Assembly: GCF_020215645.1 (NCBI RefSeq)
Contig: NZ_CP084058.1
Coordinates: forward strand, 10,354,001-10,418,000
Direction of reading: 5' to 3'
DNA: 64,000 nt
Origin: Nonomuraea gerenzanensis
Lineage (GTDB): Bacteria > Actinomycetota > Actinomycetes > Streptosporangiales > Streptosporangiaceae
Position 1 is the first letter of the stretch. Each line of letters opens with the position of its first letter. Made by a program: the position numbers and the translations under genes. The notes beneath the pieces were generated by a model. The model was given only the letters and a program-made list of their open reading frames with translations. It searched no databases and had not been told where the DNA came from. Positions 1 to 64,000 of the stretch are shown here, one piece after another.

Positions 1-130
1 CGACCTCTCCGCGCAGGACCTTGATCGCCACCTGCCGCCCCTGAGGGTCGACAGCCAGGTGGACAACGCCCATCCCGCCTTCACCGAGCCGCCTGAGCAG
101 CCGGTAAGGGCCTAGTCGGTCATCGTTCAT
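1..130 (-). CDS. Ser/Thr protein kinase, N-terminal fragment (gene continues beyond the window)
   Basis: Only the first 43 codons are present. The translation from the ATG at 130-128 starts [20 protein letters not shown] and shows the glycine-rich ATP loop (GEGGMG) followed by the VAIK motif whose lysine binds ATP phosphates. This is the standard opening of an actinobacterial Pkn-type Hanks kinase, which phosphorylates Ser/Thr on target proteins. An in-frame ATG at 145-143 would add five residues (MVLHA); neither start has a convincing ribosome binding site. The sensor domain, if any, lies outside the window. The kinase identity is strong, the target is unknown. Confidence 0.85.
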
Positions 131-261
131 GGCATGAAGCACCATACCGGCTTAATCCCCGCCCACGAGATGAACCATGAGGCCACATTCCCACTCGTAC
201 AACGTCCAGAACGGCCTCATCGGTTTCCCATCCAACGGTCTCGAATCGGCCTCGATTTCGT

Positions 262-774
262 TCAGCCTGCCAGCGAGAGCACCTCTGCCCTCTTCAGGCC
301 GGCCAGCGTGGCACCGGAGAGGGCCAGCTTCGACCTGCGCACCCCGCTGCCGATCACCACCTTCTGGTGCTCCGCGACGTGCGTGTCCACCAGGATCGGC
401 CACTCCTCGGGCAGGCCGAGGGGCGTGATGCCGCCGTACTCCATGCCGGTCAGCTCGACCGCCTCCGCCATCGGGGCGAAGCTGGCCTTGCGGGCGTCGA
501 GGTGCCTGCGCACCACGCCGTTCACGTCGACCCGCATCGTGGCGAGCACCATGCACGCGGCATGACGCGTCTCACCGCCCCGCTTGGCCGCCACGACGAC
601 GCAGTTGGCGGACTCGTCGAGGGTCACGCCGTACTTCTCGCAGAACGCCGCGGTGTCGGCCAGATCGGGATCGATCTCGGCCACCTCGACACCCTCCAGG
701 TCCTGTACGGCACGCGCCACCGGGTCGGCCAGCAGGTCGATCCGTGCGGTGGCGGGCACCCAGTGCAACGTCAT
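262..774 (-). CDS. YbaK/EbsC-type aminoacyl-tRNA deacylase-like protein
   Basis: 170 aa, the usual size of stand-alone YbaK/ProX domains, which hydrolyse mischarged tRNA such as Cys-tRNA(Pro) or Ala-tRNA in the cytoplasm. Visible family landmarks are the central RKASFA stretch (Lys96, position of the essential YbaK lysine) and the YGGITPLGLP loop (about 113-122) typical of the substrate pocket. The ATG at 774 is preceded by a GGAG ribosome binding site. The gene is monocistronic, convergent to nothing close, and sits between the kinase fragment and the amine oxidase operon. Which aminoacyl-tRNA it edits cannot be read from sequence. Confidence 0.85.
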   Translation of the reverse strand: MTLHWVPATARIDLLADPVARAVQDLEGVEVAEIDPDLADTAAFCEKYGVTLDESANCVVVAAKRGGETRHAACMVLATMRVDVNGVVRRHLDARKASFAPMAEAVELTGMEYGGITPLGLPEEWPILVDTHVAEHQKVVIGSGVRRSKLALSGATLAGLKRAEVLSLAG

Positions 775-835
775 TCCATCTCCTCGATCGCCTTTCCCAG
801 GAGCCTACTTGCGCTTCCGGGAGCAGCGGGCGGCG

Positions 836-2398
836 TCACGGAGACTGCAGCACTCTCCTGTGCAGTTGAGTGACGGCGCTACGGGCGGACTCCATGGCCC
901 CCGCCTGCCAGGCGATCAGATGGGTGAGCCAGTCGCCCGCGAAGTAAACCCTTCCGGCGGGGCGTTGCAGAAGAGTGAAGGACGAATCAACGGACGGCCA
1001 GCGCACCCAGCCGCCCTGGATGTGCTCCTGACGTTCCCAGGCGATGGAGACGCTGGACAGGACGTTCTGGCGGTACTTCTCACCGTGGATCTTCTTGCCC
1101 TGGGTGAGCGCCCTGCGCCGCCTGTCCTCCGGGGTCAGGGCGCCGTACAGCTCGGCTGCGCGCTCGGTGTTGTAGTAGCCGACGAGCAGGCCGCGCTCGG
1201 CGTGGTAGTCGTGCGAGGGGTACCAGATGTGGGTGAGGTCGAGGTCGGTCTCTGTGACGCCGCCGTAGATCCGGTCCTCCAGCTCCCACCAGCGCCTGCC
1301 GTACTCCAGGCCGATCTTGCCGGCGGCGATCGGGACGGGGGTGGCGAGCGCGGTGCCGACCTGGGCGCCGAGGTTGTGCGGGATTCCGGCGAGCAGGTGG
1401 GGCGGGAGGGTGGCGATGCAGTAGTCGGCCTTGATCGTGCCGCCGGTGTAGGCGACCTCGACGCCGTCGGCCAGGGTGGTGATCTTCGTGACCTTGGCGC
1501 CGGTCCTGATCCGGTCCTGGCCGACGGCCTGCTGGAGCTTGGTGACGATGGCGTCCATGCCGCCGACGGGCTGGAACATGGGGGTGGCCTGCTCGTAGCC
1601 GAAGTCGTTGGTGATGGCGCGGCCGGTGCCGGCGGCGAGGACCTGGTGGAGCGTGCCCGGGTCGGGCAGGGCGGTGCCACCGTCCAAGGCCGGATATCTC
1701 GTGAAACCGCGGCGCTCGGAGCCCGCGTAGTCCAGCTTCGGGCCCAGGTCGCCGAAGCGCCTGAGGAACTCCAGCAGGCGCTCCCTGTCGTGCTCGGTGA
1801 GGGTCTTGTCCAGGGCTCCGAGGTTCGTGGCCTTGGCCAGTAGTTCGGCGATGTATCCGTACATGTCGGCTCGGGCCGTGCGGGCCCTGACCGTCTGGCC
1901 GTTGGTGTGGACGTAGGCGGAGGCGTTGTTGTTGATGAACGTCTCGATGGGGATGCCCAGCTCACGGCAGTAGTCGAGGGTCACCATCCACTGGGCGATG
2001 CGGCCGGGGCCGGCGTTGAAGTACACGCCCGCGCCGAACTTCACGTCCTGCGCGGAGCCGTTCAGCTCGGTCAGGCGGTCGCCGCCGCGCAGCGTGAGGT
2101 TCCGGCCGCCGGCCCGCTGCCGGGCTTCGAGCAGCGTGCAGTCGTAGCCGGCCTTGCCCAGCTCGTACGCGGCGGTCAGCCCCGCCACGCCCGCGCCGAG
2201 GATCACCACCTTGGCCGACGCCCTGCCGCTCAGCGTGAAGTCGCTGCGCCGCGGCGGCGTGTACGCCTTGTCCTGCTCGGCCGGGGCCAGCCCGAGCGCG
2301 CCCATCGCGGCGTACATGGCGCCCGCGCCACCGGCCGCGCCGATCCCGACGAGCAACCCCCGCCGGGTCAGCGCGCCCTTCCCGCTCCCCTCAGCCAT
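836..2398 (-). CDS. Tat-exported flavin amine oxidase (monoamine / L-amino-acid oxidase family)
   Basis: 520 aa FAD-dependent amine oxidase. The N-terminus carries a twin-arginine signal (LTRRGLLVGIGAAGGAGAMY), so the folded flavoprotein should be exported. After it comes the Rossmann dinucleotide motif (ILGAGVAGLTAAYELGKAGY) ending in Glu, then the ARQRAGGRN loop characteristic of monoamine and L-amino-acid oxidases; the C-terminal YFAGDWLTHLIAWQAGAMES is the FAD-binding closing motif. It is the last gene of a four-gene operon: its ATG overlaps the stop of the upstream D-aminopeptidase by 8 nt (ATGGCTGA), so translation is coupled. The substrate is probably an amino acid or amine released by the partner enzymes; that is inference. 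Confidence 0.88.
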   Translation of the reverse strand: MAEGSGKGALTRRGLLVGIGAAGGAGAMYAAMGALGLAPAEQDKAYTPPRRSDFTLSGRASAKVVILGAGVAGLTAAYELGKAGYDCTLLEARQRAGGRNLTLRGGDRLTELNGSAQDVKFGAGVYFNAGPGRIAQWMVTLDYCRELGIPIETFINNNASAYVHTNGQTVRARTARADMYGYIAELLAKATNLGALDKTLTEHDRERLLEFLRRFGDLGPKLDYAGSERRGFTRYPALDGGTALPDPGTLHQVLAAGTGRAITNDFGYEQATPMFQPVGGMDAIVTKLQQAVGQDRIRTGAKVTKITTLADGVEVAYTGGTIKADYCIATLPPHLLAGIPHNLGAQVGTALATPVPIAAGKIGLEYGRRWWELEDRIYGGVTETDLDLTHIWYPSHDYHAERGLLVGYYNTERAAELYGALTPEDRRRRALTQGKKIHGEKYRQNVLSSVSIAWERQEHIQGGWVRWPSVDSSFTLLQRPAGRVYFAGDWLTHLIAWQAGAMESARSAVTQLHRRVLQSP

Positions 2399-3233
2399 AG
2401 GGCCCGCTGCCGCAGGCGACCTGCCCCGCGATGCTGGCGAACAGGCCGAACAGGGCCATGATCTGCGCGAAGTCGTCGGTGGTGAACTCGGTGTGCCGCG
2501 TCCCCGCCGCCTTGACGCCCGGGATCAGCGACACGGCCGCCGCGATGGCGGTGGAGTTCCACTCCACCCCGAGCGTGTACGGCGCCTCCACCACGTACGG
2601 CGTGAAGTCGGTCAACCGCCCCAGTGCCCGCGCCGTGGCCTCACGGATGCGGGCCTGGGCGACGACCGGCGGCAGCAGCTCGGCCGAGAACTTGTCGATC
2701 CCCTTCTTCACCGCGACGGTCTCGACGTCGCCGAGCAGCTCGCGGGCCTCCTCACCGACGGCCTCGTCCCCGGTCACCAGCGCCACCGGCACCCCGTGGA
2801 ACCCGGCGCACGCCGCGACCAGCCTGGTCTCGCCGCACAGCTCGCCGTTGAGGTAGACGTTCTGGATCTCCTTGCCCATCCACGTGTGGTTGAGCACCCC
2901 GTGCGGCACGCCGGCGCGGGCGTGGTAGCCCACGAAGCACGCCGCCTGGAACGACCCGTCGAGCCCGTGCGCCATCCGCTGCGCCTTGCCGGGCCCCCTG
3001 ATCAGGCTCGCCCGGGGGTCGAGCAGGTCGATGCGGAGGTTCTTGGTGGAGCCGTGGGCGTCGTTGACCAGCACGCCGCTCGCCCCGGCCGCGAACGCGC
3101 CCTCCACCGCGGCGTTCGCGTCGGCCGTCATCAGCTCGCAGCCCCGCTCGTACCCGCGCTTGCCCGCGTGCATCTCCTCCGGGTCGGTCAGACCCGTCAC
3201 GCCCTCCATGTCCACCGACAGATAGACCTTCAC
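2391..3233 (-). CDS. dppA: M55-family D-aminopeptidase (DppA-like)
   Basis: 280 aa zinc peptidase of the DppA family, which removes N-terminal D-amino acids and cleaves D-Ala-D-Ala-type dipeptides. The zinc and catalytic residues line up well with Bacillus DppA: Asp8 and Glu10 in SVDMEGVTG, His60 in VNDAHG, His104 in FVGYHA, the NHT motif (His116) and Glu135 in the GE motif. The start is the GTG at 3233, 4 nt overlapping the stop of the upstream PP-loop gene and preceded by a GGGGGAG ribosome binding site. The neighbours (PP-loop MurL-like enzyme upstream, exported amine oxidase downstream) point to metabolism of D-amino-acid peptides such as peptidoglycan fragments; no transporter gene is present. 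Confidence 0.9.
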   Translation of the reverse strand: MKVYLSVDMEGVTGLTDPEEMHAGKRGYERGCELMTADANAAVEGAFAAGASGVLVNDAHGSTKNLRIDLLDPRASLIRGPGKAQRMAHGLDGSFQAACFVGYHARAGVPHGVLNHTWMGKEIQNVYLNGELCGETRLVAACAGFHGVPVALVTGDEAVGEEARELLGDVETVAVKKGIDKFSAELLPPVVAQARIREATARALGRLTDFTPYVVEAPYTLGVEWNSTAIAAAVSLIPGVKAAGTRHTEFTTDDFAQIMALFGLFASIAGQVACGSGPYG

Positions 3234-4441
3234 GCACTCCCCCAAGACTCGACCCTGGCCACTTCGGACTCCGTCATCAGCCCCACGTTCGCCTCGATGA
3301 ACGCGGCCGCCTGCGCCCGCCACCGCTCCGGGATCTCCTCCAGGGCCGGCGGGTAGCAGTGGTCCAGCCAGCTCGTGGACTCCTCCGAGACGTCGAAGTA
3401 GTCGAGCGCCGGGGCGAACACCGTGTTCTCGATCCCGGGGACGCGGGCCAGTCCGTACTGGATCATCTCCTGACCCCCGTACGGCGGCTTCTTGAGGTAC
3501 TTGCGGGCCATCGGACGGTCGGCGGTGATCGGCGTGTCGAGCGGGCGGCGCTCCACGGCGGCCTGGATCAGCTCCTTGTACAGGCACTTGCCGCAGTTGC
3601 GGCACGGCCCGTCGGTGCCGCGCAGGCACCAGCGGACCTGCTCCCTGAGCGGCGACCCCAGAGCCAGGCGCATGGTGACGGCCTCGCTCACGCCGCCCAC
3701 GGGCAGCACGATGTGCACGCCCGCGGCGGCGAACAGGCGGCCCCACCTGCCGTGGGGCGCCCACATGGGATTGTCGGGGGTGAAGCGCCACAGGTAACGC
3801 CCGCCGCCCAGCCAGCGCGAGCCCATCTCGTAGCCGAAGCCCAGGCCGCCCAGGTCCAGCCGGTCGGCCAGGAGCAGGGCGCCGGCGGCCACCGCGTGGT
3901 GCTCCGGGTAGCCCGGGCGGGGCTCGGCCAGGGTGTACTCCAGGTCGGAGGTGACCGTGCTCAGCTCGCGGCCGGTCCCGGCGGCCAGCTTGGCCAGCAC
4001 GTCGGAGCGGTAGTGCGGCCAGCGGTTCGGGACGCGTGGGTGAGCGACCCTGCGGAAGTGCACGAACGGGGCCTCGGGGAAGATCGTGGCCGCGGCCACG
4101 GAGTCGGCGCCGCCGCTGTAGGAGATCGCCAGCCTGGCCCCCGGCCGCCGGGGCTCGGCGCCCACCGGCCCGGCCTCGACGCCCCAGCCGTCGTGCAGCG
4201 CCCGCGCCAGCTCCGCCGAGACGGCCCGGTCGAAGGTGATCCGCTTCCTGGTCCACGGGGCCACGATCGTCCAGGCGGCCACGGCGAACAGGTCGGGGTG
4301 CGCGTCGTCGGGGACGCCGCCGATGGAGCACGAGTTGATGGCCAGCTTGATCGGGTACTCGTCGGACGCCTGGCCGGTGATCTCGTCCTCGGGGTCCAGG
4401 CGGAACGTCAGGTTCGCGCCCGCGCTCCAGGTCACGCGCAC
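3230..4441 (-). CDS. PP-loop ATPase-fold enzyme, possible MurL-type muramoyl-dipeptide epimerase relative
   Basis: 403 aa cytoplasmic protein. What is visible: an N-terminal domain of about 100 residues, a PP-loop ATP-pyrophosphatase motif SGGADS (109-114), and a cysteine cluster (Cys272, then CRNCGKC at 280-286) in the C-terminal third. PP-loop enzymes cleave ATP to AMP and PPi. The same layout (N-domain, GGxDS loop, late CxxCxxC) occurs in MurL, the Xanthomonas UDP-MurNAc-L-Ala-L-Glu epimerase, as I recall that family; I cannot align it here. The GTG at 4441 has a GGAGGAG site. It overlaps the upstream gene by 10 nt and dppA by 4 nt. Alternatives are a tRNA- or natural-product-modifying PP-loop enzyme. 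Function unproven. Confidence 0.6.
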   Translation of the reverse strand: MRVTWSAGANLTFRLDPEDEITGQASDEYPIKLAINSCSIGGVPDDAHPDLFAVAAWTIVAPWTRKRITFDRAVSAELARALHDGWGVEAGPVGAEPRRPGARLAISYSGGADSVAAATIFPEAPFVHFRRVAHPRVPNRWPHYRSDVLAKLAAGTGRELSTVTSDLEYTLAEPRPGYPEHHAVAAGALLLADRLDLGGLGFGYEMGSRWLGGGRYLWRFTPDNPMWAPHGRWGRLFAAAGVHIVLPVGGVSEAVTMRLALGSPLREQVRWCLRGTDGPCRNCGKCLYKELIQAAVERRPLDTPITADRPMARKYLKKPPYGGQEMIQYGLARVPGIENTVFAPALDYFDVSEESTSWLDHCYPPALEEIPERWRAQAAAFIEANVGLMTESEVARVESWGSA

Positions 4442-4809
4442 GGTTGCTCCTCCGGCCTCCCCGGCTCCCCACGCCTGGCCCGCAGCTCGTCGATGGCCTG
4501 CCAGACCAGCACCTCGTTCTGCAGCACGCCGTCCATGGCCCTGGCCGTCTCCTGGGCCAGGCGGTGGGTGTCGTCGAGCTTGGCCTTCAGCGCCGGGTCA
4601 GGCTTGGCAGCCGGAGCCGCCGCCGCGGGGCGGGCGTCGCGCAGCCGCTCGACCTCCCGCTGCAGCGTCGCCATCTCCCGCCTCAGGGTCTGGACCTCCC
4701 AGAGCGCGTCCCGGATGTCCTGACGGTGATCGGCGATGGAGATGTAGCGGGAGTCGAACCACGTACGCACGGCCTTCCTGAGCCGGGCTGGGACGGGGAC
4801 GCGCATCAT
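4432..4809 (-). CDS. Small coiled-coil protein of unknown function, first gene of the dppA operon
   Basis: 125 aa from the ATG at 4809 (in-frame alternatives: ATG 4806, or TTG 4830). The N-terminus is basic (RVPVPARLRKAVRTW), followed by a heptad-rich helical stretch (DALWEVQTLRREMATLQREV, about 40-62), an Ala/Pro linker and a second amphipathic helix region ending in a charged tail. No signal peptide or membrane segment is seen. I do not recognise a catalytic family. The 3' end overlaps the PP-loop gene by 10 nt, so it is the promoter-proximal member of the four-gene operon and may be a scaffold or oligomerising partner; that is inference from coupling alone. Confidence 0.7.
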   Translation of the reverse strand: MMRVPVPARLRKAVRTWFDSRYISIADHRQDIRDALWEVQTLRREMATLQREVERLRDARPAAAAPAAKPDPALKAKLDDTHRLAQETARAMDGVLQNEVLVWQAIDELRARRGEPGRPEEQPCA

Positions 4810-4964
4810 GAAACGCCACCATAGTGGCAAACCCCCATCGAGATGGACGACCCTTACCGAATGCGTTGACTTCCCGTTGCGGGTGCCACGTCCGGCGTTT
4901 CACGGGTCTCGGATATGCCGAACGGTCGGACACGTCCCGCACATGAGTGGTAACGTTCCGCGAC

Positions 4965-5792
4965 ATGCCCTCCTCCGTGCATGAGGCGTTGAACGCCTTG
5001 TTTCGGAACCGGCCCTCTCTCGCCGTCGATCTGCTCTGCGACGTGTTCGACATCGATCTGCCCTCCGACACCCTGGTCGAGGTGGCGCCGGCCGGGCTGG
5101 GCGTACCGGTGTCACTGAGCTGGTGCGAGCCTGCGCACAGCGTCATCGTGGAGCTCCAGCACACCGTGTCCGAGGAGGACCGGCAGGGCTGGGCGCGCCG
5201 CAGCGCCGCGCTCTGGCTGCGGCTGCGGCGCCCGGTGCTGGTGCTGGTCCTCGCCCCGGACGCCGGGGTCTACGACTGGGCGGCCCAGCCCGTGGTCACC
5301 AGCCTGCCCGGGTACGTGCTGCACCCGCTGGTCGTCGGGCCCGAGCAGGTGCTGCCGATCTCCGACCCCGCGCACGCGGCGGAGTGCCTGGAGCTGGCGG
5401 TGCTGTCCGTCCTGTCCCACGGGGACGACGAGGCGGTGGTGGGGACGTTCCTGGAGGCGCTGGCCAAGACGGAGGAGAGCCATGGCGCCCGCTACTACGA
5501 GTACGCCTACCGGCTGGCGTCCACGGACGTCCGGCGGGTTCTGGAGGAGACCATGGCGTCCGCCACGTGGCCTGTCTACAGTCCGTTCGCCCGCGAGCAC
5601 TTCAGCAGGGGGCGGGCGGCCGGGCTGTCGGAGGGCAAGGCGCGGGCCGTGCTGGCGGTGCTGCGGGCGCGGGGCGTGAACATCACGGACGACGCGCTGA
5701 CGGCCATCACGGCCTGCGCCGACCAGGCGCAGCTCGACGAGTGGGCGCATCGCGCGGCGACCGCCCTGACCATCGAGGAGCTGTTCGTCTGA
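4965..5792 (+). CDS. Hypothetical protein, Rpn/PD-(D/E)XK-nuclease-like
   Basis: 275 aa from the ATG at 4965; a GTG at 4947 would add six residues. The sequence opens with a helical segment (SVHEALNALFRNRPSLAVDL), contains an IVELQHTVSEEDR strand-loop and a hydrophobic strand pair (RRPVLVLVLAPD), and ends in helices (FSRGRAAGLSEGKARAVLAV). This layout resembles the large actinobacterial family of Rpn or transposase-like PD-(D/E)XK proteins, where E-x-Q and downstream K/R complete a nuclease core. I cannot confirm a full catalytic set. It is monocistronic, diverges from the dppA operon with about 155 bp between starts, and ends before a strong hairpin. Function unknown. Confidence 0.7.
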   Translation: MPSSVHEALNALFRNRPSLAVDLLCDVFDIDLPSDTLVEVAPAGLGVPVSLSWCEPAHSVIVELQHTVSEEDRQGWARRSAALWLRLRRPVLVLVLAPDAGVYDWAAQPVVTSLPGYVLHPLVVGPEQVLPISDPAHAAECLELAVLSVLSHGDDEAVVGTFLEALAKTEESHGARYYEYAYRLASTDVRRVLEETMASATWPVYSPFAREHFSRGRAAGLSEGKARAVLAVLRARGVNITDDALTAITACADQAQLDEWAHRAATALTIEELFV

Positions 5793-5815
5793 CCCGTTCG
5801 GGGTGCGGCGGGGCA

Positions 5816-5836
5816 GGGCCGGCCGACGGCCGGCCC
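5816..5836 (+). terminator. Strong hairpin after the 275-aa gene
   Basis: Perfect 9-bp stem GGGCCGGCC / GGCCGGCCC closing a GAC loop, 24 nt after the stop at 5790-5792. No U-tract follows, which is usual for actinobacterial intrinsic terminators. The inner core GGCCGACGGCC recurs twice more to the right within the ECH 3' repeat, so both convergent genes end in copies of the same hairpin. Confidence 0.6.
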
Positions 5837-5844
5837 AGGAGATC

Positions 5845-5941
5845 GGGGCGGCCGACGGCCCGCCCGGCAACGGGCTGCCGGCCCCGTGAACTTCGGGCGG
5901 CCGACGGCCCGCCCGGCAACGGGCTACCGGCCCGTGAACTT
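5845..5941 (-). repeat. 48/49-bp tandem duplication of the enoyl-CoA hydratase 3' end
   Basis: Two adjacent copies, 5894-5941 and 5845-5893. The first (upstream in the sense of the gene) contains the last codons AAG TTC ACG GGC CGG and the TAG stop plus 3' UTR; the second is almost identical, with an extra G and the stop changed to CAG. Each copy carries a GGCCGACGGCC hairpin core and a CGGGC/GCCCG stem closing a tetraloop. The duplication therefore doubled both the terminal codons and the terminator. Confidence 0.8.
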
Positions 5942-6697
5942 GGGCTTGGCCTTCTCCGCGAACGCCCGCAGCCCGATCTTGGCGTCGTCGGTGGCGAACA
6001 GCCCGGAGAAGTGCAGCCGCTCGATCTCCATCCCGGTGTCCAGATCCGTCTCCAGCCCGTGGTCCACGGCCTGCTTGGCGGCCCGCAGCGCGACCGCGGG
6101 CCCGCCCACGAAGGTGGCGGCCCACTCCAGCGCGGCGGTGTAGACCTGCTCGTCCGGCACTACCCGATCCACCAGCCCGAGCGCCAGCGCCTCGGCGGCG
6201 GCCACGTGCCGGCCGGTGAAGATGAGGTCCTTGGCCCGGGCGGGCCCGATCAGCCGGGGCAGCCGCTGGGTGCCGCCCGCGCCCGGGATGATGCCGAGCA
6301 GGATCTCCGGCTGCCCCAGCTTGGCCGACTCGCCCGCGACCCGGAAGTCCGCGCAGAGCGCCAGCTCGCAGCCGCCGCCCAGGGCGTAGCCGGTGATGGC
6401 GGCGAGGACCGGCTTGCCGATCTTGGCCACCGCGGTGAAGCAAGCCTGGAGTGTCCCGGAGTGGGCGGCCATGTCGGCGTACGACATGTCGGCCATCTCC
6501 TTGATGTCCACGCCGGCGGCGAACACCCGCTCCCCGCCGTACAGGATCACCGCCTGCACCTGCGGATCGGCGTCCACGAGAGCCGCAGCCTCCGCCAGCT
6601 CCTGCTGGACCTGGCCGTTGAGGGCGTTCATCTTCGGCCGGTCGAGACGGATCGTGGCGATCTGGTCGGCCACCTCGACGCTCACAAACTCACCCAT
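5924..6697 (-). CDS. Enoyl-CoA hydratase/isomerase (crotonase family)
   Basis: 257 aa, normal crotonase length. It hydrates trans-2-enoyl-CoA to 3-hydroxyacyl-CoA in beta-oxidation. The oxyanion-hole motif GYALGGGCELA and the downstream PEILLGIIPGAGG are both present, giving the catalytic glutamates Glu111 and Glu131 with the 20-residue spacing of true hydratases (rat Glu144/Glu164). The DNA just past the stop is a tandem copy of the last five codons and 3' UTR. It is followed (in the minus direction) by the convergent 275-aa gene. It resembles short-chain EchA8-type enzymes; chain-length preference is not visible. Confidence 0.93.
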   Translation of the reverse strand: MGEFVSVEVADQIATIRLDRPKMNALNGQVQQELAEAAALVDADPQVQAVILYGGERVFAAGVDIKEMADMSYADMAAHSGTLQACFTAVAKIGKPVLAAITGYALGGGCELALCADFRVAGESAKLGQPEILLGIIPGAGGTQRLPRLIGPARAKDLIFTGRHVAAAEALALGLVDRVVPDEQVYTAALEWAATFVGGPAVALRAAKQAVDHGLETDLDTGMEIERLHFSGLFATDDAKIGLRAFAEKAKPKFTGR

Positions 6698-6718
6698 GTG
6701 ATCGAACCTAACAGGTGC

Positions 6719-7378
6719 TCACCGGCCCGCCGCCGCGGACTTGACGGCGTCCACGGACTTCTTGCTGCGCGAGACCCGCACCAGCGCGGCCGACAGGCGG
6801 GCCAGCTCGTCGCCCGAGTGCGCCAGCTCGGCCAGCGGGCGGGCCTGGCGGGGCAGCCCCAGCTTGCCCGCGCCGTCCAGCACCCGCCGGTCCAGGTGCG
6901 GCGCGACCTGCGGCCAGACGGCCTGGACCTCGCGCAGGAAGATGTCGGCGCCGGTCGGCCCGATGCCGGGGAACTCCATCAGCAGATCCATGAGCCGCCG
7001 CTCGTCGCCGCCCGCCTCGTCGCGCAGGCGGCGCAGGTCGCCCTTCCAGCGGTCCATGATCAGGTCGGCGCCGTCGCCGAGCATCGTGGCGGTGCGCTCG
7101 TCGTAGCGACGGTAGTGGCCGCGGCCCAGCGCGTCCACCCGGTCCTGCCAGCTCGCCTCGCGCATCCCCCTGGGCGTGCCGTACCCGGCCGCGAACAATT
7201 CCTTGGCGGCGGCCACCGCGACCTCCGCCGAGATGCGGGCGCTGAGCAGGGTGGCCAGGACCAGCAACTGGTAGAGCGGTTTGGGCTGGTCCGCCAGCTT
7301 GATGCCGGCCTCGGCCGCGTACGTGCGGCCGTAGCGGTCGAGCAGGGCGTCCAGCACGGCTGCGTCGGTCTTCCCCAT
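6719..7378 (-). CDS. HhH-GPD base-excision-type protein (endonuclease III-like)
   Basis: 219 aa from the ATG at 7378. The helix-hairpin-helix is clear (LLMEFPGIGPTGADIFLREV, about 131-150) with the GIGPTGA turn that contacts DNA, and an Asp-containing segment (PHLDRRVL) follows at the GPD position. The N-terminal helix pair (LYQLLVLATLLSARISAEVA) is typical of Nth-like folds. No C-terminal 4Cys Fe-S loop is seen, so it belongs to the shorter, cluster-less subgroup found in actinomycetes. It probably binds damaged DNA; glycosylase activity is unproven. 21 nt separate it from the enoyl-CoA hydratase gene downstream. Confidence 0.85.
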   Translation of the reverse strand: MGKTDAAVLDALLDRYGRTYAAEAGIKLADQPKPLYQLLVLATLLSARISAEVAVAAAKELFAAGYGTPRGMREASWQDRVDALGRGHYRRYDERTATMLGDGADLIMDRWKGDLRRLRDEAGGDERRLMDLLMEFPGIGPTGADIFLREVQAVWPQVAPHLDRRVLDGAGKLGLPRQARPLAELAHSGDELARLSAALVRVSRSKKSVDAVKSAAAGR

Positions 7379-7480
7379 GCCGCTGCGCCTACCCGGGACC
7401 CGCCGGGGCATGCCGGGCCCGGGTTTGGGCCGGTGGACGAGGGGGAGGCGGAGTTCTTCCACTGAGTGAAGGAGCAGGTC

Positions 7481-7765
7481 GTGCTGACATTGACCGACAA
7501 CGCCGTGGTCGCCATCCGGGACCTCATGGTCGGGGAGGACGTGCCCGCCGACGCGGGCCTGCGCATCTCCCCCAAGGCCGACGAGGCGGGCACGCTGGAG
7601 GTCTCGCTGGCGAGCACTCCACAGGCCGGGGACCAGGTGGTGGAGAAGGAGGACGTGCGCGTGTTCGTCGCCGAGGAAGCGGTGCCGATCCTCGACGACA
7701 AGTCGCTGGACGCCCAGCCGGGCGCGCCGGGGCAGCCGACGTTCCGGCTCGACCGCCGGACCTGA
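7481..7765 (+). CDS. HesB/IscA-like protein lacking the cluster-binding cysteines
   Basis: 94 aa starting at the GTG 7481, chosen because AAGGAG lies 6-7 nt upstream; the longer reading from GTG 7466 would run through that site. The fold signature is the opening LTLTDNAVVAIRDLM, then GLRISPKADE and a C-terminal strand set (KEDVRVFVAEEAVPILDDKS) as in A-type Fe-S carrier proteins. IscA/HesB proteins normally use one internal Cys and a terminal CGC; this protein has no cysteine at all, so it cannot carry a cluster in the usual way. Such cysteine-free HesB-like proteins are annotated as Fe-S biosynthesis proteins in actinomycetes, but the role is unknown. Confidence 0.75.
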   Translation: MLTLTDNAVVAIRDLMVGEDVPADAGLRISPKADEAGTLEVSLASTPQAGDQVVEKEDVRVFVAEEAVPILDDKSLDAQPGAPGQPTFRLDRRT

Positions 7766-7770
7766 CCTCT

Positions 7771-8457
7771 TCAGCCCTGGTCGGAGTCGTTCTCGGGCGG
7801 CCGGGTGTCGCCGAGGCCGAACAGGCCCACCAGCGTCCCGTCCGCCTGGGTGACCACCACGTGGTCCACCTTCGCCTGGTCCATGCGCCGCACCAGCGGG
7901 TCGATCTCCTCGCTCGGGCGTACGGTGGTGGCGCCGACCCGCATCACGCCCTCGGCGGTGCCGTCGAGGTCGGCGCCCTTGAGCTCGCGGGAGCCGATCA
8001 CGCCCTGAACGACGTCGTCCTCGTCCACCACGACGGCCAGGCCCGCCGGGTCGGCGATGATGCGCTCGGTCAGCATGTCCAGCGGGTCGTCCAGGGCGGC
8101 GGTCACCGGGTCTCTTCGCACGTTCCTGGACACCAGGGCGGCGTGGCCGTCGTACGGCAGGTCGGCGGAGAGCCAGTCCATCTTCCCGACCCCGTAGTCG
8201 TACACCTCCTCGAACCCCAGCCGTCCGAGCCGGTGCGCGGCCCGCGGGCTCAGGTCGCAGAGCCAGTCGTGGCAGTAGACGATGACCGGACGCCCCCGTT
8301 CGAGCGGCGGCGCGCCGTCGATGCGGCCGAGCGGCAGGTTGACGGCGCCCGGCAGGTGCGCCCACTGGTACTCGCGTTCGGGCAGCACCTCGACGAGCTG
8401 CGCCTGTCTGGTGGCGAGCAGGTCGTGCACGGCGTCGCGGTCGATGATGTGCGTCAT
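7771..8457 (-). CDS. Rhodanese-CBS pair fusion protein
   Basis: 228 aa. Residues 1 to about 105 form a rhodanese domain with the EYQWAHLPGAVNLPLGRI segment and the active-site loop starting at Cys62 (YCHDWLCDLS), which would carry a persulfide; a second Cys67 closes the loop. Residues about 110-220 form a CBS pair (VRRDPVTAALDDPL... and VMRVGATTVRPSEEID...), a module that senses adenosyl nucleotides. The fusion suggests nucleotide-controlled sulfurtransfer. It converges on the HesB-like gene with 5 nt between the two stops. Cytoplasmic; substrate unknown. Confidence 0.85.
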   Translation of the reverse strand: MTHIIDRDAVHDLLATRQAQLVEVLPEREYQWAHLPGAVNLPLGRIDGAPPLERGRPVIVYCHDWLCDLSPRAAHRLGRLGFEEVYDYGVGKMDWLSADLPYDGHAALVSRNVRRDPVTAALDDPLDMLTERIIADPAGLAVVVDEDDVVQGVIGSRELKGADLDGTAEGVMRVGATTVRPSEEIDPLVRRMDQAKVDHVVVTQADGTLVGLFGLGDTRPPENDSDQG

Positions 8458-8601
8458 GCCCGCCCCGTACCCGGTGATCTGTCTGGGGCACCGCCTGCCT
8501 CGGCAACCGCTGCGGCAACTCGGGCCCGCGGCGGCTCGTCCGGCGGCGCCGGTGGCCGGGTACGTGGTGGTGTCCGACCGCCTGAACGTGCGCGGCCTCG
8601 A

Positions 8602-9042
8602 TCAGCCCTGCTTGACCGCCTGGATGTGCGCGGTCGCGGTCGCCACGGCGACGGGCTCGCCGTCGGGGCCGAGTAACTCACCGGACATGAAGCACACCTG
8701 ACGCCCGCGCCGCACCACCCTGCCCCGCCCCACCAGCCGGCCGGGGCGGGCCGGGCGGAGGAACTGGACGTGCAGGTCGAGCGTCGGCGCGAATCGACCC
8801 GGCGGCAGCGTCGCGACCAGCGCCGGCCCGAGCGTGTCATCGAGCATCGCCGCCAGGAAGCCGCCCTGGACGACACCCACCGGGTTGGTGAAGCGCTCAT
8901 CCGCCGTGAACGCCACCTCGATCGTCCCCTCGTCGGGGTCCACGTGCAGCAGCTCCCAGCCGAGGGTGGTGGCGGCGGGGGGCGGCTGCGCGCGGCCGGC
9001 CAGCACGTCCCAGAACGGGCCTTCGCGGGTGGGTGTCTCCAT
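8602..9042 (-). CDS. PaaI-family hotdog thioesterase
   Basis: 146 aa single hotdog domain. The central helix motif NPVGVVQGGFLAAMLDDTLG (about 64-83) corresponds to the HGG-containing active-site helix of PaaI thioesterases, here with Gln in place of the usual His before GG, and the acidic DD supplies the general base. The beta-sheet half (LDLHVQFLRPARPGRLVGRG) is typical. It would hydrolyse acyl-CoA thioesters, often aromatic or medium chain, in the cytoplasm. It is monocistronic; 144 bp with no recognisable feature separates its stop from the start of the rhodanese gene. Confidence 0.88.
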   Translation of the reverse strand: METPTREGPFWDVLAGRAQPPPAATTLGWELLHVDPDEGTIEVAFTADERFTNPVGVVQGGFLAAMLDDTLGPALVATLPPGRFAPTLDLHVQFLRPARPGRLVGRGRVVRRGRQVCFMSGELLGPDGEPVAVATATAHIQAVKQG

Positions 9043-9116
9043 GGAGCCATTGAACGGGACGGGACCGACAGAAATCCGTGCGGAGAAGGGGCTTTCACAC
9101 CTCGGGTTAGGCTGCT

Positions 9117-9689
9117 GTGAGTAAGCCGATGGACGAGCAGAGGAAGGCGGCTGGCCACATGAGCGCGCCGGGCCATCTGACGACGGAGGCCGGAAAGGAT
9201 CGTGGAGTTGTGCTCGCTGACCAGATGGATCGCATGATCGCGCTGGCGGAGGAGGCGCAGGGGGAGGAGACCTGGGCGTTCGATGCGCTCAGCCGGTTCG
9301 TGGTGGGTTGTGTGGGGGCGGGGCTGGATCCGCTGGGGGCCGTCTCGGGGGCGCGGGCGGGGGATGTCGCCGCCGCCACCGAGACCCGTACGGCCGGCGC
9401 CGCGGCGGGCGACGGTGCGGCGGGCGGGCGGCTGCTGAAGGTGCTCGGAGAGATCGTGCAGGCGGGGCATGGTGAGGGTGCGCTGCGGGCCGATGTGGGG
9501 GTCGGTGACGTGGTGGGGGTCGTCGGGCTGCTCGTCCGGGGGGTGCCCACGGTGCCTGGAGGGCTGGGCGAGGAGCTGCGGGAGCGGGGGGCGCGGCTGG
9601 TGCTCGCCGGGATGCGGGCCCATCCCGCGCCGCTGCCGCCTGGTGCGGCGTTGACGGCCGAGGAGTTGGTGCGGCGGGTGTCGGGGTAG
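9117..9689 (+). CDS. TetR-type ligand-binding domain protein without a DNA-binding domain (possible decayed regulator)
   Basis: 190 aa from GTG 9117. Residues from about 34 on (LADQMDRMIALAEEAQ, then GRLLKVLGEIVQAG and GALRADVGVGDVVGVVGLLV) match the helical ligand-binding half of TetR repressors. The first 30 residues are low-complexity and contain no helix-turn-helix, and the 74 bp upstream to the thioesterase gene do not encode one in any frame. This is either a truncated remnant or a free-standing ligand-binding/dimerisation partner that could act as a dominant-negative subunit. Very high G in the third position and strings of GGG suggest recent drift. Confidence 0.6.
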   Translation: MSKPMDEQRKAAGHMSAPGHLTTEAGKDRGVVLADQMDRMIALAEEAQGEETWAFDALSRFVVGCVGAGLDPLGAVSGARAGDVAAATETRTAGAAAGDGAAGGRLLKVLGEIVQAGHGEGALRADVGVGDVVGVVGLLVRGVPTVPGGLGEELRERGARLVLAGMRAHPAPLPPGAALTAEELVRRVSG

Positions 9690-9924
9690 GGCCGGGCGCC
9701 GTTCGCGTTGCGCCGGACTCCGCCGCACGACGACTCGCCGACCCGGCGCCTGCAAGGCGACGCGTGGTTGCGCCGGCGGTCCCGGTTGTCACGCGGGGCC
9801 GTGCGGTGCCGCCATGGTCACTGGTCCTCGTCGGGTGTGCCGGAGGCGAGGCGCCGCTGCCCGGCGCACCGCCGCCCCCACGCGTCAGGCGAGGACGGCG
9901 GCACGAAGCCGGGCAAGGCAGGGG

Positions 9925-10206
9925 TCAAACGGGCGGCGGGAAGCCCGTCAGGCCATGGGGGATCCCGCGTCGTACGGCCTGGACGATCTCCTGGTGGAGG
10001 CGGGGCCCGGGATCGGTGGCGGGCGCCAGAGGGCTGCCCTCGATCTCGTACCACTCGTCGGCGTCCAGATACTGCACCCGCACAGTCACCCGCTCCCCCA
10101 CCACCACCGTCCGCACCGTCACCTCACCGGTGATGACGCCGACCTCCTCGGTCATCACCCCGCCGGGCCCGGCGACGACGCTGGTCTCGTAGGTTTCGGC
10201 GCTCAC
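9925..10206 (-). CDS. Small cytoplasmic protein coupled to the HNH nuclease gene
   Basis: 93 aa, not recognised. It is rich in beta-strand-like Val/Glu alternation (EEVGVITGEVTVRTVVVGER) followed by DADEWYEIEGSPLA and an amphipathic helix near the C-terminus. No signal peptide. Its ATG overlaps the stop of the upstream secreted nuclease by 4 nt (ATGA at 10206-10203), so the two are translationally coupled. An inhibitor or chaperone of the nuclease is one possibility, an unrelated passenger another. The 235 bp between its stop region and the 9689 stop hold no other feature I can see. Confidence 0.6.
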   Translation of the reverse strand: MSAETYETSVVAGPGGVMTEEVGVITGEVTVRTVVVGERVTVRVQYLDADEWYEIEGSPLAPATDPGPRLHQEIVQAVRRGIPHGLTGFPPPV

Positions 10207-10865
10207 TGCGCCCCGTAGCAGGTCGCCACCATCTCATCCAGCGCGTCCCGCTCGGCGGCGGTGACGGTGAGGTCGTAGCGGGACTTGACGTCGATCCAGG
10301 CCCGGCTGTACGTGCACCAGTACGACCGCAGCGGCGGCCGCCACTGGTCGGGTGACTGGTCGCCCTTGGAGCGGTTGGAGGCGGCCGAGACCGCGAGGAG
10401 CTGGGGCCCGTCCAGGTCGTTGGCGAACTGCCTGCGCCGGGCGTCCGTCCAGGTGTCGGCGCCCGAACGCCAGGCCTGGGCCAGCGGCACCATGTGGTCG
10501 ATGTCGAGGCTGGAGGCGTCGGTGAAGTCCTTGCCGTCGTACACGCTGTGCCAGGTGCCGCTGATGGCGCGGCAGTTCTCGTCCTGCTTGACGTCGGCGC
10601 CGTCGCGGGCGAGGACGGTCTCGCGGGTGTCGCAGGAGTGGCCCTGCTGGGTCCAGTGCGGGAAGCGGGAGCGGCTGTAGCCGGTCATCGGGCGGGGTTC
10701 GGCGGTGACGAGCTGCTGGAGCTGGGCCTGGGCGGCTGGGGCGGAGAGGGTGGGTGGGAGTTCGGTGGGGGAGGCGGCGCTCGTGCCGGTCGCCGGGATG
10801 AGGACCAGGAGGGTCGTGGTCGCGGCGGTGGCCGTGCGAGCGGGCCATGATCGCAATGAGAACAT
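10203..10865 (-). CDS. Secreted HNH endonuclease (DUF1524/GmrSD C-terminal type)
   Basis: 220 aa with an N-terminal Sec signal peptide (basic start, hydrophobic TATAATTTLLVLIPATGTSA, cleavage near residue 31). The mature part is the secreted DUF1524-type HNH fold common in actinomycetes: SLDIDHMVPLAQAW supplies the Asp123-His124 catalytic pair, and NDLDGPQLL...SNRSKGD supplies the Asn164 and Lys167 of the beta-beta-alpha metal site. Four cysteines (CDTRE, ENC, WCTY, TCYG) may form disulfides. It probably degrades extracellular DNA for nutrition. It is coupled to the 93-aa gene downstream. Two palindromic elements lie in its promoter region. Confidence 0.9.
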   Translation of the reverse strand: MFSLRSWPARTATAATTTLLVLIPATGTSAASPTELPPTLSAPAAQAQLQQLVTAEPRPMTGYSRSRFPHWTQQGHSCDTRETVLARDGADVKQDENCRAISGTWHSVYDGKDFTDASSLDIDHMVPLAQAWRSGADTWTDARRRQFANDLDGPQLLAVSAASNRSKGDQSPDQWRPPLRSYWCTYSRAWIDVKSRYDLTVTAAERDALDEMVATCYGAQ

Positions 10866-10872
10866 GGCTCAC

Positions 10873-10901
10873 GACTACAGTGTTGATTACTTTCTGTAGT
10901 C
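10873..10901. promoter_or_regulatory. Inverted repeat upstream of the secreted nuclease
   Basis: GACTACAG (10873-10880) and CTGTAGTC (10894-10901) form perfect 8-bp arms around a 13-nt AT-rich centre, 8 bp upstream of the nuclease start. The TACTACA/TGTAGTA-like half-sites recall BlaI/CopY-type operators, but no such regulator gene is nearby. Confidence 0.45.
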
Positions 10902-10918
10902 GGAGACACCGCCCACTT

Positions 10919-10933
10919 GTCACTTACAGTGAC
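10919..10933. promoter_or_regulatory. Perfect 15-bp palindrome GTCACT-TAC-AGTGAC
   Basis: Six-base arms around a 3-nt centre, about 55 bp upstream of the nuclease start and 22 bp beyond the stop of the reductase gene. Operator-like; the cognate regulator is not identifiable. Confidence 0.45.
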
Positions 10934-10955
10934 GACCTTGGGGTGGTCTTGGGAT

Positions 10956-11834
10956 TCAGTCGGTGCCCGAGAGGCGTTCGACGCCGCGGAGCAGCGCCGA
11001 GTGGTCGAGGGCGCCGTCGCCGACCGCGTTCGCCGACGCGACGAGCTGCGCCACCAGGGCGCCGAGCGGCAGCACGACCCCCGCCTCGCGGGCGGCCGAG
11101 GTGACGATGCCCAGGTCCTTGTGGTGCAGGGCGAGGCGGAAGCCCGGCTCGAAGGAGTGGCCGACCATGTTGGCGCCCTTCTGGGTCAGCACGGCCGAGC
11201 CCGCCAGCCCGCCGCCGAGCACCTCCAGCGCCGCCTCCAGATCCACCCCGTACGCCCGCAGGAACACCACCGCCTCCGCCAGCGCCTCGAGGTTGGCCGC
11301 CACGATGAGCTGGTTCGCGGCCTTGACCGTCTGGCCGGAGCCGCTCGGCCCCACGTGCACGACGGTTCTGCCGACCGCGTCGAACACCGGCCTGGCCGCC
11401 TCGAACGCGTCGGCCTGCCCGCCGACCATGATGGACAGGGCCGCGTTCCTGGCGCCGGCCTCACCGCCAGAGACGGGCGCGTCGAGGTAGCGCAGGTCGC
11501 GGCGGCCCGCCTCCGCGGCCAGCTCGCGGGTGACGTCGGGGCGGATCGAGGAGAAGTCGATGATCAGCGTGCCCGGGGCGGCGTGCTCGAAGACGCCGCC
11601 GGGGCCGGTCAGCACCTCCTGGACGTCGGGCGAGTCGGGCACCATGAGCGCGACGACCTCGGCGCCCGCCACGGCGTCGGCGATCGACTCCGCCACCCGC
11701 CCGCCGGCCTCCGCCAGCGGCCGCGCCTTCTCGGGCGTGCGGTTGTAGCCGGCCACGGCGTGCCCGGCCCGGACCAGGTGGACGGCCATGGGGCTGCCCA
11801 TGATGCCGAGGCCGATGAAGGCGATGGCGGTCAC
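10956..11834 (-). CDS. glxR: 2-hydroxy-3-oxopropionate (tartronate semialdehyde) reductase, beta-hydroxyacid dehydrogenase family
   Basis: 292 aa from GTG 11834. It reduces tartronate semialdehyde to D-glycerate with NAD(P)H. The Rossmann motif IAFIGLGIMGSPMAVHLVRAG opens the protein, followed by YLDAPVSGGEAGA (substrate loop), GSGQTVKAANQ with the catalytic Lys, and the HKDLGIV tail motif, all hallmarks of GarR/GlxR enzymes. It is downstream of the hydroxypyruvate isomerase gene (56-bp gap, same strand), the classical glyoxylate-carboligase pathway pairing. A gcl gene is not in the window. Length is normal (about 290-300). Confidence 0.88.
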   Translation of the reverse strand: MTAIAFIGLGIMGSPMAVHLVRAGHAVAGYNRTPEKARPLAEAGGRVAESIADAVAGAEVVALMVPDSPDVQEVLTGPGGVFEHAAPGTLIIDFSSIRPDVTRELAAEAGRRDLRYLDAPVSGGEAGARNAALSIMVGGQADAFEAARPVFDAVGRTVVHVGPSGSGQTVKAANQLIVAANLEALAEAVVFLRAYGVDLEAALEVLGGGLAGSAVLTQKGANMVGHSFEPGFRLALHHKDLGIVTSAAREAGVVLPLGALVAQLVASANAVGDGALDHSALLRGVERLSGTD

Positions 11835-11890
11835 GTCGATGTACCTTCCCTCCGGTTGTGGGTGGTCGCGCGCCTGTGGCGTACAGGTCG

Positions 11891-12670
11891 TCACGCTGAC
11901 GCGCGTTGTTCCCGGGGCAGCCAGGCGAACGCGTCCGGCCCCTTGGCCTGGTACTCGAGGCCGACGTAACCGTCGTACCCGGCGGCGCGCACGGCGTCGA
12001 TCCACTGCCGCAGCGGCAGCTCGCCGCTGCCCGGGGCGCCCCTGCCGGGCGCGTCGGCGATCTGTACGTGGGCGACGCGCGAGCCGTACCGCTCGATGAC
12101 GGCCGGGACGTCGTCACCGTTGACGGCCAGGTGGTAGAAGTCGGCGAGCAGCCCCGCGCCGGGCACCCGGTCGAGCACGGCCACCGCGTCGGCCACCGTG
12201 CGCAGCGGGTAGCGGGGTGCGCCGCTGACCGGTTCGAGCAGCACGGTGCCCGGCACGCCGGCCACGCAGGCGGCCAGCAGCTCGGCGGCCAGCTCGTCCT
12301 GCTCCTCGGCGGAGGCGCCCTCGACGCGGTTGCCGTACAGGGCGTTGAAAGCGCGGCAGCCGAGCCGCTCGCCGATCTCCGCCACCACGGGGATGTTGTC
12401 GAGCAGCTCGCGCGAGCGGCCCGGCCACGACACCACGCCGCGGTCGCCGCCCGGCATGTCGCCGGCGAAGAAGTTGAGCCCCGTGAGCCGGACCCCGGCG
12501 TCCTCGACCGCCCGGACGAACGCGTCCACCTCCCGGTCACCCGGCACCGCCACGGGCCACGGCCACCAGAACTCCACGGCCGCGAACCCGTCGGCCGCCG
12601 CCGCGGCGGGGCGTTCGAGCAGCGGCAGGTCCGTGTAGAGGATGGAGCAGTTGACGGTCCACTCGGTCAC
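11891..12670 (-). CDS. hyi: Hydroxypyruvate isomerase-like TIM-barrel protein
   Basis: 259 aa xylose-isomerase-like TIM barrel, normal for Hyi, which interconverts hydroxypyruvate and tartronate semialdehyde. The MTEWTVNCSILYTDLPLLER start, AAVEFWWPWP, LTGLNFFAGDMPGGDRG and the C-terminal VGLEYQAKG (metal-binding Glu) follow the family closely; LLADFYHL carries another metal ligand region. It precedes the reductase gene that uses its product, supporting a glyoxylate/allantoin or purine-catabolic role. The 241-bp gap to the divergent gene at 12912 is the likely promoter. Confidence 0.88.
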   Translation of the reverse strand: MTEWTVNCSILYTDLPLLERPAAAAADGFAAVEFWWPWPVAVPGDREVDAFVRAVEDAGVRLTGLNFFAGDMPGGDRGVVSWPGRSRELLDNIPVVAEIGERLGCRAFNALYGNRVEGASAEEQDELAAELLAACVAGVPGTVLLEPVSGAPRYPLRTVADAVAVLDRVPGAGLLADFYHLAVNGDDVPAVIERYGSRVAHVQIADAPGRGAPGSGELPLRQWIDAVRAAGYDGYVGLEYQAKGPDAFAWLPREQRASA

Positions 12671-12911
12671 GCGAAGGCCCTCTTCCGGATGGCTCGGCGG
12701 GCGCCCCTCGCCTGGTCGGGACGGTGGACAGGCGCGGACGTGCCCGCTCGGGGTTCGTCATACTAGTCCTCCCGATCTCCGGCGTTCCTGGCGGAACCAT
12801 GCGCCGGCCCTCGCCCCGTACGAGATCCAGGGGTGGCAGGTGTGTCGCAGGGGCAACATGAAGCCAGGGCGGGTCTATGATGTTGGAAAGTAAAGCGGCT
12901 GGAGGTCGGGC
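12671..12911. promoter_or_regulatory. 241-bp divergent intergenic region
   Basis: Separates the hyi operon (left, minus) from the ImmA operon (right, plus). A TATGAT hexamer just before GTTGGAAAGTAAAG (about 12876) is a good -10 candidate for the right-hand gene. No clear paired operator or RNA structure is visible. Confidence 0.35.
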
Positions 12912-13670
12912 ATGCGGATGTCGCAGTGGGCGCACGACACGTTCGGGCAGCGCGTCCCCCTGATCAGACAGGGCATCGCCGAGGCGCTGTCGGTGGCGCT
13001 GGAGAATGCGCTCGACGCGCAGAAGGTGGCGCAGACCGACCATCTGCACCCGTTCGGGTTCACGCTGATGTCGCGCAAGTTCGAGGCGCTCGCCGAGGCC
13101 TTCGAGGACCTGGGTGACGTGCGCGTGGTCAAGCCCGGCGGCTCCCAGCACGAGCTGGTGGTGCTCGACGGCAAGCTGCTGTTCCCCTTCCGCTACGCCA
13201 AGGACCGCTCGATCAGCGTGATGAGCGCGCGCATCGGCGACGGGCGGCCGTCGGCGCTGGTGCAGGCGCTGTTCAACCGGTTCGGGCCCGAGCCCCGGAT
13301 GCGGCAGCTCGCGCTGCACGACATCGCGCCGCACGCCGTCCCGGTCGCCGAGGCGCTGGGCGACCTGCCGGAGGACACCCGGCTGGTGCTGATCGCCTAC
13401 GCCTGCAACGCGCACGCCGGGCTGCTCGACGCCTGGTGGGGCGAGGCGGAGCTGCTCGACCGCACCGGCAGCCTGCGCTGGCACCACTGCGAGGAGATCC
13501 CGCTCGTCCAGGAGAGCGCGGCGCCCGCCCGGCGCGAGGGCGAGGCCGCGGCCTTCGACCAGGGGGTGCTCCCCTCCCCCGCGCTCAACCCGCGCACGGG
13601 CGCCGCCCGGCTCGCGGCGCCCGTCAGCGAGCCGCTCCCGTTCGGGCCAGAAGCCGCCAGCGGTGCATGA
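12912..13670 (+). CDS. Conserved-looking unknown protein, partner of the XRE-ImmA gene
   Basis: 252 aa, family not recognised. Features: N-terminal helical part (FGQRVPLIRQGIAEALSVALENALDAQKVA), a phrase THLHPFGFTLM-like (QTDHLHPFGFTLMSRKFEAL), a strand/loop LPFRYAK-type core (ELVVLDGKLLFPFRYAKD), then VLIAYACNAHAGLLDAWWGEAEL with a Trp-rich patch, and a disordered Pro/Ala C-terminus. No signal peptide. It overlaps the XRE-ImmA gene by 8 nt, so the two are coupled and probably act together. Strand-core residues and the acidic EALAEAFEDLG helix could fit a restriction-like fold, but I cannot see a complete motif. Regulator/effector pairs of this shape occur in stress and toxin-antitoxin-like systems. 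Confidence 0.75.
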   Translation: MRMSQWAHDTFGQRVPLIRQGIAEALSVALENALDAQKVAQTDHLHPFGFTLMSRKFEALAEAFEDLGDVRVVKPGGSQHELVVLDGKLLFPFRYAKDRSISVMSARIGDGRPSALVQALFNRFGPEPRMRQLALHDIAPHAVPVAEALGDLPEDTRLVLIAYACNAHAGLLDAWWGEAELLDRTGSLRWHHCEEIPLVQESAAPARREGEAAAFDQGVLPSPALNPRTGAARLAAPVSEPLPFGPEAASGA

Positions 13671-14844
13671 CTCCGGCACGCGACCGCCGCGTGACGCGGC
13701 CGGGCAGGTCTCCAGGGCGGGCGGGCCGAGCCCGCAGGCGGTCGCCGACGCGTTCGACGCCACCCGCCTCACCCAGGCCCGCCACCTGGCCGCGCTCACC
13801 AAGAAGGAGGTCGCCGAGCACCTCGGCGTCTCCCCCGCCGCGGTCGGCCAGTACGAGTCCGGCGTCACCCGGCCACGCCCCGACCTGATCCCGCGGCTGG
13901 CCGAGGTGCTGTCGGTGCCGATGGCGTTCTTCCTGCCCGGGCGCCCGCACGGCAAGCTCGACGGCTCCATGGCGCACTTCCGCAGCCTCCGCTCCACCCG
14001 CGCCTACCAGCGGGCCAAGGCCGTGGCGTTCGTCGAGCAGGTGTGGGAGCTCACCTACGCGCTGGAGAAGCGCGTGCAGCTGCCCCTCGTCGACCTGCCC
14101 GGGTTCGCGGGCGGCGAGATGCATTCCGACCTGCCGCGCGACCCGGCGGGGGCGGCCCGCGCGCTGCGCGCCCACTGGGGGCTGGGCACCGGCCCGATCA
14201 GCCATCTCGTACGCCGGATGGAGTCGCACGGCATCGTCGTGGCCTTCCCCCGGCACGATCCCGACGCGGTCACCGTCGACGCCTTCTCCACCTCCAGCCT
14301 GCCGCGCCCGATCGTGGTGCTGACGCCCAACCGGTTCGACGACATCTACCGTCACCGGTTCACCGCCGCCCACGAGCTGGGGCACCTGGTGCTGCACGGT
14401 GACACGGCGGCGGGTGACACGCAGCAGGAGCGGGAGGCCGACGCGTTCGCGGCCGAGTTCCTCACGCCGCGTGACAGCATCCTGCCGCAGCTTCCGCTCC
14501 GTGCCGATCTGCGGCGGCTGGCCGAGCTGCGGCAGACGTGGGGGGTGTCGGTCGACTCGCTGCTCTATCGGTGCAGGGAGACGGGGCTGCTGTCCGACTC
14601 CGCCGCCGGGCGGGCCTACCAGCGGCTGGCGGCGCTGCGCGATCAGCCCGGGTTCACCAACGAGCCGGTCTCGGGGTATCCGGGGGAGCAGCCGGTGCTG
14701 CTGGCGGAGGCGTTCGAGCTGGCCGGGCGGGAGAGCGGGCTGAGCGCGGCCACGCTGGCGCAGGAGCTGGCCTGGCCCATCGCACGGGTGCGCGAGCTGA
14801 TCGGGCTGCCGGATCGGCGGCCTTCGCTGAAGCTCGTCCCCTGA
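13663..14844 (+). CDS. XRE-family HTH / ImmA-IrrE metallopeptidase
   Basis: 393 aa from GTG 13663. An HTH_3 domain (about 34-90; ALTKKEVAEHLGVSPAAVGQ) binds DNA, followed by the ImmA/IrrE domain with the zinc motif HELGH (His237, Glu238, His241) and the downstream EREADAFAAEFLTP that provides the third ligand. Such proteins cleave or sequester a partner repressor on a signal, as ImmA does to ImmR and IrrE to DdrO. No integrase or phage gene is near, so this looks chromosomal. It is coupled to the 252-aa gene. Its terminal codons (CTGAAGCTCGTCCCC TGA) are the first unit of a 13-14-bp tandem repeat beyond the stop. Confidence 0.88.
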   Translation: MHDSGTRPPRDAAGQVSRAGGPSPQAVADAFDATRLTQARHLAALTKKEVAEHLGVSPAAVGQYESGVTRPRPDLIPRLAEVLSVPMAFFLPGRPHGKLDGSMAHFRSLRSTRAYQRAKAVAFVEQVWELTYALEKRVQLPLVDLPGFAGGEMHSDLPRDPAGAARALRAHWGLGTGPISHLVRRMESHGIVVAFPRHDPDAVTVDAFSTSSLPRPIVVLTPNRFDDIYRHRFTAAHELGHLVLHGDTAAGDTQQEREADAFAAEFLTPRDSILPQLPLRADLRRLAELRQTWGVSVDSLLYRCRETGLLSDSAAGRAYQRLAALRDQPGFTNEPVSGYPGEQPVLLAEAFELAGRESGLSAATLAQELAWPIARVRELIGLPDRRPSLKLVP

Positions 14845-14900
14845 ACTCGTCCACTGACCTCGTCCACTGAACTCGTCCCACTGAAGCTCGTGCCCTGACC
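14827..14900 (+). repeat. Five-copy 13-14-bp tandem repeat spanning the XRE-ImmA stop codon
   Basis: Units at 14827, 14841, 14854, 14867 and 14881 follow CTGAACTCGTCCA with small changes, then a partial CTGACC. The first unit is the coding sequence for the last residues (LKLV) and the second begins with the codon carrying the stop TGA, so each later copy also displays a TGA. The third unit has an A-to-C change. Confidence 0.85.
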
Positions 14901-14925
14901 CCGGGCGCCACCCGTGTGGTGGCGG

Positions 14926-15564
14926 TCACCGGGGCTCGGCGCGTGGGGTGGCGGTCAGGGTGAGGCTGCCCGGCAGGGCGGCGACGGCTTCGTGGAAGCG
15001 GGCGGCGAGGGCCGGCACGGAGGGGCGCTCGCCCGCCGTGGCGGCCCACCCGCCGACCGCGACCCGCCACGCCGCCACCAGCATGTCGCCCGCCAGCCGC
15101 GTACGCGGATCGTCGGGCAGGTCGAGCCGCCGGTGCAGCACCTCCAGCACCGCCCCCAGGGTGCTCTCGCAGAAGTGCAGGTTGTGGGCGTCCATCGAGG
15201 ACGTCTCACGTGACAGCCGGTGGCTCAGCGCCGCCCGCCCCGCCCACGCCTCGTCGGCCACCCGGTCCAGCGCGGCCAGCAGGGTCGCCTCCATCAGCTC
15301 CATCAGCGGCCGCCCGTCCGCCGGGATGGTCTCCAGCTCCTCCAGGAAGGCCCGCCACATGTCGTGCAGCGGCGCCATCGCGACGTCCTCCTTGCCGCCG
15401 AAGTAGCGGAAGAACGTGCGCTTGGAGACCTCCACCTCCTCGCACAGCTCGTCCAGCGTGACCGCGCCGTAGCCGCGCGTGCCGAACAGGTCGAGTGCGG
15501 TGTCGATCAGGGCCTGTCGGGTGCGCAGCTTCTTGCGCTCGCGCAGCGGCGGGGCGGTGGTCAT
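14926..15564 (-). CDS. TetR-family transcriptional regulator
   Basis: 212 aa. N-terminal Tet[58 protein letters not shown] (about 8-58), with the KRTFFRYF recognition helix. The C-terminal ligand domain has no obvious family. It diverges from the zinc-type dehydrogenase gene (start 15669); the 104-bp gap carries a perfect 13-bp palindrome that may be its operator, so it probably represses itself and that dehydrogenase in response to a small electrophile or xenobiotic. Confidence 0.9.
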
Positions 15565-15608
15565 GCCAGGCAGTGTATGCGAGCGGCGAACGCCCCTTGA
15601 GCGCTAAC

Positions 15609-15621
15609 GCCACTGAGTGGC
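15609..15621. promoter_or_regulatory. Palindrome GCCACT-G-AGTGGC between TetR and dehydrogenase genes
   Basis: Perfect 6-bp arms with one central base, 45 bp upstream of the TetR start and 48 bp upstream of the dehydrogenase start. Position and symmetry fit an operator for the adjacent TetR regulator. Confidence 0.5.
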
Positions 15622-15668
15622 ATATGGTGGTCCTGCTTCTGGCAGCCAGACAAGAAAGGCGCCCGCTC

Positions 15669-16598
15669 ATGCGTGCTCTGCTCATCGACCGTTCGACCGA
15701 CTCCGGCCTGCGCCTCGCCGATACCACCGACCCCGTGCCCGAGCCGCACCAGGCCCTCGTCCGCGTGCATGCCACCTCGCTCAACTTCGGGGAGGTCAAG
15801 CACGGCCTCGCCGGTGCCGCCGACGGCGCCGTGCCGGGCTGGGACGCGGCGGGCGTGGTCGAGCGCGCCGCCGCCGACGGGTCGGGCCCGGCCGAGGGCA
15901 CCCCGGTGATCACCATCGGGCTCGACGGCGCGTGGGCGGAGCTGCGGGCCGTGGACACCTCGACGCTCGGCGTCGTCACCGCCGGAGCCGACCTCGGGGC
16001 GATCAGCACGGTCCCGGTCGCGGGCGCCAGCGCCCTGCGCGCGCTGCGCAGGATCGGGCCGCTGCTCGGCAGGCGCGTGCTGGTGACGGGCGCCACGGGC
16101 GGCGTCGGCCGGTACGCCGTGCAGCTCGCCCGCCGCGCCGGCGCCCACGTCCTCGCCTCCACCTCGAACCCGGCGAGGCACGGCGACGAGCTGCGCGCGC
16201 TGGGCGCCCACGAGGTCGTCGCGCACCCCGGGGAGACCGGCGGCCTGGTGGACGGGGTGATCGACAACGTCGGCGGGCCCCAGCTCGTGGCGGCGTTCGA
16301 CAGGCTGGCGGCGCACGGCACGCTGGTGTCCGTCGGGCACGGGACGGGCGAGGCGGAGACGTTCCCGTTCGGCGCGATGTTCGGCGACGAGGGGCGGCAC
16401 GACCGCTCCATCGTCACCTTCTACCTGCTGGACGGCGCGGACCTGGTGCCCGACCTGACCTGGCTGGCCGCCCGCGTGGCCGCCGGCGACCTGGACCCGG
16501 GCATCTCCTGGCGCGGCGGGTGGGAGCGGGCGGACGAGGCCGTCGCCGCCCTGGTCGAAGGCCGGTTGCACGGCAAGGCGGTGCTCGACGTCGGCTGA
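15669..16598 (+). CDS. Zinc-less MDR oxidoreductase (quinone reductase-like)
   Basis: 309 aa from ATG 15669 with an AAAGG site upstream. Medium-chain dehydrogenase/reductase fold: N-terminal GroES-like part ([14 protein letters not shown]), and a cofactor domain with the [23 protein letters not shown]ossmann motif for NADPH. No structural or catalytic zinc cysteines are seen, as in quinone oxidoreductases (QOR). It likely reduces quinones or enones using NADPH. It is divergent from the TetR gene and probably under its control. Confidence 0.85.
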
Positions 16599-16605
16599 CG
16601 GCTTG

Positions 16606-16625
16606 ACCTGAAGCAAGCTTGAGGT
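16606..16625. promoter_or_regulatory. SoxR/MerR-type operator upstream of the second quinone reductase gene
   Basis: The 20-bp near-palindrome ACCTGAAGCAAGCTTGAGGT differs from the SoxR core CCTCAAG-n4-CTTGAGG by a single base. A TTGACC hexamer (16603-16608) overlaps its left edge, as -35 boxes do in MerR-type promoters. No MerR or SoxR gene is in the window, so control would be in trans. I do not see a good -10 at 19-bp spacing. Confidence 0.6.
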
Positions 16626-16667
16626 TGCACGCTCGTAGGAAGCACCGCCACCTACGAGGGGAACATC

Positions 16668-17645
16668 ATGCACGCCGTCGTCCTGCACGCCTTCGGCCCC
16701 GCCGAGAACCTCGGCTACGAGACCGTCCCCGACCCCGAGCCCGGCCCCGGCCAGGTCCGCATCGCCGTCAAGGCGGCCGGCGTGCACCTGGTGGAGACCA
16801 TGATGCGCGCCGGCCTGGCCAGCGACTCGCTGCCTCCGCTGCCCGAGCTGCCGTCGATCTTCGGCGGCGAGGTGTCCGGGGTGGTGGACGCCGTGGGCCC
16901 CGGCGTGGACCCCGCCTGGATCGGGCGCGAGGTGGTGACCGCGGGCGGCCGTCCCGGCGGCTACGCGGAGCTGGCCGTGGCCGACCTGGACGGCCTGCAC
17001 CGGCTGCCCACCGGGCTGAGCCACGAGGCAGCCGTGGCGATGATCGTCACAGGGGTCACCACGCTGCAGTTCCTCGACGTCGCCGAGCTGACCTCCTCCG
17101 ACGTCGTCCTCGTGACCTCCGCCGCGGGCGGGATCGGGCGGCTGATCATCCAGTACGCGCGCCGCCTCGGCGCCCAGGTGATCGGCGCGGCGGGCGGCGC
17201 CGCCAAGGTGGCGGCCGTCCGCGAGCTGGGCGCCGACTTCGCCGTGGACTACGACCAGCCCTCCTGGCAGGAGGAGGCCGCCTCGTGGCTGGGCGGCAGG
17301 AAGGTCACCGCCCTGCTGGACGGGGTGGGCGGCGACAAGGCGCGGGCGGCGTTCGAGCTGCTGGCCGACGGCGGCCGGTACGTCACCATCGGCAACGCCT
17401 CCCAAGGCGACTTCACGCCGGACCCCGCGACGGTCGAGCAGCGCGGCCTGACCGTGACGAACGCGCTGCTCCTGCTGCTCGGCCGGCCGCAGGAGCGGCC
17501 CGCGTACGAGGTCAGGGCGCTGGCGGCGGCGGCCGACGGCACGCTCGTCCCGGACGTGCAGGTGTTCCCGCTGTCGCGGGCCGCCGCGGCGCACGCCGCG
17601 CTGGAGTCCCGGCAGACCACGGGCAAGGTCGTCCTCGTGCCGTGA
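16668..17645 (+). CDS. NADPH:quinone oxidoreductase-type MDR protein
   Basis: 325 aa. It opens MHAVVLHAFGPAENLGYETV with the GroES-like domain (VKAAGVHLVETMMRAG) and has the cofactor motif VLVTSAAGGIGRLIIQYARRLGA and ADFAVDYDQPSW tail element of NADPH quinone reductases. No zinc-binding cysteines. It reduces quinones or alpha,beta-unsaturated carbonyls, typically for redox defence, which agrees with the SoxR-like box 43 bp upstream of the start. It is a paralogue in fold of the preceding gene, 69 bp away on the same strand, but has its own promoter signal. Confidence 0.87.
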   Translation: MHAVVLHAFGPAENLGYETVPDPEPGPGQVRIAVKAAGVHLVETMMRAGLASDSLPPLPELPSIFGGEVSGVVDAVGPGVDPAWIGREVVTAGGRPGGYAELAVADLDGLHRLPTGLSHEAAVAMIVTGVTTLQFLDVAELTSSDVVLVTSAAGGIGRLIIQYARRLGAQVIGAAGGAAKVAAVRELGADFAVDYDQPSWQEEAASWLGGRKVTALLDGVGGDKARAAFELLADGGRYVTIGNASQGDFTPDPATVEQRGLTVTNALLLLLGRPQERPAYEVRALAAAADGTLVPDVQVFPLSRAAAAHAALESRQTTGKVVLVP

Positions 17646-17712
17646 GCGCGTGGCGCGTCGTCCGGTCCACCCGCTCCTCGAAGGGGACTTGTCGCTCATT
17701 AGGGTGCAAGAC

Positions 17713-19536
17713 ATGGCGGATCGGACAAGAGACCCGGGAACCCCTGACTGCCGTGGTGCCGGACGCTATCTGTGGTGGCTCGTCACGCAGCAGCGCGGCC
17801 GGGTCCTGGCGGGCGCCACCCTGGGCACCGCCTGGATGGTCTGCCTGACGCTGCCGCCGTACCTCCTGTCCCGCGCCATCGACGACGGCCTGGCCACCGG
17901 ACGCTGGCCCGTGCTGGCCGGCTGGGTCACCGCCGTGTTCGGCATCGGACTGCTGAACGCCTGGCTGGCCATCATGCGGCACCGGACCATGACCCGGGTG
18001 CGCATGGACGCAGCCTTCCGTACCGTCCGGGTGGTGGCCCTGCAGGCCGCGCGGCTGGGCGCGGCGCTGCCGCGCAAGGTGACGGCCGGCGAGGTGGTCA
18101 CGATCGGCTTCGGCGACGCCGCCATGATGAGCAGCACGCTCACCGTCACCGGCCCCGGCGTCGGCGCGGTGCTGGCCTACGCCGTGGTGGCCGGGCTGCT
18201 GCTGACCGTCTCCCCGCTGCTGGCCGCCGTGGTGCTGCTGGGCGTGCCGCTGCTCGTCGTGGTGCTCGGCCCGCTGCTGGGACGGCTGCGCGGGGCGGAG
18301 ACCGCCTACCGGGTGCGGCAGGGCGAGCTGGCCGCGCGCTTCGCCGACATCGCGGGCGGGCTGCGGGTGCTGAACGGCATCGGCGGCAAGGACGTCTACG
18401 CCGCCCGCTACCGGGAGGGCTCCCAGGAGCTGCGGGAGCAGGGGTATCGCGTGGGGGCGGTGACGAGCTGGATCGGGGCCGTGGGGGTGGGGCTGCCCAC
18501 GTTGTTCCTGGGCGCGGTGACGTGGCTGGCGGCGCGGATGGCCGTGCAGGGGGACATCACCGTCGGGGAGCTGGTGGCGGTGTACGGGTACGCCGCCGTG
18601 CTGGTGGTGCCGGTCGCGTTCTTCGTCGAGGGCGGTTACGACATCGGGCGTGGCCTGGTCGCGGCCCGCCGGGTCGTGCACTTCCTGACCCTCAAGCCCG
18701 ATCGGGCGGACGGCGGTCGCGACGCTCCGGTGTCACCCGCTCCCCTGCTCGATCCGGAGTCCGGGGTCGAGGTGGTGCCCGGGGTGCTGACCGCGCTGGT
18801 GAGTGCGCGGCCCGCGGAGGCGGTGGCGGTGCTGGATCGGCTGGGTGGGTTCGCGGAGTCGGGGGTGAGGTGGGGCGGGATTCGGCTGGGTGAGATCGAC
18901 CTGGCGCAGGTGCGGGAGCGGATCCTGGTCGCCGACAACGAGGCCGACCTGTTCGCCGGCACGCTGCGCGCGGTCGTCGCCGGCCGCCTCGCGGCGGGCG
19001 AAGAGGCCGGCGCGAGCCGCCTGACCGTGGGCGATGAGGCGATCGCCCGTGCCGTGCACGCGGCCATGGCCGACGACATCGTCCAGGCTCTCCCGCACGG
19101 GCTCGGCTCCCTCATCGCCGCCCAGGGCCGCAACCTCTCGGGCGGGCAGCGGCAGCGCCTGCGGCTGGCCCGCGCGCTGCTCGCCGACCCGGAGGTCCTG
19201 CTGGCCGCCGAGCCCACCTCGGCCCTGGACGCCCACACGGAGGCCACGGTGGCGGAGCGGCTGCGCGCCGCCCGTGTGGGTCGCACCACGGCCGTCGCCA
19301 CCACCTCACCGCTCGTCCTGGACCGGGCCGACCTCGTGCACTACCTGGTGGACGGCGTGGTGGCGGCCTCGGGCTCCCACCACGACCTGCTGCGCGACCA
19401 GCCCGGCTACCGCGCGCTCGTCTCACGCGGTTCGGCCGACGACGACGATCAGGCGGCCCCGACCGGCGGCGACGAACACGGAGACGACGACCATCCCGGC
19501 CGGCGAGTCGACGCCGGCGCCCAGGAGCGCCGATGA
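17713..19536 (+). CDS. ABC exporter half with degenerate nucleotide-binding site (subunit A)
   Basis: 607 aa from ATG 17713, preceded by an AGGG site; an upstream in-frame GTG at 17650 is less likely. Residues about 15-310 form a six-helix exporter membrane domain. In the ATPase domain the Walker A P-loop is absent: after VVPGVLTALV comes SARPAEA where GxxGxGKST should be. Walker B is VLLAAEPTSALD with Asp replaced by Ala, and the H-loop His is missing (TTSPLVLDRADLV). The signature LSGGQRQRLRLARALL is intact. So this subunit cannot hydrolyse ATP alone but can supply the signature to its partner's site. ATGA overlap (19533-19536) couples it to subunit B. The substrate is unknown. Confidence 0.9.
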   Translation: MADRTRDPGTPDCRGAGRYLWWLVTQQRGRVLAGATLGTAWMVCLTLPPYLLSRAIDDGLATGRWPVLAGWVTAVFGIGLLNAWLAIMRHRTMTRVRMDAAFRTVRVVALQAARLGAALPRKVTAGEVVTIGFGDAAMMSSTLTVTGPGVGAVLAYAVVAGLLLTVSPLLAAVVLLGVPLLVVVLGPLLGRLRGAETAYRVRQGELAARFADIAGGLRVLNGIGGKDVYAARYREGSQELREQGYRVGAVTSWIGAVGVGLPTLFLGAVTWLAARMAVQGDITVGELVAVYGYAAVLVVPVAFFVEGGYDIGRGLVAARRVVHFLTLKPDRADGGRDAPVSPAPLLDPESGVEVVPGVLTALVSARPAEAVAVLDRLGGFAESGVRWGGIRLGEIDLAQVRERILVADNEADLFAGTLRAVVAGRLAAGEEAGASRLTVGDEAIARAVHAAMADDIVQALPHGLGSLIAAQGRNLSGGQRQRLRLARALLADPEVLLAAEPTSALDAHTEATVAERLRAARVGRTTAVATTSPLVLDRADLVHYLVDGVVAASGSHHDLLRDQPGYRALVSRGSADDDDQAAPTGGDEHGDDDHPGRRVDAGAQERR

Positions 19537-21284
19537 CCTCCCCCGGCTCCGCCCGGCTGCCCATCGCCGCCCCCGCGCTGACCCGCCGCGCCGCCCTGCG
19601 CCTGATCCGCCTGGACGCCCGCGCCTTCACCGGCATGCTCGCGCTCAACGCCCTGGCCGCAGCCGCCGGCCTGGCCGCGCCGTGGCTGCTGGGCCGCATC
19701 ATCGACGAGGTCAAGGCCGGCGCCAGCCTGACCACCGTGGACCGGCTGGCCCTGGCCATCCTGGTCTGCGCGGTGGCCCAGCTCGTCCTGTTCCGGTACG
19801 CGAGCTACGTCGGCCACCGCTTCGGCGAGCGCACGCTGGCCCGGATCAGGGAGCAGTTCACCGAGCGGGCGCTGGCGTTGCCGTCGTCGGCGGCCGAGCG
19901 GGCGGGCACGGGCGACCTGACCACGCGGGGCACGACCGACGTGGCCGCCGTCGGGGTCATGCTCCGGGACGCGGGGCCTGACGTGGCGATCGCGGCCGTG
20001 CGGGCGCTGTTCGTGCTGGTCGCCGTCTTCGTGCTGGATCCGCTGCTGGGCGCGTGCGGGCTGCTGAGCCTGGTGGGCATCTGGTTCGCCTCCCGGTGGT
20101 ACCTGCGCCGGGCGATGACGGCGTACCTGGACGAGGGTGCCGCGAACTCGGCGCTCGCCGAGGAGCTGGCCTCGACCACCGGCGGCGCCCGCACGATGCA
20201 GGCCCTGCGCCTGGAGCGGCGGCGCCTCGACGCCTGCCATCACGCCATCGAGGAGTGCCGCCGCACCCGGCTGCGGACGTTGTCGCTGCGCAGCGTGCTC
20301 TTCCCGGCGGTGGACGTCTCGCACGTGCTGCCCGTCACCGCCGTGCTGCTGCTCGGCGGCGCGCTGCTGATGCGCGAGCCCGCCGCGGTGACGCTGGGCA
20401 CGGTGGTGACCGCGGCGCTCTACCTGACCCAGCTGTCGGAGCCGCTCAACACCATCCTGGAGCAGCTCGAACGCCTGCAGAGCAGCACCGCCTCCTTCGC
20501 CCGCGTGGAGGGCCTGGCCCTGACCTCGAAGCCCGCCGGGGACTCCCCCGTGCCGGCCGACGACCGCATCGAGGTGTCCGGGGTGCGCTTCGCCTACGAC
20601 GGCGGCCCCGACGTCCTGCACGGGGTCGATCTGCTCGTCCGCCCCGGCGAGCGCCTGGCGATCGTCGGCCCGTCGGGCGCGGGCAAGACCACGCTCGGCC
20701 GGCTGCTGGCGGGCATGGACGCGCCGAAGGCGGGCTCCGTCACGGTGGGCGGCGTCCCGGTGGCCGACCTGGGCCCGGCCGAGCTGCGCGAGCGCGTCGT
20801 CCTCGTCACCCAGGAGCACCACGTCTTCCTCGGCACCATCCGCGAGAACCTGCGCATCGCCGCCCCCTCGGCCACCGACGACGAGCTGCGCGCGGCCCTG
20901 GCGGCCGTGGGCGCGGACTGGGTGGGCGACCTGGCCGGCGGCCTGGACACCGACCTCGGCCACGGCGCCCACCGCCCGGACGGCGCCCAGGCCCAGCAAC
21001 TGGCGCTGGCCCGCGTGGTGCTGGCCGACCCGCACACGCTGATCCTCGACGAGGCCACCGCGCTGCTGGACCCGCGCACGGCCCGCCACACGGAGCGCGC
21101 GCTGGCCGCCGTGCTCCAGGGCCGCACGGTCATCGCGATCGCGCACCGGCTGCAGACCGCGCACGACGCGGACCGGGTGGCGGTGATGCAGGACGGGCGG
21201 CTGACGGAGCTGGGCACGCATGACGAGCTGGTCGCGGCGGGCGGCACGTACGCGGCGCTCTGGCACTCCTGGCACGGCCGCTGA
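19533..21284 (+). CDS. ABC exporter half with consensus Walker motifs (subunit B)
   Basis: 583 aa exporter half-transporter: membrane domain about 25-320, ATPase domain with Walker A GPSGAGKTT, Q-loop LVTQEHH, Walker B LILDEATALLD and H-loop AIAHRLQTAHD, all intact. The signature is degenerate (RPDGAQAQQLAL instead of LSGGQ). With subunit A this gives one full catalytic site (B Walker motifs plus A signature) and one dead site (A remnants plus B signature). Heterodimeric exporters export lipids, peptides or drugs; the substrate is not visible. The gene is coupled to subunit A, and no regulator gene flanks them. Confidence 0.92.
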   Translation: MTSPGSARLPIAAPALTRRAALRLIRLDARAFTGMLALNALAAAAGLAAPWLLGRIIDEVKAGASLTTVDRLALAILVCAVAQLVLFRYASYVGHRFGERTLARIREQFTERALALPSSAAERAGTGDLTTRGTTDVAAVGVMLRDAGPDVAIAAVRALFVLVAVFVLDPLLGACGLLSLVGIWFASRWYLRRAMTAYLDEGAANSALAEELASTTGGARTMQALRLERRRLDACHHAIEECRRTRLRTLSLRSVLFPAVDVSHVLPVTAVLLLGGALLMREPAAVTLGTVVTAALYLTQLSEPLNTILEQLERLQSSTASFARVEGLALTSKPAGDSPVPADDRIEVSGVRFAYDGGPDVLHGVDLLVRPGERLAIVGPSGAGKTTLGRLLAGMDAPKAGSVTVGGVPVADLGPAELRERVVLVTQEHHVFLGTIRENLRIAAPSATDDELRAALAAVGADWVGDLAGGLDTDLGHGAHRPDGAQAQQLALARVVLADPHTLILDEATALLDPRTARHTERALAAVLQGRTVIAIAHRLQTAHDADRVAVMQDGRLTELGTHDELVAAGGTYAALWHSWHGR

Positions 21285-21319
21285 CCCCGGCGATCCGGAG
21301 GTTAAGGACTGAAAAATAT

Positions 21320-21344
21320 CTTCGCAAAGATCTCGCCTGCGAAG
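21320..21344 (+). promoter_or_regulatory. Small inverted repeat in the amidase leader/promoter
   Basis: CTTCGCA (21320-21326) and TGCGAAG (21338-21344) with an 11-nt gap in a locally AT-rich region 57-81 bp upstream of the amidase start. Candidate operator or leader hairpin; no riboswitch signature is recognisable. Confidence 0.35.
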
Positions 21345-21400
21345 GAAAATGTTGAGACGCTGAACTGCACGACGCGCCCCCCAGCCCCGAGGAGTGGTCC

Positions 21401-23314
21401 ATGCGCAGACTACTGGCGATCTCCCTGGTCGCCGTACTCCCGTTAAGCAATATCAGCGCAGCTCACGCCCAGCAGCCCGCCGACCGGCAGCAGGCGTTCG
21501 CCGCCGCCGCAGCGGAGTTCCAGGTGCCGGAGAGCGTGCTGCTCGGCGTCTCCTACCTGGAGTCCCGCTGGGACGCCCACGCCGGGCAGCCCTCCAGCGA
21601 CGCCGGGTTCGGGCCCATGCACCTGACCGACGCCGCCGCGTACACCGGAGGCAACCACCACGACGAGGGCGAGGAGGACGCCCGCGGCGACGACAGCCGT
21701 CCCCTGCCCGCGCCCGCCGAGCAGCCCGCCCCCGCCGACCTCCCCGCCTCGTTGCGCACCATGGAGCGCGCCGCGGCGCTGACCGGCGAGAGCCACGAGC
21801 GGCTGCGCACCGACGACGCCGCCAACATCCGCGGCGGCGCGGCACTGCTGGCCGACTACCAGAAGGCGCTCGGCGCGCCGCTCAGCGACGACCCCGGCGA
21901 GTGGTACGGCGCCGTCGCCCGCTACTCGGGCGCCGAGGAGGCCGGAGCGGCCAAGTTCTTCGCCGACGAGGTCTTCTCGGTCATCGAGCAGGGCGTCACC
22001 CGGACGACCGACGACGGCGAGCAGGTCGCGCTCAGGGCCGTACCCGGTCTGGAGAAGATCGAGAAGTGGCTGGAGAAGCTCGGCCTGCGCCCGACGCGCC
22101 CCGACGGGGTGGAGTGCCCCGCCTCGGTCTCCTGCGAGTGGATCCCGGCCGCCTACCAGGAGCTGCCGGACGACGACTACGGCCACTACGACCTGGCGAA
22201 CCGCCCGTTCAGCCAGAAGGTGGACTACATCATCATCCACGACATGGAGGGATATTTCCTGCCCTCCATCCGCCTCAACCAGGACCCGAACTACGGCGCG
22301 AGCTGGCACTACTCCCTCCGCTCCAGCGACGGCCACATCGCCCAGCACATCAAGACCAAGGACGTCGGCTGGCAGGCCGGCAACTGGTACATCAACGCCA
22401 AGTCCATCGGCCTCGAACACGAGGGCTTCCTGGCCGAGGGCGGCACCTGGTACACCGAGGCGATGTACCGGTCGAGCGCCCGCCTGGTCCGCTACCTGGC
22501 TCTCAAGCACGCCGTGCCGCTGGACCGGGCGCACATCCTGGGCCACGACAACGTCCCCGGCACCCTGCCGACGACCGTGCGCGGCATGCACGAGGACCCG
22601 GGGCCGTTCTGGGACTGGGCGCACTACTTCCAGCTCATGGGCGCCCCGCTGCACGGCTTCGGCAGCCCCAGGTCGGGCTCCGTCATGATCAAGCCGGACT
22701 TCGCCACGAACAAGCCGTACTTCTACGGCTGCGACCGCAAGAACCCCTCGGCCGCCTGCCCGCCGCTGCCCGCGAGCACCGTGTGGCTGCGCACCGAGCC
22801 GCGCGCGGACGCGCCGCTGGTCAAGGACATAGGCAAGCACCCGACCGGTGAGTCCCTCTACAGCGTGTACGACCACAGCGCCCGCGCCACCACCGGCCAG
22901 CGCTTCGCCGTGGCCGAGCGCCAGGGCGACTGGACGGCCATCTGGTACCTGGGACAGAAGGCCTGGTTCCACAACCCGGCGAGCGCGCCGACGGCGGTGC
23001 CCTCGATGGGGCTCGTGGTGACGCCGAAGCCGGGCAAGGCGACGGTGCCGGTGTACGGCAGGGCCTACCCGGAGCAGGAGGCCTATCCGGAGGGCATCCC
23101 GTACCAGGCGGTGACGCCGCTGCAGTACACGTTCTCGGCCGGCGAGAAGTACACGCTCGCGGGACCGGCCGCGACCGAATACTACCGCGCGGTCACCTTC
23201 GACCTGGAGGACCACAAGGTGGTCCGCGGTAAGACGAAGTACCTGGAGATCCAGTTCGGCCACCGCGTGATGTTCGTCAAGGCTGACGACGTGCAGGTGA
23301 CGTTCTCCGGGTGA
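21401..23314 (+). CDS. Secreted N-acetylmuramoyl-L-alanine amidase (Amidase_2/PGRP) with N-terminal lytic-transglycosylase-like region
   Basis: 637 aa exoenzyme. A Sec signal peptide (MRRLLAISLVAVLPLSNISA, cleavage near AHA-QQ) includes a TTA leucine codon at residue 15. Residues about 30-200 contain a lysozyme-like helix (VPESVLLGVSYLESRWDAHA; Glu of YLES could be catalytic). Then the zinc amidase core: YIIIHDMEG (His), WHYSL, IGLEHEG and ILGHDNVPGT with the second zinc His and Asp. The C-terminal 200 residues are beta-rich (SH3-like). It should cleave the MurNAc-L-Ala bond of peptidoglycan outside the cell. Its 3' end overlaps the convergent RpiR gene by 38 bp. Confidence 0.9.
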   Translation: MRRLLAISLVAVLPLSNISAAHAQQPADRQQAFAAAAAEFQVPESVLLGVSYLESRWDAHAGQPSSDAGFGPMHLTDAAAYTGGNHHDEGEEDARGDDSRPLPAPAEQPAPADLPASLRTMERAAALTGESHERLRTDDAANIRGGAALLADYQKALGAPLSDDPGEWYGAVARYSGAEEAGAAKFFADEVFSVIEQGVTRTTDDGEQVALRAVPGLEKIEKWLEKLGLRPTRPDGVECPASVSCEWIPAAYQELPDDDYGHYDLANRPFSQKVDYIIIHDMEGYFLPSIRLNQDPNYGASWHYSLRSSDGHIAQHIKTKDVGWQAGNWYINAKSIGLEHEGFLAEGGTWYTEAMYRSSARLVRYLALKHAVPLDRAHILGHDNVPGTLPTTVRGMHEDPGPFWDWAHYFQLMGAPLHGFGSPRSGSVMIKPDFATNKPYFYGCDRKNPSAACPPLPASTVWLRTEPRADAPLVKDIGKHPTGESLYSVYDHSARATTGQRFAVAERQGDWTAIWYLGQKAWFHNPASAPTAVPSMGLVVTPKPGKATVPVYGRAYPEQEAYPEGIPYQAVTPLQYTFSAGEKYTLAGPAATEYYRAVTFDLEDHKVVRGKTKYLEIQFGHRVMFVKADDVQVTFSG

Positions 23315-24170
23315 ACTCCTTGACGGCCCGCCTGGTGCTCGCCAGCGCCTCCTGAGAGGAGTCGAACGTGCGCTGGGCGACGCCGACGAACACGCAGTCG
23401 ACCACGAGGAGCTGGCTGATCCGGCTGGCCAGGGCGCCGGGACGGAACTCCGTCTCGCGCCCGGCCGAGATCAGCACGTGCTCGGCCAGCTCCGCGATGG
23501 TCGAGCGCGGGTTGTTGGTGATCGCCACCGTGGTGGCCCCGGCCTCCTTGGCCCGGCTCAGCGGCTCGATCACGTCGGGGGTCTCGCCGGAGGTGCTGAT
23601 GCCGATGGCGACGTCACCCTCGCGCAGCAGCACCGCGCTGGTCAGCGCCAGGTGGGCGTCCTGGAAGGCGTGGCTGGACAGGCCGATGCGCAGCAGCTTC
23701 TGCGCGACGTCCTCGGCGACCAGGCCGGAGGCGCCGACCCCGAAGGCGTCGATCCGCCGGGCGCCGACGATGGCGTCCACGACCAGGCCGAGCCGCTCGG
23801 AGGTGAGCTGGGCGACGGTGTCGTTGATCGCCTCGGACTCGGCCCGCGCGACCTTCTGGATGACCTCCGACAGGGGATCGTCGGGGGCCAGGTCGCCGGG
23901 CACCAGCCGGTCGGGCTGCGCGGCGGCGGCCGCCAGCGCCAGCCTGAGCTGGGGATACCCGGCGAAACCGAGCAGCCTCGCGGTCCGCACGATCGTGGCC
24001 TCGCTGGTGCCCGAGGCGGCGGAGAGCTCCGTGATGGTGCTCCTGGCGACCGTCGCGGGGTCCTCCAGGATGAGACGGGCGACGGTCTGGGCGGCAGGCG
24101 TCAGGGACGGCAGTACACCGCGGACCGTGGCCACCAGAGTGTCAGCCCGCAGGCCGCTGTCGTCCACCAT
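23277..24170 (-). CDS. RpiR/MurR-family transcriptional regulator (HTH-SIS)
   Basis: 297 aa from ATG 24170 (an upstream in-frame start at 24209 adds 13 basic residues). The N-terminal RpiR HTH (TVARLILEDPATVARSTITELSAASGTSEATIVRTARLLG) is followed by a SIS sugar-phosphate-binding domain (RIDAFGVGASGLVAEDVAQKLLRIG; AIGISTSGETPDVIEPL). Such regulators sense phosphosugars, including MurNAc-6-P, which suits its position convergent to a peptidoglycan amidase. The last 38 bp overlap the amidase coding end on the other strand, so transcripts are complementary there. Confidence 0.9.
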   Translation of the reverse strand: MVDDSGLRADTLVATVRGVLPSLTPAAQTVARLILEDPATVARSTITELSAASGTSEATIVRTARLLGFAGYPQLRLALAAAAAQPDRLVPGDLAPDDPLSEVIQKVARAESEAINDTVAQLTSERLGLVVDAIVGARRIDAFGVGASGLVAEDVAQKLLRIGLSSHAFQDAHLALTSAVLLREGDVAIGISTSGETPDVIEPLSRAKEAGATTVAITNNPRSTIAELAEHVLISAGRETEFRPGALASRISQLLVVDCVFVGVAQRTFDSSQEALASTRRAVKEFTRRTSPARRQP

Positions 24171-24323
24171 GCCGATTATGCCGCCTTTTCCGCCCTTACT
24201 CCGAACCACTTCAAGATCAAGAGCTTTTGGGGAACCCCCACGGGCAGAGCGCCGTCATGCGTGTCGGAGACCCGCCGCGCTCGCCGTAGCTCACGCGCCG
24301 GGTCCCGCCGTCCGGCCGTGACC

Positions 24324-26906
24324 CTAGCGCAGGGTTCCGTTGGTCATGCCCGCCGGCTCCTCCGGCACGGCGATCAGGCCGAGCTCGGAAGGGGTCGCGA
24401 GCAGCGGGTGCGACGGCACCACGCGCACCGTGTAGCCGAAGGCGCCCGTGCGGTCGAGCGGCACCGTGCCCGTGTAATGGGCCCGCCCGTCGTCGTCCAC
24501 CGACCGTACGGTCAGCTTCGTGTACGACGGGTGCACCAGCTCGTCGTGCGGCCCCACCTTCCCGTACGCCGCCTCCACCAGCACGTCGTCGGGCTCCAGG
24601 TCACCGAGCGCGATCGTGGCGTGCAGCTCGATGGCCGCGCCGACCTCGGGGGTGTCACCCACGCCCGCGGCCTCCGCGTGCTCGACCCGCACCCCGGGCC
24701 AGGCCCTGGTCACCCGCACCCGCCAGGCGGCGAACGCCTTGGCGGGGGCGTAGCTGTCGGCGCTCAGCGCGCGGGCCGAGGCCGCGGCCGGGTTGTACAG
24801 GTCCACGACGTAGTCGCGGAGCATGCGGCCCGCCAGCACCTTCGGCCCGAGCGAGGTGAGCGTGTGCTTGACCATCTCCATCCAGCGCCGCGGCAGGCCG
24901 TCGAGCGCCCGGTCGTAGAAGCGGTCGGACACCTCGTGCTCGATCAGGTCGTACAGGGCGGCGGCCTCCAGCTCGTCGCGCCGGTCGGGGTCGCTGACGC
25001 CGTCGGCGGTGGGGATGGCCCAGCCGTTGGTGCCGTCGTACCACTCGTCCCACCAGCCGTCGCGGATCGACAGGTTGAGCCCGCCGTTCAGCGCGGACTT
25101 CATGCCGGACGTGCCGGACGCCTCCAGCGGGCGCAGCGGGTTGTTCAGCCACACGTCGCAGCCCTGGACCATGAGCTGCCCGAGCGCCATGTCGTAGTCG
25201 GGCAGGAACACGATCCGGTGCCGCACGTCGGCGCGGTCGGCGAACTTGACGATCTGCTGGATCAGCTTCTTGCCACCCTCGTCGGCCGGGTGCGCCTTGC
25301 CCGCGATGACGATCTGCACCGGCTTGTCGGGGTCGAGCAGCAGCTCGGTCAGCCGTTCGGGGTCGCGCAGCATGAGCGTGAGCCGCTTGTACGACGGCAC
25401 CCGCCTGGCGAACCCGATGGTCAGCACGCCCGGGTCGAGCGCGTCGTCGATCCACCCCAGCTCGGCGTCGGAGGCCCCGCGCTCGCGCCACGACCTGCGC
25501 AGCCGCTCCCTGGCCCCCTCGACCAGCCGCCGGCGCAGCACGCCGCGGATCTCCCAGATGTCGGTGTCGGAGATCTTCTGGATGGCCTCCCAGCCGCGGG
25601 CCCGCTCCAGCAGCGAGGGCACCTCGCGGCCGGCCAGCTCCATCAGCTCCCTGCCGACCCAGGTGGGCGCGTGCACGCCGTTGGTGATCGAGCCGATCGG
25701 CACCTCGTCGAGGTCGAAGCCCGGCCAAAGATTCTTGAACATCTCACGGCTGACCTCGCCGTGCAGCTGGGACACGCCGTTGACCCGCTGGGCCAGCCGC
25801 ATGCCCATGACGGCCATGTTGAACCGGCCGGGGTCGGACTCGGCGCCCAGCGCGAGGATGCGCTCCACCGGCACCGTCGGCCAGGCGTTGGCGCCGCCGA
25901 AGTGCCGCTCGATCATGTCGATGGGGAAGCGGTCGATGCCCGCGGGGACGGGCGTGTGCGTGGTGAACACGGTGCCCGCGCGCACGGCCTCCAGCGCCTC
26001 GTCGAACGACATCCGGGCCTCGGTCAGCTCGCGGATGCGTTCGAGGCCGAGGAAGCCGGCGTGCCCCTCGTTGGTGTGGAAGACCTCGGGCTCGGCATGG
26101 CCGGTGATCTTGCAGTAGGCCCGGATCGCGCGCACGCCGCCGACGCCGAGCAGCAGCTCCTGCATGAGCCGGTGGTCGGTGCCGCCGCCGTAGAGGCGGT
26201 CGGTGACGTCGCGCGCGGCGGCGTCGTTGTCGGCCACGTCGGAGTCGAGCAGCAGCAGCGGGACCCGCCCGACCTGCGCCACCCACACCTGCGCGTGCAG
26301 CACGCGCTCGTCGGGCAGAGCCAGGCGGATCTTGACGGGCGTGCCCTCGGCGTCCTTGAGCAGGCTCAGCGGCAGCCCACCGGCGTCGAGCGACGGATAG
26401 TGCTCCAGCTGCCAGCCCTCCGGCGACAACGACTGGGTGAAGTAGCCGTGGCGGTAGAGGAGGCCGACCGCGAGGATCGGCACGCCGAGGTCGCTGGCCG
26501 CCTTGAGGTGGTCTCCCGCGAGGATGCCGAGGCCGCCGGAGTACTGCGGCAGCGCGGCGGCGATGCCGAACTCGGGCGAGAAGTAGGCGATGGCCCGTGC
26601 GGCCTCGGGCAGGGTCTGGTACCAGCGCGGCGAGGTGATGTACTCGCGCAGGTCGTCGGCGGCGTCGGCGAGGCGGCGCAGGAAGCGGCGGTCGGCCGCC
26701 AGCTCGCTCAGCCTGGCCGGTGTGACGGCGCCGAGCAGCGCGACGGGATCGTGCCCGACCTGTTCCCACAGATCGGCGTCCACCTCGGCGAAAAGGTCCA
26801 TCGTCTCCGGGTGCCAGGACCATCGGAGATTGTGGACGAGCTCGCCGAGGGCGGCCAGCTCCGCGGGTAGGACGGTGCGGACGGTAAACCGGCGGATAGC
26901 TCTCAC
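24324..26906 (-). CDS. glgP: Alpha-glucan phosphorylase (GlgP, GT35)
   Basis: 860 aa from GTG 26906. It phosphorolyses alpha-1,4-glucan to glucose-1-phosphate. The short actinobacterial type is recognisable from VRTVLPAELAALGELVHNLRWSWHP at the N-terminus, FSPEFGIAAALPQYSGGLGILAGDHLKAASDL, FHTNEGHAGFLGLERI, and the PLP-lysine region ASGTSGMKSALNGGLNLS. The N-terminal LGVP and C-terminal beta-rich tail are typical of the subgroup. It diverges from glgE with 243 bp between starts, so breakdown and synthesis of glucan share one control region. 150-bp gap to the RpiR gene start holds nothing clear. Confidence 0.95.
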   Translation of the reverse strand: MRAIRRFTVRTVLPAELAALGELVHNLRWSWHPETMDLFAEVDADLWEQVGHDPVALLGAVTPARLSELAADRRFLRRLADAADDLREYITSPRWYQTLPEAARAIAYFSPEFGIAAALPQYSGGLGILAGDHLKAASDLGVPILAVGLLYRHGYFTQSLSPEGWQLEHYPSLDAGGLPLSLLKDAEGTPVKIRLALPDERVLHAQVWVAQVGRVPLLLLDSDVADNDAAARDVTDRLYGGGTDHRLMQELLLGVGGVRAIRAYCKITGHAEPEVFHTNEGHAGFLGLERIRELTEARMSFDEALEAVRAGTVFTTHTPVPAGIDRFPIDMIERHFGGANAWPTVPVERILALGAESDPGRFNMAVMGMRLAQRVNGVSQLHGEVSREMFKNLWPGFDLDEVPIGSITNGVHAPTWVGRELMELAGREVPSLLERARGWEAIQKISDTDIWEIRGVLRRRLVEGARERLRRSWRERGASDAELGWIDDALDPGVLTIGFARRVPSYKRLTLMLRDPERLTELLLDPDKPVQIVIAGKAHPADEGGKKLIQQIVKFADRADVRHRIVFLPDYDMALGQLMVQGCDVWLNNPLRPLEASGTSGMKSALNGGLNLSIRDGWWDEWYDGTNGWAIPTADGVSDPDRRDELEAAALYDLIEHEVSDRFYDRALDGLPRRWMEMVKHTLTSLGPKVLAGRMLRDYVVDLYNPAAASARALSADSYAPAKAFAAWRVRVTRAWPGVRVEHAEAAGVGDTPEVGAAIELHATIALGDLEPDDVLVEAAYGKVGPHDELVHPSYTKLTVRSVDDDGRAHYTGTVPLDRTGAFGYTVRVVPSHPLLATPSELGLIAVPEEPAGMTNGTLR

Positions 26907-27149
26907 GTTTCTGCACCCTACGGGCTAGGAGGGACCTCTGAGTCCTTCACCCTCATGAAGGCCGTTCAAACCCCTTCCGGGAACAAGCATGAAGAGGGAC
27001 TATTGGGGCAACTTTCCAGGTTGTTGGGCTCTCCCGTACACACCGACGGGAGGTCTATCCGCTGCTGTCCACAATTTACATGCAAGGATCGTTCCTGCCA
27101 GGGAAGCCTCCGGCGGCACCGGGAGTGCCGCCGCAAACTCTCGAATGCG
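26907..27149. promoter_or_regulatory. Divergent glgP/glgE control region
   Basis: 243 bp, less GC-rich than its neighbours. A small inverted repeat CCTTCA / TGAAGG sits at 26944-26961. The plus-strand reading frame stays open from 26955 but lacks coding character (RSCQGSLRRHRECRR), so I treat it as leader. No -35/-10 pair is convincing. Confidence 0.4.
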
Positions 27150-29261
<2,112 letters not shown>

Positions 29262-29307
29262 AAACTGAATTCAGCGGGGAGTCTTCAACGTGTGTGACAG
29301 CGCCTCC

Positions 29308-29333
29308 CTCATGAGCCTCCTGCGAGGCGGCTC

Positions 29334-29338
<5 letters not shown>
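29308..29338 (+). promoter_or_regulatory. Hairpin covering the treS ribosome binding site and start codon
   Basis: Perfect 10-bp arms CTCATGAGCC (29308-29317) and GGCTCATGAG (29329-29338) with an 11-nt loop that holds the GAGG ribosome binding site; the treS ATG (29334) is inside the right arm. A nine-codon reading frame (ATG 29311 to TGA 29337) ends in ATGA overlap with treS. It could limit treS translation relative to glgE, or be a leftover repeat. Confidence 0.5.
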
Positions 29339-31034
<1,696 letters not shown>

Positions 31035-31037
31035 GCC

Positions 31038-32369
31038 GTGCTTGACGAGCTCCTTGCCGCATGGATCAGCCGCCAACGTTGGTTCGGCGGCAAGGGGCGC
31101 CCGATCGACGAACTGTCGATCGACTCGGACGTCGAGCTGACACCCGGGCTGCGGCACCTGATCGTCGCCGTCTGGCAGGAGGGCTCGCGCGACCGCTACC
31201 AGGTCCTGCTGGGCGAGCGCGACACGCTGCCCGACCGGCTCAACCACGCCCTCATCGGCACCATCGGCGACCGCCACCTCTACGACGCCGTGCACGACTG
31301 CGAGCGCACCCGCTGGCTGCTCGACGGCATGGCCCACGACGAGACCCGCAGCGGCCTGCGCATGCGGCACGTGCCCGGCGTCACCATCGACACCTCCCCG
31401 CGCAGCCTGGTGCTCGGCGCGGAGCAGTCCAACACCTCGCTGGTGTACGGGGACGCCTACATCTGCAAGCTCTTCCGCCGGCTCATCCCCGGCCTGAACC
31501 CCGAGCTGGAGATCATCACCGCCCTGGCCGCCAGGGACGCGCCGCACATCGCGCAGCCGTACGGGTGGATCGAGACCGACCTCGACGGCACCGGCACCAC
31601 GCTCGCGATCATGCAGGAGTTCCTGACGCCGGCCAACGACGGCTGGGACCTCGCCCTGGCCAGCGTGCGCGACCTGTACGCCTCGCTGCCCGAGCTGCCG
31701 GCGGCGGAGGCGGGCGGCGACTTCGCGGCCGAGGCGCTGCGGCTGGGCGCCGCCACCGCCCGCGTGCACCACGAGCTGGCCGCCGCCTTCCCCACGGGGG
31801 TGGTGGAGACCCACGAGATCAAGCGCATGGCCGAGGGCTTCAGGCGGCGGCTCGGCCGGGCCGTGGCCGAGGTGCCCGAGCTGCGCGAGCATGTGAGCGC
31901 CATCGAGGAGGCCTACCACCAGGTGGAACTGCTCACCAACGAGGTGCCTGTGCAACGCGTTCACGGTGACTACCACCTCGGGCAGGTGATGCGCACGCCC
32001 ACGGACTGGATCATCCTCGACTTCGAGGGTGAGCCCGGGCAGCCGCTGGCCGAGCGGCGGGCGCTGTACTCGCCGCTGCGGGACGTGGCGGGCATGCTGC
32101 GCTCGTTCGACTACGCGGCCAGGCACCTGCTGGCCGGCCGTCCCGACACCGACGAGCTGGAGCCCAGGGCCCAGGAGTGGGCCGACCGCAACCGGGCCGC
32201 CTTCCTCGACGGCTACACCGAGGGCGGCGGCGTCATCTCCCCGGCGGACGCGGCGCTGCTGCGGGCCTTCGAGCTGTCGAAGGCGGTCTACGAGGTCGTG
32301 TACGAGGCCCGCAACCGGCCCTCCTGGATCCCGATCCCGCTCGCCGCCTTCCGGCCCCGCTCCACCTGA
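31038..32369 (+). CDS. mak: Maltokinase
   Basis: 443 aa from GTG 31038, with a strong GGAGGAG site inside the end of treS. It phosphorylates maltose at C1 to maltose-1-phosphate, the GlgE donor. The family marks are WISRQRWFGGKGRPI at the N-terminus, the N-lobe YGDAYICKLFRRL with its ATP lysine, the catalytic loop VQRVHGDYHLGQV and the metal-binding DFEGEPGQPLAERR. Aminoglycoside-phosphotransferase fold. Free-standing rather than fused to TreS. Its stop is immediately followed by a 19-bp repeat cluster shared with the convergent gene. Confidence 0.93.
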   Translation: MLDELLAAWISRQRWFGGKGRPIDELSIDSDVELTPGLRHLIVAVWQEGSRDRYQVLLGERDTLPDRLNHALIGTIGDRHLYDAVHDCERTRWLLDGMAHDETRSGLRMRHVPGVTIDTSPRSLVLGAEQSNTSLVYGDAYICKLFRRLIPGLNPELEIITALAARDAPHIAQPYGWIETDLDGTGTTLAIMQEFLTPANDGWDLALASVRDLYASLPELPAAEAGGDFAAEALRLGAATARVHHELAAAFPTGVVETHEIKRMAEGFRRRLGRAVAEVPELREHVSAIEEAYHQVELLTNEVPVQRVHGDYHLGQVMRTPTDWIILDFEGEPGQPLAERRALYSPLRDVAGMLRSFDYAARHLLAGRPDTDELEPRAQEWADRNRAAFLDGYTEGGGVISPADAALLRAFELSKAVYEVVYEARNRPSWIPIPLAAFRPRST

Positions 32370-32374
32370 TCAGG

Positions 32375-32450
32375 CTGGAGCCCCTCGATCCGCCTGGAGC
32401 CCCTCGATCAGCCTGGAGCCCCTCGATCCGCCTAGAGCTCCTCGATCAGC
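32375..32450 (-). repeat. Four-copy 19-bp tandem repeat spanning a stop codon
   Basis: Units at 32375-32393, 32394-32412, 32413-32431 (CTGGAGCCCCTCGATCCGC or AGC) and the diverged 32432-32450. The last, read on the minus strand, encodes the C-terminal LIEEL and the TAG stop of the oxidoreductase gene; the three further copies lie in its 3' UTR with the stop changed to CAG. A partial copy (GATCAG) abuts the mak stop. Confidence 0.85.
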
Positions 32451-33283
32451 CCGGACAGCCCTTCGTGCCCCAGCCCGCGGGCGGTGCGCTGGTCGATGAC
32501 GGCCTTCAGCGGCAGCAGCAGGTCCGGCTTGACCCCCTGCTCGCGGAACGTCCGCACCAGGTTCTCCACGCCCGCCCGGTTGATCTCCAGGTTGGAGACC
32601 TCGGTGCTGTGGTCGCCCGACTCCATCTTCTCGGCCCACAGGGGCTGCTGCGCGGCCATCGCGTTCAGCCACGGCACCAGCAGCGACGGCACGAACTCCG
32701 TGAGCGGGTAACCGGCCGACCTGACCAGCGCGGCGGCCTCCAGCAGGCCGGCGATCTGGCCGTACATGCCGGTCAGCATGGCCAGGTCGAGCAGCGGGGC
32801 CATGCCGGGATCGGCGCCGGTGTAGCGGGCCTCGGCCATGGCGGCCAGCGCCCCTTCGTACCGGTCGAAGGCCGGCTCGGAGCCGCTGTAGAGGATGAGC
32901 GCACCCGGCTTGGCGATCATCTGCGGGACGGCCATGATGCCGCCGTCCACGTACTCGCCGCCGTGGCCCGCCACCCAGGCCGCCAGCTCGCGGGCCTCGG
33001 CGGGGCGGCCGGTGGTCAGGTTGGCGACGACCTTGCCCGCCAGTGGCGTGCCCTCCAGCGTGGCCGTCACGGACGGGTAGTCGAGCAGGCACACGATCAC
33101 CAGCGGGCTCGCCGCCACGGCCTCCCCGGGGGTGGCCGCCTGCTTGGCGCCCTTGGCGAGCAGGGGCTCGGCCTTGGCGGGCGTCCGGTTCCAGACCGTG
33201 ACCTGGTGCCCGGCGGCCAGGAGGCTCTCGGCGAGCGCGGTGCCCATGAGTCCGAGACCGAGCACGGAGATGTTCTCCGACAT
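32432..33283 (-). CDS. NAD(P)-binding 6PGDH/imine-reductase-like oxidoreductase
   Basis: 283 aa from ATG 33283 with AAGGA upstream. Rossmann motif ISVLGLGLMGTALAESLLAAGHQVTVWNRTPAK with Arg/Thr after the second strand, pointing to NADPH. The C-terminal helical domain (PMLDLAML..., KMESGDHSTEVSNLEINRAG) resembles imine reductases and beta-hydroxyacid dehydrogenases used in secondary metabolism. It diverges from the BTAD regulator gene with 90 bp between starts and may be its target. It interrupts the trehalose-glycogen island. Terminal codons are the source unit of the 19-bp repeat. Confidence 0.8.
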   Translation of the reverse strand: MSENISVLGLGLMGTALAESLLAAGHQVTVWNRTPAKAEPLLAKGAKQAATPGEAVAASPLVIVCLLDYPSVTATLEGTPLAGKVVANLTTGRPAEARELAAWVAGHGGEYVDGGIMAVPQMIAKPGALILYSGSEPAFDRYEGALAAMAEARYTGADPGMAPLLDLAMLTGMYGQIAGLLEAAALVRSAGYPLTEFVPSLLVPWLNAMAAQQPLWAEKMESGDHSTEVSNLEINRAGVENLVRTFREQGVKPDLLLPLKAVIDQRTARGLGHEGLSGLIEEL

Positions 33284-33373
33284 TTCGCTGTTCCTTAGGA
33301 GGTGAGGATGTCTGTGCGTCCAGGCTGCTCGCGGGCGGTTATGGTCGGGTTCTGAATTCGTTATGGGGGGCGG

Positions 33374-36300
33374 ATGCGGTACGGGGTGCTGGGCCCGCTC
33401 GCGGTGTGGGCGCCGGACGGGCGGCCGGTCCAGGTGCCCGAGGTCAAGGTCAGGGCGCTGCTGGCCGGGCTGCTGATCCAGGCGGGGCGGACGGTCTCCG
33501 CCGACCGGCTGATCGAGGACCTGTGGGGTGACCGGCCGCCCGCCGACCCCGCGGCTGCCCTGCGGGTGAAGGTGTCCCAGCTGCGGCGGGTGCTGGGCGA
33601 TCGGGAGCTGGTGGCCCACCGGGCGCCGGGGTACGTGCTGCGGGCCGAGCCGGAGTCCGTGGACGCCGGGCGGTTCGAGGCGCTGCTCCTGCGCGCCCGG
33701 CGCACCGGCGAGCCGGAGGCGCGGGCGGCGCTGCTGCGCGAGGCGCTCGGGTTGTGGCGGGGCGGCGCGTACGCCGAGTTCGCCGACGAGCCGTGGGCCA
33801 GAGCGGCGGTGGCGCGGCTGGATGAGCAGCGGCTGGTGGCCGTGGAGGAGCTGGCCGAGACGCGGCTCGGGCTCGGCGAGCACGGGCCGCTCGCCGCCGA
33901 GCTGGCCGACGCGGTGGCCGAGCACCCGCTGCGCGAACGGTTGCGGGCGGCGCACATCCGGGCCCTGTACCGGGCCGGGCGGCAAGGGGAGGCGCTGTCG
34001 AGCTACGCCGACCTGCGGCGGCGGCTGGCCGGTGAGCTGGGGCTGGACCCGGGGCCCGAGCTGGTGGCGCTGCACCAGGCGATCCTGGAGCAGGACCCGG
34101 CCCTGGAGGCACCCGCCGCGCGGCCCGTGACCAACCTGCCGGCCCCGCTGACTGAGCTGGTCGGCCGCGACGAGGCGGTGACCGAGGTGCGCGCGCTGCT
34201 GCGCGCCAACCGGCTGGTCACGCTCACGGGCCCGGGCGGCGTCGGCAAGACCCGCCTCGCCCTGGCCGCCGCCGAAACGGCACCGGACGCGTCCTTCAGC
34301 GGCGGCGGGGTGTGGCTGGTGGAGCTGGCCGCGTTGCCGGCCGGGGCGCGGGTCGTGGAGGTGGCCGAGGCGATCGCGGCCGTGCTGGGCCTGCGGGACG
34401 ACGCGCCGGGCCGCATCATGGACCGCCTGCCCGCCGCCCTGGCGGCCCGGCCCACGCTGCTGGTGCTGGACAACTGCGAGCACGTGGTCGAGCAGGTGGC
34501 CACGCTGACCGCCCGCCTCCTGCGCGCAGCCCCCGGCCTGCGGGTGCTGGCCACCAGCCAGGAGTCGCTGCGGGTCGAGGGCGAGGCCCTGTGGAGCGTG
34601 CCGCCGCTGACGCGGGAGGCGGCGGTGGCGCTGTTCGCCGCGCGGGCCGGGATCGAGCCCGACGACGACGTGGCGGAGATCTGCGAGCGGCTGGACGGCC
34701 TCCCCCTGGCCCTGGAGCTGGCCGCCACGCGGATGCGCACGCTGACCCCCAGGCAGCTCGCCGACCGCCTGGACGACCGCTTCCGGCTGCTCGCCTCCGG
34801 CCTGCGCGGCGCGCCCGCCCGGCAGCGCACGCTGCGCGCGATGATCGACTGGAGCTGGGAGCTGCTGACGGACGGCGAGCGGGTGGTGCTGCGGCGCCTG
34901 GCCGTGCACGCCGACGGCTGCACGCTGGAGGCGGCCGAGGACGTCTGCGCCGAGCCCGGCCTGGACGTGCTCGACCTGCTGGCCCGCCTGGTGGACCGCT
35001 CCCTGGTGGTGCGGGCGGCGGGGCCCAGGTTCCGGTTGCTGGAGTCGGTGGCCGCGTACTGCCAGGAGCGGCTGCGGGAGGCGGGCGAGCTGGACGAGGT
35101 GCGGCTCAGGCACCTGCGCCACTACGCCGCCCTCGCCGAACGCCTGGAGCCGGAGCTGCGCGGGCCGGGCCAGCGTCACGCGCTCGCCCGGCTCGACGCC
35201 GAGGCCGCCGACCTGAGGACGGCCCTGGACACGGCGGTACGCACCAAGTCGGCGGGCCAGGCGCTGACCCTGGTGAACAACCTGGCCTGGTACTGGGTGC
35301 TGCGCGGCAGGCTGGGCGAGGCCCGCCGCGCCCTGGAGTCGGCCCTGTCCGTGGCGGCACCGTCCGTGGCGGCACCGTCCGTGGCGGCCCAGTCCGTGGC
35401 GGCACAGTCCGTGGCGGCACCGTCCGTGGCGGCACAGTCCGTGGCGGCACAGTCCGTGGCGGCACAGTCCGTGGCGACACAGTCCGTGGCGGCACAGTCC
35501 GTGGCGGCACAGTCCGTGGCGGCACAGTCCGTGGCGGCACAGTCCGTGGCGGCACAGGACGATCCGGCCACCGCGCGGGCGCGGGTGTGGCGGGCCGGGT
35601 TCGAAATGCTGGCGGGTCACCTCGTCCCGCTGGACACCACGCTGTTCGAGCGCGTGGAGGACCCGCTGGCGCGGGCCCGGGCGCGGTGGTTCGCCGCGTT
35701 CGCCCTGTTCGGCTACGAGGACCTGTCGGCGAGCGGCGAGCTGGCGGAGACGGCGCTGGCGGAGTTCCGGCGGCTCGGCGACGACTGGGGCACGGCCGCC
35801 GCGCTCATCCTGCTGGGCCGGCACGCCGCCATGCGCGGCGACCTGGCGGCGCTGCGGGACAGCGCGGAGCGGGGGCTGGCCCTGTTCAGGAAGGCCGGCG
35901 ACCGGTGGGGCGAGCTGCGCGCGACGGAGAGCCTCGGCACGCTGGCCGAGATCACCGGCGACTACGGCCGGGCCACCGAGCTGCGCCTGGAGGTGCTGGC
36001 CATGGCCGAGGAGCTGGGGCTGTGGAGCTCGGTGTCCGATGCGCTGTCGCGGCTGGGCCGGATCGCCCTGCTGACGGGCGACCACGTACGGGCCGACGAC
36101 TTCCACGAGCGGGCCAGGCGGCTGGCGGCGGCGCAGTCGAACCGCCCGGCCGAGGAGTTCGCCGAGCTGGGCCTGGCGCTGAGCGCGCGCCGGCAGGGCC
36201 GGCTGGACGAGGCTGAGCGGCGGTTGCGGGCCTGGCTGGGCTGGGTCGAGGACGTGGCGGGCGACCCGGGCGCGGCGCTGATCCTGGCCGAGCTGGGGTT

Positions 36301-36658
36301 CGTGGCCGAACAGCGCGGCGACGCCGCGCAGGCGCTGGAGCTGCAGCGCCGGGGGCTCGCGGTGGCCCGCAAGATGGGCGACCCGCGCGCCACCGCGCTG
36401 GCGCTGGAGGGCCTGGCGGGCGCGCTGGCCCTGGACGGCCGGGCCGACGCGGCCGCACGGCTGCTGGGCAGGGCCGCCGCGCTCAGGGAGTCGGTGGGCG
36501 CGCCGCTGCCGCCGGGCGAGCGCGGCGACGTCGATCGGATCACGGCGGCGGTGCGCCGGGCGCTGGGCCCGGACGCGCTCGCGGCGGCCCTGGCCGCCGG
36601 CTCGGTTCTCCCGCTGGAGGAGGACGGTTCTCTCCCCTCACAGGAGCGCGGCCGGTAG
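33374..36658 (+). CDS. AfsR/SARP-type BTAD regulator with NB-ARC ATPase and TPRs, carrying a 14-copy pentapeptide array
   Basis: 1094 aa. Domains: OmpR-like winged helix (1-90), bacterial transcriptional activator domain (about 95-240), NB-ARC-type ATPase (Walker A GPGGVGKTR near residue 285, LLVLDNCEH Walker B) and C-terminal TPR-like helices (about 590 to the end). It should bind direct-repeat promoter sites and activate metabolism in an ATP-sensing way. At 35348-35557 a run of fourteen 15-bp units encodes SVAAP/SVAAQ repeats between TPR-like helices; it stays in frame and adds 70 residues. Divergent to the NADPH oxidoreductase gene. The target set is unknown. Confidence 0.9.
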   Translation: MRYGVLGPLAVWAPDGRPVQVPEVKVRALLAGLLIQAGRTVSADRLIEDLWGDRPPADPAAALRVKVSQLRRVLGDRELVAHRAPGYVLRAEPESVDAGRFEALLLRARRTGEPEARAALLREALGLWRGGAYAEFADEPWARAAVARLDEQRLVAVEELAETRLGLGEHGPLAAELADAVAEHPLRERLRAAHIRALYRAGRQGEALSSYADLRRRLAGELGLDPGPELVALHQAILEQDPALEAPAARPVTNLPAPLTELVGRDEAVTEVRALLRANRLVTLTGPGGVGKTRLALAAAETAPDASFSGGGVWLVELAALPAGARVVEVAEAIAAVLGLRDDAPGRIMDRLPAALAARPTLLVLDNCEHVVEQVATLTARLLRAAPGLRVLATSQESLRVEGEALWSVPPLTREAAVALFAARAGIEPDDDVAEICERLDGLPLALELAATRMRTLTPRQLADRLDDRFRLLASGLRGAPARQRTLRAMIDWSWELLTDGERVVLRRLAVHADGCTLEAAEDVCAEPGLDVLDLLARLVDRSLVVRAAGPRFRLLESVAAYCQERLREAGELDEVRLRHLRHYAALAERLEPELRGPGQRHALARLDAEAADLRTALDTAVRTKSAGQALTLVNNLAWYWVLRGRLGEARRALESALSVAAPSVAAPSVAAQSVAAQSVAAPSVAAQSVAAQSVAAQSVATQSVAAQSVAAQSVAAQSVAAQSVAAQDDPATARARVWRAGFEMLAGHLVPLDTTLFERVEDPLARARARWFAAFALFGYEDLSASGELAETALAEFRRLGDDWGTAAALILLGRHAAMRGDLAALRDSAERGLALFRKAGDRWGELRATESLGTLAEITGDYGRATELRLEVLAMAEELGLWSSVSDALSRLGRIALLTGDHVRADDFHERARRLAAAQSNRPAEEFAELGLALSARRQGRLDEAERRLRAWLGWVEDVAGDPGAALILAELGFVAEQRGDAAQALELQRRGLAVARKMGDPRATALALEGLAGALALDGRADAAARLLGRAAALRESVGAPLPPGERGDVDRITAAVRRALGPDALAAALAAGSVLPLEEDGSLPSQERGR
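35348..35557 (+). repeat. 14-copy 15-bp coding minisatellite (SVAAx pentapeptides)
   Basis: Fourteen perfect or near-perfect 15-bp units (consensus TCCGTGGCGGCACAG), 210 bp. Variants are Pro instead of Gln in units 1, 2 and 5 and an Ala-to-Thr change in unit 9; otherwise units are nearly identical at DNA level, indicating recent slippage-driven expansion. The length divisible by three keeps the frame. Confidence 0.95.
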
Positions 36659-36821
36659 CCCCATCGCGTTGCCCTGCCTGGACGAAAACACCGTCACGGG
36701 TATGGTCAGAGCAATCCCCTAAACCCAAGAACACCACTGTTTTTCGCACTTCCCGTGATTGTCCCGGTGAAAGCGGGCAGTGCCTGTGATGGACGGGTCA
36801 TCATGAGGCAGTGTTGGGAGC

Positions 36822-38990
36822 ATGCCGATGAGGACAGAGCTCGACCGCCTGGCGGGCGGCGCGCACCACGATCCCCACTCCGTGCTCGGAGCACACCCGG
36901 CGCCCGGTGGGGTGGTCTTCCGCACGTTGCGGCCGCTCGCCGAACGCGTGCGGGTGGTGCTGGAGGACGGCTCTGCCCATGACATGAAACATCAGGCCCA
37001 CGGGGTCTTCGAGGTCACGGTCCCGGGGCTGGACAAGGTGCCCGCCTACACGCTGAGCGTCAAGTACGCCGGCGCGGAGCCGTACGAGGTGCGCGACCCG
37101 TACCGGCACTGGCCCACGCTCGGCGAGGTGGACCTGCACCTGATCGGCGAGGGCCGGCACGAGCGGCTGTGGGAGGTGCTCGGCGCGCGCGTGATGGAGC
37201 ACGAGGACGTCCAGGGCACGGCGTTCGCCGTCTGGGCGCCGAACGCGCGCGGCATCAGGGTCGTCGGTGACTTCAACCACTGGGACGGCGTCGCCTACCC
37301 GATGCGGTCGCTGGGCCGGTCGGGCGTGTGGGAGCTGTTCGTGCCGGGGCTGCAGGCGGGCCAGCGGTACAAGTACCAGATCCTGGGCGCCGACGGTGTG
37401 TGGCGCGACAAGGCCGACCCGATGGCCAGGCGGACCGAGGTGCCGCCGATGACGGCCTCGGTGATCGACAAGTCCGACTACAGCTGGCAGGACGACGCCT
37501 GGCTGGTCGAGCGGCGCGAGCGGCAGCAGCAGAGCGGCCCGATGAGCATCTACGAGGTGCACCTGGGGTCGTGGCGGCCGGGCCTGTCGTACGTGGAGCT
37601 GGCCGAGCAGCTCTCCGAGTACGTCGCCGACCTCGGCTTCACCCACGTGGAGCTGCTGCCGGTGGCCGAGCACCCGTTCGGCGGGTCGTGGGGCTACCAG
37701 GTGACCTCCTACTACGCGCCGACGGCCAGGTTCGGCACGCCCGACGAGTTCCGCCACTTCGTGGACCGCATGCACCAGCGCGGCATCGGCGTGCTGCTCG
37801 ACTGGGTGCCTGCGCACTTCCCGATGGACGACTGGGCGCTGGCCCGCTTCGACGGCACGCCGCTGTACGAGCACGCCGACCCGGGCAGGGGCGAGCACCC
37901 CGACTGGGGCACCTACGTCTTCGACTTCGGCCGCAGGGAGGTGCGCAACTTCCTGGTGGCCAACGCGCTGTTCTGGCTGAAGGAGTTCCACATCGACGGG
38001 CTGCGGGTGGACGCGGTGGCCTCGATGCTCTACCTCGACTACTCGCGCCGCGAGGGCGAGTGGACGCCCAACGTGTACGGCGGCAGGGAGAACCTCGACG
38101 CGGTGGAGTTCCTCAAGGAGATGAACTCCGTCTGCTACCGGGAGGCGCCCGGCATCTCGACCGTGGCCGAGGAGTCCACGGCCTGGCCCGGCGTCTCGCG
38201 CCCGGTGCACCTGGGCGGCCTGGGCTTCGGGTTCAAGTGGAACATGGGGTGGATGCACGACACGCTCAAGTACCTGGGCCACGAGCCGATCTTCCGCCAG
38301 TACCACCATCACGAGATGACGTTCTCGCTGCTGTACGCCTATTCGGAGAACTACGTGCTGCCGCTGTCGCACGACGAGGTCGTGCACGGCAAGGGCTCGC
38401 TGCTCGGCAAGATGCCGGGTGACGAGTGGCAGCGGTTCGCCCAGCTGCGGGCGTTGCTGGCGTTCATGTGGGCGCATCCGGGCAAGCAGCTGCTGTTCAT
38501 GGGCGGCGAGTTCGGCCAGGGCTCGGAGTGGTCGGAGAGCCGCGGGCTCGACTGGTGGGTGCTGGAGTTCGACGGGCACCAGGGCGTGCAGCGGCTGGTG
38601 CGCGACCTCAACCGGCTCTACCGCGAGACCCCGGCGCTGTGGCAGCAGGACTCCAGGCCCGAGGGCTTCCGGTGGATCGACGCCGACGACGCCCCGGGCA
38701 ACACGCTGTCGTTCGTGCGCTTCGCCGAGGACGGGTCGGCGGTGGCGTGCGTGGTGAACTTCAGCGGCGGGCCGTACGAGACCTATCGGCTCGGCCTGCC
38801 GTACGGGGGCCAGTGGGTGGAGGCCGTCAACACCGACGCCTACGACTACTGGGGCAGCGGCGTGGGCAACCTCGGGGCGGTGGAGGCGGTCGACGAGCCG
38901 TGGCACGGGCTGCCGTACTCCACGACGCTGCGCGTGCCGCCGCTGGGCGCGGTGTGGCTCACCCACCAGGGGAACCGGCTGAACGATTGA
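36822..38990 (+). CDS. glgB: 1,4-alpha-glucan branching enzyme
   Basis: 722 aa GH13 enzyme that transfers alpha-1,4 segments to 6-OH to build branches. N-terminal CBM48 and long-N1 region ([31 protein letters not shown]), then the catalytic domain with Asp397 ([16 protein letters not shown]), Glu450 ([14 protein letters not shown]) and the [11 protein letters not shown] motif. Its position two genes after mak supports use with GlgE to make branched glucan, but an oxidoreductase and a BTAD regulator lie between. The 163 bp upstream has no obvious terminator or operator. It is separate from the following protease gene. Confidence 0.95.
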
Positions 38991-39020
38991 GGTGCAGCCG
39001 CTGAAAGTTCGGTGAGAAAC

Positions 39021-39046
39021 GCCCCGGGGGCCTGTGCCTCTGGGGC
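39021..39046 (+). terminator. Hairpin after glgB
   Basis: GCCCCGGGGGC / GCCTCTGGGGC stem of 11 pairs (two wobbles) with a CTGT loop, 30 nt past the glgB stop and 42 nt before the first subtilase start. No U-tract; could terminate glgB or be leader of the protease gene. Confidence 0.45.
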
Positions 39047-39087
39047 AAATCGCCCTAAACTCCGAGATCATCCCCCTCGGAGGACGC

Positions 39088-41067
<1,980 letters not shown>

Positions 41068-41080
41068 CAGCATTTCCTGA

Positions 41081-41110
41081 AAAAGGCCGGTCACTTGCGA
41101 CCGGCCTTTT
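41081..41110 (+). terminator. Intrinsic terminator after protease 1
   Basis: AAAAGGCCGGTC / GACCGGCCTTTT perfect 12-bp stem, ACTTGC loop, running into TTTTCGC. The A-tract/U-tract pair makes it bidirectional-looking and the most canonical terminator in the window. Confidence 0.9.
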
Positions 41111-41259
41111 CGCTTGTGTCGCATAAAAGCAAAAACGCCTCCATCGTTTATTCGGGTTACATACGTCACTGACATCACACTTGTCGCACGTGGGGATGTA
41201 AGCGGTCGTACGCAGCCGGGAGCCGCAAACGCTTCACGGCTCCAGCCTCGGGAGGAAAA

Positions 41260-42651
41260 GTGAGGCTACGGTCTCTGCTGGTCGGCGCGACGACGCTGGC
41301 CATGACGTCCGGTGCGCTCTGCGCCGGTCCGGCTCTGCAAGCCGACACCACCGACACCGGTGACCCGATCATCAGCCCCGCGCTCGTCACGGAGATCCAG
41401 GAGAAGAGCGCGGTTCGCTCCATCATCCAGCTCAAGCCAGGTCAGAGCGTCGAGGCCGTGGCCGCCGACCTGGAGCAGGCGTCGGAGGGCAGCCGGGTGC
41501 TGGAGGCGGCGGAGTCGCCCAACTTCTTCGTCGCCGAGCTCGACGGCGCGACGCTGGAGAAGCTCAAGCAGGATTCCCGCGTCCAGTCCGTCTACAAGGA
41601 CGAGCTGAGCATGCCGCTGCTGGACTCCAGCACCGCCAGGATCCGCTCCGTCCAGGCGAACGCGGCAGGCTGGAACGGCACGGGCACCACCGTCGCCGTG
41701 CTCGACACGGGGATCGACAGCGACCACCCGTTCTTCACGGGCCGGCTCGCGGACGAGGCGTGCTTCTCCTCGTCCTCGGGCCGGGACGGCGCCGTCTCGC
41801 TCTGCCCGAACAACCAGCCCAGCCAGACGGGCCCGGGCGCGGCCAACGTCGAGATCCCGCAGTGCACGGTCAACGGCCAGAACGCCTGCTCCCACGGCTC
41901 GCACGTGGCGGGCATCGCCGCCGGCAAGATGGTCACCGGCGCGCCTGCCAACGGCGTCGCGCCCGAGGCCCGGTTGTTGCCGATCCAGGTGTTCAGCCGC
42001 ATCGACAACCCGCTGACCTGCGCGATCGGCGGTTCGACCGCGCCGTGCTTCCTCAGCTACACCTCCGATCAGAAGCTGGCGCTGGAGTACGTGACGCGGG
42101 TGGTCAGGACGTACAACATCGCGTCGGTGAACATGAGCCTGGGCGGCGCCCGCGGCTACACCGAGGCGTGCGACACCGACGCGACCGCCGCGGCGGTCAA
42201 GCCGGAGTTCGACGCGCTGGTGGGCCTCGGGGTGGCCCCGGTGGTCGCGGCGGGCAACGCCGGCCTGCCGAACGCCGTCTCCTCGCCCGCCTGCATCTCC
42301 ACGGCCGTGGCGACGGGGGCCACGGACGACGCCGACGCGCTGGCGCCCTTCACCAACCGCGGCCAGCTGCTCGACCTGTTCGCGCCGGGCGTGGCCGTCA
42401 ACTCCGCGGTGCCGGACGACGCGTACGGGCAGAAGGCGGGCACCTCGATGGCCGCGCCGCACGTGGCGGGGGCGTTCGCGCTGATGCGGCAGGCGTTCCC
42501 GGAGTTCACGGTGGCGCAGAGCCTGCAGCGGCTGCAGAACACCGGCACGCAGATCACCTTCGACTCGTCGGGGACGACGGTGATCAAGTCCCGGATCGAC
42601 ATGGAACGGGCCACCGCGACCACCCAGGCCCCGGTCAACCCCGGCATCTGA
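41260..42651 (+). CDS. Secreted subtilisin-family serine protease 2
   Basis: 463 aa from GTG 41260, with GGAGG upstream. Signal peptide, I9-like prodomain (about 30-115), S8 catalytic domain with Asp149 (VLDTGID), His215 (HGSHVAG), Ser396 (GTSMAAPHVAG). It shares with its neighbours the Cys-rich insert EACFSS...SLCPNN...QCTVNGQNACSHG and further cysteines after FSRIDN, in TEACDT and SPACIS, eight conserved cysteines in all. No C-terminal extension. No TTA codon. Extracellular peptide hydrolysis is likely. It sits between two terminators, so it is a separate transcript. Confidence 0.93.
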   Translation: MRLRSLLVGATTLAMTSGALCAGPALQADTTDTGDPIISPALVTEIQEKSAVRSIIQLKPGQSVEAVAADLEQASEGSRVLEAAESPNFFVAELDGATLEKLKQDSRVQSVYKDELSMPLLDSSTARIRSVQANAAGWNGTGTTVAVLDTGIDSDHPFFTGRLADEACFSSSSGRDGAVSLCPNNQPSQTGPGAANVEIPQCTVNGQNACSHGSHVAGIAAGKMVTGAPANGVAPEARLLPIQVFSRIDNPLTCAIGGSTAPCFLSYTSDQKLALEYVTRVVRTYNIASVNMSLGGARGYTEACDTDATAAAVKPEFDALVGLGVAPVVAAGNAGLPNAVSSPACISTAVATGATDDADALAPFTNRGQLLDLFAPGVAVNSAVPDDAYGQKAGTSMAAPHVAGAFALMRQAFPEFTVAQSLQRLQNTGTQITFDSSGTTVIKSRIDMERATATTQAPVNPGI

Positions 42652-42660
42652 TCACCTCGC

Positions 42661-42688
42661 GAAGGGGCCGGGATCTCCCGGCCCCTTC
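42661..42688 (+). terminator. Intrinsic terminator after protease 2
   Basis: GAAGGGGCCGGGA paired with TCCCGGCCCCTTC around a two-base centre, 10 nt past the stop; T-poor tail TGCTG. Confidence 0.8.
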
Positions 42689-42750
42689 TGCTGTCCGGAG
42701 AAAGCAGAACAAGAAGTCATAACGGAACCCACTGCCCTCTCTGACATCAG

Positions 42751-42779
42751 TTGTCCGATTACTACACTTCTGTGATAAA
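42751..42779 (+). promoter_or_regulatory. Likely promoter of protease 3
   Basis: TTGTCC (42751-42756), 17-bp spacer, GATAAA (42774-42779), 28 bp before the start codon. The preceding CTGACATCA (42741-42749) occurs also at 41169-41177 upstream of protease 2, each followed by TTGTC, so it may be a shared regulator site or a remnant of the gene duplication. Confidence 0.6.
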
Positions 42780-42806
42780 CAACCCCCCGAACCCCCGGAG
42801 GAGCAG

Positions 42807-44162
42807 TTGAGACTCTCGTCTCTGCTGGCCGGCGCCATCGCCTTAGCCGCCACCTCGGCAGCGCTGGTGGCCACACCCGCTCTCGCCGACCCGGACACCA
42901 AGATCGACCCCGCGATCACGGCGGGCGGCGAGCACCGCGCGATCGTCCGCGTCCACCAGCCCGCCCAGGTCGCGGCCGCGCAGTCCAGCGCCGAGGCGGT
43001 CAAGCGGGACAGGCGGAACGTCGACGCGGCGCCGCCCGCCGAGCTCGCCGCCAAGCTCGACTTCTTCGTCTACCGCGGCACCCGCGCCGAGCTGGAGCAG
43101 ATCGCCCAGCAGTCGGACGTGGTCTCGATCCGCAAGGACAAGCTCAACGAGCCCGCGCTGGTGGAGAGCATCCCGCTGATCGGCGCCGACAGGGCGCACC
43201 GCGCCGGCTACACCGGCAAGGGCACCGCCGTGGCGATCCTCGACTCCGGCATCGACAACGACCACCCCGCCTTCGGCGACCGCATCGTGGCCCAGGCCTG
43301 CTTCTCGGGCGCCGACGCGGTGGACGGCTCCACGCCGCTGTGCCCGAACGGCAGCCAGTACCAGATCGGTGACGGGGCCGCGAACGCCGAGACGGCGGCG
43401 TGCATGACGGGCGCCCCGCAGCCGCAGTACGGCCTGTGCTACCACGGCACGCACGTGGCCGGCATCGCCGCCGGCCGGCGCACGGCCGAGTTCCCCGCCG
43501 ACGGCGTCGCCCCCAAGGCCAGGATCATTCCGGTGCAGGTGTTCAGCCGCTTCGACAACTCGCCGTACTGCGCGGGCCGCCCGGTCTGCATCCTGGCCTA
43601 CGACTCCGCCATCCTGACCGGCATGGCCTACGCCGACCTGCTGGCCGACCAGTACAACATCGCCTCGGTGAACCTGAGCCTGGGCGGCGGCCAGTACGAC
43701 ACGGCCTGCGACGAGGGCGACGGCGCCGACTTCAAGGCCGAGGCGGACAAGCTCCTGGCCAAGGGCACCGCCACCGTGATCGCCTCGGGCAACAACGGCT
43801 TCGAGGCGGCGGTGTCGTGGCCGGCCTGCGTCTCCGGCGCGGTGACCGTGGGCGCCACGGACAAGCAGGACGCGGTGGCGAGCTTCTCCAACCGGGGCAC
43901 CCTGCTCGACCTGTACGCCCCCGGCGTCGCCATCAAGGCGGCCATCGCGGGTAACACGTACGCCACGCTGAACGGCACCTCCATGGCGGCCCCGCACGTC
44001 GCGGGCGCGTTCGCGCTGCTGCGCCAGCAGCGCAAGCACGCCACGGTGGAGCGGCTGCTCACCGCCCTGCGGCGGACGGGCGAGCCGATCACGTACCCGA
44101 GCGCGGGGGCGGAGGTGACGACGCCGCGCATCGACGTCTGGTCCGCCCTGCGCAAGGGGTAG
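42807..44162 (+). CDS. Secreted subtilisin-family serine protease 3
   Basis: 451 aa from TTG 42807, fixed by the GGAGGAG site at 42797-42803. Signal peptide (LRLSSLLAGAIALAATSAAL-type) with a TTA codon at residue 13, prodomain, then Asp146 (ILDSGID), His216 (HGTHVAG), Ser392 (GTSMAAPHVAG). Same cysteine framework as proteases 1 and 2 (QACFSGA, PLCPNGS, ETAACMTG, GLCYHG). Shortest of the three, no extension. Tandem paralogue, about 20 bp from the convergent SMR gene. Confidence 0.93.
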   Translation: MRLSSLLAGAIALAATSAALVATPALADPDTKIDPAITAGGEHRAIVRVHQPAQVAAAQSSAEAVKRDRRNVDAAPPAELAAKLDFFVYRGTRAELEQIAQQSDVVSIRKDKLNEPALVESIPLIGADRAHRAGYTGKGTAVAILDSGIDNDHPAFGDRIVAQACFSGADAVDGSTPLCPNGSQYQIGDGAANAETAACMTGAPQPQYGLCYHGTHVAGIAAGRRTAEFPADGVAPKARIIPVQVFSRFDNSPYCAGRPVCILAYDSAILTGMAYADLLADQYNIASVNLSLGGGQYDTACDEGDGADFKAEADKLLAKGTATVIASGNNGFEAAVSWPACVSGAVTVGATDKQDAVASFSNRGTLLDLYAPGVAIKAAIAGNTYATLNGTSMAAPHVAGAFALLRQQRKHATVERLLTALRRTGEPITYPSAGAEVTTPRIDVWSALRKG

Positions 44163-44182
44163 GCCGCCCGCCCGAGGCACGC

Positions 44183-44503
44183 TCAGACACCCGCCGCGAT
44201 CTTCAGCAGGACGACCCCGCCGATGATCGCGGCGAACGAGCCCAGCTTGGCGGGGGTGATCTTCTCCTTGTAGATGAGCGCGCCGAGCACGACCGTGCCG
44301 ATGGAGCCGACGCCCGTCCAGATGGTGTAGCCGACGCCGACGTCCAGGGTCCTGAGCGCGAGGCTGAGGGTGAAGATGCCGCCGGCGGCCGACAGCAGGG
44401 TGAAGACCGACGGCCAGAGCCGGGTGAAGCCCTTGGTGGCGTTGGTGCCGAGGGCGAAGCCGATCTCGAAGACGATCGCGATCGAGAGATACATCCAGGC
44501 CAT
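44183..44503 (-). CDS. SMR-family transporter, second subunit of a pair (SugE/Gdx-like)
   Basis: 106 aa, four membrane helices. Conserved proton/substrate glutamate Glu13 (IVFEIGFALGTNAT) and the WTGVGSIGTVVLG motif, which resembles the guanidinium exporter (Gdx/SugE) subtype rather than the EmrE form. Inner-membrane proton antiporter. It is 18 nt downstream of a second SMR gene, a paired arrangement known to give heterodimers (for example YkkCD). Convergent to protease 3, 20 bp away. Confidence 0.88.
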   Translation of the reverse strand: MAWMYLSIAIVFEIGFALGTNATKGFTRLWPSVFTLLSAAGGIFTLSLALRTLDVGVGYTIWTGVGSIGTVVLGALIYKEKITPAKLGSFAAIIGGVVLLKIAAGV

Positions 44504-44521
44504 GATGACGTTTCCTCAGGG

Positions 44522-44869
44522 TCAGACGGTGGCGGAGGGACGGGTCGAGGGCAGGCGGTCGGCGAGCTTGAGCCCGAGCACACCGCCGATGATCAGGACG
44601 AAGGCCAGCGCCTTCCAGATGGTGATCTCCTCGTCGAAGATCACGGAGCCGAGCACGACGGTGCCGACCGAGCCGATGCCGGTCCACACCGTGTAGCCCA
44701 CGCCGACGTCCAGCGTCTTCAGCGCGAGGCTCAGGAAGAAGATCCCGCCGGCCGCCGCGCCGGCGGTGAGCAGGGACGGCCACAACTGGGTGAAGCCCTC
44801 GGTGGCATTGGTGGCCAGCGCGAAGACGACTTCGAACACGGCGGCGATGAGCAGATAGATCCAGGCCAT
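44522..44869 (-). CDS. SMR-family transporter, first subunit of the pair
   Basis: 115 aa from ATG 44869, with GAGGAG upstream; the longer open frame to 45004 crosses the MarR operator region and is not coding. Glu13 (AVFEVVFALATNAT) and WTGIGSVGTVVLG are present, and the C-terminal tail extends ten residues past the partner. The two proteins are similar through the whole length, consistent with local duplication. Divergent from the marR gene across operator-like palindromes. Confidence 0.88.
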   Translation of the reverse strand: MAWIYLLIAAVFEVVFALATNATEGFTQLWPSLLTAGAAAGGIFFLSLALKTLDVGVGYTVWTGIGSVGTVVLGSVIFDEEITIWKALAFVLIIGGVLGLKLADRLPSTRPSATV

Positions 44870-44891
44870 CGGCGACTCACTCCTCAGGAAT

Positions 44892-44942
44892 TTGCATGTA
44901 CTTGCAAGTAGTTGGTGAGCAAGAGAATGTATGTACATGTAT
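44892..44942. promoter_or_regulatory. Two GTAC-centred palindromes, putative MarR operators
   Basis: TTGCATGTACTTGCAA (44892-44907) and ATGTATGTACATGTAT (44927-44942) each have dyad symmetry about GTAC, centres 35 bp apart, in the AT-rich gap between the SMR pair and marR. Confidence 0.65.
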
Positions 44943-44988
44943 CTTCTTGTCAAGCGGGTTCTCGTGATCGACCCTTGGAGGGCAGCCC

Positions 44989-45450
44989 ATGACCGCCGCA
45001 CCACCTGTCCCCGGCCTCACCTCGACGTGGCACCACGTCCTGCTCCTGCACGCCCGGGTGGAGGGCAGGCTGGGCACCGCGCTCCAGCGCCGGCACGGCA
45101 TCGGCCTGTCGGAGTACCGCGCGCTCGGCCACCTGGCCGCCTCCTCCACCGGCGAGCTGCGCATGCAGGAGCTGGCCGACAAGCTCGGGCTGAACCAGAG
45201 CTCGGTGACCCGGCTGGTGGCGCGGCTCAACGCGGCGGAGTTCACCTACCGGGACCTGTGCCCGGACGACAAGCGCGGCGTCTACACGGTCATCACCGAG
45301 ACCGGCCGCGCCCGGCACGCCGAGGCCGGCCACACCTACGAGGAGACGCTGCGGAGCGCGCTGGAGGAGGCGGGGCAGGCGGACCCGGCGCTCGCCGCGG
45401 CGGTCACGGCCCTGGGCGGCAGGCTGGCGGGCTCACCCGCGACCGGATGA
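44989..45450 (+). CDS. MarR-family regulator
   Basis: 153 aa winged-helix protein: helix set (HARVEGRLGTALQRRHGIGLSEYRALGHLA), HTH (MQELADKLGLNQSSVTRLVARLNAAE) and beta-wing (CPDDKRGVYTVITETGR, with Asp-Lys-Arg). It likely represses itself and the SMR pair and is relieved by the exported cation or another ligand. The operator-like palindromes are within 47-97 bp upstream of its start. The histidine kinase gene starts 24 bp downstream. Confidence 0.9.
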   Translation: MTAAPPVPGLTSTWHHVLLLHARVEGRLGTALQRRHGIGLSEYRALGHLAASSTGELRMQELADKLGLNQSSVTRLVARLNAAEFTYRDLCPDDKRGVYTVITETGRARHAEAGHTYEETLRSALEEAGQADPALAAAVTALGGRLAGSPATG

Positions 45451-45474
45451 GGCCCGCTCTCGTACCATGATGGC

Positions 45475-46623
45475 GTGCAGGGCCTCCTCCGCTCGTGGTG
45501 GGACGAGCCCCGTCCGCCCCAGGCGCCGCGCCGGGTGTGGCGTGACTGGGCGCTCGTCGGCCTGTTCGTCGTGGCCGCCGTGCTGGAGGGCATGCTGCGC
45601 ACCGACCTCCAGTGGCGGCCCATCTCGGTGATCTTCCCCATCGTGACGGTGCCCACGCTGTTATGGCGCCGCGCCCGGCCGCTGCTCGCGCTGGCGGTCC
45701 CCGTCGTGGTCTCGACGCTGGTGCAGCTCCTCACGGGCGCCGACCCGGCCGAGACGACCTCCTCGGCCTACATCGTGATCCTGCTGTACGCGTTGTCCCG
45801 CTGGGGTTCGGGCCGGGAGATCGCCGCGGGGCTGCTGCTGATCACCGTCGCCGTGCTGGCCTCCGTGGTGACCGGGCACATCAGGGCGGCCGACGTCGGC
45901 GGCGCGTACGCCGTCGTGTTCGCGGGGGTCGCGCTGGGCGGCACCTTCCGCTACCGGGCCAGGGCCAGGCTGCGCGAGCTGGACCAGGTCAAGCTGCTCG
46001 AACGCGAGCAACTGGCCCGCGACCTGCACGACACCGTCGCCCATCACGTCTCGGCGATGGCGATCAGGGCCCAGGCGGGCATCGCCACCGCCGCCTCCGA
46101 CCCGGGCGCCGCCGTGGACGCGTTGCGGGTGATCGAGGCGGAGGCGTCCCGCACGCTCGCCGAGATGCGCACCATGGTGCGGGTCCTGCGCCGCGACCGC
46201 GGGCTTGCGACGCCGGAGCTGGCGCCCAGCCCGCACCTCACCGACCTCCGGCAGCTCGCCGGACGGGCGCGCGTCGGTCCCGCCGTGGACGTGCGGCTCG
46301 ACGGGAACCTCGACGGCGTGCCCGCCTCCGTCGGCGCCGCGATCTACCGGATCGCCCAGGAGTCGGTCACCAACGCCAGGCGGCACGCCCGGCACGCCAC
46401 CCGGATCGAGGTCAGCGTGGCCGCCGACGACACCTCCGTGCGCCTGCGCGTGAGCGACGACGGCGACAGCACCGCCGGCCGCCCCGTCACCGTCCCCGGG
46501 TACGGGCTGCTCGGCATGATCGAGCGCGCCGGCCTGCTCGGCGGCACCTGCGAAGCCGGTCCCAACCCCGGTCGCGGCTGGACCGTGACCGCCGTACTGC
46601 CCCGGACGGGAGCCTCCCCATGA
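45475..46623 (+). CDS. NarL-type sensor histidine kinase (DesK-like)
   Basis: 382 aa from GTG 45475. Four to five membrane helices (28-160), then HisKA_3 with the phosphoacceptor His185 (RDLHDTVAHHVSAM) and an HATPase domain (IAQESVTNARRHARHAT, SDDGDSTAG..., GYGLLGMIERAGLLGG). It autophosphorylates and passes phosphate to the next gene's product, with which it overlaps by 4 nt (ATGA). A TTA codon is at residue 63. The signal sensed is unknown. Confidence 0.92.
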   Translation: MQGLLRSWWDEPRPPQAPRRVWRDWALVGLFVVAAVLEGMLRTDLQWRPISVIFPIVTVPTLLWRRARPLLALAVPVVVSTLVQLLTGADPAETTSSAYIVILLYALSRWGSGREIAAGLLLITVAVLASVVTGHIRAADVGGAYAVVFAGVALGGTFRYRARARLRELDQVKLLEREQLARDLHDTVAHHVSAMAIRAQAGIATAASDPGAAVDALRVIEAEASRTLAEMRTMVRVLRRDRGLATPELAPSPHLTDLRQLAGRARVGPAVDVRLDGNLDGVPASVGAAIYRIAQESVTNARRHARHATRIEVSVAADDTSVRLRVSDDGDSTAGRPVTVPGYGLLGMIERAGLLGGTCEAGPNPGRGWTVTAVLPRTGASP

Positions 46624-47330
46624 CCACAGCGCCGGCTGAGCACCCGGACCCGGGCGGCCCCGCTCGCGGCGGAGCCATCCAGGTGCTCGTCGCCGACGAC
46701 CAGGAGATCGCCCGTACCGGCCTGCGGATGATCCTGGACGCCCAGCCCGGCATCGAGGTCGTCGGCGAGGCGGCCGACGGGCACCGCGCCGTCGAGCTGG
46801 CCCGGCGGCTGCGGCCGGACGTGTGCCTGTTCGACATCCGCATGCCGCACCGCGACGGCATCGAGGCCACCCGCCTGCTGGCCGGGCCCGACGTGGCCGA
46901 CCCGATGGCCGTGGTCGTCATCACCACCTTCGACCTCGACGAGTACGTCTACGCGGCGCTCAGGGCGGGCGCCCGCGGGTTCCTGCTCAAGGACGCGGGC
47001 CCCGAGCTGCTGGCCCAGGCGGTCCGCGCCGCGGCGGGCGGCGACGCGCTCATCGCCCCGAGCATCACCGCCCGCCTGCTGTCCGCCTTCGCCGGCACCG
47101 GCCCCGCCCAGCCCCGCGTCCAGCCGATCGAGCCGCTCACCGAGCGGGAGGAGGAGATCCTGGTCACCGTGGCGCGCGGGCGCACCAACAGCGAGATCGC
47201 CGCCGAGCTGCACATCTCGCTGAGCACGGTCAAGAGCCACGTCGCGAGCCTGATGACCAAGCTCGGCGTGCGCAACAGGGTCGAGATCGCCATGTGGGCG
47301 TACGAGACGAACCGCGTCAAGCAGCACTGA
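46620..47330 (+). CDS. NarL/LuxR-type response regulator
   Basis: 236 aa. Receiver domain with Asp26-Asp27, phosphoacceptor Asp72 (CLFDIRMPHRDG) and Lys of LLKDAG, then LuxR HTH (LTEREEEILVTVARGRTNSEIAAELHISLSTVKSHVASLMTKLG). Partner of the upstream kinase. The last codons AAG CAG CAC TGA are the head of a 13-bp tandem repeat. Confidence 0.93.
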   Translation: MTTAPAEHPDPGGPARGGAIQVLVADDQEIARTGLRMILDAQPGIEVVGEAADGHRAVELARRLRPDVCLFDIRMPHRDGIEATRLLAGPDVADPMAVVVITTFDLDEYVYAALRAGARGFLLKDAGPELLAQAVRAAAGGDALIAPSITARLLSAFAGTGPAQPRVQPIEPLTEREEEILVTVARGRTNSEIAAELHISLSTVKSHVASLMTKLGVRNRVEIAMWAYETNRVKQH

Positions 47331-47384
47331 CGGCAGCACTGACGGGCAGCACTGACAGGCAGCACTGACAGGCAGCGCTGGCCG
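47321..47384 (+). repeat. Five-copy 12-13-bp tandem repeat spanning the response regulator stop
   Basis: GCAGCACTGACGG-type units at 47321, 47333, 47346, 47359 and a diverged one at 47372-47384. The first unit carries the last residues (QH) and TGA stop; three further copies keep the TGA. Confidence 0.85.
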
Positions 47385-47396
47385 GCTGTCCCCACG

Positions 47397-48047
47397 TCAG
47401 GCGGCGCTGACCCGCCATCCCCGCCGGCGGATGATCGCCTCGGCCACGACGGCGTTGATCGCCCAGCCCGCGCCCAGGAGCAGCGCCCGGGTGAGGTGAT
47501 CGGGCTCGCCCGCGGCCGCGATCCACACCGCCTGCGTCAGCGCCTGAGTGCCCGCGCCGAGCCCCATGGCGTACGCGCGCATCATCCAGGCCCGGTGGCG
47601 GCGCACGTCCCGGCGGCGGATGGCGGCGAAGCCGAGCACGAGGGAGCCGAGCATGACCGTCCCCGCCACCCAGCGGAACACCGACAGCAGCCCCTCGTCG
47701 CCGGGCGGCAGCTCGGCGAAGGCGGTCATCCACAACCCCGACGCCGCCGCCACCATCCCGAGCCCGGCCAGCACCCGCCCGGCGGCCCGGTGCCACCCGC
47801 GCCTGCGCCGCCTGAACCGGGGCGCGAACTGGAACGCGCCCGCCACGCTGTAGACGGACACGGCCACGATGTGCGCCACGATCGGCCCGGGCGCGGCGAA
47901 GAACCGGCTGTTGGCCGCCGTGATCTCGGCCCCGCCGGCCAGCTCGGTGAGGCGGACGCCGCCCGCCAGCACGGGGACGAGACTGAGCAGGATCAGCCCC
48001 GCCGGTACGAGCCGGCTCGCCCTGGGGGCCGTGAGGTCGTTGGACAT
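47397..48047 (-). CDS. DUF2306-like membrane protein
   Basis: 216 aa from ATG 48047 (the open frame extends to 48173 but upstream codons are not membrane-like). Six or so hydrophobic segments, with conserved His in SVYSVAGAFQ-adjacent region and basic loops (RFRRRRRGWHRAAGRVL, RRRDVRRHRAWMMRAYA), as in DUF2306 proteins. Inner membrane, function unknown. Convergent to the response regulator with 66 bp between stops, containing the repeat. Confidence 0.8.
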   Translation of the reverse strand: MSNDLTAPRASRLVPAGLILLSLVPVLAGGVRLTELAGGAEITAANSRFFAAPGPIVAHIVAVSVYSVAGAFQFAPRFRRRRRGWHRAAGRVLAGLGMVAAASGLWMTAFAELPPGDEGLLSVFRWVAGTVMLGSLVLGFAAIRRRDVRRHRAWMMRAYAMGLGAGTQALTQAVWIAAAGEPDHLTRALLLGAGWAINAVVAEAIIRRRGWRVSAA

Positions 48048-48207
48048 GCCCCGATGGTGGCCGCCGGGGCCACCCTTGCTCATCGCCCTGGCGGCCGGAC
48101 CTGGATGAGCCGATCGGCCAGTCGGCGGGTCGTACTTTCGACCGTTACGCCTTCCCGCAGGTCGCGCCCACACTGAGGCCCATCGACCCCACGGAAGGAG
48201 ATTCGTG

Positions 48208-49197
48208 ATGAAGGCCTACGTTCTCAGCTCGTACGGCTCCCCCGACGCCCTGGAGCTCAAGCACCTCGACCAGCCCGCCCCCGGCCCCGGCGAGGTCCTG
48301 GTACGGGTGCGCGCCGCGTCCGTCCAGCCGGCGGACTGGCACCTCATGCGCGGCGAGCCGTTCATCTCCCGGCTCATGCCCGGCCCCCTGGGGCTGCGCC
48401 GGCCGAAGATCACCATCCTGGGCGCGGACGTGGCGGGAGAGGTGGCGGCGGTCGGGCCGGGCGTGACGGGGTTCGCGCCGGGCGACGAGGTGTACGCGAT
48501 GGTGGCCAAGGGCGGCGGGTTCGCCGAGTACGTGTGCGTTCCCGAGACCGAGCTGGCGCCCAAGCCCGCGAGCCTGTCGTTCGAGGAGGCGGCGGCCGTG
48601 CCGCTGGCCGCCTGCACCGCCCTGCTGGCCCTGCGCGACCAGGGCGGGGTCCGGCCGGGCCGTCGGGTTCTCGTCAACGGCGCCTCGGGCGGCGTGGGCA
48701 CGTTCGCGGTGCAGCTCGCCAAGGCGTACGGGGCGCACGTCACGGGCGTGTGCAGCACCCGCAACCTGGACCTGGTGCGCTCGCTGGGCGCCGACGAGGT
48801 GATCGACCGCACGAAGGAGGACTTCACCCGCGGCGGCCAGGTCTACGACGTGCTGCTCTACATCGCGGGCAACCGCTCGTTCTCCGAGTGCCGCAGGGTG
48901 CTGGCGCGCCGGGGCGTCTGCGTCCTGATCGGCGGCGCCGCCAGCCGCTGGCTGCAGCCCGCCGGGCACGTCTTCGCGACCCTGGCCGCCTCGGCGTTCG
49001 TGTCGCAGAAGGCGGTGCTGACGGACGTGCTCAGCACCACGGGCAACCGGCGGAACCTGGAGGAGCTGACCGCGCTCGTCGAGGACGGCAGGCTCACGCC
49101 GGTGGTGGACCGGGTCTACGACTTCGAGGAGTTGCGGGCGGCGATCAGGTACCAGGAGGAGGGGCAGGCCCCCGGGAAGGTCGTCGTTCGGGTGTGA
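48208..49197 (+). CDS. NAD(P)-dependent MDR alcohol dehydrogenase/quinone reductase-like
   Basis: 329 aa from ATG 48208 (or GTG 48205), placed by AAGGAG at 48194. MDR fold: AASVQPADWHLMRGEPF, GADVAGEVAAVG, and cofactor motif VLVNGASGGVGTFAVQLAKAYGA. No zinc-ligand cysteines, so a zinc-independent reductase of quinones or enones. Same broad family as the two genes near 16 kb but not adjacent to a regulator. Confidence 0.87.
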   Translation: MKAYVLSSYGSPDALELKHLDQPAPGPGEVLVRVRAASVQPADWHLMRGEPFISRLMPGPLGLRRPKITILGADVAGEVAAVGPGVTGFAPGDEVYAMVAKGGGFAEYVCVPETELAPKPASLSFEEAAAVPLAACTALLALRDQGGVRPGRRVLVNGASGGVGTFAVQLAKAYGAHVTGVCSTRNLDLVRSLGADEVIDRTKEDFTRGGQVYDVLLYIAGNRSFSECRRVLARRGVCVLIGGAASRWLQPAGHVFATLAASAFVSQKAVLTDVLSTTGNRRNLEELTALVEDGRLTPVVDRVYDFEELRAAIRYQEEGQAPGKVVVRV

Positions 49198-49276
49198 CCG
49201 GGGCGGGCGCGCCGTTACGCTCCGGGGAGCACGGTGCCCCAGCCCATTTCGAATTGTGTCGCTTAGGGTGGCTTCT

Positions 49277-50974
49277 ATGGACGCAGGTAAGGCGATCTTC
49301 GAAACCGTCGGAAAGCTCCGTCAGCGGCGCACGGCCCCGCTCGTCCTGGAGCTCGACCTCACAGAGGGCCTCACCGAGGGCCCGCCGGCGGATCCGCTCG
49401 CCGCGGTGCTGTCCATGCGCAAGACGCGCCTGGCCGACGTCCTGTCCGGGCTCAAGCGGGCCAGGCAGGACCCCAGGGTCAAGGCGCTGGTGGTGAAGAT
49501 CGGGGGGCAGCCGCTGGGCCTGGCCATGGTGCAGGAGCTGCGCCAGGCCGTGATCCACTTCCGCGCCTCGGGCAAGCTGACGGTCGCCTTCTCCGAGACG
49601 TTCGGCGAGTTCGGCGGCGGCACGGTGCCGTACTACCTGGCCACCGCCTTCGAGCGGCTCTACCTGCAGCCCAGCGGTGACGTCGGGCTGACCGGGGTGG
49701 CGATGGAGCAGCGCTTCGTCAAGGGGGCGCTGGGCAAGCTGGGCGTCGGGTTCGAGGCGGGGCAGCGGCACGAGTACAAGACCGCGCCCAACACCTTCAC
49801 CCAGGACCACATGACCGAGCCGCACCGCGAGTCCATGGCGCGCATCGTCGAGTCGGTCACCGAGACCATGGTCGCCGGCATCGCCGACGGCCGCCGCCTG
49901 GACCCGGGCAAGGTGCGGGAGCTGATCGACCGCGGCCCGTTCACCGCCTCGGAGGCGCAGGAGGCCGGGCTGGTCGACGGGCTGGCCTACCGCGACGAGG
50001 TGTACGACGAGCTCAAGCGGGCCGCCGGCGAGGAGGCCCACCTGCTGTACGTCTCCCGCTACGCCAGGGGCGCGGCCGTGCGCAAGCTGCCGCACCCGAC
50101 GGCCGACGGGGTGGCGCTCGTGCACGCGATGGGCATGATCAGGACCGGCCGCAGCGGCCGCAGCCCGCTCGGCGGGGGCGGCGCGATGGGCTCCGACACG
50201 ATCAGCGCGGCGCTGCGCGCGGCCAGGCGGGACGAGCACATCAAGGCGGTCGTGCTCCGGGTCGACAGCCCCGGCGGCTCCTACGTGGCCAGCGACACGG
50301 TCTGGCGCGAGGTGACGCTGACCCGCAAGGTCAAGCCGGTGATCGTGTCCATGGGCGATCTGGCGGCCTCCGGCGGCTACTTCATCTCGATGGCGGCCGA
50401 CGTGATCGTGGCCCAGCCGGGCACGCTGACCGGCTCGATCGGCGTGTACGGCGGCAAGCCCGTCTTCTCCGAGCTGCTGGACAAGGCCGGGATCAACTCC
50501 GAGCTGGTGGCCGAGGGCGCCAACGCGGGCATGTTCTCCACCTCGCGCGGCTTCTCGCCCGAGCAGTGGGAGCGCATCAACGCCTGGCTCGACCGCATCT
50601 ACGACGACTTCGTGGGCAAGGTGGCCAAGAGCCGCGACCTGTCCCGCGAGCGTACGCACGAGCTGGCCCGCGGCCGCGTCTGGACGGGCGCCGACGCGCG
50701 GGCGAGCGGGCTGGTGGACGAGCTGGGCGGGCTGGAGGACGCGCTGGCCATGGCCAGGAAGCGGGCCGGTCTGGCCGACGACGCGCCGGTGCGCACGTAC
50801 CCGCGGCTCAACCCGCTGGAGCGCCTGCGCGGGCCCGACTCCAGCGAGGACAAGTCGGCGGCGCTGGCCAGGATCCGGATGGACGCCTGGGGGCCGCTCG
50901 CCCGGCTGTCAGCCGAGCTGGGGCTGCCCGCCGTGGGGCCGCTGATCCTGCCCGGCTGGTACACCATCCGCTGA
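49277..50974 (+). CDS. sppA: Signal peptide peptidase SppA, 67K type
   Basis: 565 aa from ATG 49277. Two-domain SppA (duplicated peptidase S49) that degrades residual signal peptides at the membrane. General-base Lys168 (HEYKTAPN) in the N-domain and nucleophile Ser365 (DLAASGGYF) in the C-domain form the Ser-Lys dyad across domains. No obvious N-terminal transmembrane segment is seen, so it may be cytoplasmic-peripheral here. Followed by a GC hairpin at 50973-50992. Confidence 0.9.
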   Translation: MDAGKAIFETVGKLRQRRTAPLVLELDLTEGLTEGPPADPLAAVLSMRKTRLADVLSGLKRARQDPRVKALVVKIGGQPLGLAMVQELRQAVIHFRASGKLTVAFSETFGEFGGGTVPYYLATAFERLYLQPSGDVGLTGVAMEQRFVKGALGKLGVGFEAGQRHEYKTAPNTFTQDHMTEPHRESMARIVESVTETMVAGIADGRRLDPGKVRELIDRGPFTASEAQEAGLVDGLAYRDEVYDELKRAAGEEAHLLYVSRYARGAAVRKLPHPTADGVALVHAMGMIRTGRSGRSPLGGGGAMGSDTISAALRAARRDEHIKAVVLRVDSPGGSYVASDTVWREVTLTRKVKPVIVSMGDLAASGGYFISMAADVIVAQPGTLTGSIGVYGGKPVFSELLDKAGINSELVAEGANAGMFSTSRGFSPEQWERINAWLDRIYDDFVGKVAKSRDLSRERTHELARGRVWTGADARASGLVDELGGLEDALAMARKRAGLADDAPVRTYPRLNPLERLRGPDSSEDKSAALARIRMDAWGPLARLSAELGLPAVGPLILPGWYTIR

Positions 50975-50992
50975 CCGCCCGGCCGGGCAGTC
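50973..50992 (+). terminator. GC-rich hairpin directly after sppA
   Basis: GAC-c-GCCC GGCC GGGC-a-GTC; the stem begins within the TGA stop (50972-50974). Compact actinobacterial-type terminator, no U-tract. Confidence 0.4.
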
Positions 50993-51127
50993 GGCGGCCG
51001 GCGCACCGCCCGCTGACTGCTCGACGGCCGCGCGGTCGAGGAGCCGGTCAACTCAGGATCACCAGGTCAGACCCGTCTTTCGCGCGTTTCCCGGACGAAC
51101 CTGATCTTGTCCCGGTAATCTTCCCGC

Positions 51128-52576
51128 GTGATCCGACCTTCCAGGGCTCTTTTACCCGCGGCCGTCGTTCTGCTGGCCTGCACCGTCACCCAACCCGCCG
51201 CCGCCGACGAGACCGGCGCTCCCGGTAACGCCGTCGTGCGGCAGGTCTCGGGGGTCAGCCCGCTGCCCACCGACTGCGGGCCGCCCCCCGCCGACGGCTA
51301 CACCCTGAACCCGAGCACCGAGGTCCTGCCCATGCTGGCGCGGGACCCGAACCGTCCAGAACGCCTCGTCACGGTCTTCCAGCAGGACCGCTGGAACCGC
51401 TACGGCAGCAACGGCACGGGCGTCGCCGTGTCGGACGACCGCGGCCTGACCTGGCGGCAGTCGAAGAACCGGCCCGCCTTCTCCCGCTGCGACGGCGGCG
51501 ACTACGACGTGGCGACCGACCACTGGGTCACGGTCACCCCGTCCGGCGCGGCCGTCGCGGCGTCCCTGTCGATGTCGCGCGCCGGCGACGTCACCGCCAT
51601 CCTGGTCTCCCGCTCCGGCGACGGCGGCCGGACCTGGGACACGCCGGTCACCCTGCAGCGCGACGACAACGTGCGCTTCTTCAACGACCGCCCGTCGGTG
51701 ACCGCCGACCCGTACCGCCCCGGCGTCGTGTACGCGGTGTGGGACCGCATCGACGACCAGTCCACCAGTACGACGCCGAACTGGGTCCAGCCCGTCTACC
51801 TGGCCAAATCAACCGATGACGGGCGTACCTGGACCACGAGCAAGGTCTACGACGTACCGGTCAACAGCGGCGTCATCGGCACCCAGCTCGTGGCGCTCCC
51901 TGACGGGACCCTGCTGATCGGCATGCACCACGAGACGATCACCGAGGGCTCCACGCAGGTCATCCGCTCGACCGACGGCGGCAGGACGTGGTCGGCGCCG
52001 ACGCTGAACGTGCCGGCCCCGCTCGCGGTGGGCCCGCGCATCCCCGACCCGGACGACTCCGGCGACCCGATCCGCAACGCCGCCCTGCCGCTGCTGGCGG
52101 CCCAGCCGGGCACGCGGGTGGTCAACGCCGTCTGGCCGAGCCAGGACCCCGACGGCACCTTCCACGTGGCCTACTCGCGCTCGGCGGACGGCGGGAAGAC
52201 GTGGTCAGGCCCGATCCGCGTGGACAGGACGCCCACGGGCTCGGCCGCCGTGCCGGTCGTGGCCGCGTCCAGGACGGGCACCGTGGCGATCACCTACTAC
52301 GACTTCCGCAACAACACGCCCGACCCCGCCACCCTGCCCACCGACCTGTGGGCCGTCACGTGCGCGAGCGACTGCACCAAGCCGGGCGCCTGGCGGGAGC
52401 GGCACGTCGAGGGGCCGTTCGACACCAGGAAGGTGCCGCTGACCAGCGTCGGCCGCCTGCTCGGCGACTACACGGGGCTGGTCTCGACCGGCAGTACCTT
52501 CACGGCCGTGTACGGCGTCGCGACCGACGACGCCGCCAACCCGGTGGACCTGCACAGCGCGATCTTCGCCGGCTGA
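51128..52576 (+). CDS. Secreted BNR/Asp-box protein (sialidase-like fold)
   Basis: 482 aa from GTG 51128. N-terminal signal, with a possible lipobox LLAC (residues 14-17) or alternatively cleavage after AAA-DE; a TTA codon is at residue 9. Five Asp-box motifs (SDDRGLTW, SGDGGRTW, STDDGRTW, STDGGRTW, SADGGKTW) mark a beta-propeller as in sialidases. The canonical Arg triad is not clear, so a glycoside-binding or non-sialidase exo-acting role is open. Cell-surface or extracellular. Confidence 0.85.
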   Translation: MIRPSRALLPAAVVLLACTVTQPAAADETGAPGNAVVRQVSGVSPLPTDCGPPPADGYTLNPSTEVLPMLARDPNRPERLVTVFQQDRWNRYGSNGTGVAVSDDRGLTWRQSKNRPAFSRCDGGDYDVATDHWVTVTPSGAAVAASLSMSRAGDVTAILVSRSGDGGRTWDTPVTLQRDDNVRFFNDRPSVTADPYRPGVVYAVWDRIDDQSTSTTPNWVQPVYLAKSTDDGRTWTTSKVYDVPVNSGVIGTQLVALPDGTLLIGMHHETITEGSTQVIRSTDGGRTWSAPTLNVPAPLAVGPRIPDPDDSGDPIRNAALPLLAAQPGTRVVNAVWPSQDPDGTFHVAYSRSADGGKTWSGPIRVDRTPTGSAAVPVVAASRTGTVAITYYDFRNNTPDPATLPTDLWAVTCASDCTKPGAWRERHVEGPFDTRKVPLTSVGRLLGDYTGLVSTGSTFTAVYGVATDDAANPVDLHSAIFAG

Positions 52577-52586
52577 GCAGGCGGGC

Positions 52587-52613
52587 GCGGGGTCCGGCCA
52601 CACCGGGCCCCGC
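52587..52613. terminator. Bidirectional hairpin between BNR and flavin reductase genes
   Basis: GCGGGGTCCGG / CCGGGCCCCGC, 11 pairs with one wobble, loop CCACA, lying 11 nt and 15 nt from the two convergent stops. Confidence 0.65.
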
Positions 52614-52627
52614 CCCCGGCCCTCTGG

Positions 52628-53116
52628 TCAGGGGGTGGCCGTCGAGCGGTAGCGGCCGCGCAGCCGTACCAGGGGCTGCAGGGCAGGCTCCACGTAGTCG
52701 ACGTTCAGCACGGCGGCGATGAAGATCGTGTGATCCCCGGCCGGCACCACCTTGGTGGTCTCGGCCTCGATCGCGGCCACCCCGCCTTCGATCACGAGCG
52801 CCTCGGTGTGCTCCCCCCGGTGGTGCGGGGTGCCCGCCACCAGCAGCCGCGCGCTGGGCCGGCCGGCGGTGGCGAAGCGGCTGGCGACGGCGGCCTGCCC
52901 CGACGACAGCAGGGAGGCGGCCCAGCGGTCCTGCCGGAGCAGGACCTCGGTGAGGTAGCCGCGGCCGGCCAGGCTGACCAGCACCAGCGGCGGCTCCAGC
53001 GAGACGGACGTCAGCGCCGACACCGTGGTGCCGAGGTCGTCGCGCCCGTCGCGCGCGGTCACGACGGCGACCCCGGCCGCGAGCTGCGCCATCGCCTCCG
53101 TGAACAGCTCACTCAC
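52628..53116 (-). CDS. Flavin reductase (HpaC/ActVB-like)
   Basis: 162 aa split-barrel FMN-binding reductase: LAAGVAVVTARDGRDDLGTTVSALTSVSLEPPLVLVSL is the flavin motif; RGYLTEVLLRQDRWAASLLSSGQ and HHRGEHTEALV follow the fold. It supplies reduced flavin from NAD(P)H, probably to a partner monooxygenase not in the window. The osmoprotectant binding protein gene lies 40 bp upstream on the same strand; read-through is possible but function differs. Confidence 0.85.
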   Translation of the reverse strand: MSELFTEAMAQLAAGVAVVTARDGRDDLGTTVSALTSVSLEPPLVLVSLAGRGYLTEVLLRQDRWAASLLSSGQAAVASRFATAGRPSARLLVAGTPHHRGEHTEALVIEGGVAAIEAETTKVVPAGDHTIFIAAVLNVDYVEPALQPLVRLRGRYRSTATP

Positions 53117-53156
53117 CGCGCGGGCCCCCGGCGGCCGGGGGCCCGCAGGACCGGGG

Positions 53157-54086
53157 TCATCCGAGACCGTTGGTGGTCAGCCAGTCCTTGGCCACGACCG
53201 CGGGCTCGTCCTTGTTGACGGAGATCTTCTGCATCATCTGCAGCAGGGACTCGGTGGTCAGCTTCGCCGAGATGCCGTTCAGGGTGGTCCTGATCGTCTC
53301 GCTGGCCGAGGCCTTGTGCAGCAGCGGCGTCACGTTCTGGGCGGGGAAGATGTTCTTGGGGTCCTGCAGCGCCACGAGGTTGTTCGCGGCCATCTTCGGG
53401 TCGGTGGTGAAGACGTTGCCGACCTGGATCGTGCCGTCCTTGATCGCGTCGGAGGTGGTCGGCCCGGTGGGCTTCCACTCCTTGAACTCCAGGCCGTAGA
53501 CCTCCTTGAAGCGCGCCTCCCACCGCTTCTTGAACTCGGGCGGGCCGCCGACGACCATGTCCTTGGAGACCTTGGCGAGGTCCTCCATGGTGTTCAGCGA
53601 CTGCTTGGTCTGGGTGTCCTTGGAGACGGAGAGGCTGTCCTTGTCCTCGGCGGGCGAGGAGTCGAGCACCTCGAGCTCGGCCGGCAGCTTCTCCTTCAGC
53701 GCCGCGTTCACCTCGTCGGTGGTCGCGGCGGTGGCCTTCGGGTCGACGAAGGCGAGCAGGTTGCCGTTGTACTCGGGCACGATCGTCAGCCCGCCGTTCT
53801 TGACCTGGTCGTAGACGACCTCGCGGCTGCCGATGCGCGGCTTCTCCTCCACCTGCACGCCCTTGGCCTCCAGCGCCTGGGCGTAGATGGAGGCGAGCAG
53901 CACGCTCTCGTCGAAGTCGAAGGAGCCGATGACGGCCTTGCCTCCTGCGGCCGAGGCCGAGCCGGTGGGGGCGGCGCTCGTCGTGTCGAGCGGGTTGCCC
54001 CCGGTGCCGCCGCCACCGCCACCGCACGCGGCCAGTGCGAGCATCGCCGTGAGGAACACCCCGGCGACGCCGTACTTGCGTCTCAT
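53157..54086 (-). CDS. Glycine betaine/osmoprotectant ABC importer, substrate-binding lipoprotein
   Basis: 309 aa. Lipobox LALAAC with the lipidated Cys21, a Gly-rich linker, then an OpuAC/ProX-like periplasmic fold (AVIGSFDFDESVLLASIYAQALEAKG, REVVYDQVKNGGLTIVPEYNGNLLAF). It binds compatible solutes such as betaine or choline. Last gene of the operon, 39 bp after the permease. Confidence 0.92.
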   Translation of the reverse strand: MRRKYGVAGVFLTAMLALAACGGGGGGTGGNPLDTTSAAPTGSASAAGGKAVIGSFDFDESVLLASIYAQALEAKGVQVEEKPRIGSREVVYDQVKNGGLTIVPEYNGNLLAFVDPKATAATTDEVNAALKEKLPAELEVLDSSPAEDKDSLSVSKDTQTKQSLNTMEDLAKVSKDMVVGGPPEFKKRWEARFKEVYGLEFKEWKPTGPTTSDAIKDGTIQVGNVFTTDPKMAANNLVALQDPKNIFPAQNVTPLLHKASASETIRTTLNGISAKLTTESLLQMMQKISVNKDEPAVVAKDWLTTNGLG

Positions 54087-54125
54087 CTTGCTTTTCCCTT
54101 CTAAAGCGGGAGGTAATACAGGAGA

Positions 54126-54818
54126 CTATCGAACCTTCAGTCGCTGGCTCACACCCGGAGAGACCGTCACTCTCTGGAGGAGCGCGAACAGGACCTGCAC
54201 CACGAGCGCGAACAGCACAATCAGTACAGAACCGCCGACCACGCTCGCGTAATCCTTGGTCGCGAAACCGTCGATCACGTACCGCCCGAGACCACCGAGC
54301 CCGGTGTAGGCGGCGACCGTGGTGGTGGCCACCACCTGGATGGCCGACAACCGGCAGCCGAGCAGGATCAGCGGCAGCGCCACCGGCACGAGCACCCGCC
54401 CGAGCACCTGCCCGCCGCGCAGCCCCATCCCGTACGCGGCGTCGCGCAGCTCGGGATCGACCCCCTTGATCCCCTCGAACGTGTTGACCAGGATCGGCGG
54501 CACCGACAGCAGCACCAGCGGGATGATCACCGGCCAGATCGACGCGGTGCCCAGCAGCAGCACGAACATCACCAGCAGGCCCAGCGTGGGCAGCGCCCTG
54601 GCCAGGTTCGCGGACACGACGACGAGCAGCCCGCCCCGCCCGGTGTGCCCGATCGCCAGGCCCAGCGGCACGGCGATCAGCACGGCCAGCACCAGGGCCA
54701 GCGCCGAGAACTCCAGGTGCTCCAGCAGGCGCGCGGGGATGCCGCCTGGCCCCGACCAGTTCGCGGCGGTGCCGAAGAACTCGCCCAGCCAGCCGAAGAA
54801 CGAGGTCAGCCAGTTCAT
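54126..54818 (-). CDS. Osmoprotectant ABC importer permease 2
   Basis: 230 aa from ATG 54818, six helices; the EAA-like loop region is DPELRDAAYGMGLRGGQVLGRVLVPVALPLI. OpuCB/CD type. It overlaps the other permease by 4 nt (54815-54818). Co-operates with the two other subunits. Confidence 0.92.
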   Translation of the reverse strand: MNWLTSFFGWLGEFFGTAANWSGPGGIPARLLEHLEFSALALVLAVLIAVPLGLAIGHTGRGGLLVVVSANLARALPTLGLLVMFVLLLGTASIWPVIIPLVLLSVPPILVNTFEGIKGVDPELRDAAYGMGLRGGQVLGRVLVPVALPLILLGCRLSAIQVVATTTVAAYTGLGGLGRYVIDGFATKDYASVVGGSVLIVLFALVVQVLFALLQRVTVSPGVSQRLKVR

Positions 54819-55495
54819 GACGCCTGCCCCTGCCTCGCGCGCACCCAGGGCGTGAGCAGCCGCTGCGCCAGGACCAGCAGCCCGTCGGCGATCAGCGCCA
54901 GCAGCACGATGAGCACGATGCCGACGATCACCGGCGGCATGAACGGGTTCTGGTACGCCCGGGTGAACAGCCCGCCGAGGCCGCCCTGCCCGATCAGCGC
55001 CCCGACGCTGACCAGGCTGATGCTGGAGACCGCGACGACCCGCATCCCCGCCAGCACCACCGGCACCGCGATCGGCAACTCGACCTGCAGCAGACGGCGC
55101 AGCGGCGTGAAGCCCATCGCCACGGCCGACTGGCGCACGTGGTCGGGCACCGAGTTCAGCCCGTCGACCACGGCCGGGATCAGCACGGCCATGCCGTAGA
55201 ACGTCAGCGGGATGATCACCGTGGTCTGCGACAGCCCGGTGACCGAGATCAGCAGCATGAAGACCGGCAGCGACGGCAGCGCGTACACGACGTTCATCAG
55301 CCCCGCGGTGGGCTGGTAGAGCCAGCGCCAGCGCACGGAGGCCAGGCCGAGCGGGAGCGCCAGGAGCAGCGCGAGCACGATCGGCACCACCGACATGGTG
55401 AGGTGGTCGGTCAGCAGGTTCCTGATGCTGTCGGCGCGGCCGGTGTCCCAGTTGCGCGCGGTCCACTCCCAGAGGGAGGGCGGCCCGTCACCCAT
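54815..55495 (-). CDS. Osmoprotectant ABC importer permease 1
   Basis: 226 aa, six helices with PDHVRQSAVAMGFTPLRRLLQVELPIAVPVVLAGMR as the coupling loop. An 8-nt overlap with the ATPase gene upstream and 4-nt with the next permease indicate tight coupling. Uses GTG/ATG-type start at 55495. Membrane. Confidence 0.92.
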   Translation of the reverse strand: MGDGPPSLWEWTARNWDTGRADSIRNLLTDHLTMSVVPIVLALLLALPLGLASVRWRWLYQPTAGLMNVVYALPSLPVFMLLISVTGLSQTTVIIPLTFYGMAVLIPAVVDGLNSVPDHVRQSAVAMGFTPLRRLLQVELPIAVPVVLAGMRVVAVSSISLVSVGALIGQGGLGGLFTRAYQNPFMPPVIVGIVLIVLLALIADGLLVLAQRLLTPWVRARQGQAS

Positions 55496-56546
55496 CCGCG
55501 GCCTCCGCGAGCGCCTGGTCCAGCGCCTGCCGGGTGACCACGCCGACGGCCCTGCCCCGCTCGTCCACGGCCACCGCGCAGCCGGACGGCGACAGCAGCG
55601 CCGCGTCGAGCGCGGAGCGCATGCTGTCGCGCCCGTGCTCGTAGGTGCCGGCGGGCTCCAGCTCGCCCGGCCGGTCGCTCGACCGCCAGCCCAGCGGCCG
55701 GCCGTCGGCGTCCACGACCAGCAGCCACGGCTCGGCCGTGCCGCCCTCGAACCCCTCGGGCACGGTCAGGTCGGTACGCAGCCGCAGCCCGGCCGTGGAG
55801 ATGAAGCGCAGCCGCCTGATCCCCCTGTCCTGCCCGAGGAACTCGCGCACGAAGTCGTCGGCCGGCTCCGACAGCAGCGTCTTGGGGTCGGCGAGCTGGG
55901 CCAGCTTGCCGCCCACGCGCAGCACCGCCACCCGGTCGCCGAGCTTGATGGCCTCGTCGATGTCGTGGGTGACGAACACGATCGTCTTGTTCAGCTCGCT
56001 CTGCAGCCGCAGCAGCTCGTCCTGGAGGCTGGTGCGGACGATGGGGTCGACGGCGCTGAACGGCTCGTCCATGAGCAGCACGGGCGGGTCGGCGGCCAGT
56101 GCCCTGGCCACGCCGACGCGCTGCTGCTGGCCGCCGGAGAGCTGGAACGGGTAGCGGCCGGCCAGCGCGGGGTCGAGGCCGACGCGCTCCAGCAGCTCCA
56201 TGGCCGTGGCGCGGGCCTTCTTCCTGTCCCAGCCCAGCAGGTAGGGGACGGTGGCGACGTTGTCGACGATCTTGCGGTGCGGGAAGAGGCCGGCCTGCTG
56301 GATGACGTACCCGATGCCGCGCCGCAGGGCCGGCGGGTCGATGCCCTGCACCGGCTGCCCGTCGAGGAGGATGCGGCCCTCCGTGGCGTCGATCATCCGG
56401 TTGATCATGCGCAGGGAGGTCGTCTTCCCGCATCCCGACGGGCCGACGAACACGGTGATCTCACCCGTGGGCGCCTCAAGGCTGAGGTCGTCCACGGCGA
56501 CCGTTCCGTCCGGATAACGTTTGGTGACAGACTCGAATGTGATCAC
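55488..56546 (-). CDS. Osmoprotectant ABC importer ATPase with CBS-like C-terminus
   Basis: 352 aa from GTG 56546 (VITFESVTKRYPDG). Walker A GPSGCGKTT, signature LSGGQQQRVGVARAL, Walker B VLLMDEPFSAVDP and H-loop VFVTHDIDEA are complete. The residues after about 250 form CBS-like modules (RRLRFISTAGLRLRTDL, GRDSMRSALDAALLS, AVDERGRAVGVVTRQALDQA), in which OpuC/OpuA transporters sense ionic strength. First gene of the four-gene operon; the frame is open a further 81 bp upstream to 56627. Confidence 0.93.
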   Translation of the reverse strand: MITFESVTKRYPDGTVAVDDLSLEAPTGEITVFVGPSGCGKTTSLRMINRMIDATEGRILLDGQPVQGIDPPALRRGIGYVIQQAGLFPHRKIVDNVATVPYLLGWDRKKARATAMELLERVGLDPALAGRYPFQLSGGQQQRVGVARALAADPPVLLMDEPFSAVDPIVRTSLQDELLRLQSELNKTIVFVTHDIDEAIKLGDRVAVLRVGGKLAQLADPKTLLSEPADDFVREFLGQDRGIRRLRFISTAGLRLRTDLTVPEGFEGGTAEPWLLVVDADGRPLGWRSSDRPGELEPAGTYEHGRDSMRSALDAALLSPSGCAVAVDERGRAVGVVTRQALDQALAEAADG

Positions 56547-56838
56547 GCGCGAACTCTCGCTTCGGGGCCTCCGGCGGCAGCGCCGCAGCCCCCGTGCCAC
56601 GACCGCCGCATGATCTGCTGAACCCACAGACTACGGCGGCTCGTACCGGCCTGTCCCCTCGGGTTTTCCTTAAGCGTTTCACTTGAGCTGGGAGATTCGT
56701 AGGAAATCTCGCATCTGGTAGTGCGCCGGACCACGGTGTGTTGGCATGATTACCCTCACCATTCCTGACGCATCAGCTCACAACTCCTGACGCGCCCCTC
56801 ACCCCAAGCGTCCGCATCCAGCAAGAGGAACCGGCCCC

Positions 56839-58434
56839 GTGTCTCAGTCGCTCACCGATCAGCGCCAGCGCGCAGAACTGATCGCAGAGCTCTACGACCT
56901 CCATGCCGCCGGGCTGTTCGCGTACTGCGCCGACCAGCTCGGTGACCTCGGCTCGGCCTCCGACGTCCTGGTGGCCGTGCTCAGCGGCGTCCCCGCCACC
57001 ACGCCGCCCCGCGCCGCGCTCTACGCGTTCGCCCGCCGCGAGATCCACCGGCGCGACGTCGTCTACGCCCCGCCCGCCGTGGACCCGCTCATCGACCCGG
57101 CCACCGCGCTCGTCGAGCGCTCCCTGCGCGAGCTGCGCCCGCACCAGCGCGAGGTGCTCGTGCTGTGCGCGGTGTGCGGGCTGAGCAAGCAGGAGCTCGC
57201 CTGGGTGCTCGACGTCGCGCCCGACACCGCCGAGGAGCTGGCGGTGGGGGCGGGACACCGCTTCAGGCAGGCGCTGGGCACGGCGCTGGCCTCCACCGGC
57301 GTCCGCGTGCCCAAGCCGGTGGCCGACATCTACGGCGCGCTCGGGGTCGCGCCGCTGCGTGACGTGCTCGGCCGCCTGCCGTGGCCGCTGCCGCCGGGAG
57401 CGCTGCGGATCCACTTCGCCGGCTCCCGTACGGCGACGCCCGCGCCGCTGTTCGTCAAGCCCCGCTGGCCGAGCCCGCCCGTCTGGCCGCAGCCTCTGGC
57501 CGAGGCCGATCCGGCCACCAGCACAGTGATCTTCCCGGCGGAGCTGCTCTCGCCGCCGTCGCCGTCGCACACGCCCGTGCACGAGGCGACCACGGCGCCG
57601 ATGCCCAAGCTGCGCGACCCGATGACGCCGCCGAGGGACGTCCTGGACCCGGGGCCGCCGTTGCGGGATCCGCTGGGGTCGGCGCGGCCCCTGCGGGAGG
57701 CCCCGCCGTACGCCGGGGACCGGTGGGTCGCCGGGCCGGCGTCCGGGCTGCCCCGGGAGCGCCCGTTCTTCATGGCCGCCCCCGACCCCATGGCCGCCGA
57801 GCCGTTCGCGACGGGTGACGTGATCCTGCCCAAGGACGCGCCGGACCCGTACATGACCGGCGACGTGCTCCTGCACGACGGCCCCGCCCAGCCGCTCCCG
57901 CCGCCCCGCGACCCCGCCGCCGAGCGCCGGCGGGCGCCGCTGCTGGAGCCGCGACCGGCGCCGCAGGAGTTCCGCCGGCCGCCGGCCGCGCCCGCGCGCC
58001 TGCCGTCCCGCGCGGAGGAGCCGGTACGCGGCCCGGCGGCCCCGCTGTTCAAGCCGCGTACCAAGCCCGCCAAGCCGTCCAAGGCGGCCGAGCCGGTGTA
58101 CCGGCTGCCGCAACCGCGCGAGGACGGCGCGGAGCAGGCGGGCTCGCTCGGCCGGCCGCTGGCGAGGCCGCTGACGAAGCCTCTTGAGAAACCGCTGGAC
58201 AGGCCCCGGCAGGACGACCCCGCACCGCGCAAGGAGAGCTCCTCCGTCCTGGCGCCCCGGCCCGTGCGGGCCAGGCCCGCCCCCAAGCGGCGCCCGGAGA
58301 CCGGACGCCCCCAGAAGGTGCGCCGCCGCAAGGACCGGCACTACGACTGGGTGTGGGAGGTCGTCGGGTTCCTGCTCTGCGTGGCGATCGCGATGATCGT
58401 GTTCTTCTCCATGCCGGTCTTCGTCGACCCGTGA
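56839..58434 (+). CDS. Sigma-70-like protein with disordered linker and C-terminal membrane anchor
   Basis: 531 aa from GTG 56839. Residues about 10-165 resemble ECF sigma region 2/4 (LYDLHAAGLFAYCADQLGD; LRELRPHQREVLVLCAVCGLSKQELAWVLDVAPDTAEELA), with the typical HTH after VLC. Then about 330 residues of Pro/Arg/Ala-rich linker, and at the end a hydrophobic span (VWEVVGFLLCVAIAMIVFFSMPVF). So the DNA-binding part appears tethered to the membrane. No anti-sigma gene is next to it. Whether it still acts as a sigma factor is open; region 2 lacks an obvious aromatic promoter-melting cluster. Confidence 0.8.
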   Translation: MSQSLTDQRQRAELIAELYDLHAAGLFAYCADQLGDLGSASDVLVAVLSGVPATTPPRAALYAFARREIHRRDVVYAPPAVDPLIDPATALVERSLRELRPHQREVLVLCAVCGLSKQELAWVLDVAPDTAEELAVGAGHRFRQALGTALASTGVRVPKPVADIYGALGVAPLRDVLGRLPWPLPPGALRIHFAGSRTATPAPLFVKPRWPSPPVWPQPLAEADPATSTVIFPAELLSPPSPSHTPVHEATTAPMPKLRDPMTPPRDVLDPGPPLRDPLGSARPLREAPPYAGDRWVAGPASGLPRERPFFMAAPDPMAAEPFATGDVILPKDAPDPYMTGDVLLHDGPAQPLPPPRDPAAERRRAPLLEPRPAPQEFRRPPAAPARLPSRAEEPVRGPAAPLFKPRTKPAKPSKAAEPVYRLPQPREDGAEQAGSLGRPLARPLTKPLEKPLDRPRQDDPAPRKESSSVLAPRPVRARPAPKRRPETGRPQKVRRRKDRHYDWVWEVVGFLLCVAIAMIVFFSMPVFVDP

Positions 58435-58485
58435 CGACCGCCGGGGTGGCGGGCGGGGCACTTCCGCCCGCCACCCGGGGCGCGT

Positions 58486-59376
58486 TCAGGCCCGGCCGGT
58501 GAGGGCGGCCACGTCGAGGCCGGTCAGGCGGGCGGGGTCGCCGAGGATGTCCAGCGTCAGGATCTTGCCGTCGGCGATGGTGAAGGCGCCGACCGCGCTC
58601 GTCTTCCCGTCCAGCACCACGAGCGACCCGGCCACGCCGTTGACCAGCACCGGGCGGGCGAACGGCGCCATCCGGCGGAACATGAGCGCCTGCTGCCCGA
58701 CGGTGAGCGCGCCGCGCAGCTCGTTCCAGCCCCGGGCCGCCGCGGGCCCCACGTCGGTGCGCAGCACGACGTCGGGGTGCAGGAGCGAGACGAGCGTGTC
58801 GAAGTCGCCGTCGCGGGCCGCCGCCATGAAGGCGTCCACCACCTCCCGCTGCCGCGCCAGGTCCTGGTCGGGCGACGGCGCGGCGCCGCGCACCCGGCGG
58901 CGGGCCCGGCTGGCGAGCTGCCTGGTGGCGGCGGGCGAGCGATCGATGATCGTGGAGATCTCGTCGAACGGCACGGCGAACAGGTCGTGCAGCACGAACG
59001 CCAGCCGCTCCGTCGGCTCCAGCTGCTGCAGCACCACCAGCAGCGCCAGCCCCACCGAGTCGGCCAGGAGCGCCTCCTGCTCGGGATCGACGCCGTCCGC
59101 CGGGCTCACGATCGGCTCGGGCATGCGCTCCTCCAGCGGGTCCTCGCGGCGGTGCTCGCGGGAGCGCAACATGTTCAGGCAGACGCGCGACACCACCGTG
59201 GTGAGCCAGGCGCCCAGGTTCTGCACGTCGCTGGTGTCGGTGCGGTCGAGCCGCAGCCACGCCTCCTGCACCGCGTCGTCGGCCTCGCTCACCGACCCGA
59301 GCATTCGGTACGCCACCGCCCTGAGCCGGCCGCGCTGCTCCTCGAAGAGGCCGCTCAGCACCTCGTTGTCGCTCAT
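58486..59376 (-). CDS. sigJ: ECF sigma factor, SigJ type, with SnoaL-like C-terminus
   Basis: 296 aa. Region 2 (LFEEQRGRLRAVAYRMLGSVSEADDAVQEAWLRL) and region 4 (LQQLEPTERLAFVLHDLFAVPFDEISTIIDRSPAATRQLASRARRRV) are normal, followed by a SnoaL-like domain (about 180-290) that controls ECF41/SigJ sigma factors without a separate anti-sigma. It directs RNA polymerase to stress genes. Convergent to the sigma-like gene at 58434 (51 bp). The steroid operon's terminator lies just upstream. Confidence 0.92.
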   Translation of the reverse strand: MSDNEVLSGLFEEQRGRLRAVAYRMLGSVSEADDAVQEAWLRLDRTDTSDVQNLGAWLTTVVSRVCLNMLRSREHRREDPLEERMPEPIVSPADGVDPEQEALLADSVGLALLVVLQQLEPTERLAFVLHDLFAVPFDEISTIIDRSPAATRQLASRARRRVRGAAPSPDQDLARQREVVDAFMAAARDGDFDTLVSLLHPDVVLRTDVGPAAARGWNELRGALTVGQQALMFRRMAPFARPVLVNGVAGSLVVLDGKTSAVGAFTIADGKILTLDILGDPARLTGLDVAALTGRA

Positions 59377-59448
59377 CCGTCACATTCCTTCTTCGACCCG
59401 CGTCATTGCTGTGACCCATGAAAGCGGGTGGATGTGACGTGACCTGCT

Positions 59449-59482
59449 CCGGCCCCCCTCGCCAGGCGCCGAGGGGGGCCGG
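59449..59482 (-). terminator. Strong hairpin at the end of the steroid operon
   Basis: CCGGCCCCCCTCG / CGAGGGGGGCCGG, 13-bp perfect stem, 8-nt loop, 5 nt beyond the ltp2 stop (59487). The longest terminator stem here; no U-tract. Confidence 0.8.
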
Positions 59483-59486
59483 TGCG

Positions 59487-60644
59487 CTAGTCGGCCGACA
59501 GGATGAGACCGCTGGTCGGCACGCCGGTGCCGGCGGTCACGAGGACGTTGCCGACGTTCGGGAGCTGGTTGACGGCGGTGCCCCTGATCTGGCGGACGGC
59601 CTCGGCGATGCCGTTCATGCCGTGGATGTAGGCCTCTCCGAGCTGTCCTCCGTGCGGGTTGACCGGGAGGCGCCCGTCCAGCTCGATGCCGCCGTCGGCG
59701 AGGAACCCGGGCGCCTCGCCGCGCCCGCAGAAGCCCAGCTCCTCCAGTTGCGTCAGGACGAACGGGGTGAAGTGGTCGTACAGGATGGCCGTCTGGATGT
59801 CGGCCGGTGACAGGCCGGAGAGCTCCCAGAGGCGGCGGCCGACGACGGACATCTCCGGCAGCCCGGTCAGGTCGTCGCGGTAGTAACTGGTCATCATCAG
59901 CTGCCCGGCACCCGCGCCCTGAGCCGCTGCGGCGATGACGGCCGGGGAGCGCCGCAGGTCGCGGGCGCGTTCGGTGGAGGTCACGACGAGCGCGACCGCC
60001 CCGTCGCTCTCCTGGCAGCAGTCGAGCAGGTGCAGCGGCTCCACGATCCACCGGGACGCCTGGTGCTCCTCCAGCGTGATCGGCCGCCCGTGGAACCACG
60101 CGGCCGGATTGGTGGCGGCGTGCCTGCGCATGGCCACCGCCACGCGGCCGAAGTCCTCCGAGGTGGCGTCGTAGACGTGCATGTAGCGGCGCGCGAACAT
60201 GGCCACCCACGCCGCCGGCGTCATCAGCCCGTACGGCACGTGCCAGCTCATCTCCAGCCCCTGGGAGCTGGGCTGCCCGGTGAGCCCCGCGTTCGGCCGG
60301 CCGAAGCGGCGGCCCGAGCGCTCGTTGAACGCCCGGTAGCAGACGACCGTGCGGGCCGCGCCGGTGGCCACCGCCATGGCGGCGTGCGCGACGGTGCCGC
60401 AGGCCGCGCCGCCGCCGTACTCGACGCGGGAGAAGAAGGTCAGCTCGCCGATGCCCGTCTCCCTGGCGACGGCGATCTCCTGGTTGGCGTCCTGGCTGTA
60501 GGTGACCAGGCCGTCCACGTCGGCGGGCGACAGGCCGGCGTCGTCCAGCGCCGCCAGCACGGCCTCGGCGGCGAGCCGCAGCTCCGAGCGCCCCGACTCC
60601 TTGCTGAACTCGGTGGCGCCGATGCCGGCGATGGCCGTGCTCAC
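59487..60644 (-). CDS. ltp2: Ltp2-type thiolase-fold retro-aldolase of steroid side-chain
   Basis: 385 aa thiolase-like SCP-x/lipid-transfer protein. It cleaves the 17-hydroxy-3-oxo-pregnene-CoA adduct to release propionyl-CoA and androst-4-ene-dione. Fold marks: GGGAACGTVAHAAMAVATGAARTVVC, CYRAFNERSGRRFG, the Cys of DCCQESDGAVALVVTS, and the HGMNGIAEAVRQIRG C-terminus. As in Thermomonospora Ltp2, it should form a complex with the DUF35 part of ChsH2. ATGA overlap (60641-60644) with chsH1. Confidence 0.9.
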   Translation of the reverse strand: MSTAIAGIGATEFSKESGRSELRLAAEAVLAALDDAGLSPADVDGLVTYSQDANQEIAVARETGIGELTFFSRVEYGGGAACGTVAHAAMAVATGAARTVVCYRAFNERSGRRFGRPNAGLTGQPSSQGLEMSWHVPYGLMTPAAWVAMFARRYMHVYDATSEDFGRVAVAMRRHAATNPAAWFHGRPITLEEHQASRWIVEPLHLLDCCQESDGAVALVVTSTERARDLRRSPAVIAAAAQGAGAGQLMMTSYYRDDLTGLPEMSVVGRRLWELSGLSPADIQTAILYDHFTPFVLTQLEELGFCGRGEAPGFLADGGIELDGRLPVNPHGGQLGEAYIHGMNGIAEAVRQIRGTAVNQLPNVGNVLVTAGTGVPTSGLILSAD

Positions 60645-61018
60645 GGCCCCTCCAGCGTGACGGTGCCGGTCGCGTGCTCGCCCAGGCTGACCCGGCCGCG
60701 CACCTCGACGGTGAGCCGGTCGCCCTCGCCCGCCACGACCGTGCCGCTGAAGGTCAGACGGTCACCCGCGTACGCCGGGACGCCGAGCTTGACGTCGATG
60801 CTCCTGATCACCGCGGCGGGGCCCGCCCAGTCGGTGACGTAGCGCTCGACCAGGCCCATGGTGGTCAGGATGTTCAGGAAGATGTCCGTCGAGCCCTGGG
60901 CACGGGCCAGCGCCGTGTCGTGGTGCACCGGGGTGTAGTCCATGGTGGCCAGGGCCGTGGCGACCACCACGGTGGGCGTGAGGTCGATCGACAGCTCCGG
61001 CAGCGCGGTCCCGATCAT
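60641..61018 (-). CDS. chsH1: ChsH1-like MaoC enoyl-CoA hydratase subunit
   Basis: 125 aa single hotdog. The hydratase-2 motif is complete: Asp27, Pro30, His32, Asp34 in MDYTPVHHD. With ChsH2 it hydrates the steroid C17 enoyl-CoA. The ATG at 61018 overlaps the chsH2 stop by 4 nt. Order and size match igr operon ChsH1 (Rv3541c) very closely. Confidence 0.9.
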   Translation of the reverse strand: MIGTALPELSIDLTPTVVVATALATMDYTPVHHDTALARAQGSTDIFLNILTTMGLVERYVTDWAGPAAVIRSIDVKLGVPAYAGDRLTFSGTVVAGEGDRLTVEVRGRVSLGEHATGTVTLEGP

Positions 61019-61920
61019 GCCGGGGCCCACATGGGCAGCACCAGCCGGTCGTCCATCCGCCGGTACGTCACGCGCAGCGGCATGCCTATCCTCACTTCCT
61101 CGACGGGGCAGTCCACGACGTTGCCCACGATCCGTACGCCTTCCGGCAGCTCCACCACCCCCACCACGAACGGGGCCTGCCTGCCCGGCACGGGCGGGTA
61201 GTGGTGCACGACGTAGCTGAACAGGGTGCCCGTGCCGGCGGCGAGCCGGTACGCGCGCTCGGTGGAGCGGCAGCGCGGGCACAGCGGGCCCGGCGGGTGA
61301 CGCAGCTCGCCGCAGTCGGCGCACGACTGGACGCGCAGCTCGCCCTTGGTCACGCCCTCCCAGAAGAACGCGGTGTCCTGGTTGACGGCGGGCTGGAGGG
61401 GATACGGCTCGGTGGCCTTCCTCTCCGGTGGGCGGAACTTCAGCACCCGGAACATCATGTCGGCGACCGGCTCGTCGTCCTCGGTGTACCAGGTGATGTT
61501 CCACGTGGCGAAGTACCCGACGCCCAGCGCCGTCCGCTTCGGGCCCGCCAGGCCGGAGAACCGCGTGGCGGGCGTGAGCCGCTCGCCGACGCGCACGTAA
61601 CGGTGGTAGGTCTGCTCGCAGTTGGTCGCCACCACGCCCGTGTAGCCGCTGCCGTCGAGCGCGGCCATCATGTCGTCCACCGGCGAGCGCTCCCTGGGGC
61701 CCCTGCGCAGGCCGGGCATGGTCCACACCTGGGCCATCGCGGGCGGGGCCAGGCCCTGCTCCAGGTAGCGCGGGTTCTCGTCGCCCATGGCGGTCAGCCA
61801 GTGCCTGATCATGGGGACGTTCACGGGGTCGGCGGCCGGGGCGCCGCGCACCTCGCCCAGCGCCACCTGCTTGCCCGCCAGCTCGTGCAGCTCCTCCTCC
61901 GTCATGGCGCGCCCGCTCAT
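61015..61920 (-). CDS. chsH2: ChsH2-like MaoC/DUF35 fusion subunit
   Basis: 301 aa from ATG 61920. N-terminal MaoC-like hotdog (about 1-180; without the full His-Asp motif), then DUF35: zinc ribbon CADCGELRHPPGPLCPRC (CxxC plus CxxC) and OB-fold (FSYVVHHYPPVPG, VVGVVELPEGVRIVGNV). The DUF35 part docks Ltp2, the MaoC part ChsH1. Overlaps chsE2 by 4 nt. An in-frame ATG at 61905 is possible. Confidence 0.9.
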   Translation of the reverse strand: MSGRAMTEEELHELAGKQVALGEVRGAPAADPVNVPMIRHWLTAMGDENPRYLEQGLAPPAMAQVWTMPGLRRGPRERSPVDDMMAALDGSGYTGVVATNCEQTYHRYVRVGERLTPATRFSGLAGPKRTALGVGYFATWNITWYTEDDEPVADMMFRVLKFRPPERKATEPYPLQPAVNQDTAFFWEGVTKGELRVQSCADCGELRHPPGPLCPRCRSTERAYRLAAGTGTLFSYVVHHYPPVPGRQAPFVVGVVELPEGVRIVGNVVDCPVEEVRIGMPLRVTYRRMDDRLVLPMWAPA

Positions 61921-63071
61921 CGCGGCGGCCTCGGCAGGCTCAGGCCGAGCATGGCGATCAGCTCGCGCTGCACCTCGTTCACCCCGCCGCCGAACGTCAG
62001 CACCACCGCCCCCTTGACCCCGTGATCCAGGCGTTCGAGCAGCTCGGCCGTCTCCGGGTCCGACGGGTCGCCGTACCTGGCCAGGATGTCCCCGACGATC
62101 CTGCCGATCTCCTGCATGCGCTCCGAGCCGTAGATCTTGGTGGCCGAGGCGTCGGGAGCGCCCAGCCAGCCGAGGTCCATGTTCGCCGCGACCTGCCAGT
62201 TGAGCAGCTCGTTCGTCCGGAAGGCCGCCCACACCCGCGCCAGCGCGCGCCGCACGTCGGGCTCGGCGTCCAGGCCGGTGCGGCGGGCCCAGGCGCGGAA
62301 GCGGTCGTAGGTCTGGCCGAGGTTCCCGGCGGGGCCGAGCGTGACGCGCTCGTGGTTGAGCTGGTTCACGATCAGGTCCCAGCCCCTGTCCACCTCGCCG
62401 ACCACCATGTCCGCCGGCACGCGCACGTCGGAGTAGTACGTGGCGTTGGTGTGGTGGCGGCCGTCCATGGTCACGATCGGGGTCCACGAGAAGCCGGGGT
62501 CGTCCGTGGCGGCGATCATCATGGTGATGCCCTTGTGCTTCTTGGCCGCGGGGTTCGTGCGGGCGGCGAGCCAGATGTACTGGGCGTAGTGCGCGCCGCT
62601 GGTGAAGATCTTCTGGCCGTTGACGACGTAGTGGTCGCCGTCGAGCACCGCCGTCGTGCGCAGCGAGGCCAGGTCGGTGCCCGCCTCCGGCTCGCTGTAG
62701 CCGATCGCGAAGTGGCACTCGCCCGCGAGGATGCGCGGCAGGAAGTGCTCCTTCTGCTTCTCCGTCCCGTACTGCATGATCGTCGGCCCCACGGTCTGCA
62801 CCGTGATGATCGGGTACGGCACCCCGGCGCGGGCGATCTCGTTGGCGAAGATCTGCTGCTCCAGGGGGCCGTAGCCGCTGCCGCCGTACTCCTTGGGCCA
62901 GCCGAGGCCGAGCTTGCCGTCGCGGCCGAGGCGGCGGCAGTGCTCCATGTACGCCCCGCCGAACGGGTCCGCGGCGATCTTGGCGCGGTCCTCGGCGGTC
63001 AGGCAGCCGTGGAAGTACTCGCGCAGCTCGTCGCGGAGCCTGCGCTGCTCGGGGGTGAGGTCGATGAGCAT
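61917..63071 (-). CDS. chsE2: Acyl-CoA dehydrogenase, ChsE2/FadE29-like
   Basis: 384 aa FAD acyl-CoA dehydrogenase, the longer alpha-type subunit of the ChsE1-ChsE2 steroid dehydrogenase. Signatures: LTPEQRRLRDELREYFHG, GWPKEYGGSGYGPLEQ, FAIGYSEPEAGTDLASLRT, and GQKIFTSGAHYAQYIWLAART. It oxidises the 3-oxo-pregnene-20-carboxyl-CoA. It overlaps its partner gene by one nucleotide (TGATG at 63071). Confidence 0.9.
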   Translation of the reverse strand: MLIDLTPEQRRLRDELREYFHGCLTAEDRAKIAADPFGGAYMEHCRRLGRDGKLGLGWPKEYGGSGYGPLEQQIFANEIARAGVPYPIITVQTVGPTIMQYGTEKQKEHFLPRILAGECHFAIGYSEPEAGTDLASLRTTAVLDGDHYVVNGQKIFTSGAHYAQYIWLAARTNPAAKKHKGITMMIAATDDPGFSWTPIVTMDGRHHTNATYYSDVRVPADMVVGEVDRGWDLIVNQLNHERVTLGPAGNLGQTYDRFRAWARRTGLDAEPDVRRALARVWAAFRTNELLNWQVAANMDLGWLGAPDASATKIYGSERMQEIGRIVGDILARYGDPSDPETAELLERLDHGVKGAVVLTFGGGVNEVQRELIAMLGLSLPRPPR

Positions 63072-64000
63072 CAGACGAGCGCTCCGATCAGGTCGAGCTG
63101 GGCGTCGGCGCCGCCGAGCAGCTGGGACAGGTGCCTGGCCTGGGCGAAGTAGCGGTGCAGCGGGTAGGTGACGTCGAGGCCGAGGCCGCCGTGCAGGTGC
63201 TGGCAGGTGTAGAGGGCCTGGTAGGCCCCGCTGACGTGGTAGGCGGCCAGCGCCAGGTCCTCCTCGGCCGGCAGCCCCTCGCCCAGCCGCCACAGCGCCG
63301 ACCACATCGCCACGTCCAGCGCCCTGGCGGCGATGTAGACGTCGGCGATCTGCATCGTCACGGCCTGGAACTCGGCCAGCGCCCGGCCGAACTGCCTGCG
63401 CTGCTTGATGTAGGCGGTCGTCAGCTCCAGCGCGCCGGCCAGGACGCCGCTCGCCTGCGCCGCCACGGCCGCCGTGAAGATCCGCCGCGCGTCCGCGACC
63501 GCCTCCGGGCCCGCCACCCGCTCCGCCGGGGTGCCGTCGAGCACGATCGTGGCGGCGGGCTCGCCGGTGGAGGTGAACTCGGCCGCCGTCACCGGGTCCG
63601 CCACCAGGAACAGGCCCGTGTCGGCGGTGACCAGCGCGGCGCCTCCCGGGTACGGCACCGAGACCTTCCTCCCGGTCAGGCTCCACCCCGGGTCTCCCGC
63701 GTGCCGGGCGTCCGGCGTGGCGGTGGTGGCGGGCGGGCCGGTGAGGGCGCGGCCGGGCTCGCGCAGGGCGAGCGTGAGGCGGCCCGTGTCCTTGTCCGCG
63801 TGGCGGCGCTGCTGGTCGGGGGTGCCGTGGCGGGCCAGGAGCAACGTGGCGGCCAGGGTCGGCAACGCGGGCACCGTGGCCGCCCGCGCACCCACCTCAC
63901 GCAGCACCACGGCCAGCTCGACCGGCCCGAGCCCGGCGCCGCCCGCCTCCTCCGGCACGCACACGCCCATCAGCCCGGCCTGCCACAGCCGCTCCTCGGC
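63071..64000 (-). CDS. chsE1: Acyl-CoA dehydrogenase, ChsE1/FadE28-like, 5' end outside window
   Basis: C-terminal 309 codons visible; upstream codons continue past base 64000. MGVCVPEEAGGAGLGPVELAVVLREVGARAAT is ACAD N-domain, VAAQASGVLAGALELTTAYIKQRRQFGRALAEFQAV the C-domain. It lacks the usual catalytic Glu context, as expected for the non-catalytic subunit that pairs with ChsE2. Next gene in the igr order is a cytochrome P450 (cyp125), not seen here. Confidence 0.85.
   Translation of the reverse strand, partial: AEERLWQAGLMGVCVPEEAGGAGLGPVELAVVLREVGARAATVPALPTLAATLLLARHGTPDQQRRHADKDTGRLTLALREPGRALTGPPATTATPDARHAGDPGWSLTGRKVSVPYPGGAALVTADTGLFLVADPVTAAEFTSTGEPAATIVLDGTPAERVAGPEAVADARRIFTAAVAAQASGVLAGALELTTAYIKQRRQFGRALAEFQAVTMQIADVYIAARALDVAMWSALWRLGEGLPAEEDLALAAYHVSGAYQALYTCQHLHGGLGLDVTYPLHRYFAQARHLSQLLGGADAQLDLIGALV

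Follow-up and report, generated by a model that had tools for sequence, protein, structure and literature searches.

Short tandem duplications across stop codons, and the probable separation of convergent genes, in Nonomuraea

Bacterial minisatellites (VNTR loci) consist of short head-to-tail units that are specific for their locus and vary in copy number between genomes. Mycobacterial interspersed repetitive units form one related family which is spread through the genome, and their tandem units lie at gene borders and touch stop codons. The arrays analysed here, which came to attention in a window of 64 kb from Nonomuraea gerenzanensis (the whole stretch of DNA that was initially inspected), share with minisatellites the short head-to-tail units, the locus specificity and the between-genome copy number. 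They differ in that a defined subset contains the stop of the gene, with an effect on how far apart gene ends lie. With the mycobacterial repeats they share a position at gene borders in contact with stop codons, but here the units are unrelated between loci. For 34 of the 39 units with a period of 12 nt or more there is no second place in the 1.264 Mb sample described below, while five have one or two, and a mobile or interspersed repeat of the mycobacterial type is not supported on this ground.

The second point of comparison is the turnover of tail-to-tail overlaps. Passages in two papers describe that movement of stop codons makes and removes overlaps between convergent genes (PMC4161906, PMC2174442). 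The text available from the first of these (2014) states that published studies had treated the creation of overlaps and not their loss, and refers to the appearance of a new stop further upstream; neither "duplication" nor "tandem repeat" occurs as a term in this paper. Compared with the routes in that part of its text, tandem duplication across stops adds another concrete way in which overlaps can be lost. Among the titles and abstract beginnings retrieved from the open-licence PMC literature, none dealt with a general pattern of repeats spanning stop codons in bacteria, nor with the loss of overlaps through tandem duplication. Such duplication is a simple route, open to counting, for convergent genes to lose their overlap and for intergenic DNA to form with both proteins unchanged. 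It also calls for caution, as a special mechanism is not required to explain repeats at gene ends: in unit-sized gaps, a tolerated duplication must contain a stop.

All four arrays of the original prediction, said to repeat the last codons and stop of a gene into the 3′ UTR, were located at their claimed places by sequence and TRF (Table 1), and in each of them the first unit is the end of the coding sequence plus the stop. All four sit between convergent genes, a setting that had not been pointed out before. In the response-regulator pair the end of the DUF2306 gene carries a second copy of the once-shared stop segment (lag 80). In the loci compared (17 congener loci for the hydratase, 12 for the XRE gene and 16 each for the reductase and the regulator), the congener proteins end at the same residue or at most 4 codons away. 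Short repeats are in general prone to mis-assembly, and an assembly or sequencing artefact was considered for this reason. However, the copies within each of the four arrays have diverged from one another, and separate genomes carry stop-spanning arrays of their own, with other units and sometimes in the same gaps, so that an artefact is extremely improbable.

Table 1. Stop-spanning arrays of the window and the genes that flank them.
Feature	Position	Strand	Remarks
Hydratase array	5846..5945	-	Stop-spanning duplication; 49-nt period, 2.1 copies (sequence and TRF); TAG stop at 5924-5926, copied triplet CAG at 5875-5877
Enoyl-CoA hydratase/isomerase gene	5924..6697	-	ECH_1 (Pfam)
Convergent partner of hydratase gene	4947..5792	+	Without Pfam match
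XRE-ImmA array	14827..14898	+	13-14-nt units; TRF period 13, 5.3 copies; spans TGA stop at 14842-14844
XRE-ImmA type gene	13663..14844	+	HTH_3 and Peptidase_M78
Convergent partner of XRE-ImmA gene	14926..15564	-	TetR-family regulator
Reductase array	32368..32455	-	19-nt period, 4.6 copies (TRF); spans TAG stop at 32432-32434 and extends to TGA of convergent gene
Reductase gene	32432..33283	-	NAD_binding_2 / RedAm-like_C
Convergent partner of reductase gene	31038..32369	+	Maltokinase N-cap family
Response-regulator array	47321..47380	+	13-nt period, 4.7 copies (TRF); spans TGA stop at 47328-47330
Response-regulator gene	46620..47330	+	Response_reg and GerE (LuxR-type); start placed later, at 46683, by the gene caller of this analysis
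Convergent partner of response-regulator gene	47397..48047	-	DUF2306 membrane protein

The frequency of such arrays was determined in a sample of 1.264 Mb from the 12-Mb Nonomuraea genome (G000), with gene ends taken from our own codon-usage gene caller instead of the annotation and checked against the list of open reading frames within the window. At the 832 stops of this sample, 41 tandem arrays span the stop, while only 5 arrays span just a start. When stop regions are analysed (score of at least 50), 46 stop-spanning arrays are obtained, and ten dinucleotide shuffles of the same regions yield 0 to 2 arrays with a mean of 0.6. Head-to-tail copies at stops are far above the shuffled expectation, and the arrays are short tandem duplications. 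The view that the four arrays reflect something systematic and not chance is thereby borne out as a genome-wide pattern. Their density was taken as the sign of it, and this is ordinary: four arrays in 64 kb are not unusual here because the remaining 1.2 Mb of the sample holds 37 (Poisson probability of at least four in 64 kb, 0.14).

We consider it likely that slippage-type tandem duplications, filtered by selection, survive at stops and there separate convergent genes which touch or overlap. Units, mostly of about 10-50 nt, would arise by homology-assisted slippage or template switching, and copies would be gained and lost after the first duplication. Such events probably occur everywhere, with selection acting as a filter. 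Inside coding sequences almost only periods divisible by 3 would survive, duplications that strike a start would be depleted, and duplications containing a stop could persist, as translation would still terminate in the first copy and leave the protein unchanged. Neither gene has its promoter or ribosome-binding site in a convergent gap, and such gaps are often unit-sized, so that tolerated duplications there should mostly include a stop. Overlapping or touching convergent ends would be pulled apart, each gene being left with its own copy of the shared end. We infer slippage as the molecular event and the neutrality of the duplications; the filter itself is directly visible in the counts. Of 292 coding arrays (G000, score of at least 50), 273 have a period that is a multiple of 3, start-spanning arrays are depleted in the clade (8 observed, 23.5 expected), and stop-spanning arrays are without in-frame bias, with period remainders 0, 1 and 2 in 18, 21 and 26 cases. 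Intergenic arrays overall lean to multiples of 3 as well (73 of 143 in G000), which suggests that some of them lie in missed genes and that the counts of arrays inside gaps are too high.

Slippage had been named from the outset as one of three candidates, beside an RNA-mediated process and selection for 3′-end structure, and is supported by extra junction homology in two-copy arrays. At least 4 nt of it occur in 8 of 20 stop-spanning arrays of the clade, in 6 of 19 purely intergenic clade arrays and in 9 of 27 intergenic arrays elsewhere, at a chance level of about 2% as estimated from the match probability. Junction homology is thus alike at stops and elsewhere. The remaining 12 of the 20 stop-spanning arrays have at most 1 nt, which may reflect divergence or another origin.

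Placement within gaps depends on gene orientation. In convergent gaps below 100 nt, with arrays collapsed, the stop is spanned by 30 of 42 arrays, and the process is not mainly stop-directed because random placement already gives 28.2. Same-direction gaps below 250 nt contain 27 stop-spanning arrays against 14.7 expected (1.8-fold). The original prediction had made its case dependent on stop-spanning repeats being denser than intergenic repeats in general; they are not in short convergent gaps, the setting of all four window arrays, while they are in the same-direction gaps. The latter excess persists when the 80 nt before the next start are left out (25 against 13.3, 1.8-1.9-fold) and is unexplained by the filter. 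If multiples of 3 are omitted, the clade counts are 23 arrays with 20.0 expected (convergent gaps below 100 nt) and 19 arrays with 8.6 expected (same-direction gaps below 250 nt). A cruder null over all gaps gives a 1.75-fold excess in G000 and 42 observed against 23.0 in the other groups; upon restriction to short gaps, the excess is gone for convergent pairs but kept for same-direction pairs.

The relatives provide the history of the gaps. The four arrays of the window are absent from most of them, and the pairs overlap or abut in relatives, most clearly the response-regulator pair: its two genes overlap in 21 of the 22 congeners and have 66 nt between them in N. gerenzanensis. For the reductase pair, 8 of 17 congeners show an overlap of 4-10 nt, against a spacing of 62 nt in N. 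gerenzanensis, and the hydratase, XRE and reductase pairs are touching or overlapping in some relatives; for these three we infer the direction of change. The gap of the hydratase pair is 131 nt in N. gerenzanensis, 5 in G004, 145 in G015 and 217 in G024. Arrays are not the only way apart because wide gaps that lack a stop-spanning array occur in some relatives (145 and 217 nt for the hydratase pair, 75 and 122 nt for the reductase pair). Array copy number differs between close genomes (between species, with one genome per species): the XRE unit occurs in about 5 copies in G000, in 2 copies of a 14-nt version in G015 and once in G004 and G024.

Ancestral gaps were also predicted by comparing the two gap ends in G000 alone. 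For the response-regulator pair, the only one of the four window pairs that reaches a score of 12, the inferred ancestral gap is -14, and G004 and G024 have -14. For pair L149 the prediction is 9; the coordinates in G004 put the gap at about 7-9, where one segment of 77 nt is matched by two stretches of the query, and in G024 about 80 nt lie between the genes, almost the spacing of G000. The predicted gap of -4 for pair L173 is absent from eight relatives (2, 4, 4, 11, 15, 26, 36 and 50), and test pair L157 was left out, its two genes not being neighbours in the relatives with both ends found. Duplicated gap ends were detected in 8 of 143 clade gaps, with 1.0 expected. As arrays do move apart genes with ends that overlap or touch in relatives, duplications might have been fixed by selection for the separation of overlapping convergent genes. 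We regard this as quite unlikely: such selection is not needed because the counts in short convergent gaps fit random placement, and 38 of the 192 convergent pairs of the sample still overlap.

The age of the arrays bears on a further alternative: in addition to slippage in general, this Nonomuraea lineage would recently have had an active duplication process tied to the 3′ ends of genes, arising for instance from the termination of transcription or from its conflict with replication. Recent arrays (match of at least 95%) are at stops in 18 of 35 cases in the clade and in 3 of 27 in the other groups (p=0.001), which corresponds to 18 per 1095 and 3 per 1340 stops (p=0.0002). In the class of 90-94% identity, obtained by subtraction, the values are 18 of 32 and 6 of 34, while older arrays (below 90%) are alike (24 at stops and 72 inside gaps in the clade, 33 and 93 in the other groups). 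The same-direction excess fits such a process, as does the coverage by first units, whose maximum coincides with the stop in the clade and elsewhere falls at about +10 to +40. However, 14 of the 18 recent clade arrays at stops come from one genome, and the identity split was chosen after the data had been seen. Outside the main counts, a further 100 kb of G024 has no stop-spanning array and two inside gaps, and small loci of other congeners have two and five. In the group of G024, G004 and G015, 9 of 20 loci had been picked for synteny with the window, and loci L182-L261 all lie around one gene. Short convergent gaps are without clear excess, and given enough room the breakpoints are not tied to the stop. 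The high-identity arrays had hinted at anchoring directly after the stop, with 14 of 17 units ending no more than 7 nt from it, but in gaps with room the unit reaches as far after the stop as before it (n=34, p=0.91). We therefore consider a recently active 3′-end-linked process unlikely. The combined reading, by which stop duplication is a general route that separates tail-to-tail genes and gives birth to intergenic DNA but has recently been faster at 3′ ends in this lineage, pointing to a 3′-end-linked source, is likewise unlikely.

The excess of recent arrays at stops in the N. gerenzanensis clade and the same-direction excess both speak against a uniform filter. A detectability bias, with one conserved copy keeping old arrays visible, was rejected as the excess is found in high-identity arrays and not in old ones.

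The arrays might also be selected for themselves, as backup stop codons or as RNA structure at the 3′ end, and TGA is indeed kept in 30 of the 41 alignable first copies in the clade. For backup stops an excess of periods divisible by 3 is missing (as judged by array period), and stop usage in arrays equals the background (TGA in 47 of 62 against 745 of 1033, p=0.66). Selection for 3′-end structure had been among the original proposals and is not supported by folding, as stops with arrays are less structured, not more: the mean fold z is -0.21 for 66 such stops and -0.87 for 198 array-free stops drawn at random (p=0.04), and structure beyond that of array-free ends was not found in this comparison. 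Selection for the arrays themselves is very improbable.

The proposed rule that a copied TAG becomes CAG while TGA is kept is not borne out in the clade sample. Among TAG stops of the clade, 5 of 12 alignable first copies keep TAG and 3 have CAG, two of these three being in the window; first copies could not be aligned for 3 of 15 TAG and 6 of 47 TGA stops. At the reductase, the copies may keep an ancestral CAG, and the stop may have been gained in the first copy, because sister species G024 has CAG where N. gerenzanensis has TAG; this is not certain because G010 and another congener have TAG at that site. In the other groups TAG is copied as CAG in 2 of 2 cases, and TGA is kept in 15 of 27 alignable copies.

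The stop-spanning arrays, i.e. tandem repeats that contain the stop codon of a gene and run past its end, were present in the window as described in the original prediction, as seen both by TRF and by reading of the sequence, and each of the four sits between two convergent genes.

Tandem repeats of the window and the genes to which they belong (products of the four stop-spanning cases according to Pfam)
Array	Position	Strand	Repeat	Gene product
Hydratase	5846-5945	-	stop-spanning	enoyl-CoA hydratase
XRE	14827-14898	+	stop-spanning	HTH plus Peptidase_M78
Reductase	32368-32455	-	stop-spanning	NAD-binding reductase, reductive-aminase-like C-terminal domain
Response regulator	47321-47380	+	stop-spanning	LuxR-type response regulator
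SVAAQ	35347-35557	+	15-nt unit, about 14 in-frame copies, mostly SVAAQ	1094-aa protein with BTAD domain, transcriptional regulator by family

The window is part of a genome of 12.07 Mb (G000), the closest relatives of which, among those with a name, belong to Nonomuraea; it was sampled by 60 stretches of 20 kb across the chromosome, adding up to 1.264 Mb with the window; genes were taken from a codon-usage caller and arrays from TRF (score at least 50, period at least 9). This sample contains 143 intergenic arrays. A stop is spanned by 41 of them (one also covers a start), only a start by 5, and 97 are contained within a gap, including 19 between divergent genes. Counted by region instead of by locus, there are 46 stop-spanning arrays, compared with an average of 0.6 when the 832 stop regions were shuffled ten times, which bears out the claim of a systematic pattern beyond chance. 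The pattern is real and genome-wide. By proportion, the complete genome would carry about 390 stop-spanning arrays, and the four in the window are unexceptional at the rate of the other 1.2 Mb (Poisson P 0.14). The period is divisible by 3 in 73 of the 143 "intergenic" arrays, which suggests that some gaps hide unrecognised or mis-started genes.

Measured against the general density of intergenic repeats, the excess stood in part. Over all gaps of G000, 41 stop-spanning arrays compare with 23.4 expected. Relative to the positions available, arrays are sparser in long gaps; gaps between convergent genes are short, with a median of 28.5 nt, and 38 of 192 such pairs overlap. The null model was refined by counting every array as a single unit, and was applied to the clade formed by G000 and its relatives G024, G004 and G015. 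In convergent gaps below 100 nt there is no clear excess (30 of 42 arrays span a stop, 28.2 expected from random placement); below 50 nt, 22 of 23 arrays have a stop inside. In same-direction gaps below 250 nt the excess persists (27 observed, 14.7 expected), also when the 80 nt ahead of the next start are omitted (25 versus 13.3). The comparison genomes of other groups show 9 versus 14.4 in convergent and 22 versus 16.3 in same-direction gaps.

Ordinary tandem duplication, viewed through a filter that preserves proteins, best explains these data, which demand no new molecular process. Duplications would fall anywhere, and the survivors would be those altering neither protein nor start; where the duplicated segment includes the stop, translation would end at the stop of the first copy. 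Within genes, the period is divisible by 3 in 273 of 292 arrays, and arrays spanning a start are depleted in the clade (8 versus 23.5 expected) and in other groups (9 versus 25.0). Stop-spanning arrays show neither a frame bias of their periods (18/21/26) nor a preference for a stop codon, and in roomy gaps their units lie in equal share before and after the stop. This is the pattern expected from such a filter acting on randomly placed duplications. The SVAAQ repeat of the window exemplifies the coding tandem repeats that can pass the frame filter.

A process linked to 3′ ends may nevertheless exist beyond ordinary duplication. With start-spanning and divergent arrays excluded, 18 of 35 recent arrays (match at least 95%) span a stop in the clade versus 3 of 27 in other groups, a split into recent and old that was chosen after inspection of the data; old arrays show no such difference. 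G000 contributes 14 of the 18. An additional 100 kb of G024 yielded no stop-spanning array but 2 within gaps; in small loci from other congeners the corresponding counts were 2 and 5. Either the sampling was uneven, or duplications may recently have arisen in this lineage from a source linked to 3′ ends.

Junctions were compared in two-copy arrays (match at least 90%, period at least 12). In the clade, homology of at least 4 nt occurs in 8 of the 20 arrays that span a stop and in 6 of the 19 that are purely intergenic; in other groups it occurs in 9 of 27 intergenic arrays. The estimated chance level is about 2%, although the TRF score threshold may slightly favour longer matches; the remaining arrays lack such homology. 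The shared signature argues for one process behind both classes, which, judged from the sequences, would be slippage or template switching at short homologies. Units are locus-specific, 34 of 39 having no match elsewhere in the sample.

As a consequence of stop-spanning duplication, touching or overlapping gene ends can separate. At the loci compared, the conserved end of the gene forms the first unit, while the nearest species lack the additional copies, the sole related array being a similar but shorter one behind the XRE gene of G015. Different arrays occupy the XRE gap and the gap at 7766-7770 in both G024 and G015, and the gap at 52577 in G015. Gap sizes refer to loci at which the ends of both genes were located. 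Ancestral overlap is clear for the response-regulator pair, which overlaps in 21 of 22 congeners (in 12 of these by 11 nt): the overlap is 14 nt in G004 and G024, while there are gaps of 11 nt in G015 and 66 nt in G000. A segment that is single in G004 and G024 is found at both gap ends in G000, so that each gene owns a copy of the once-shared end. For the reductase pair, overlapping in 8 of 17 congeners with the other nine gaps ranging from 7 to 122 nt (62 in G000), ancestral overlap is likely. Its copies read CAG, as does G024 at the position of the G000 TAG, so that the first copy may, on this sequence comparison, have gained its stop; the partner's end is also altered, and the case is thus not a pure copy of ancestral ends. 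Either overlap or separation may be ancestral for the hydratase pair (5 nt in G004, 30 to 62 at five loci, 145 in G015, 217 in G024, 131 in G000) and for the XRE pair (-104, i.e. overlapping, in the further genome G028, 10 in G004, 50 in G015, 109 in G024, 81 in G000).

A further test uses no relatives: a gap born by duplication would have left and right ends that match in direct orientation, with both stops within the match. An end-match score of at least 12 is reached by 8 of 143 clade gaps of 20-400 nt and by 3 of 144 gaps in other groups, versus 1.0 in each case for random end pairing; among the four window pairs, only the response regulator attains it. Its ancestral gap as predicted from the end match, -14, equals the gap of G004 and G024. 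At sampled locus L149 a gap of 9 is predicted; it is about 7-9 by the G004 coordinates, but in G024 the ends are about 80 nt apart. For L173 the predicted -4 was missed: eight relatives have 2 to 50, the lowest being 2, 4 and 4 (three nearly touching), as derived from match lengths with the whole difference assigned to the gap.

Beside the enoyl-CoA hydratase gene in another species (L030, genome G008), the end of a different gene including its TGA apparently recurs in units of about 17 nt, as judged by eye, which looks like a separate stop-spanning array. Convergent gaps of G010 (L282-L301) are poorer in intergenic arrays than those of G000 (0.67 versus 2.02 per kb), so array density varies within the genus.
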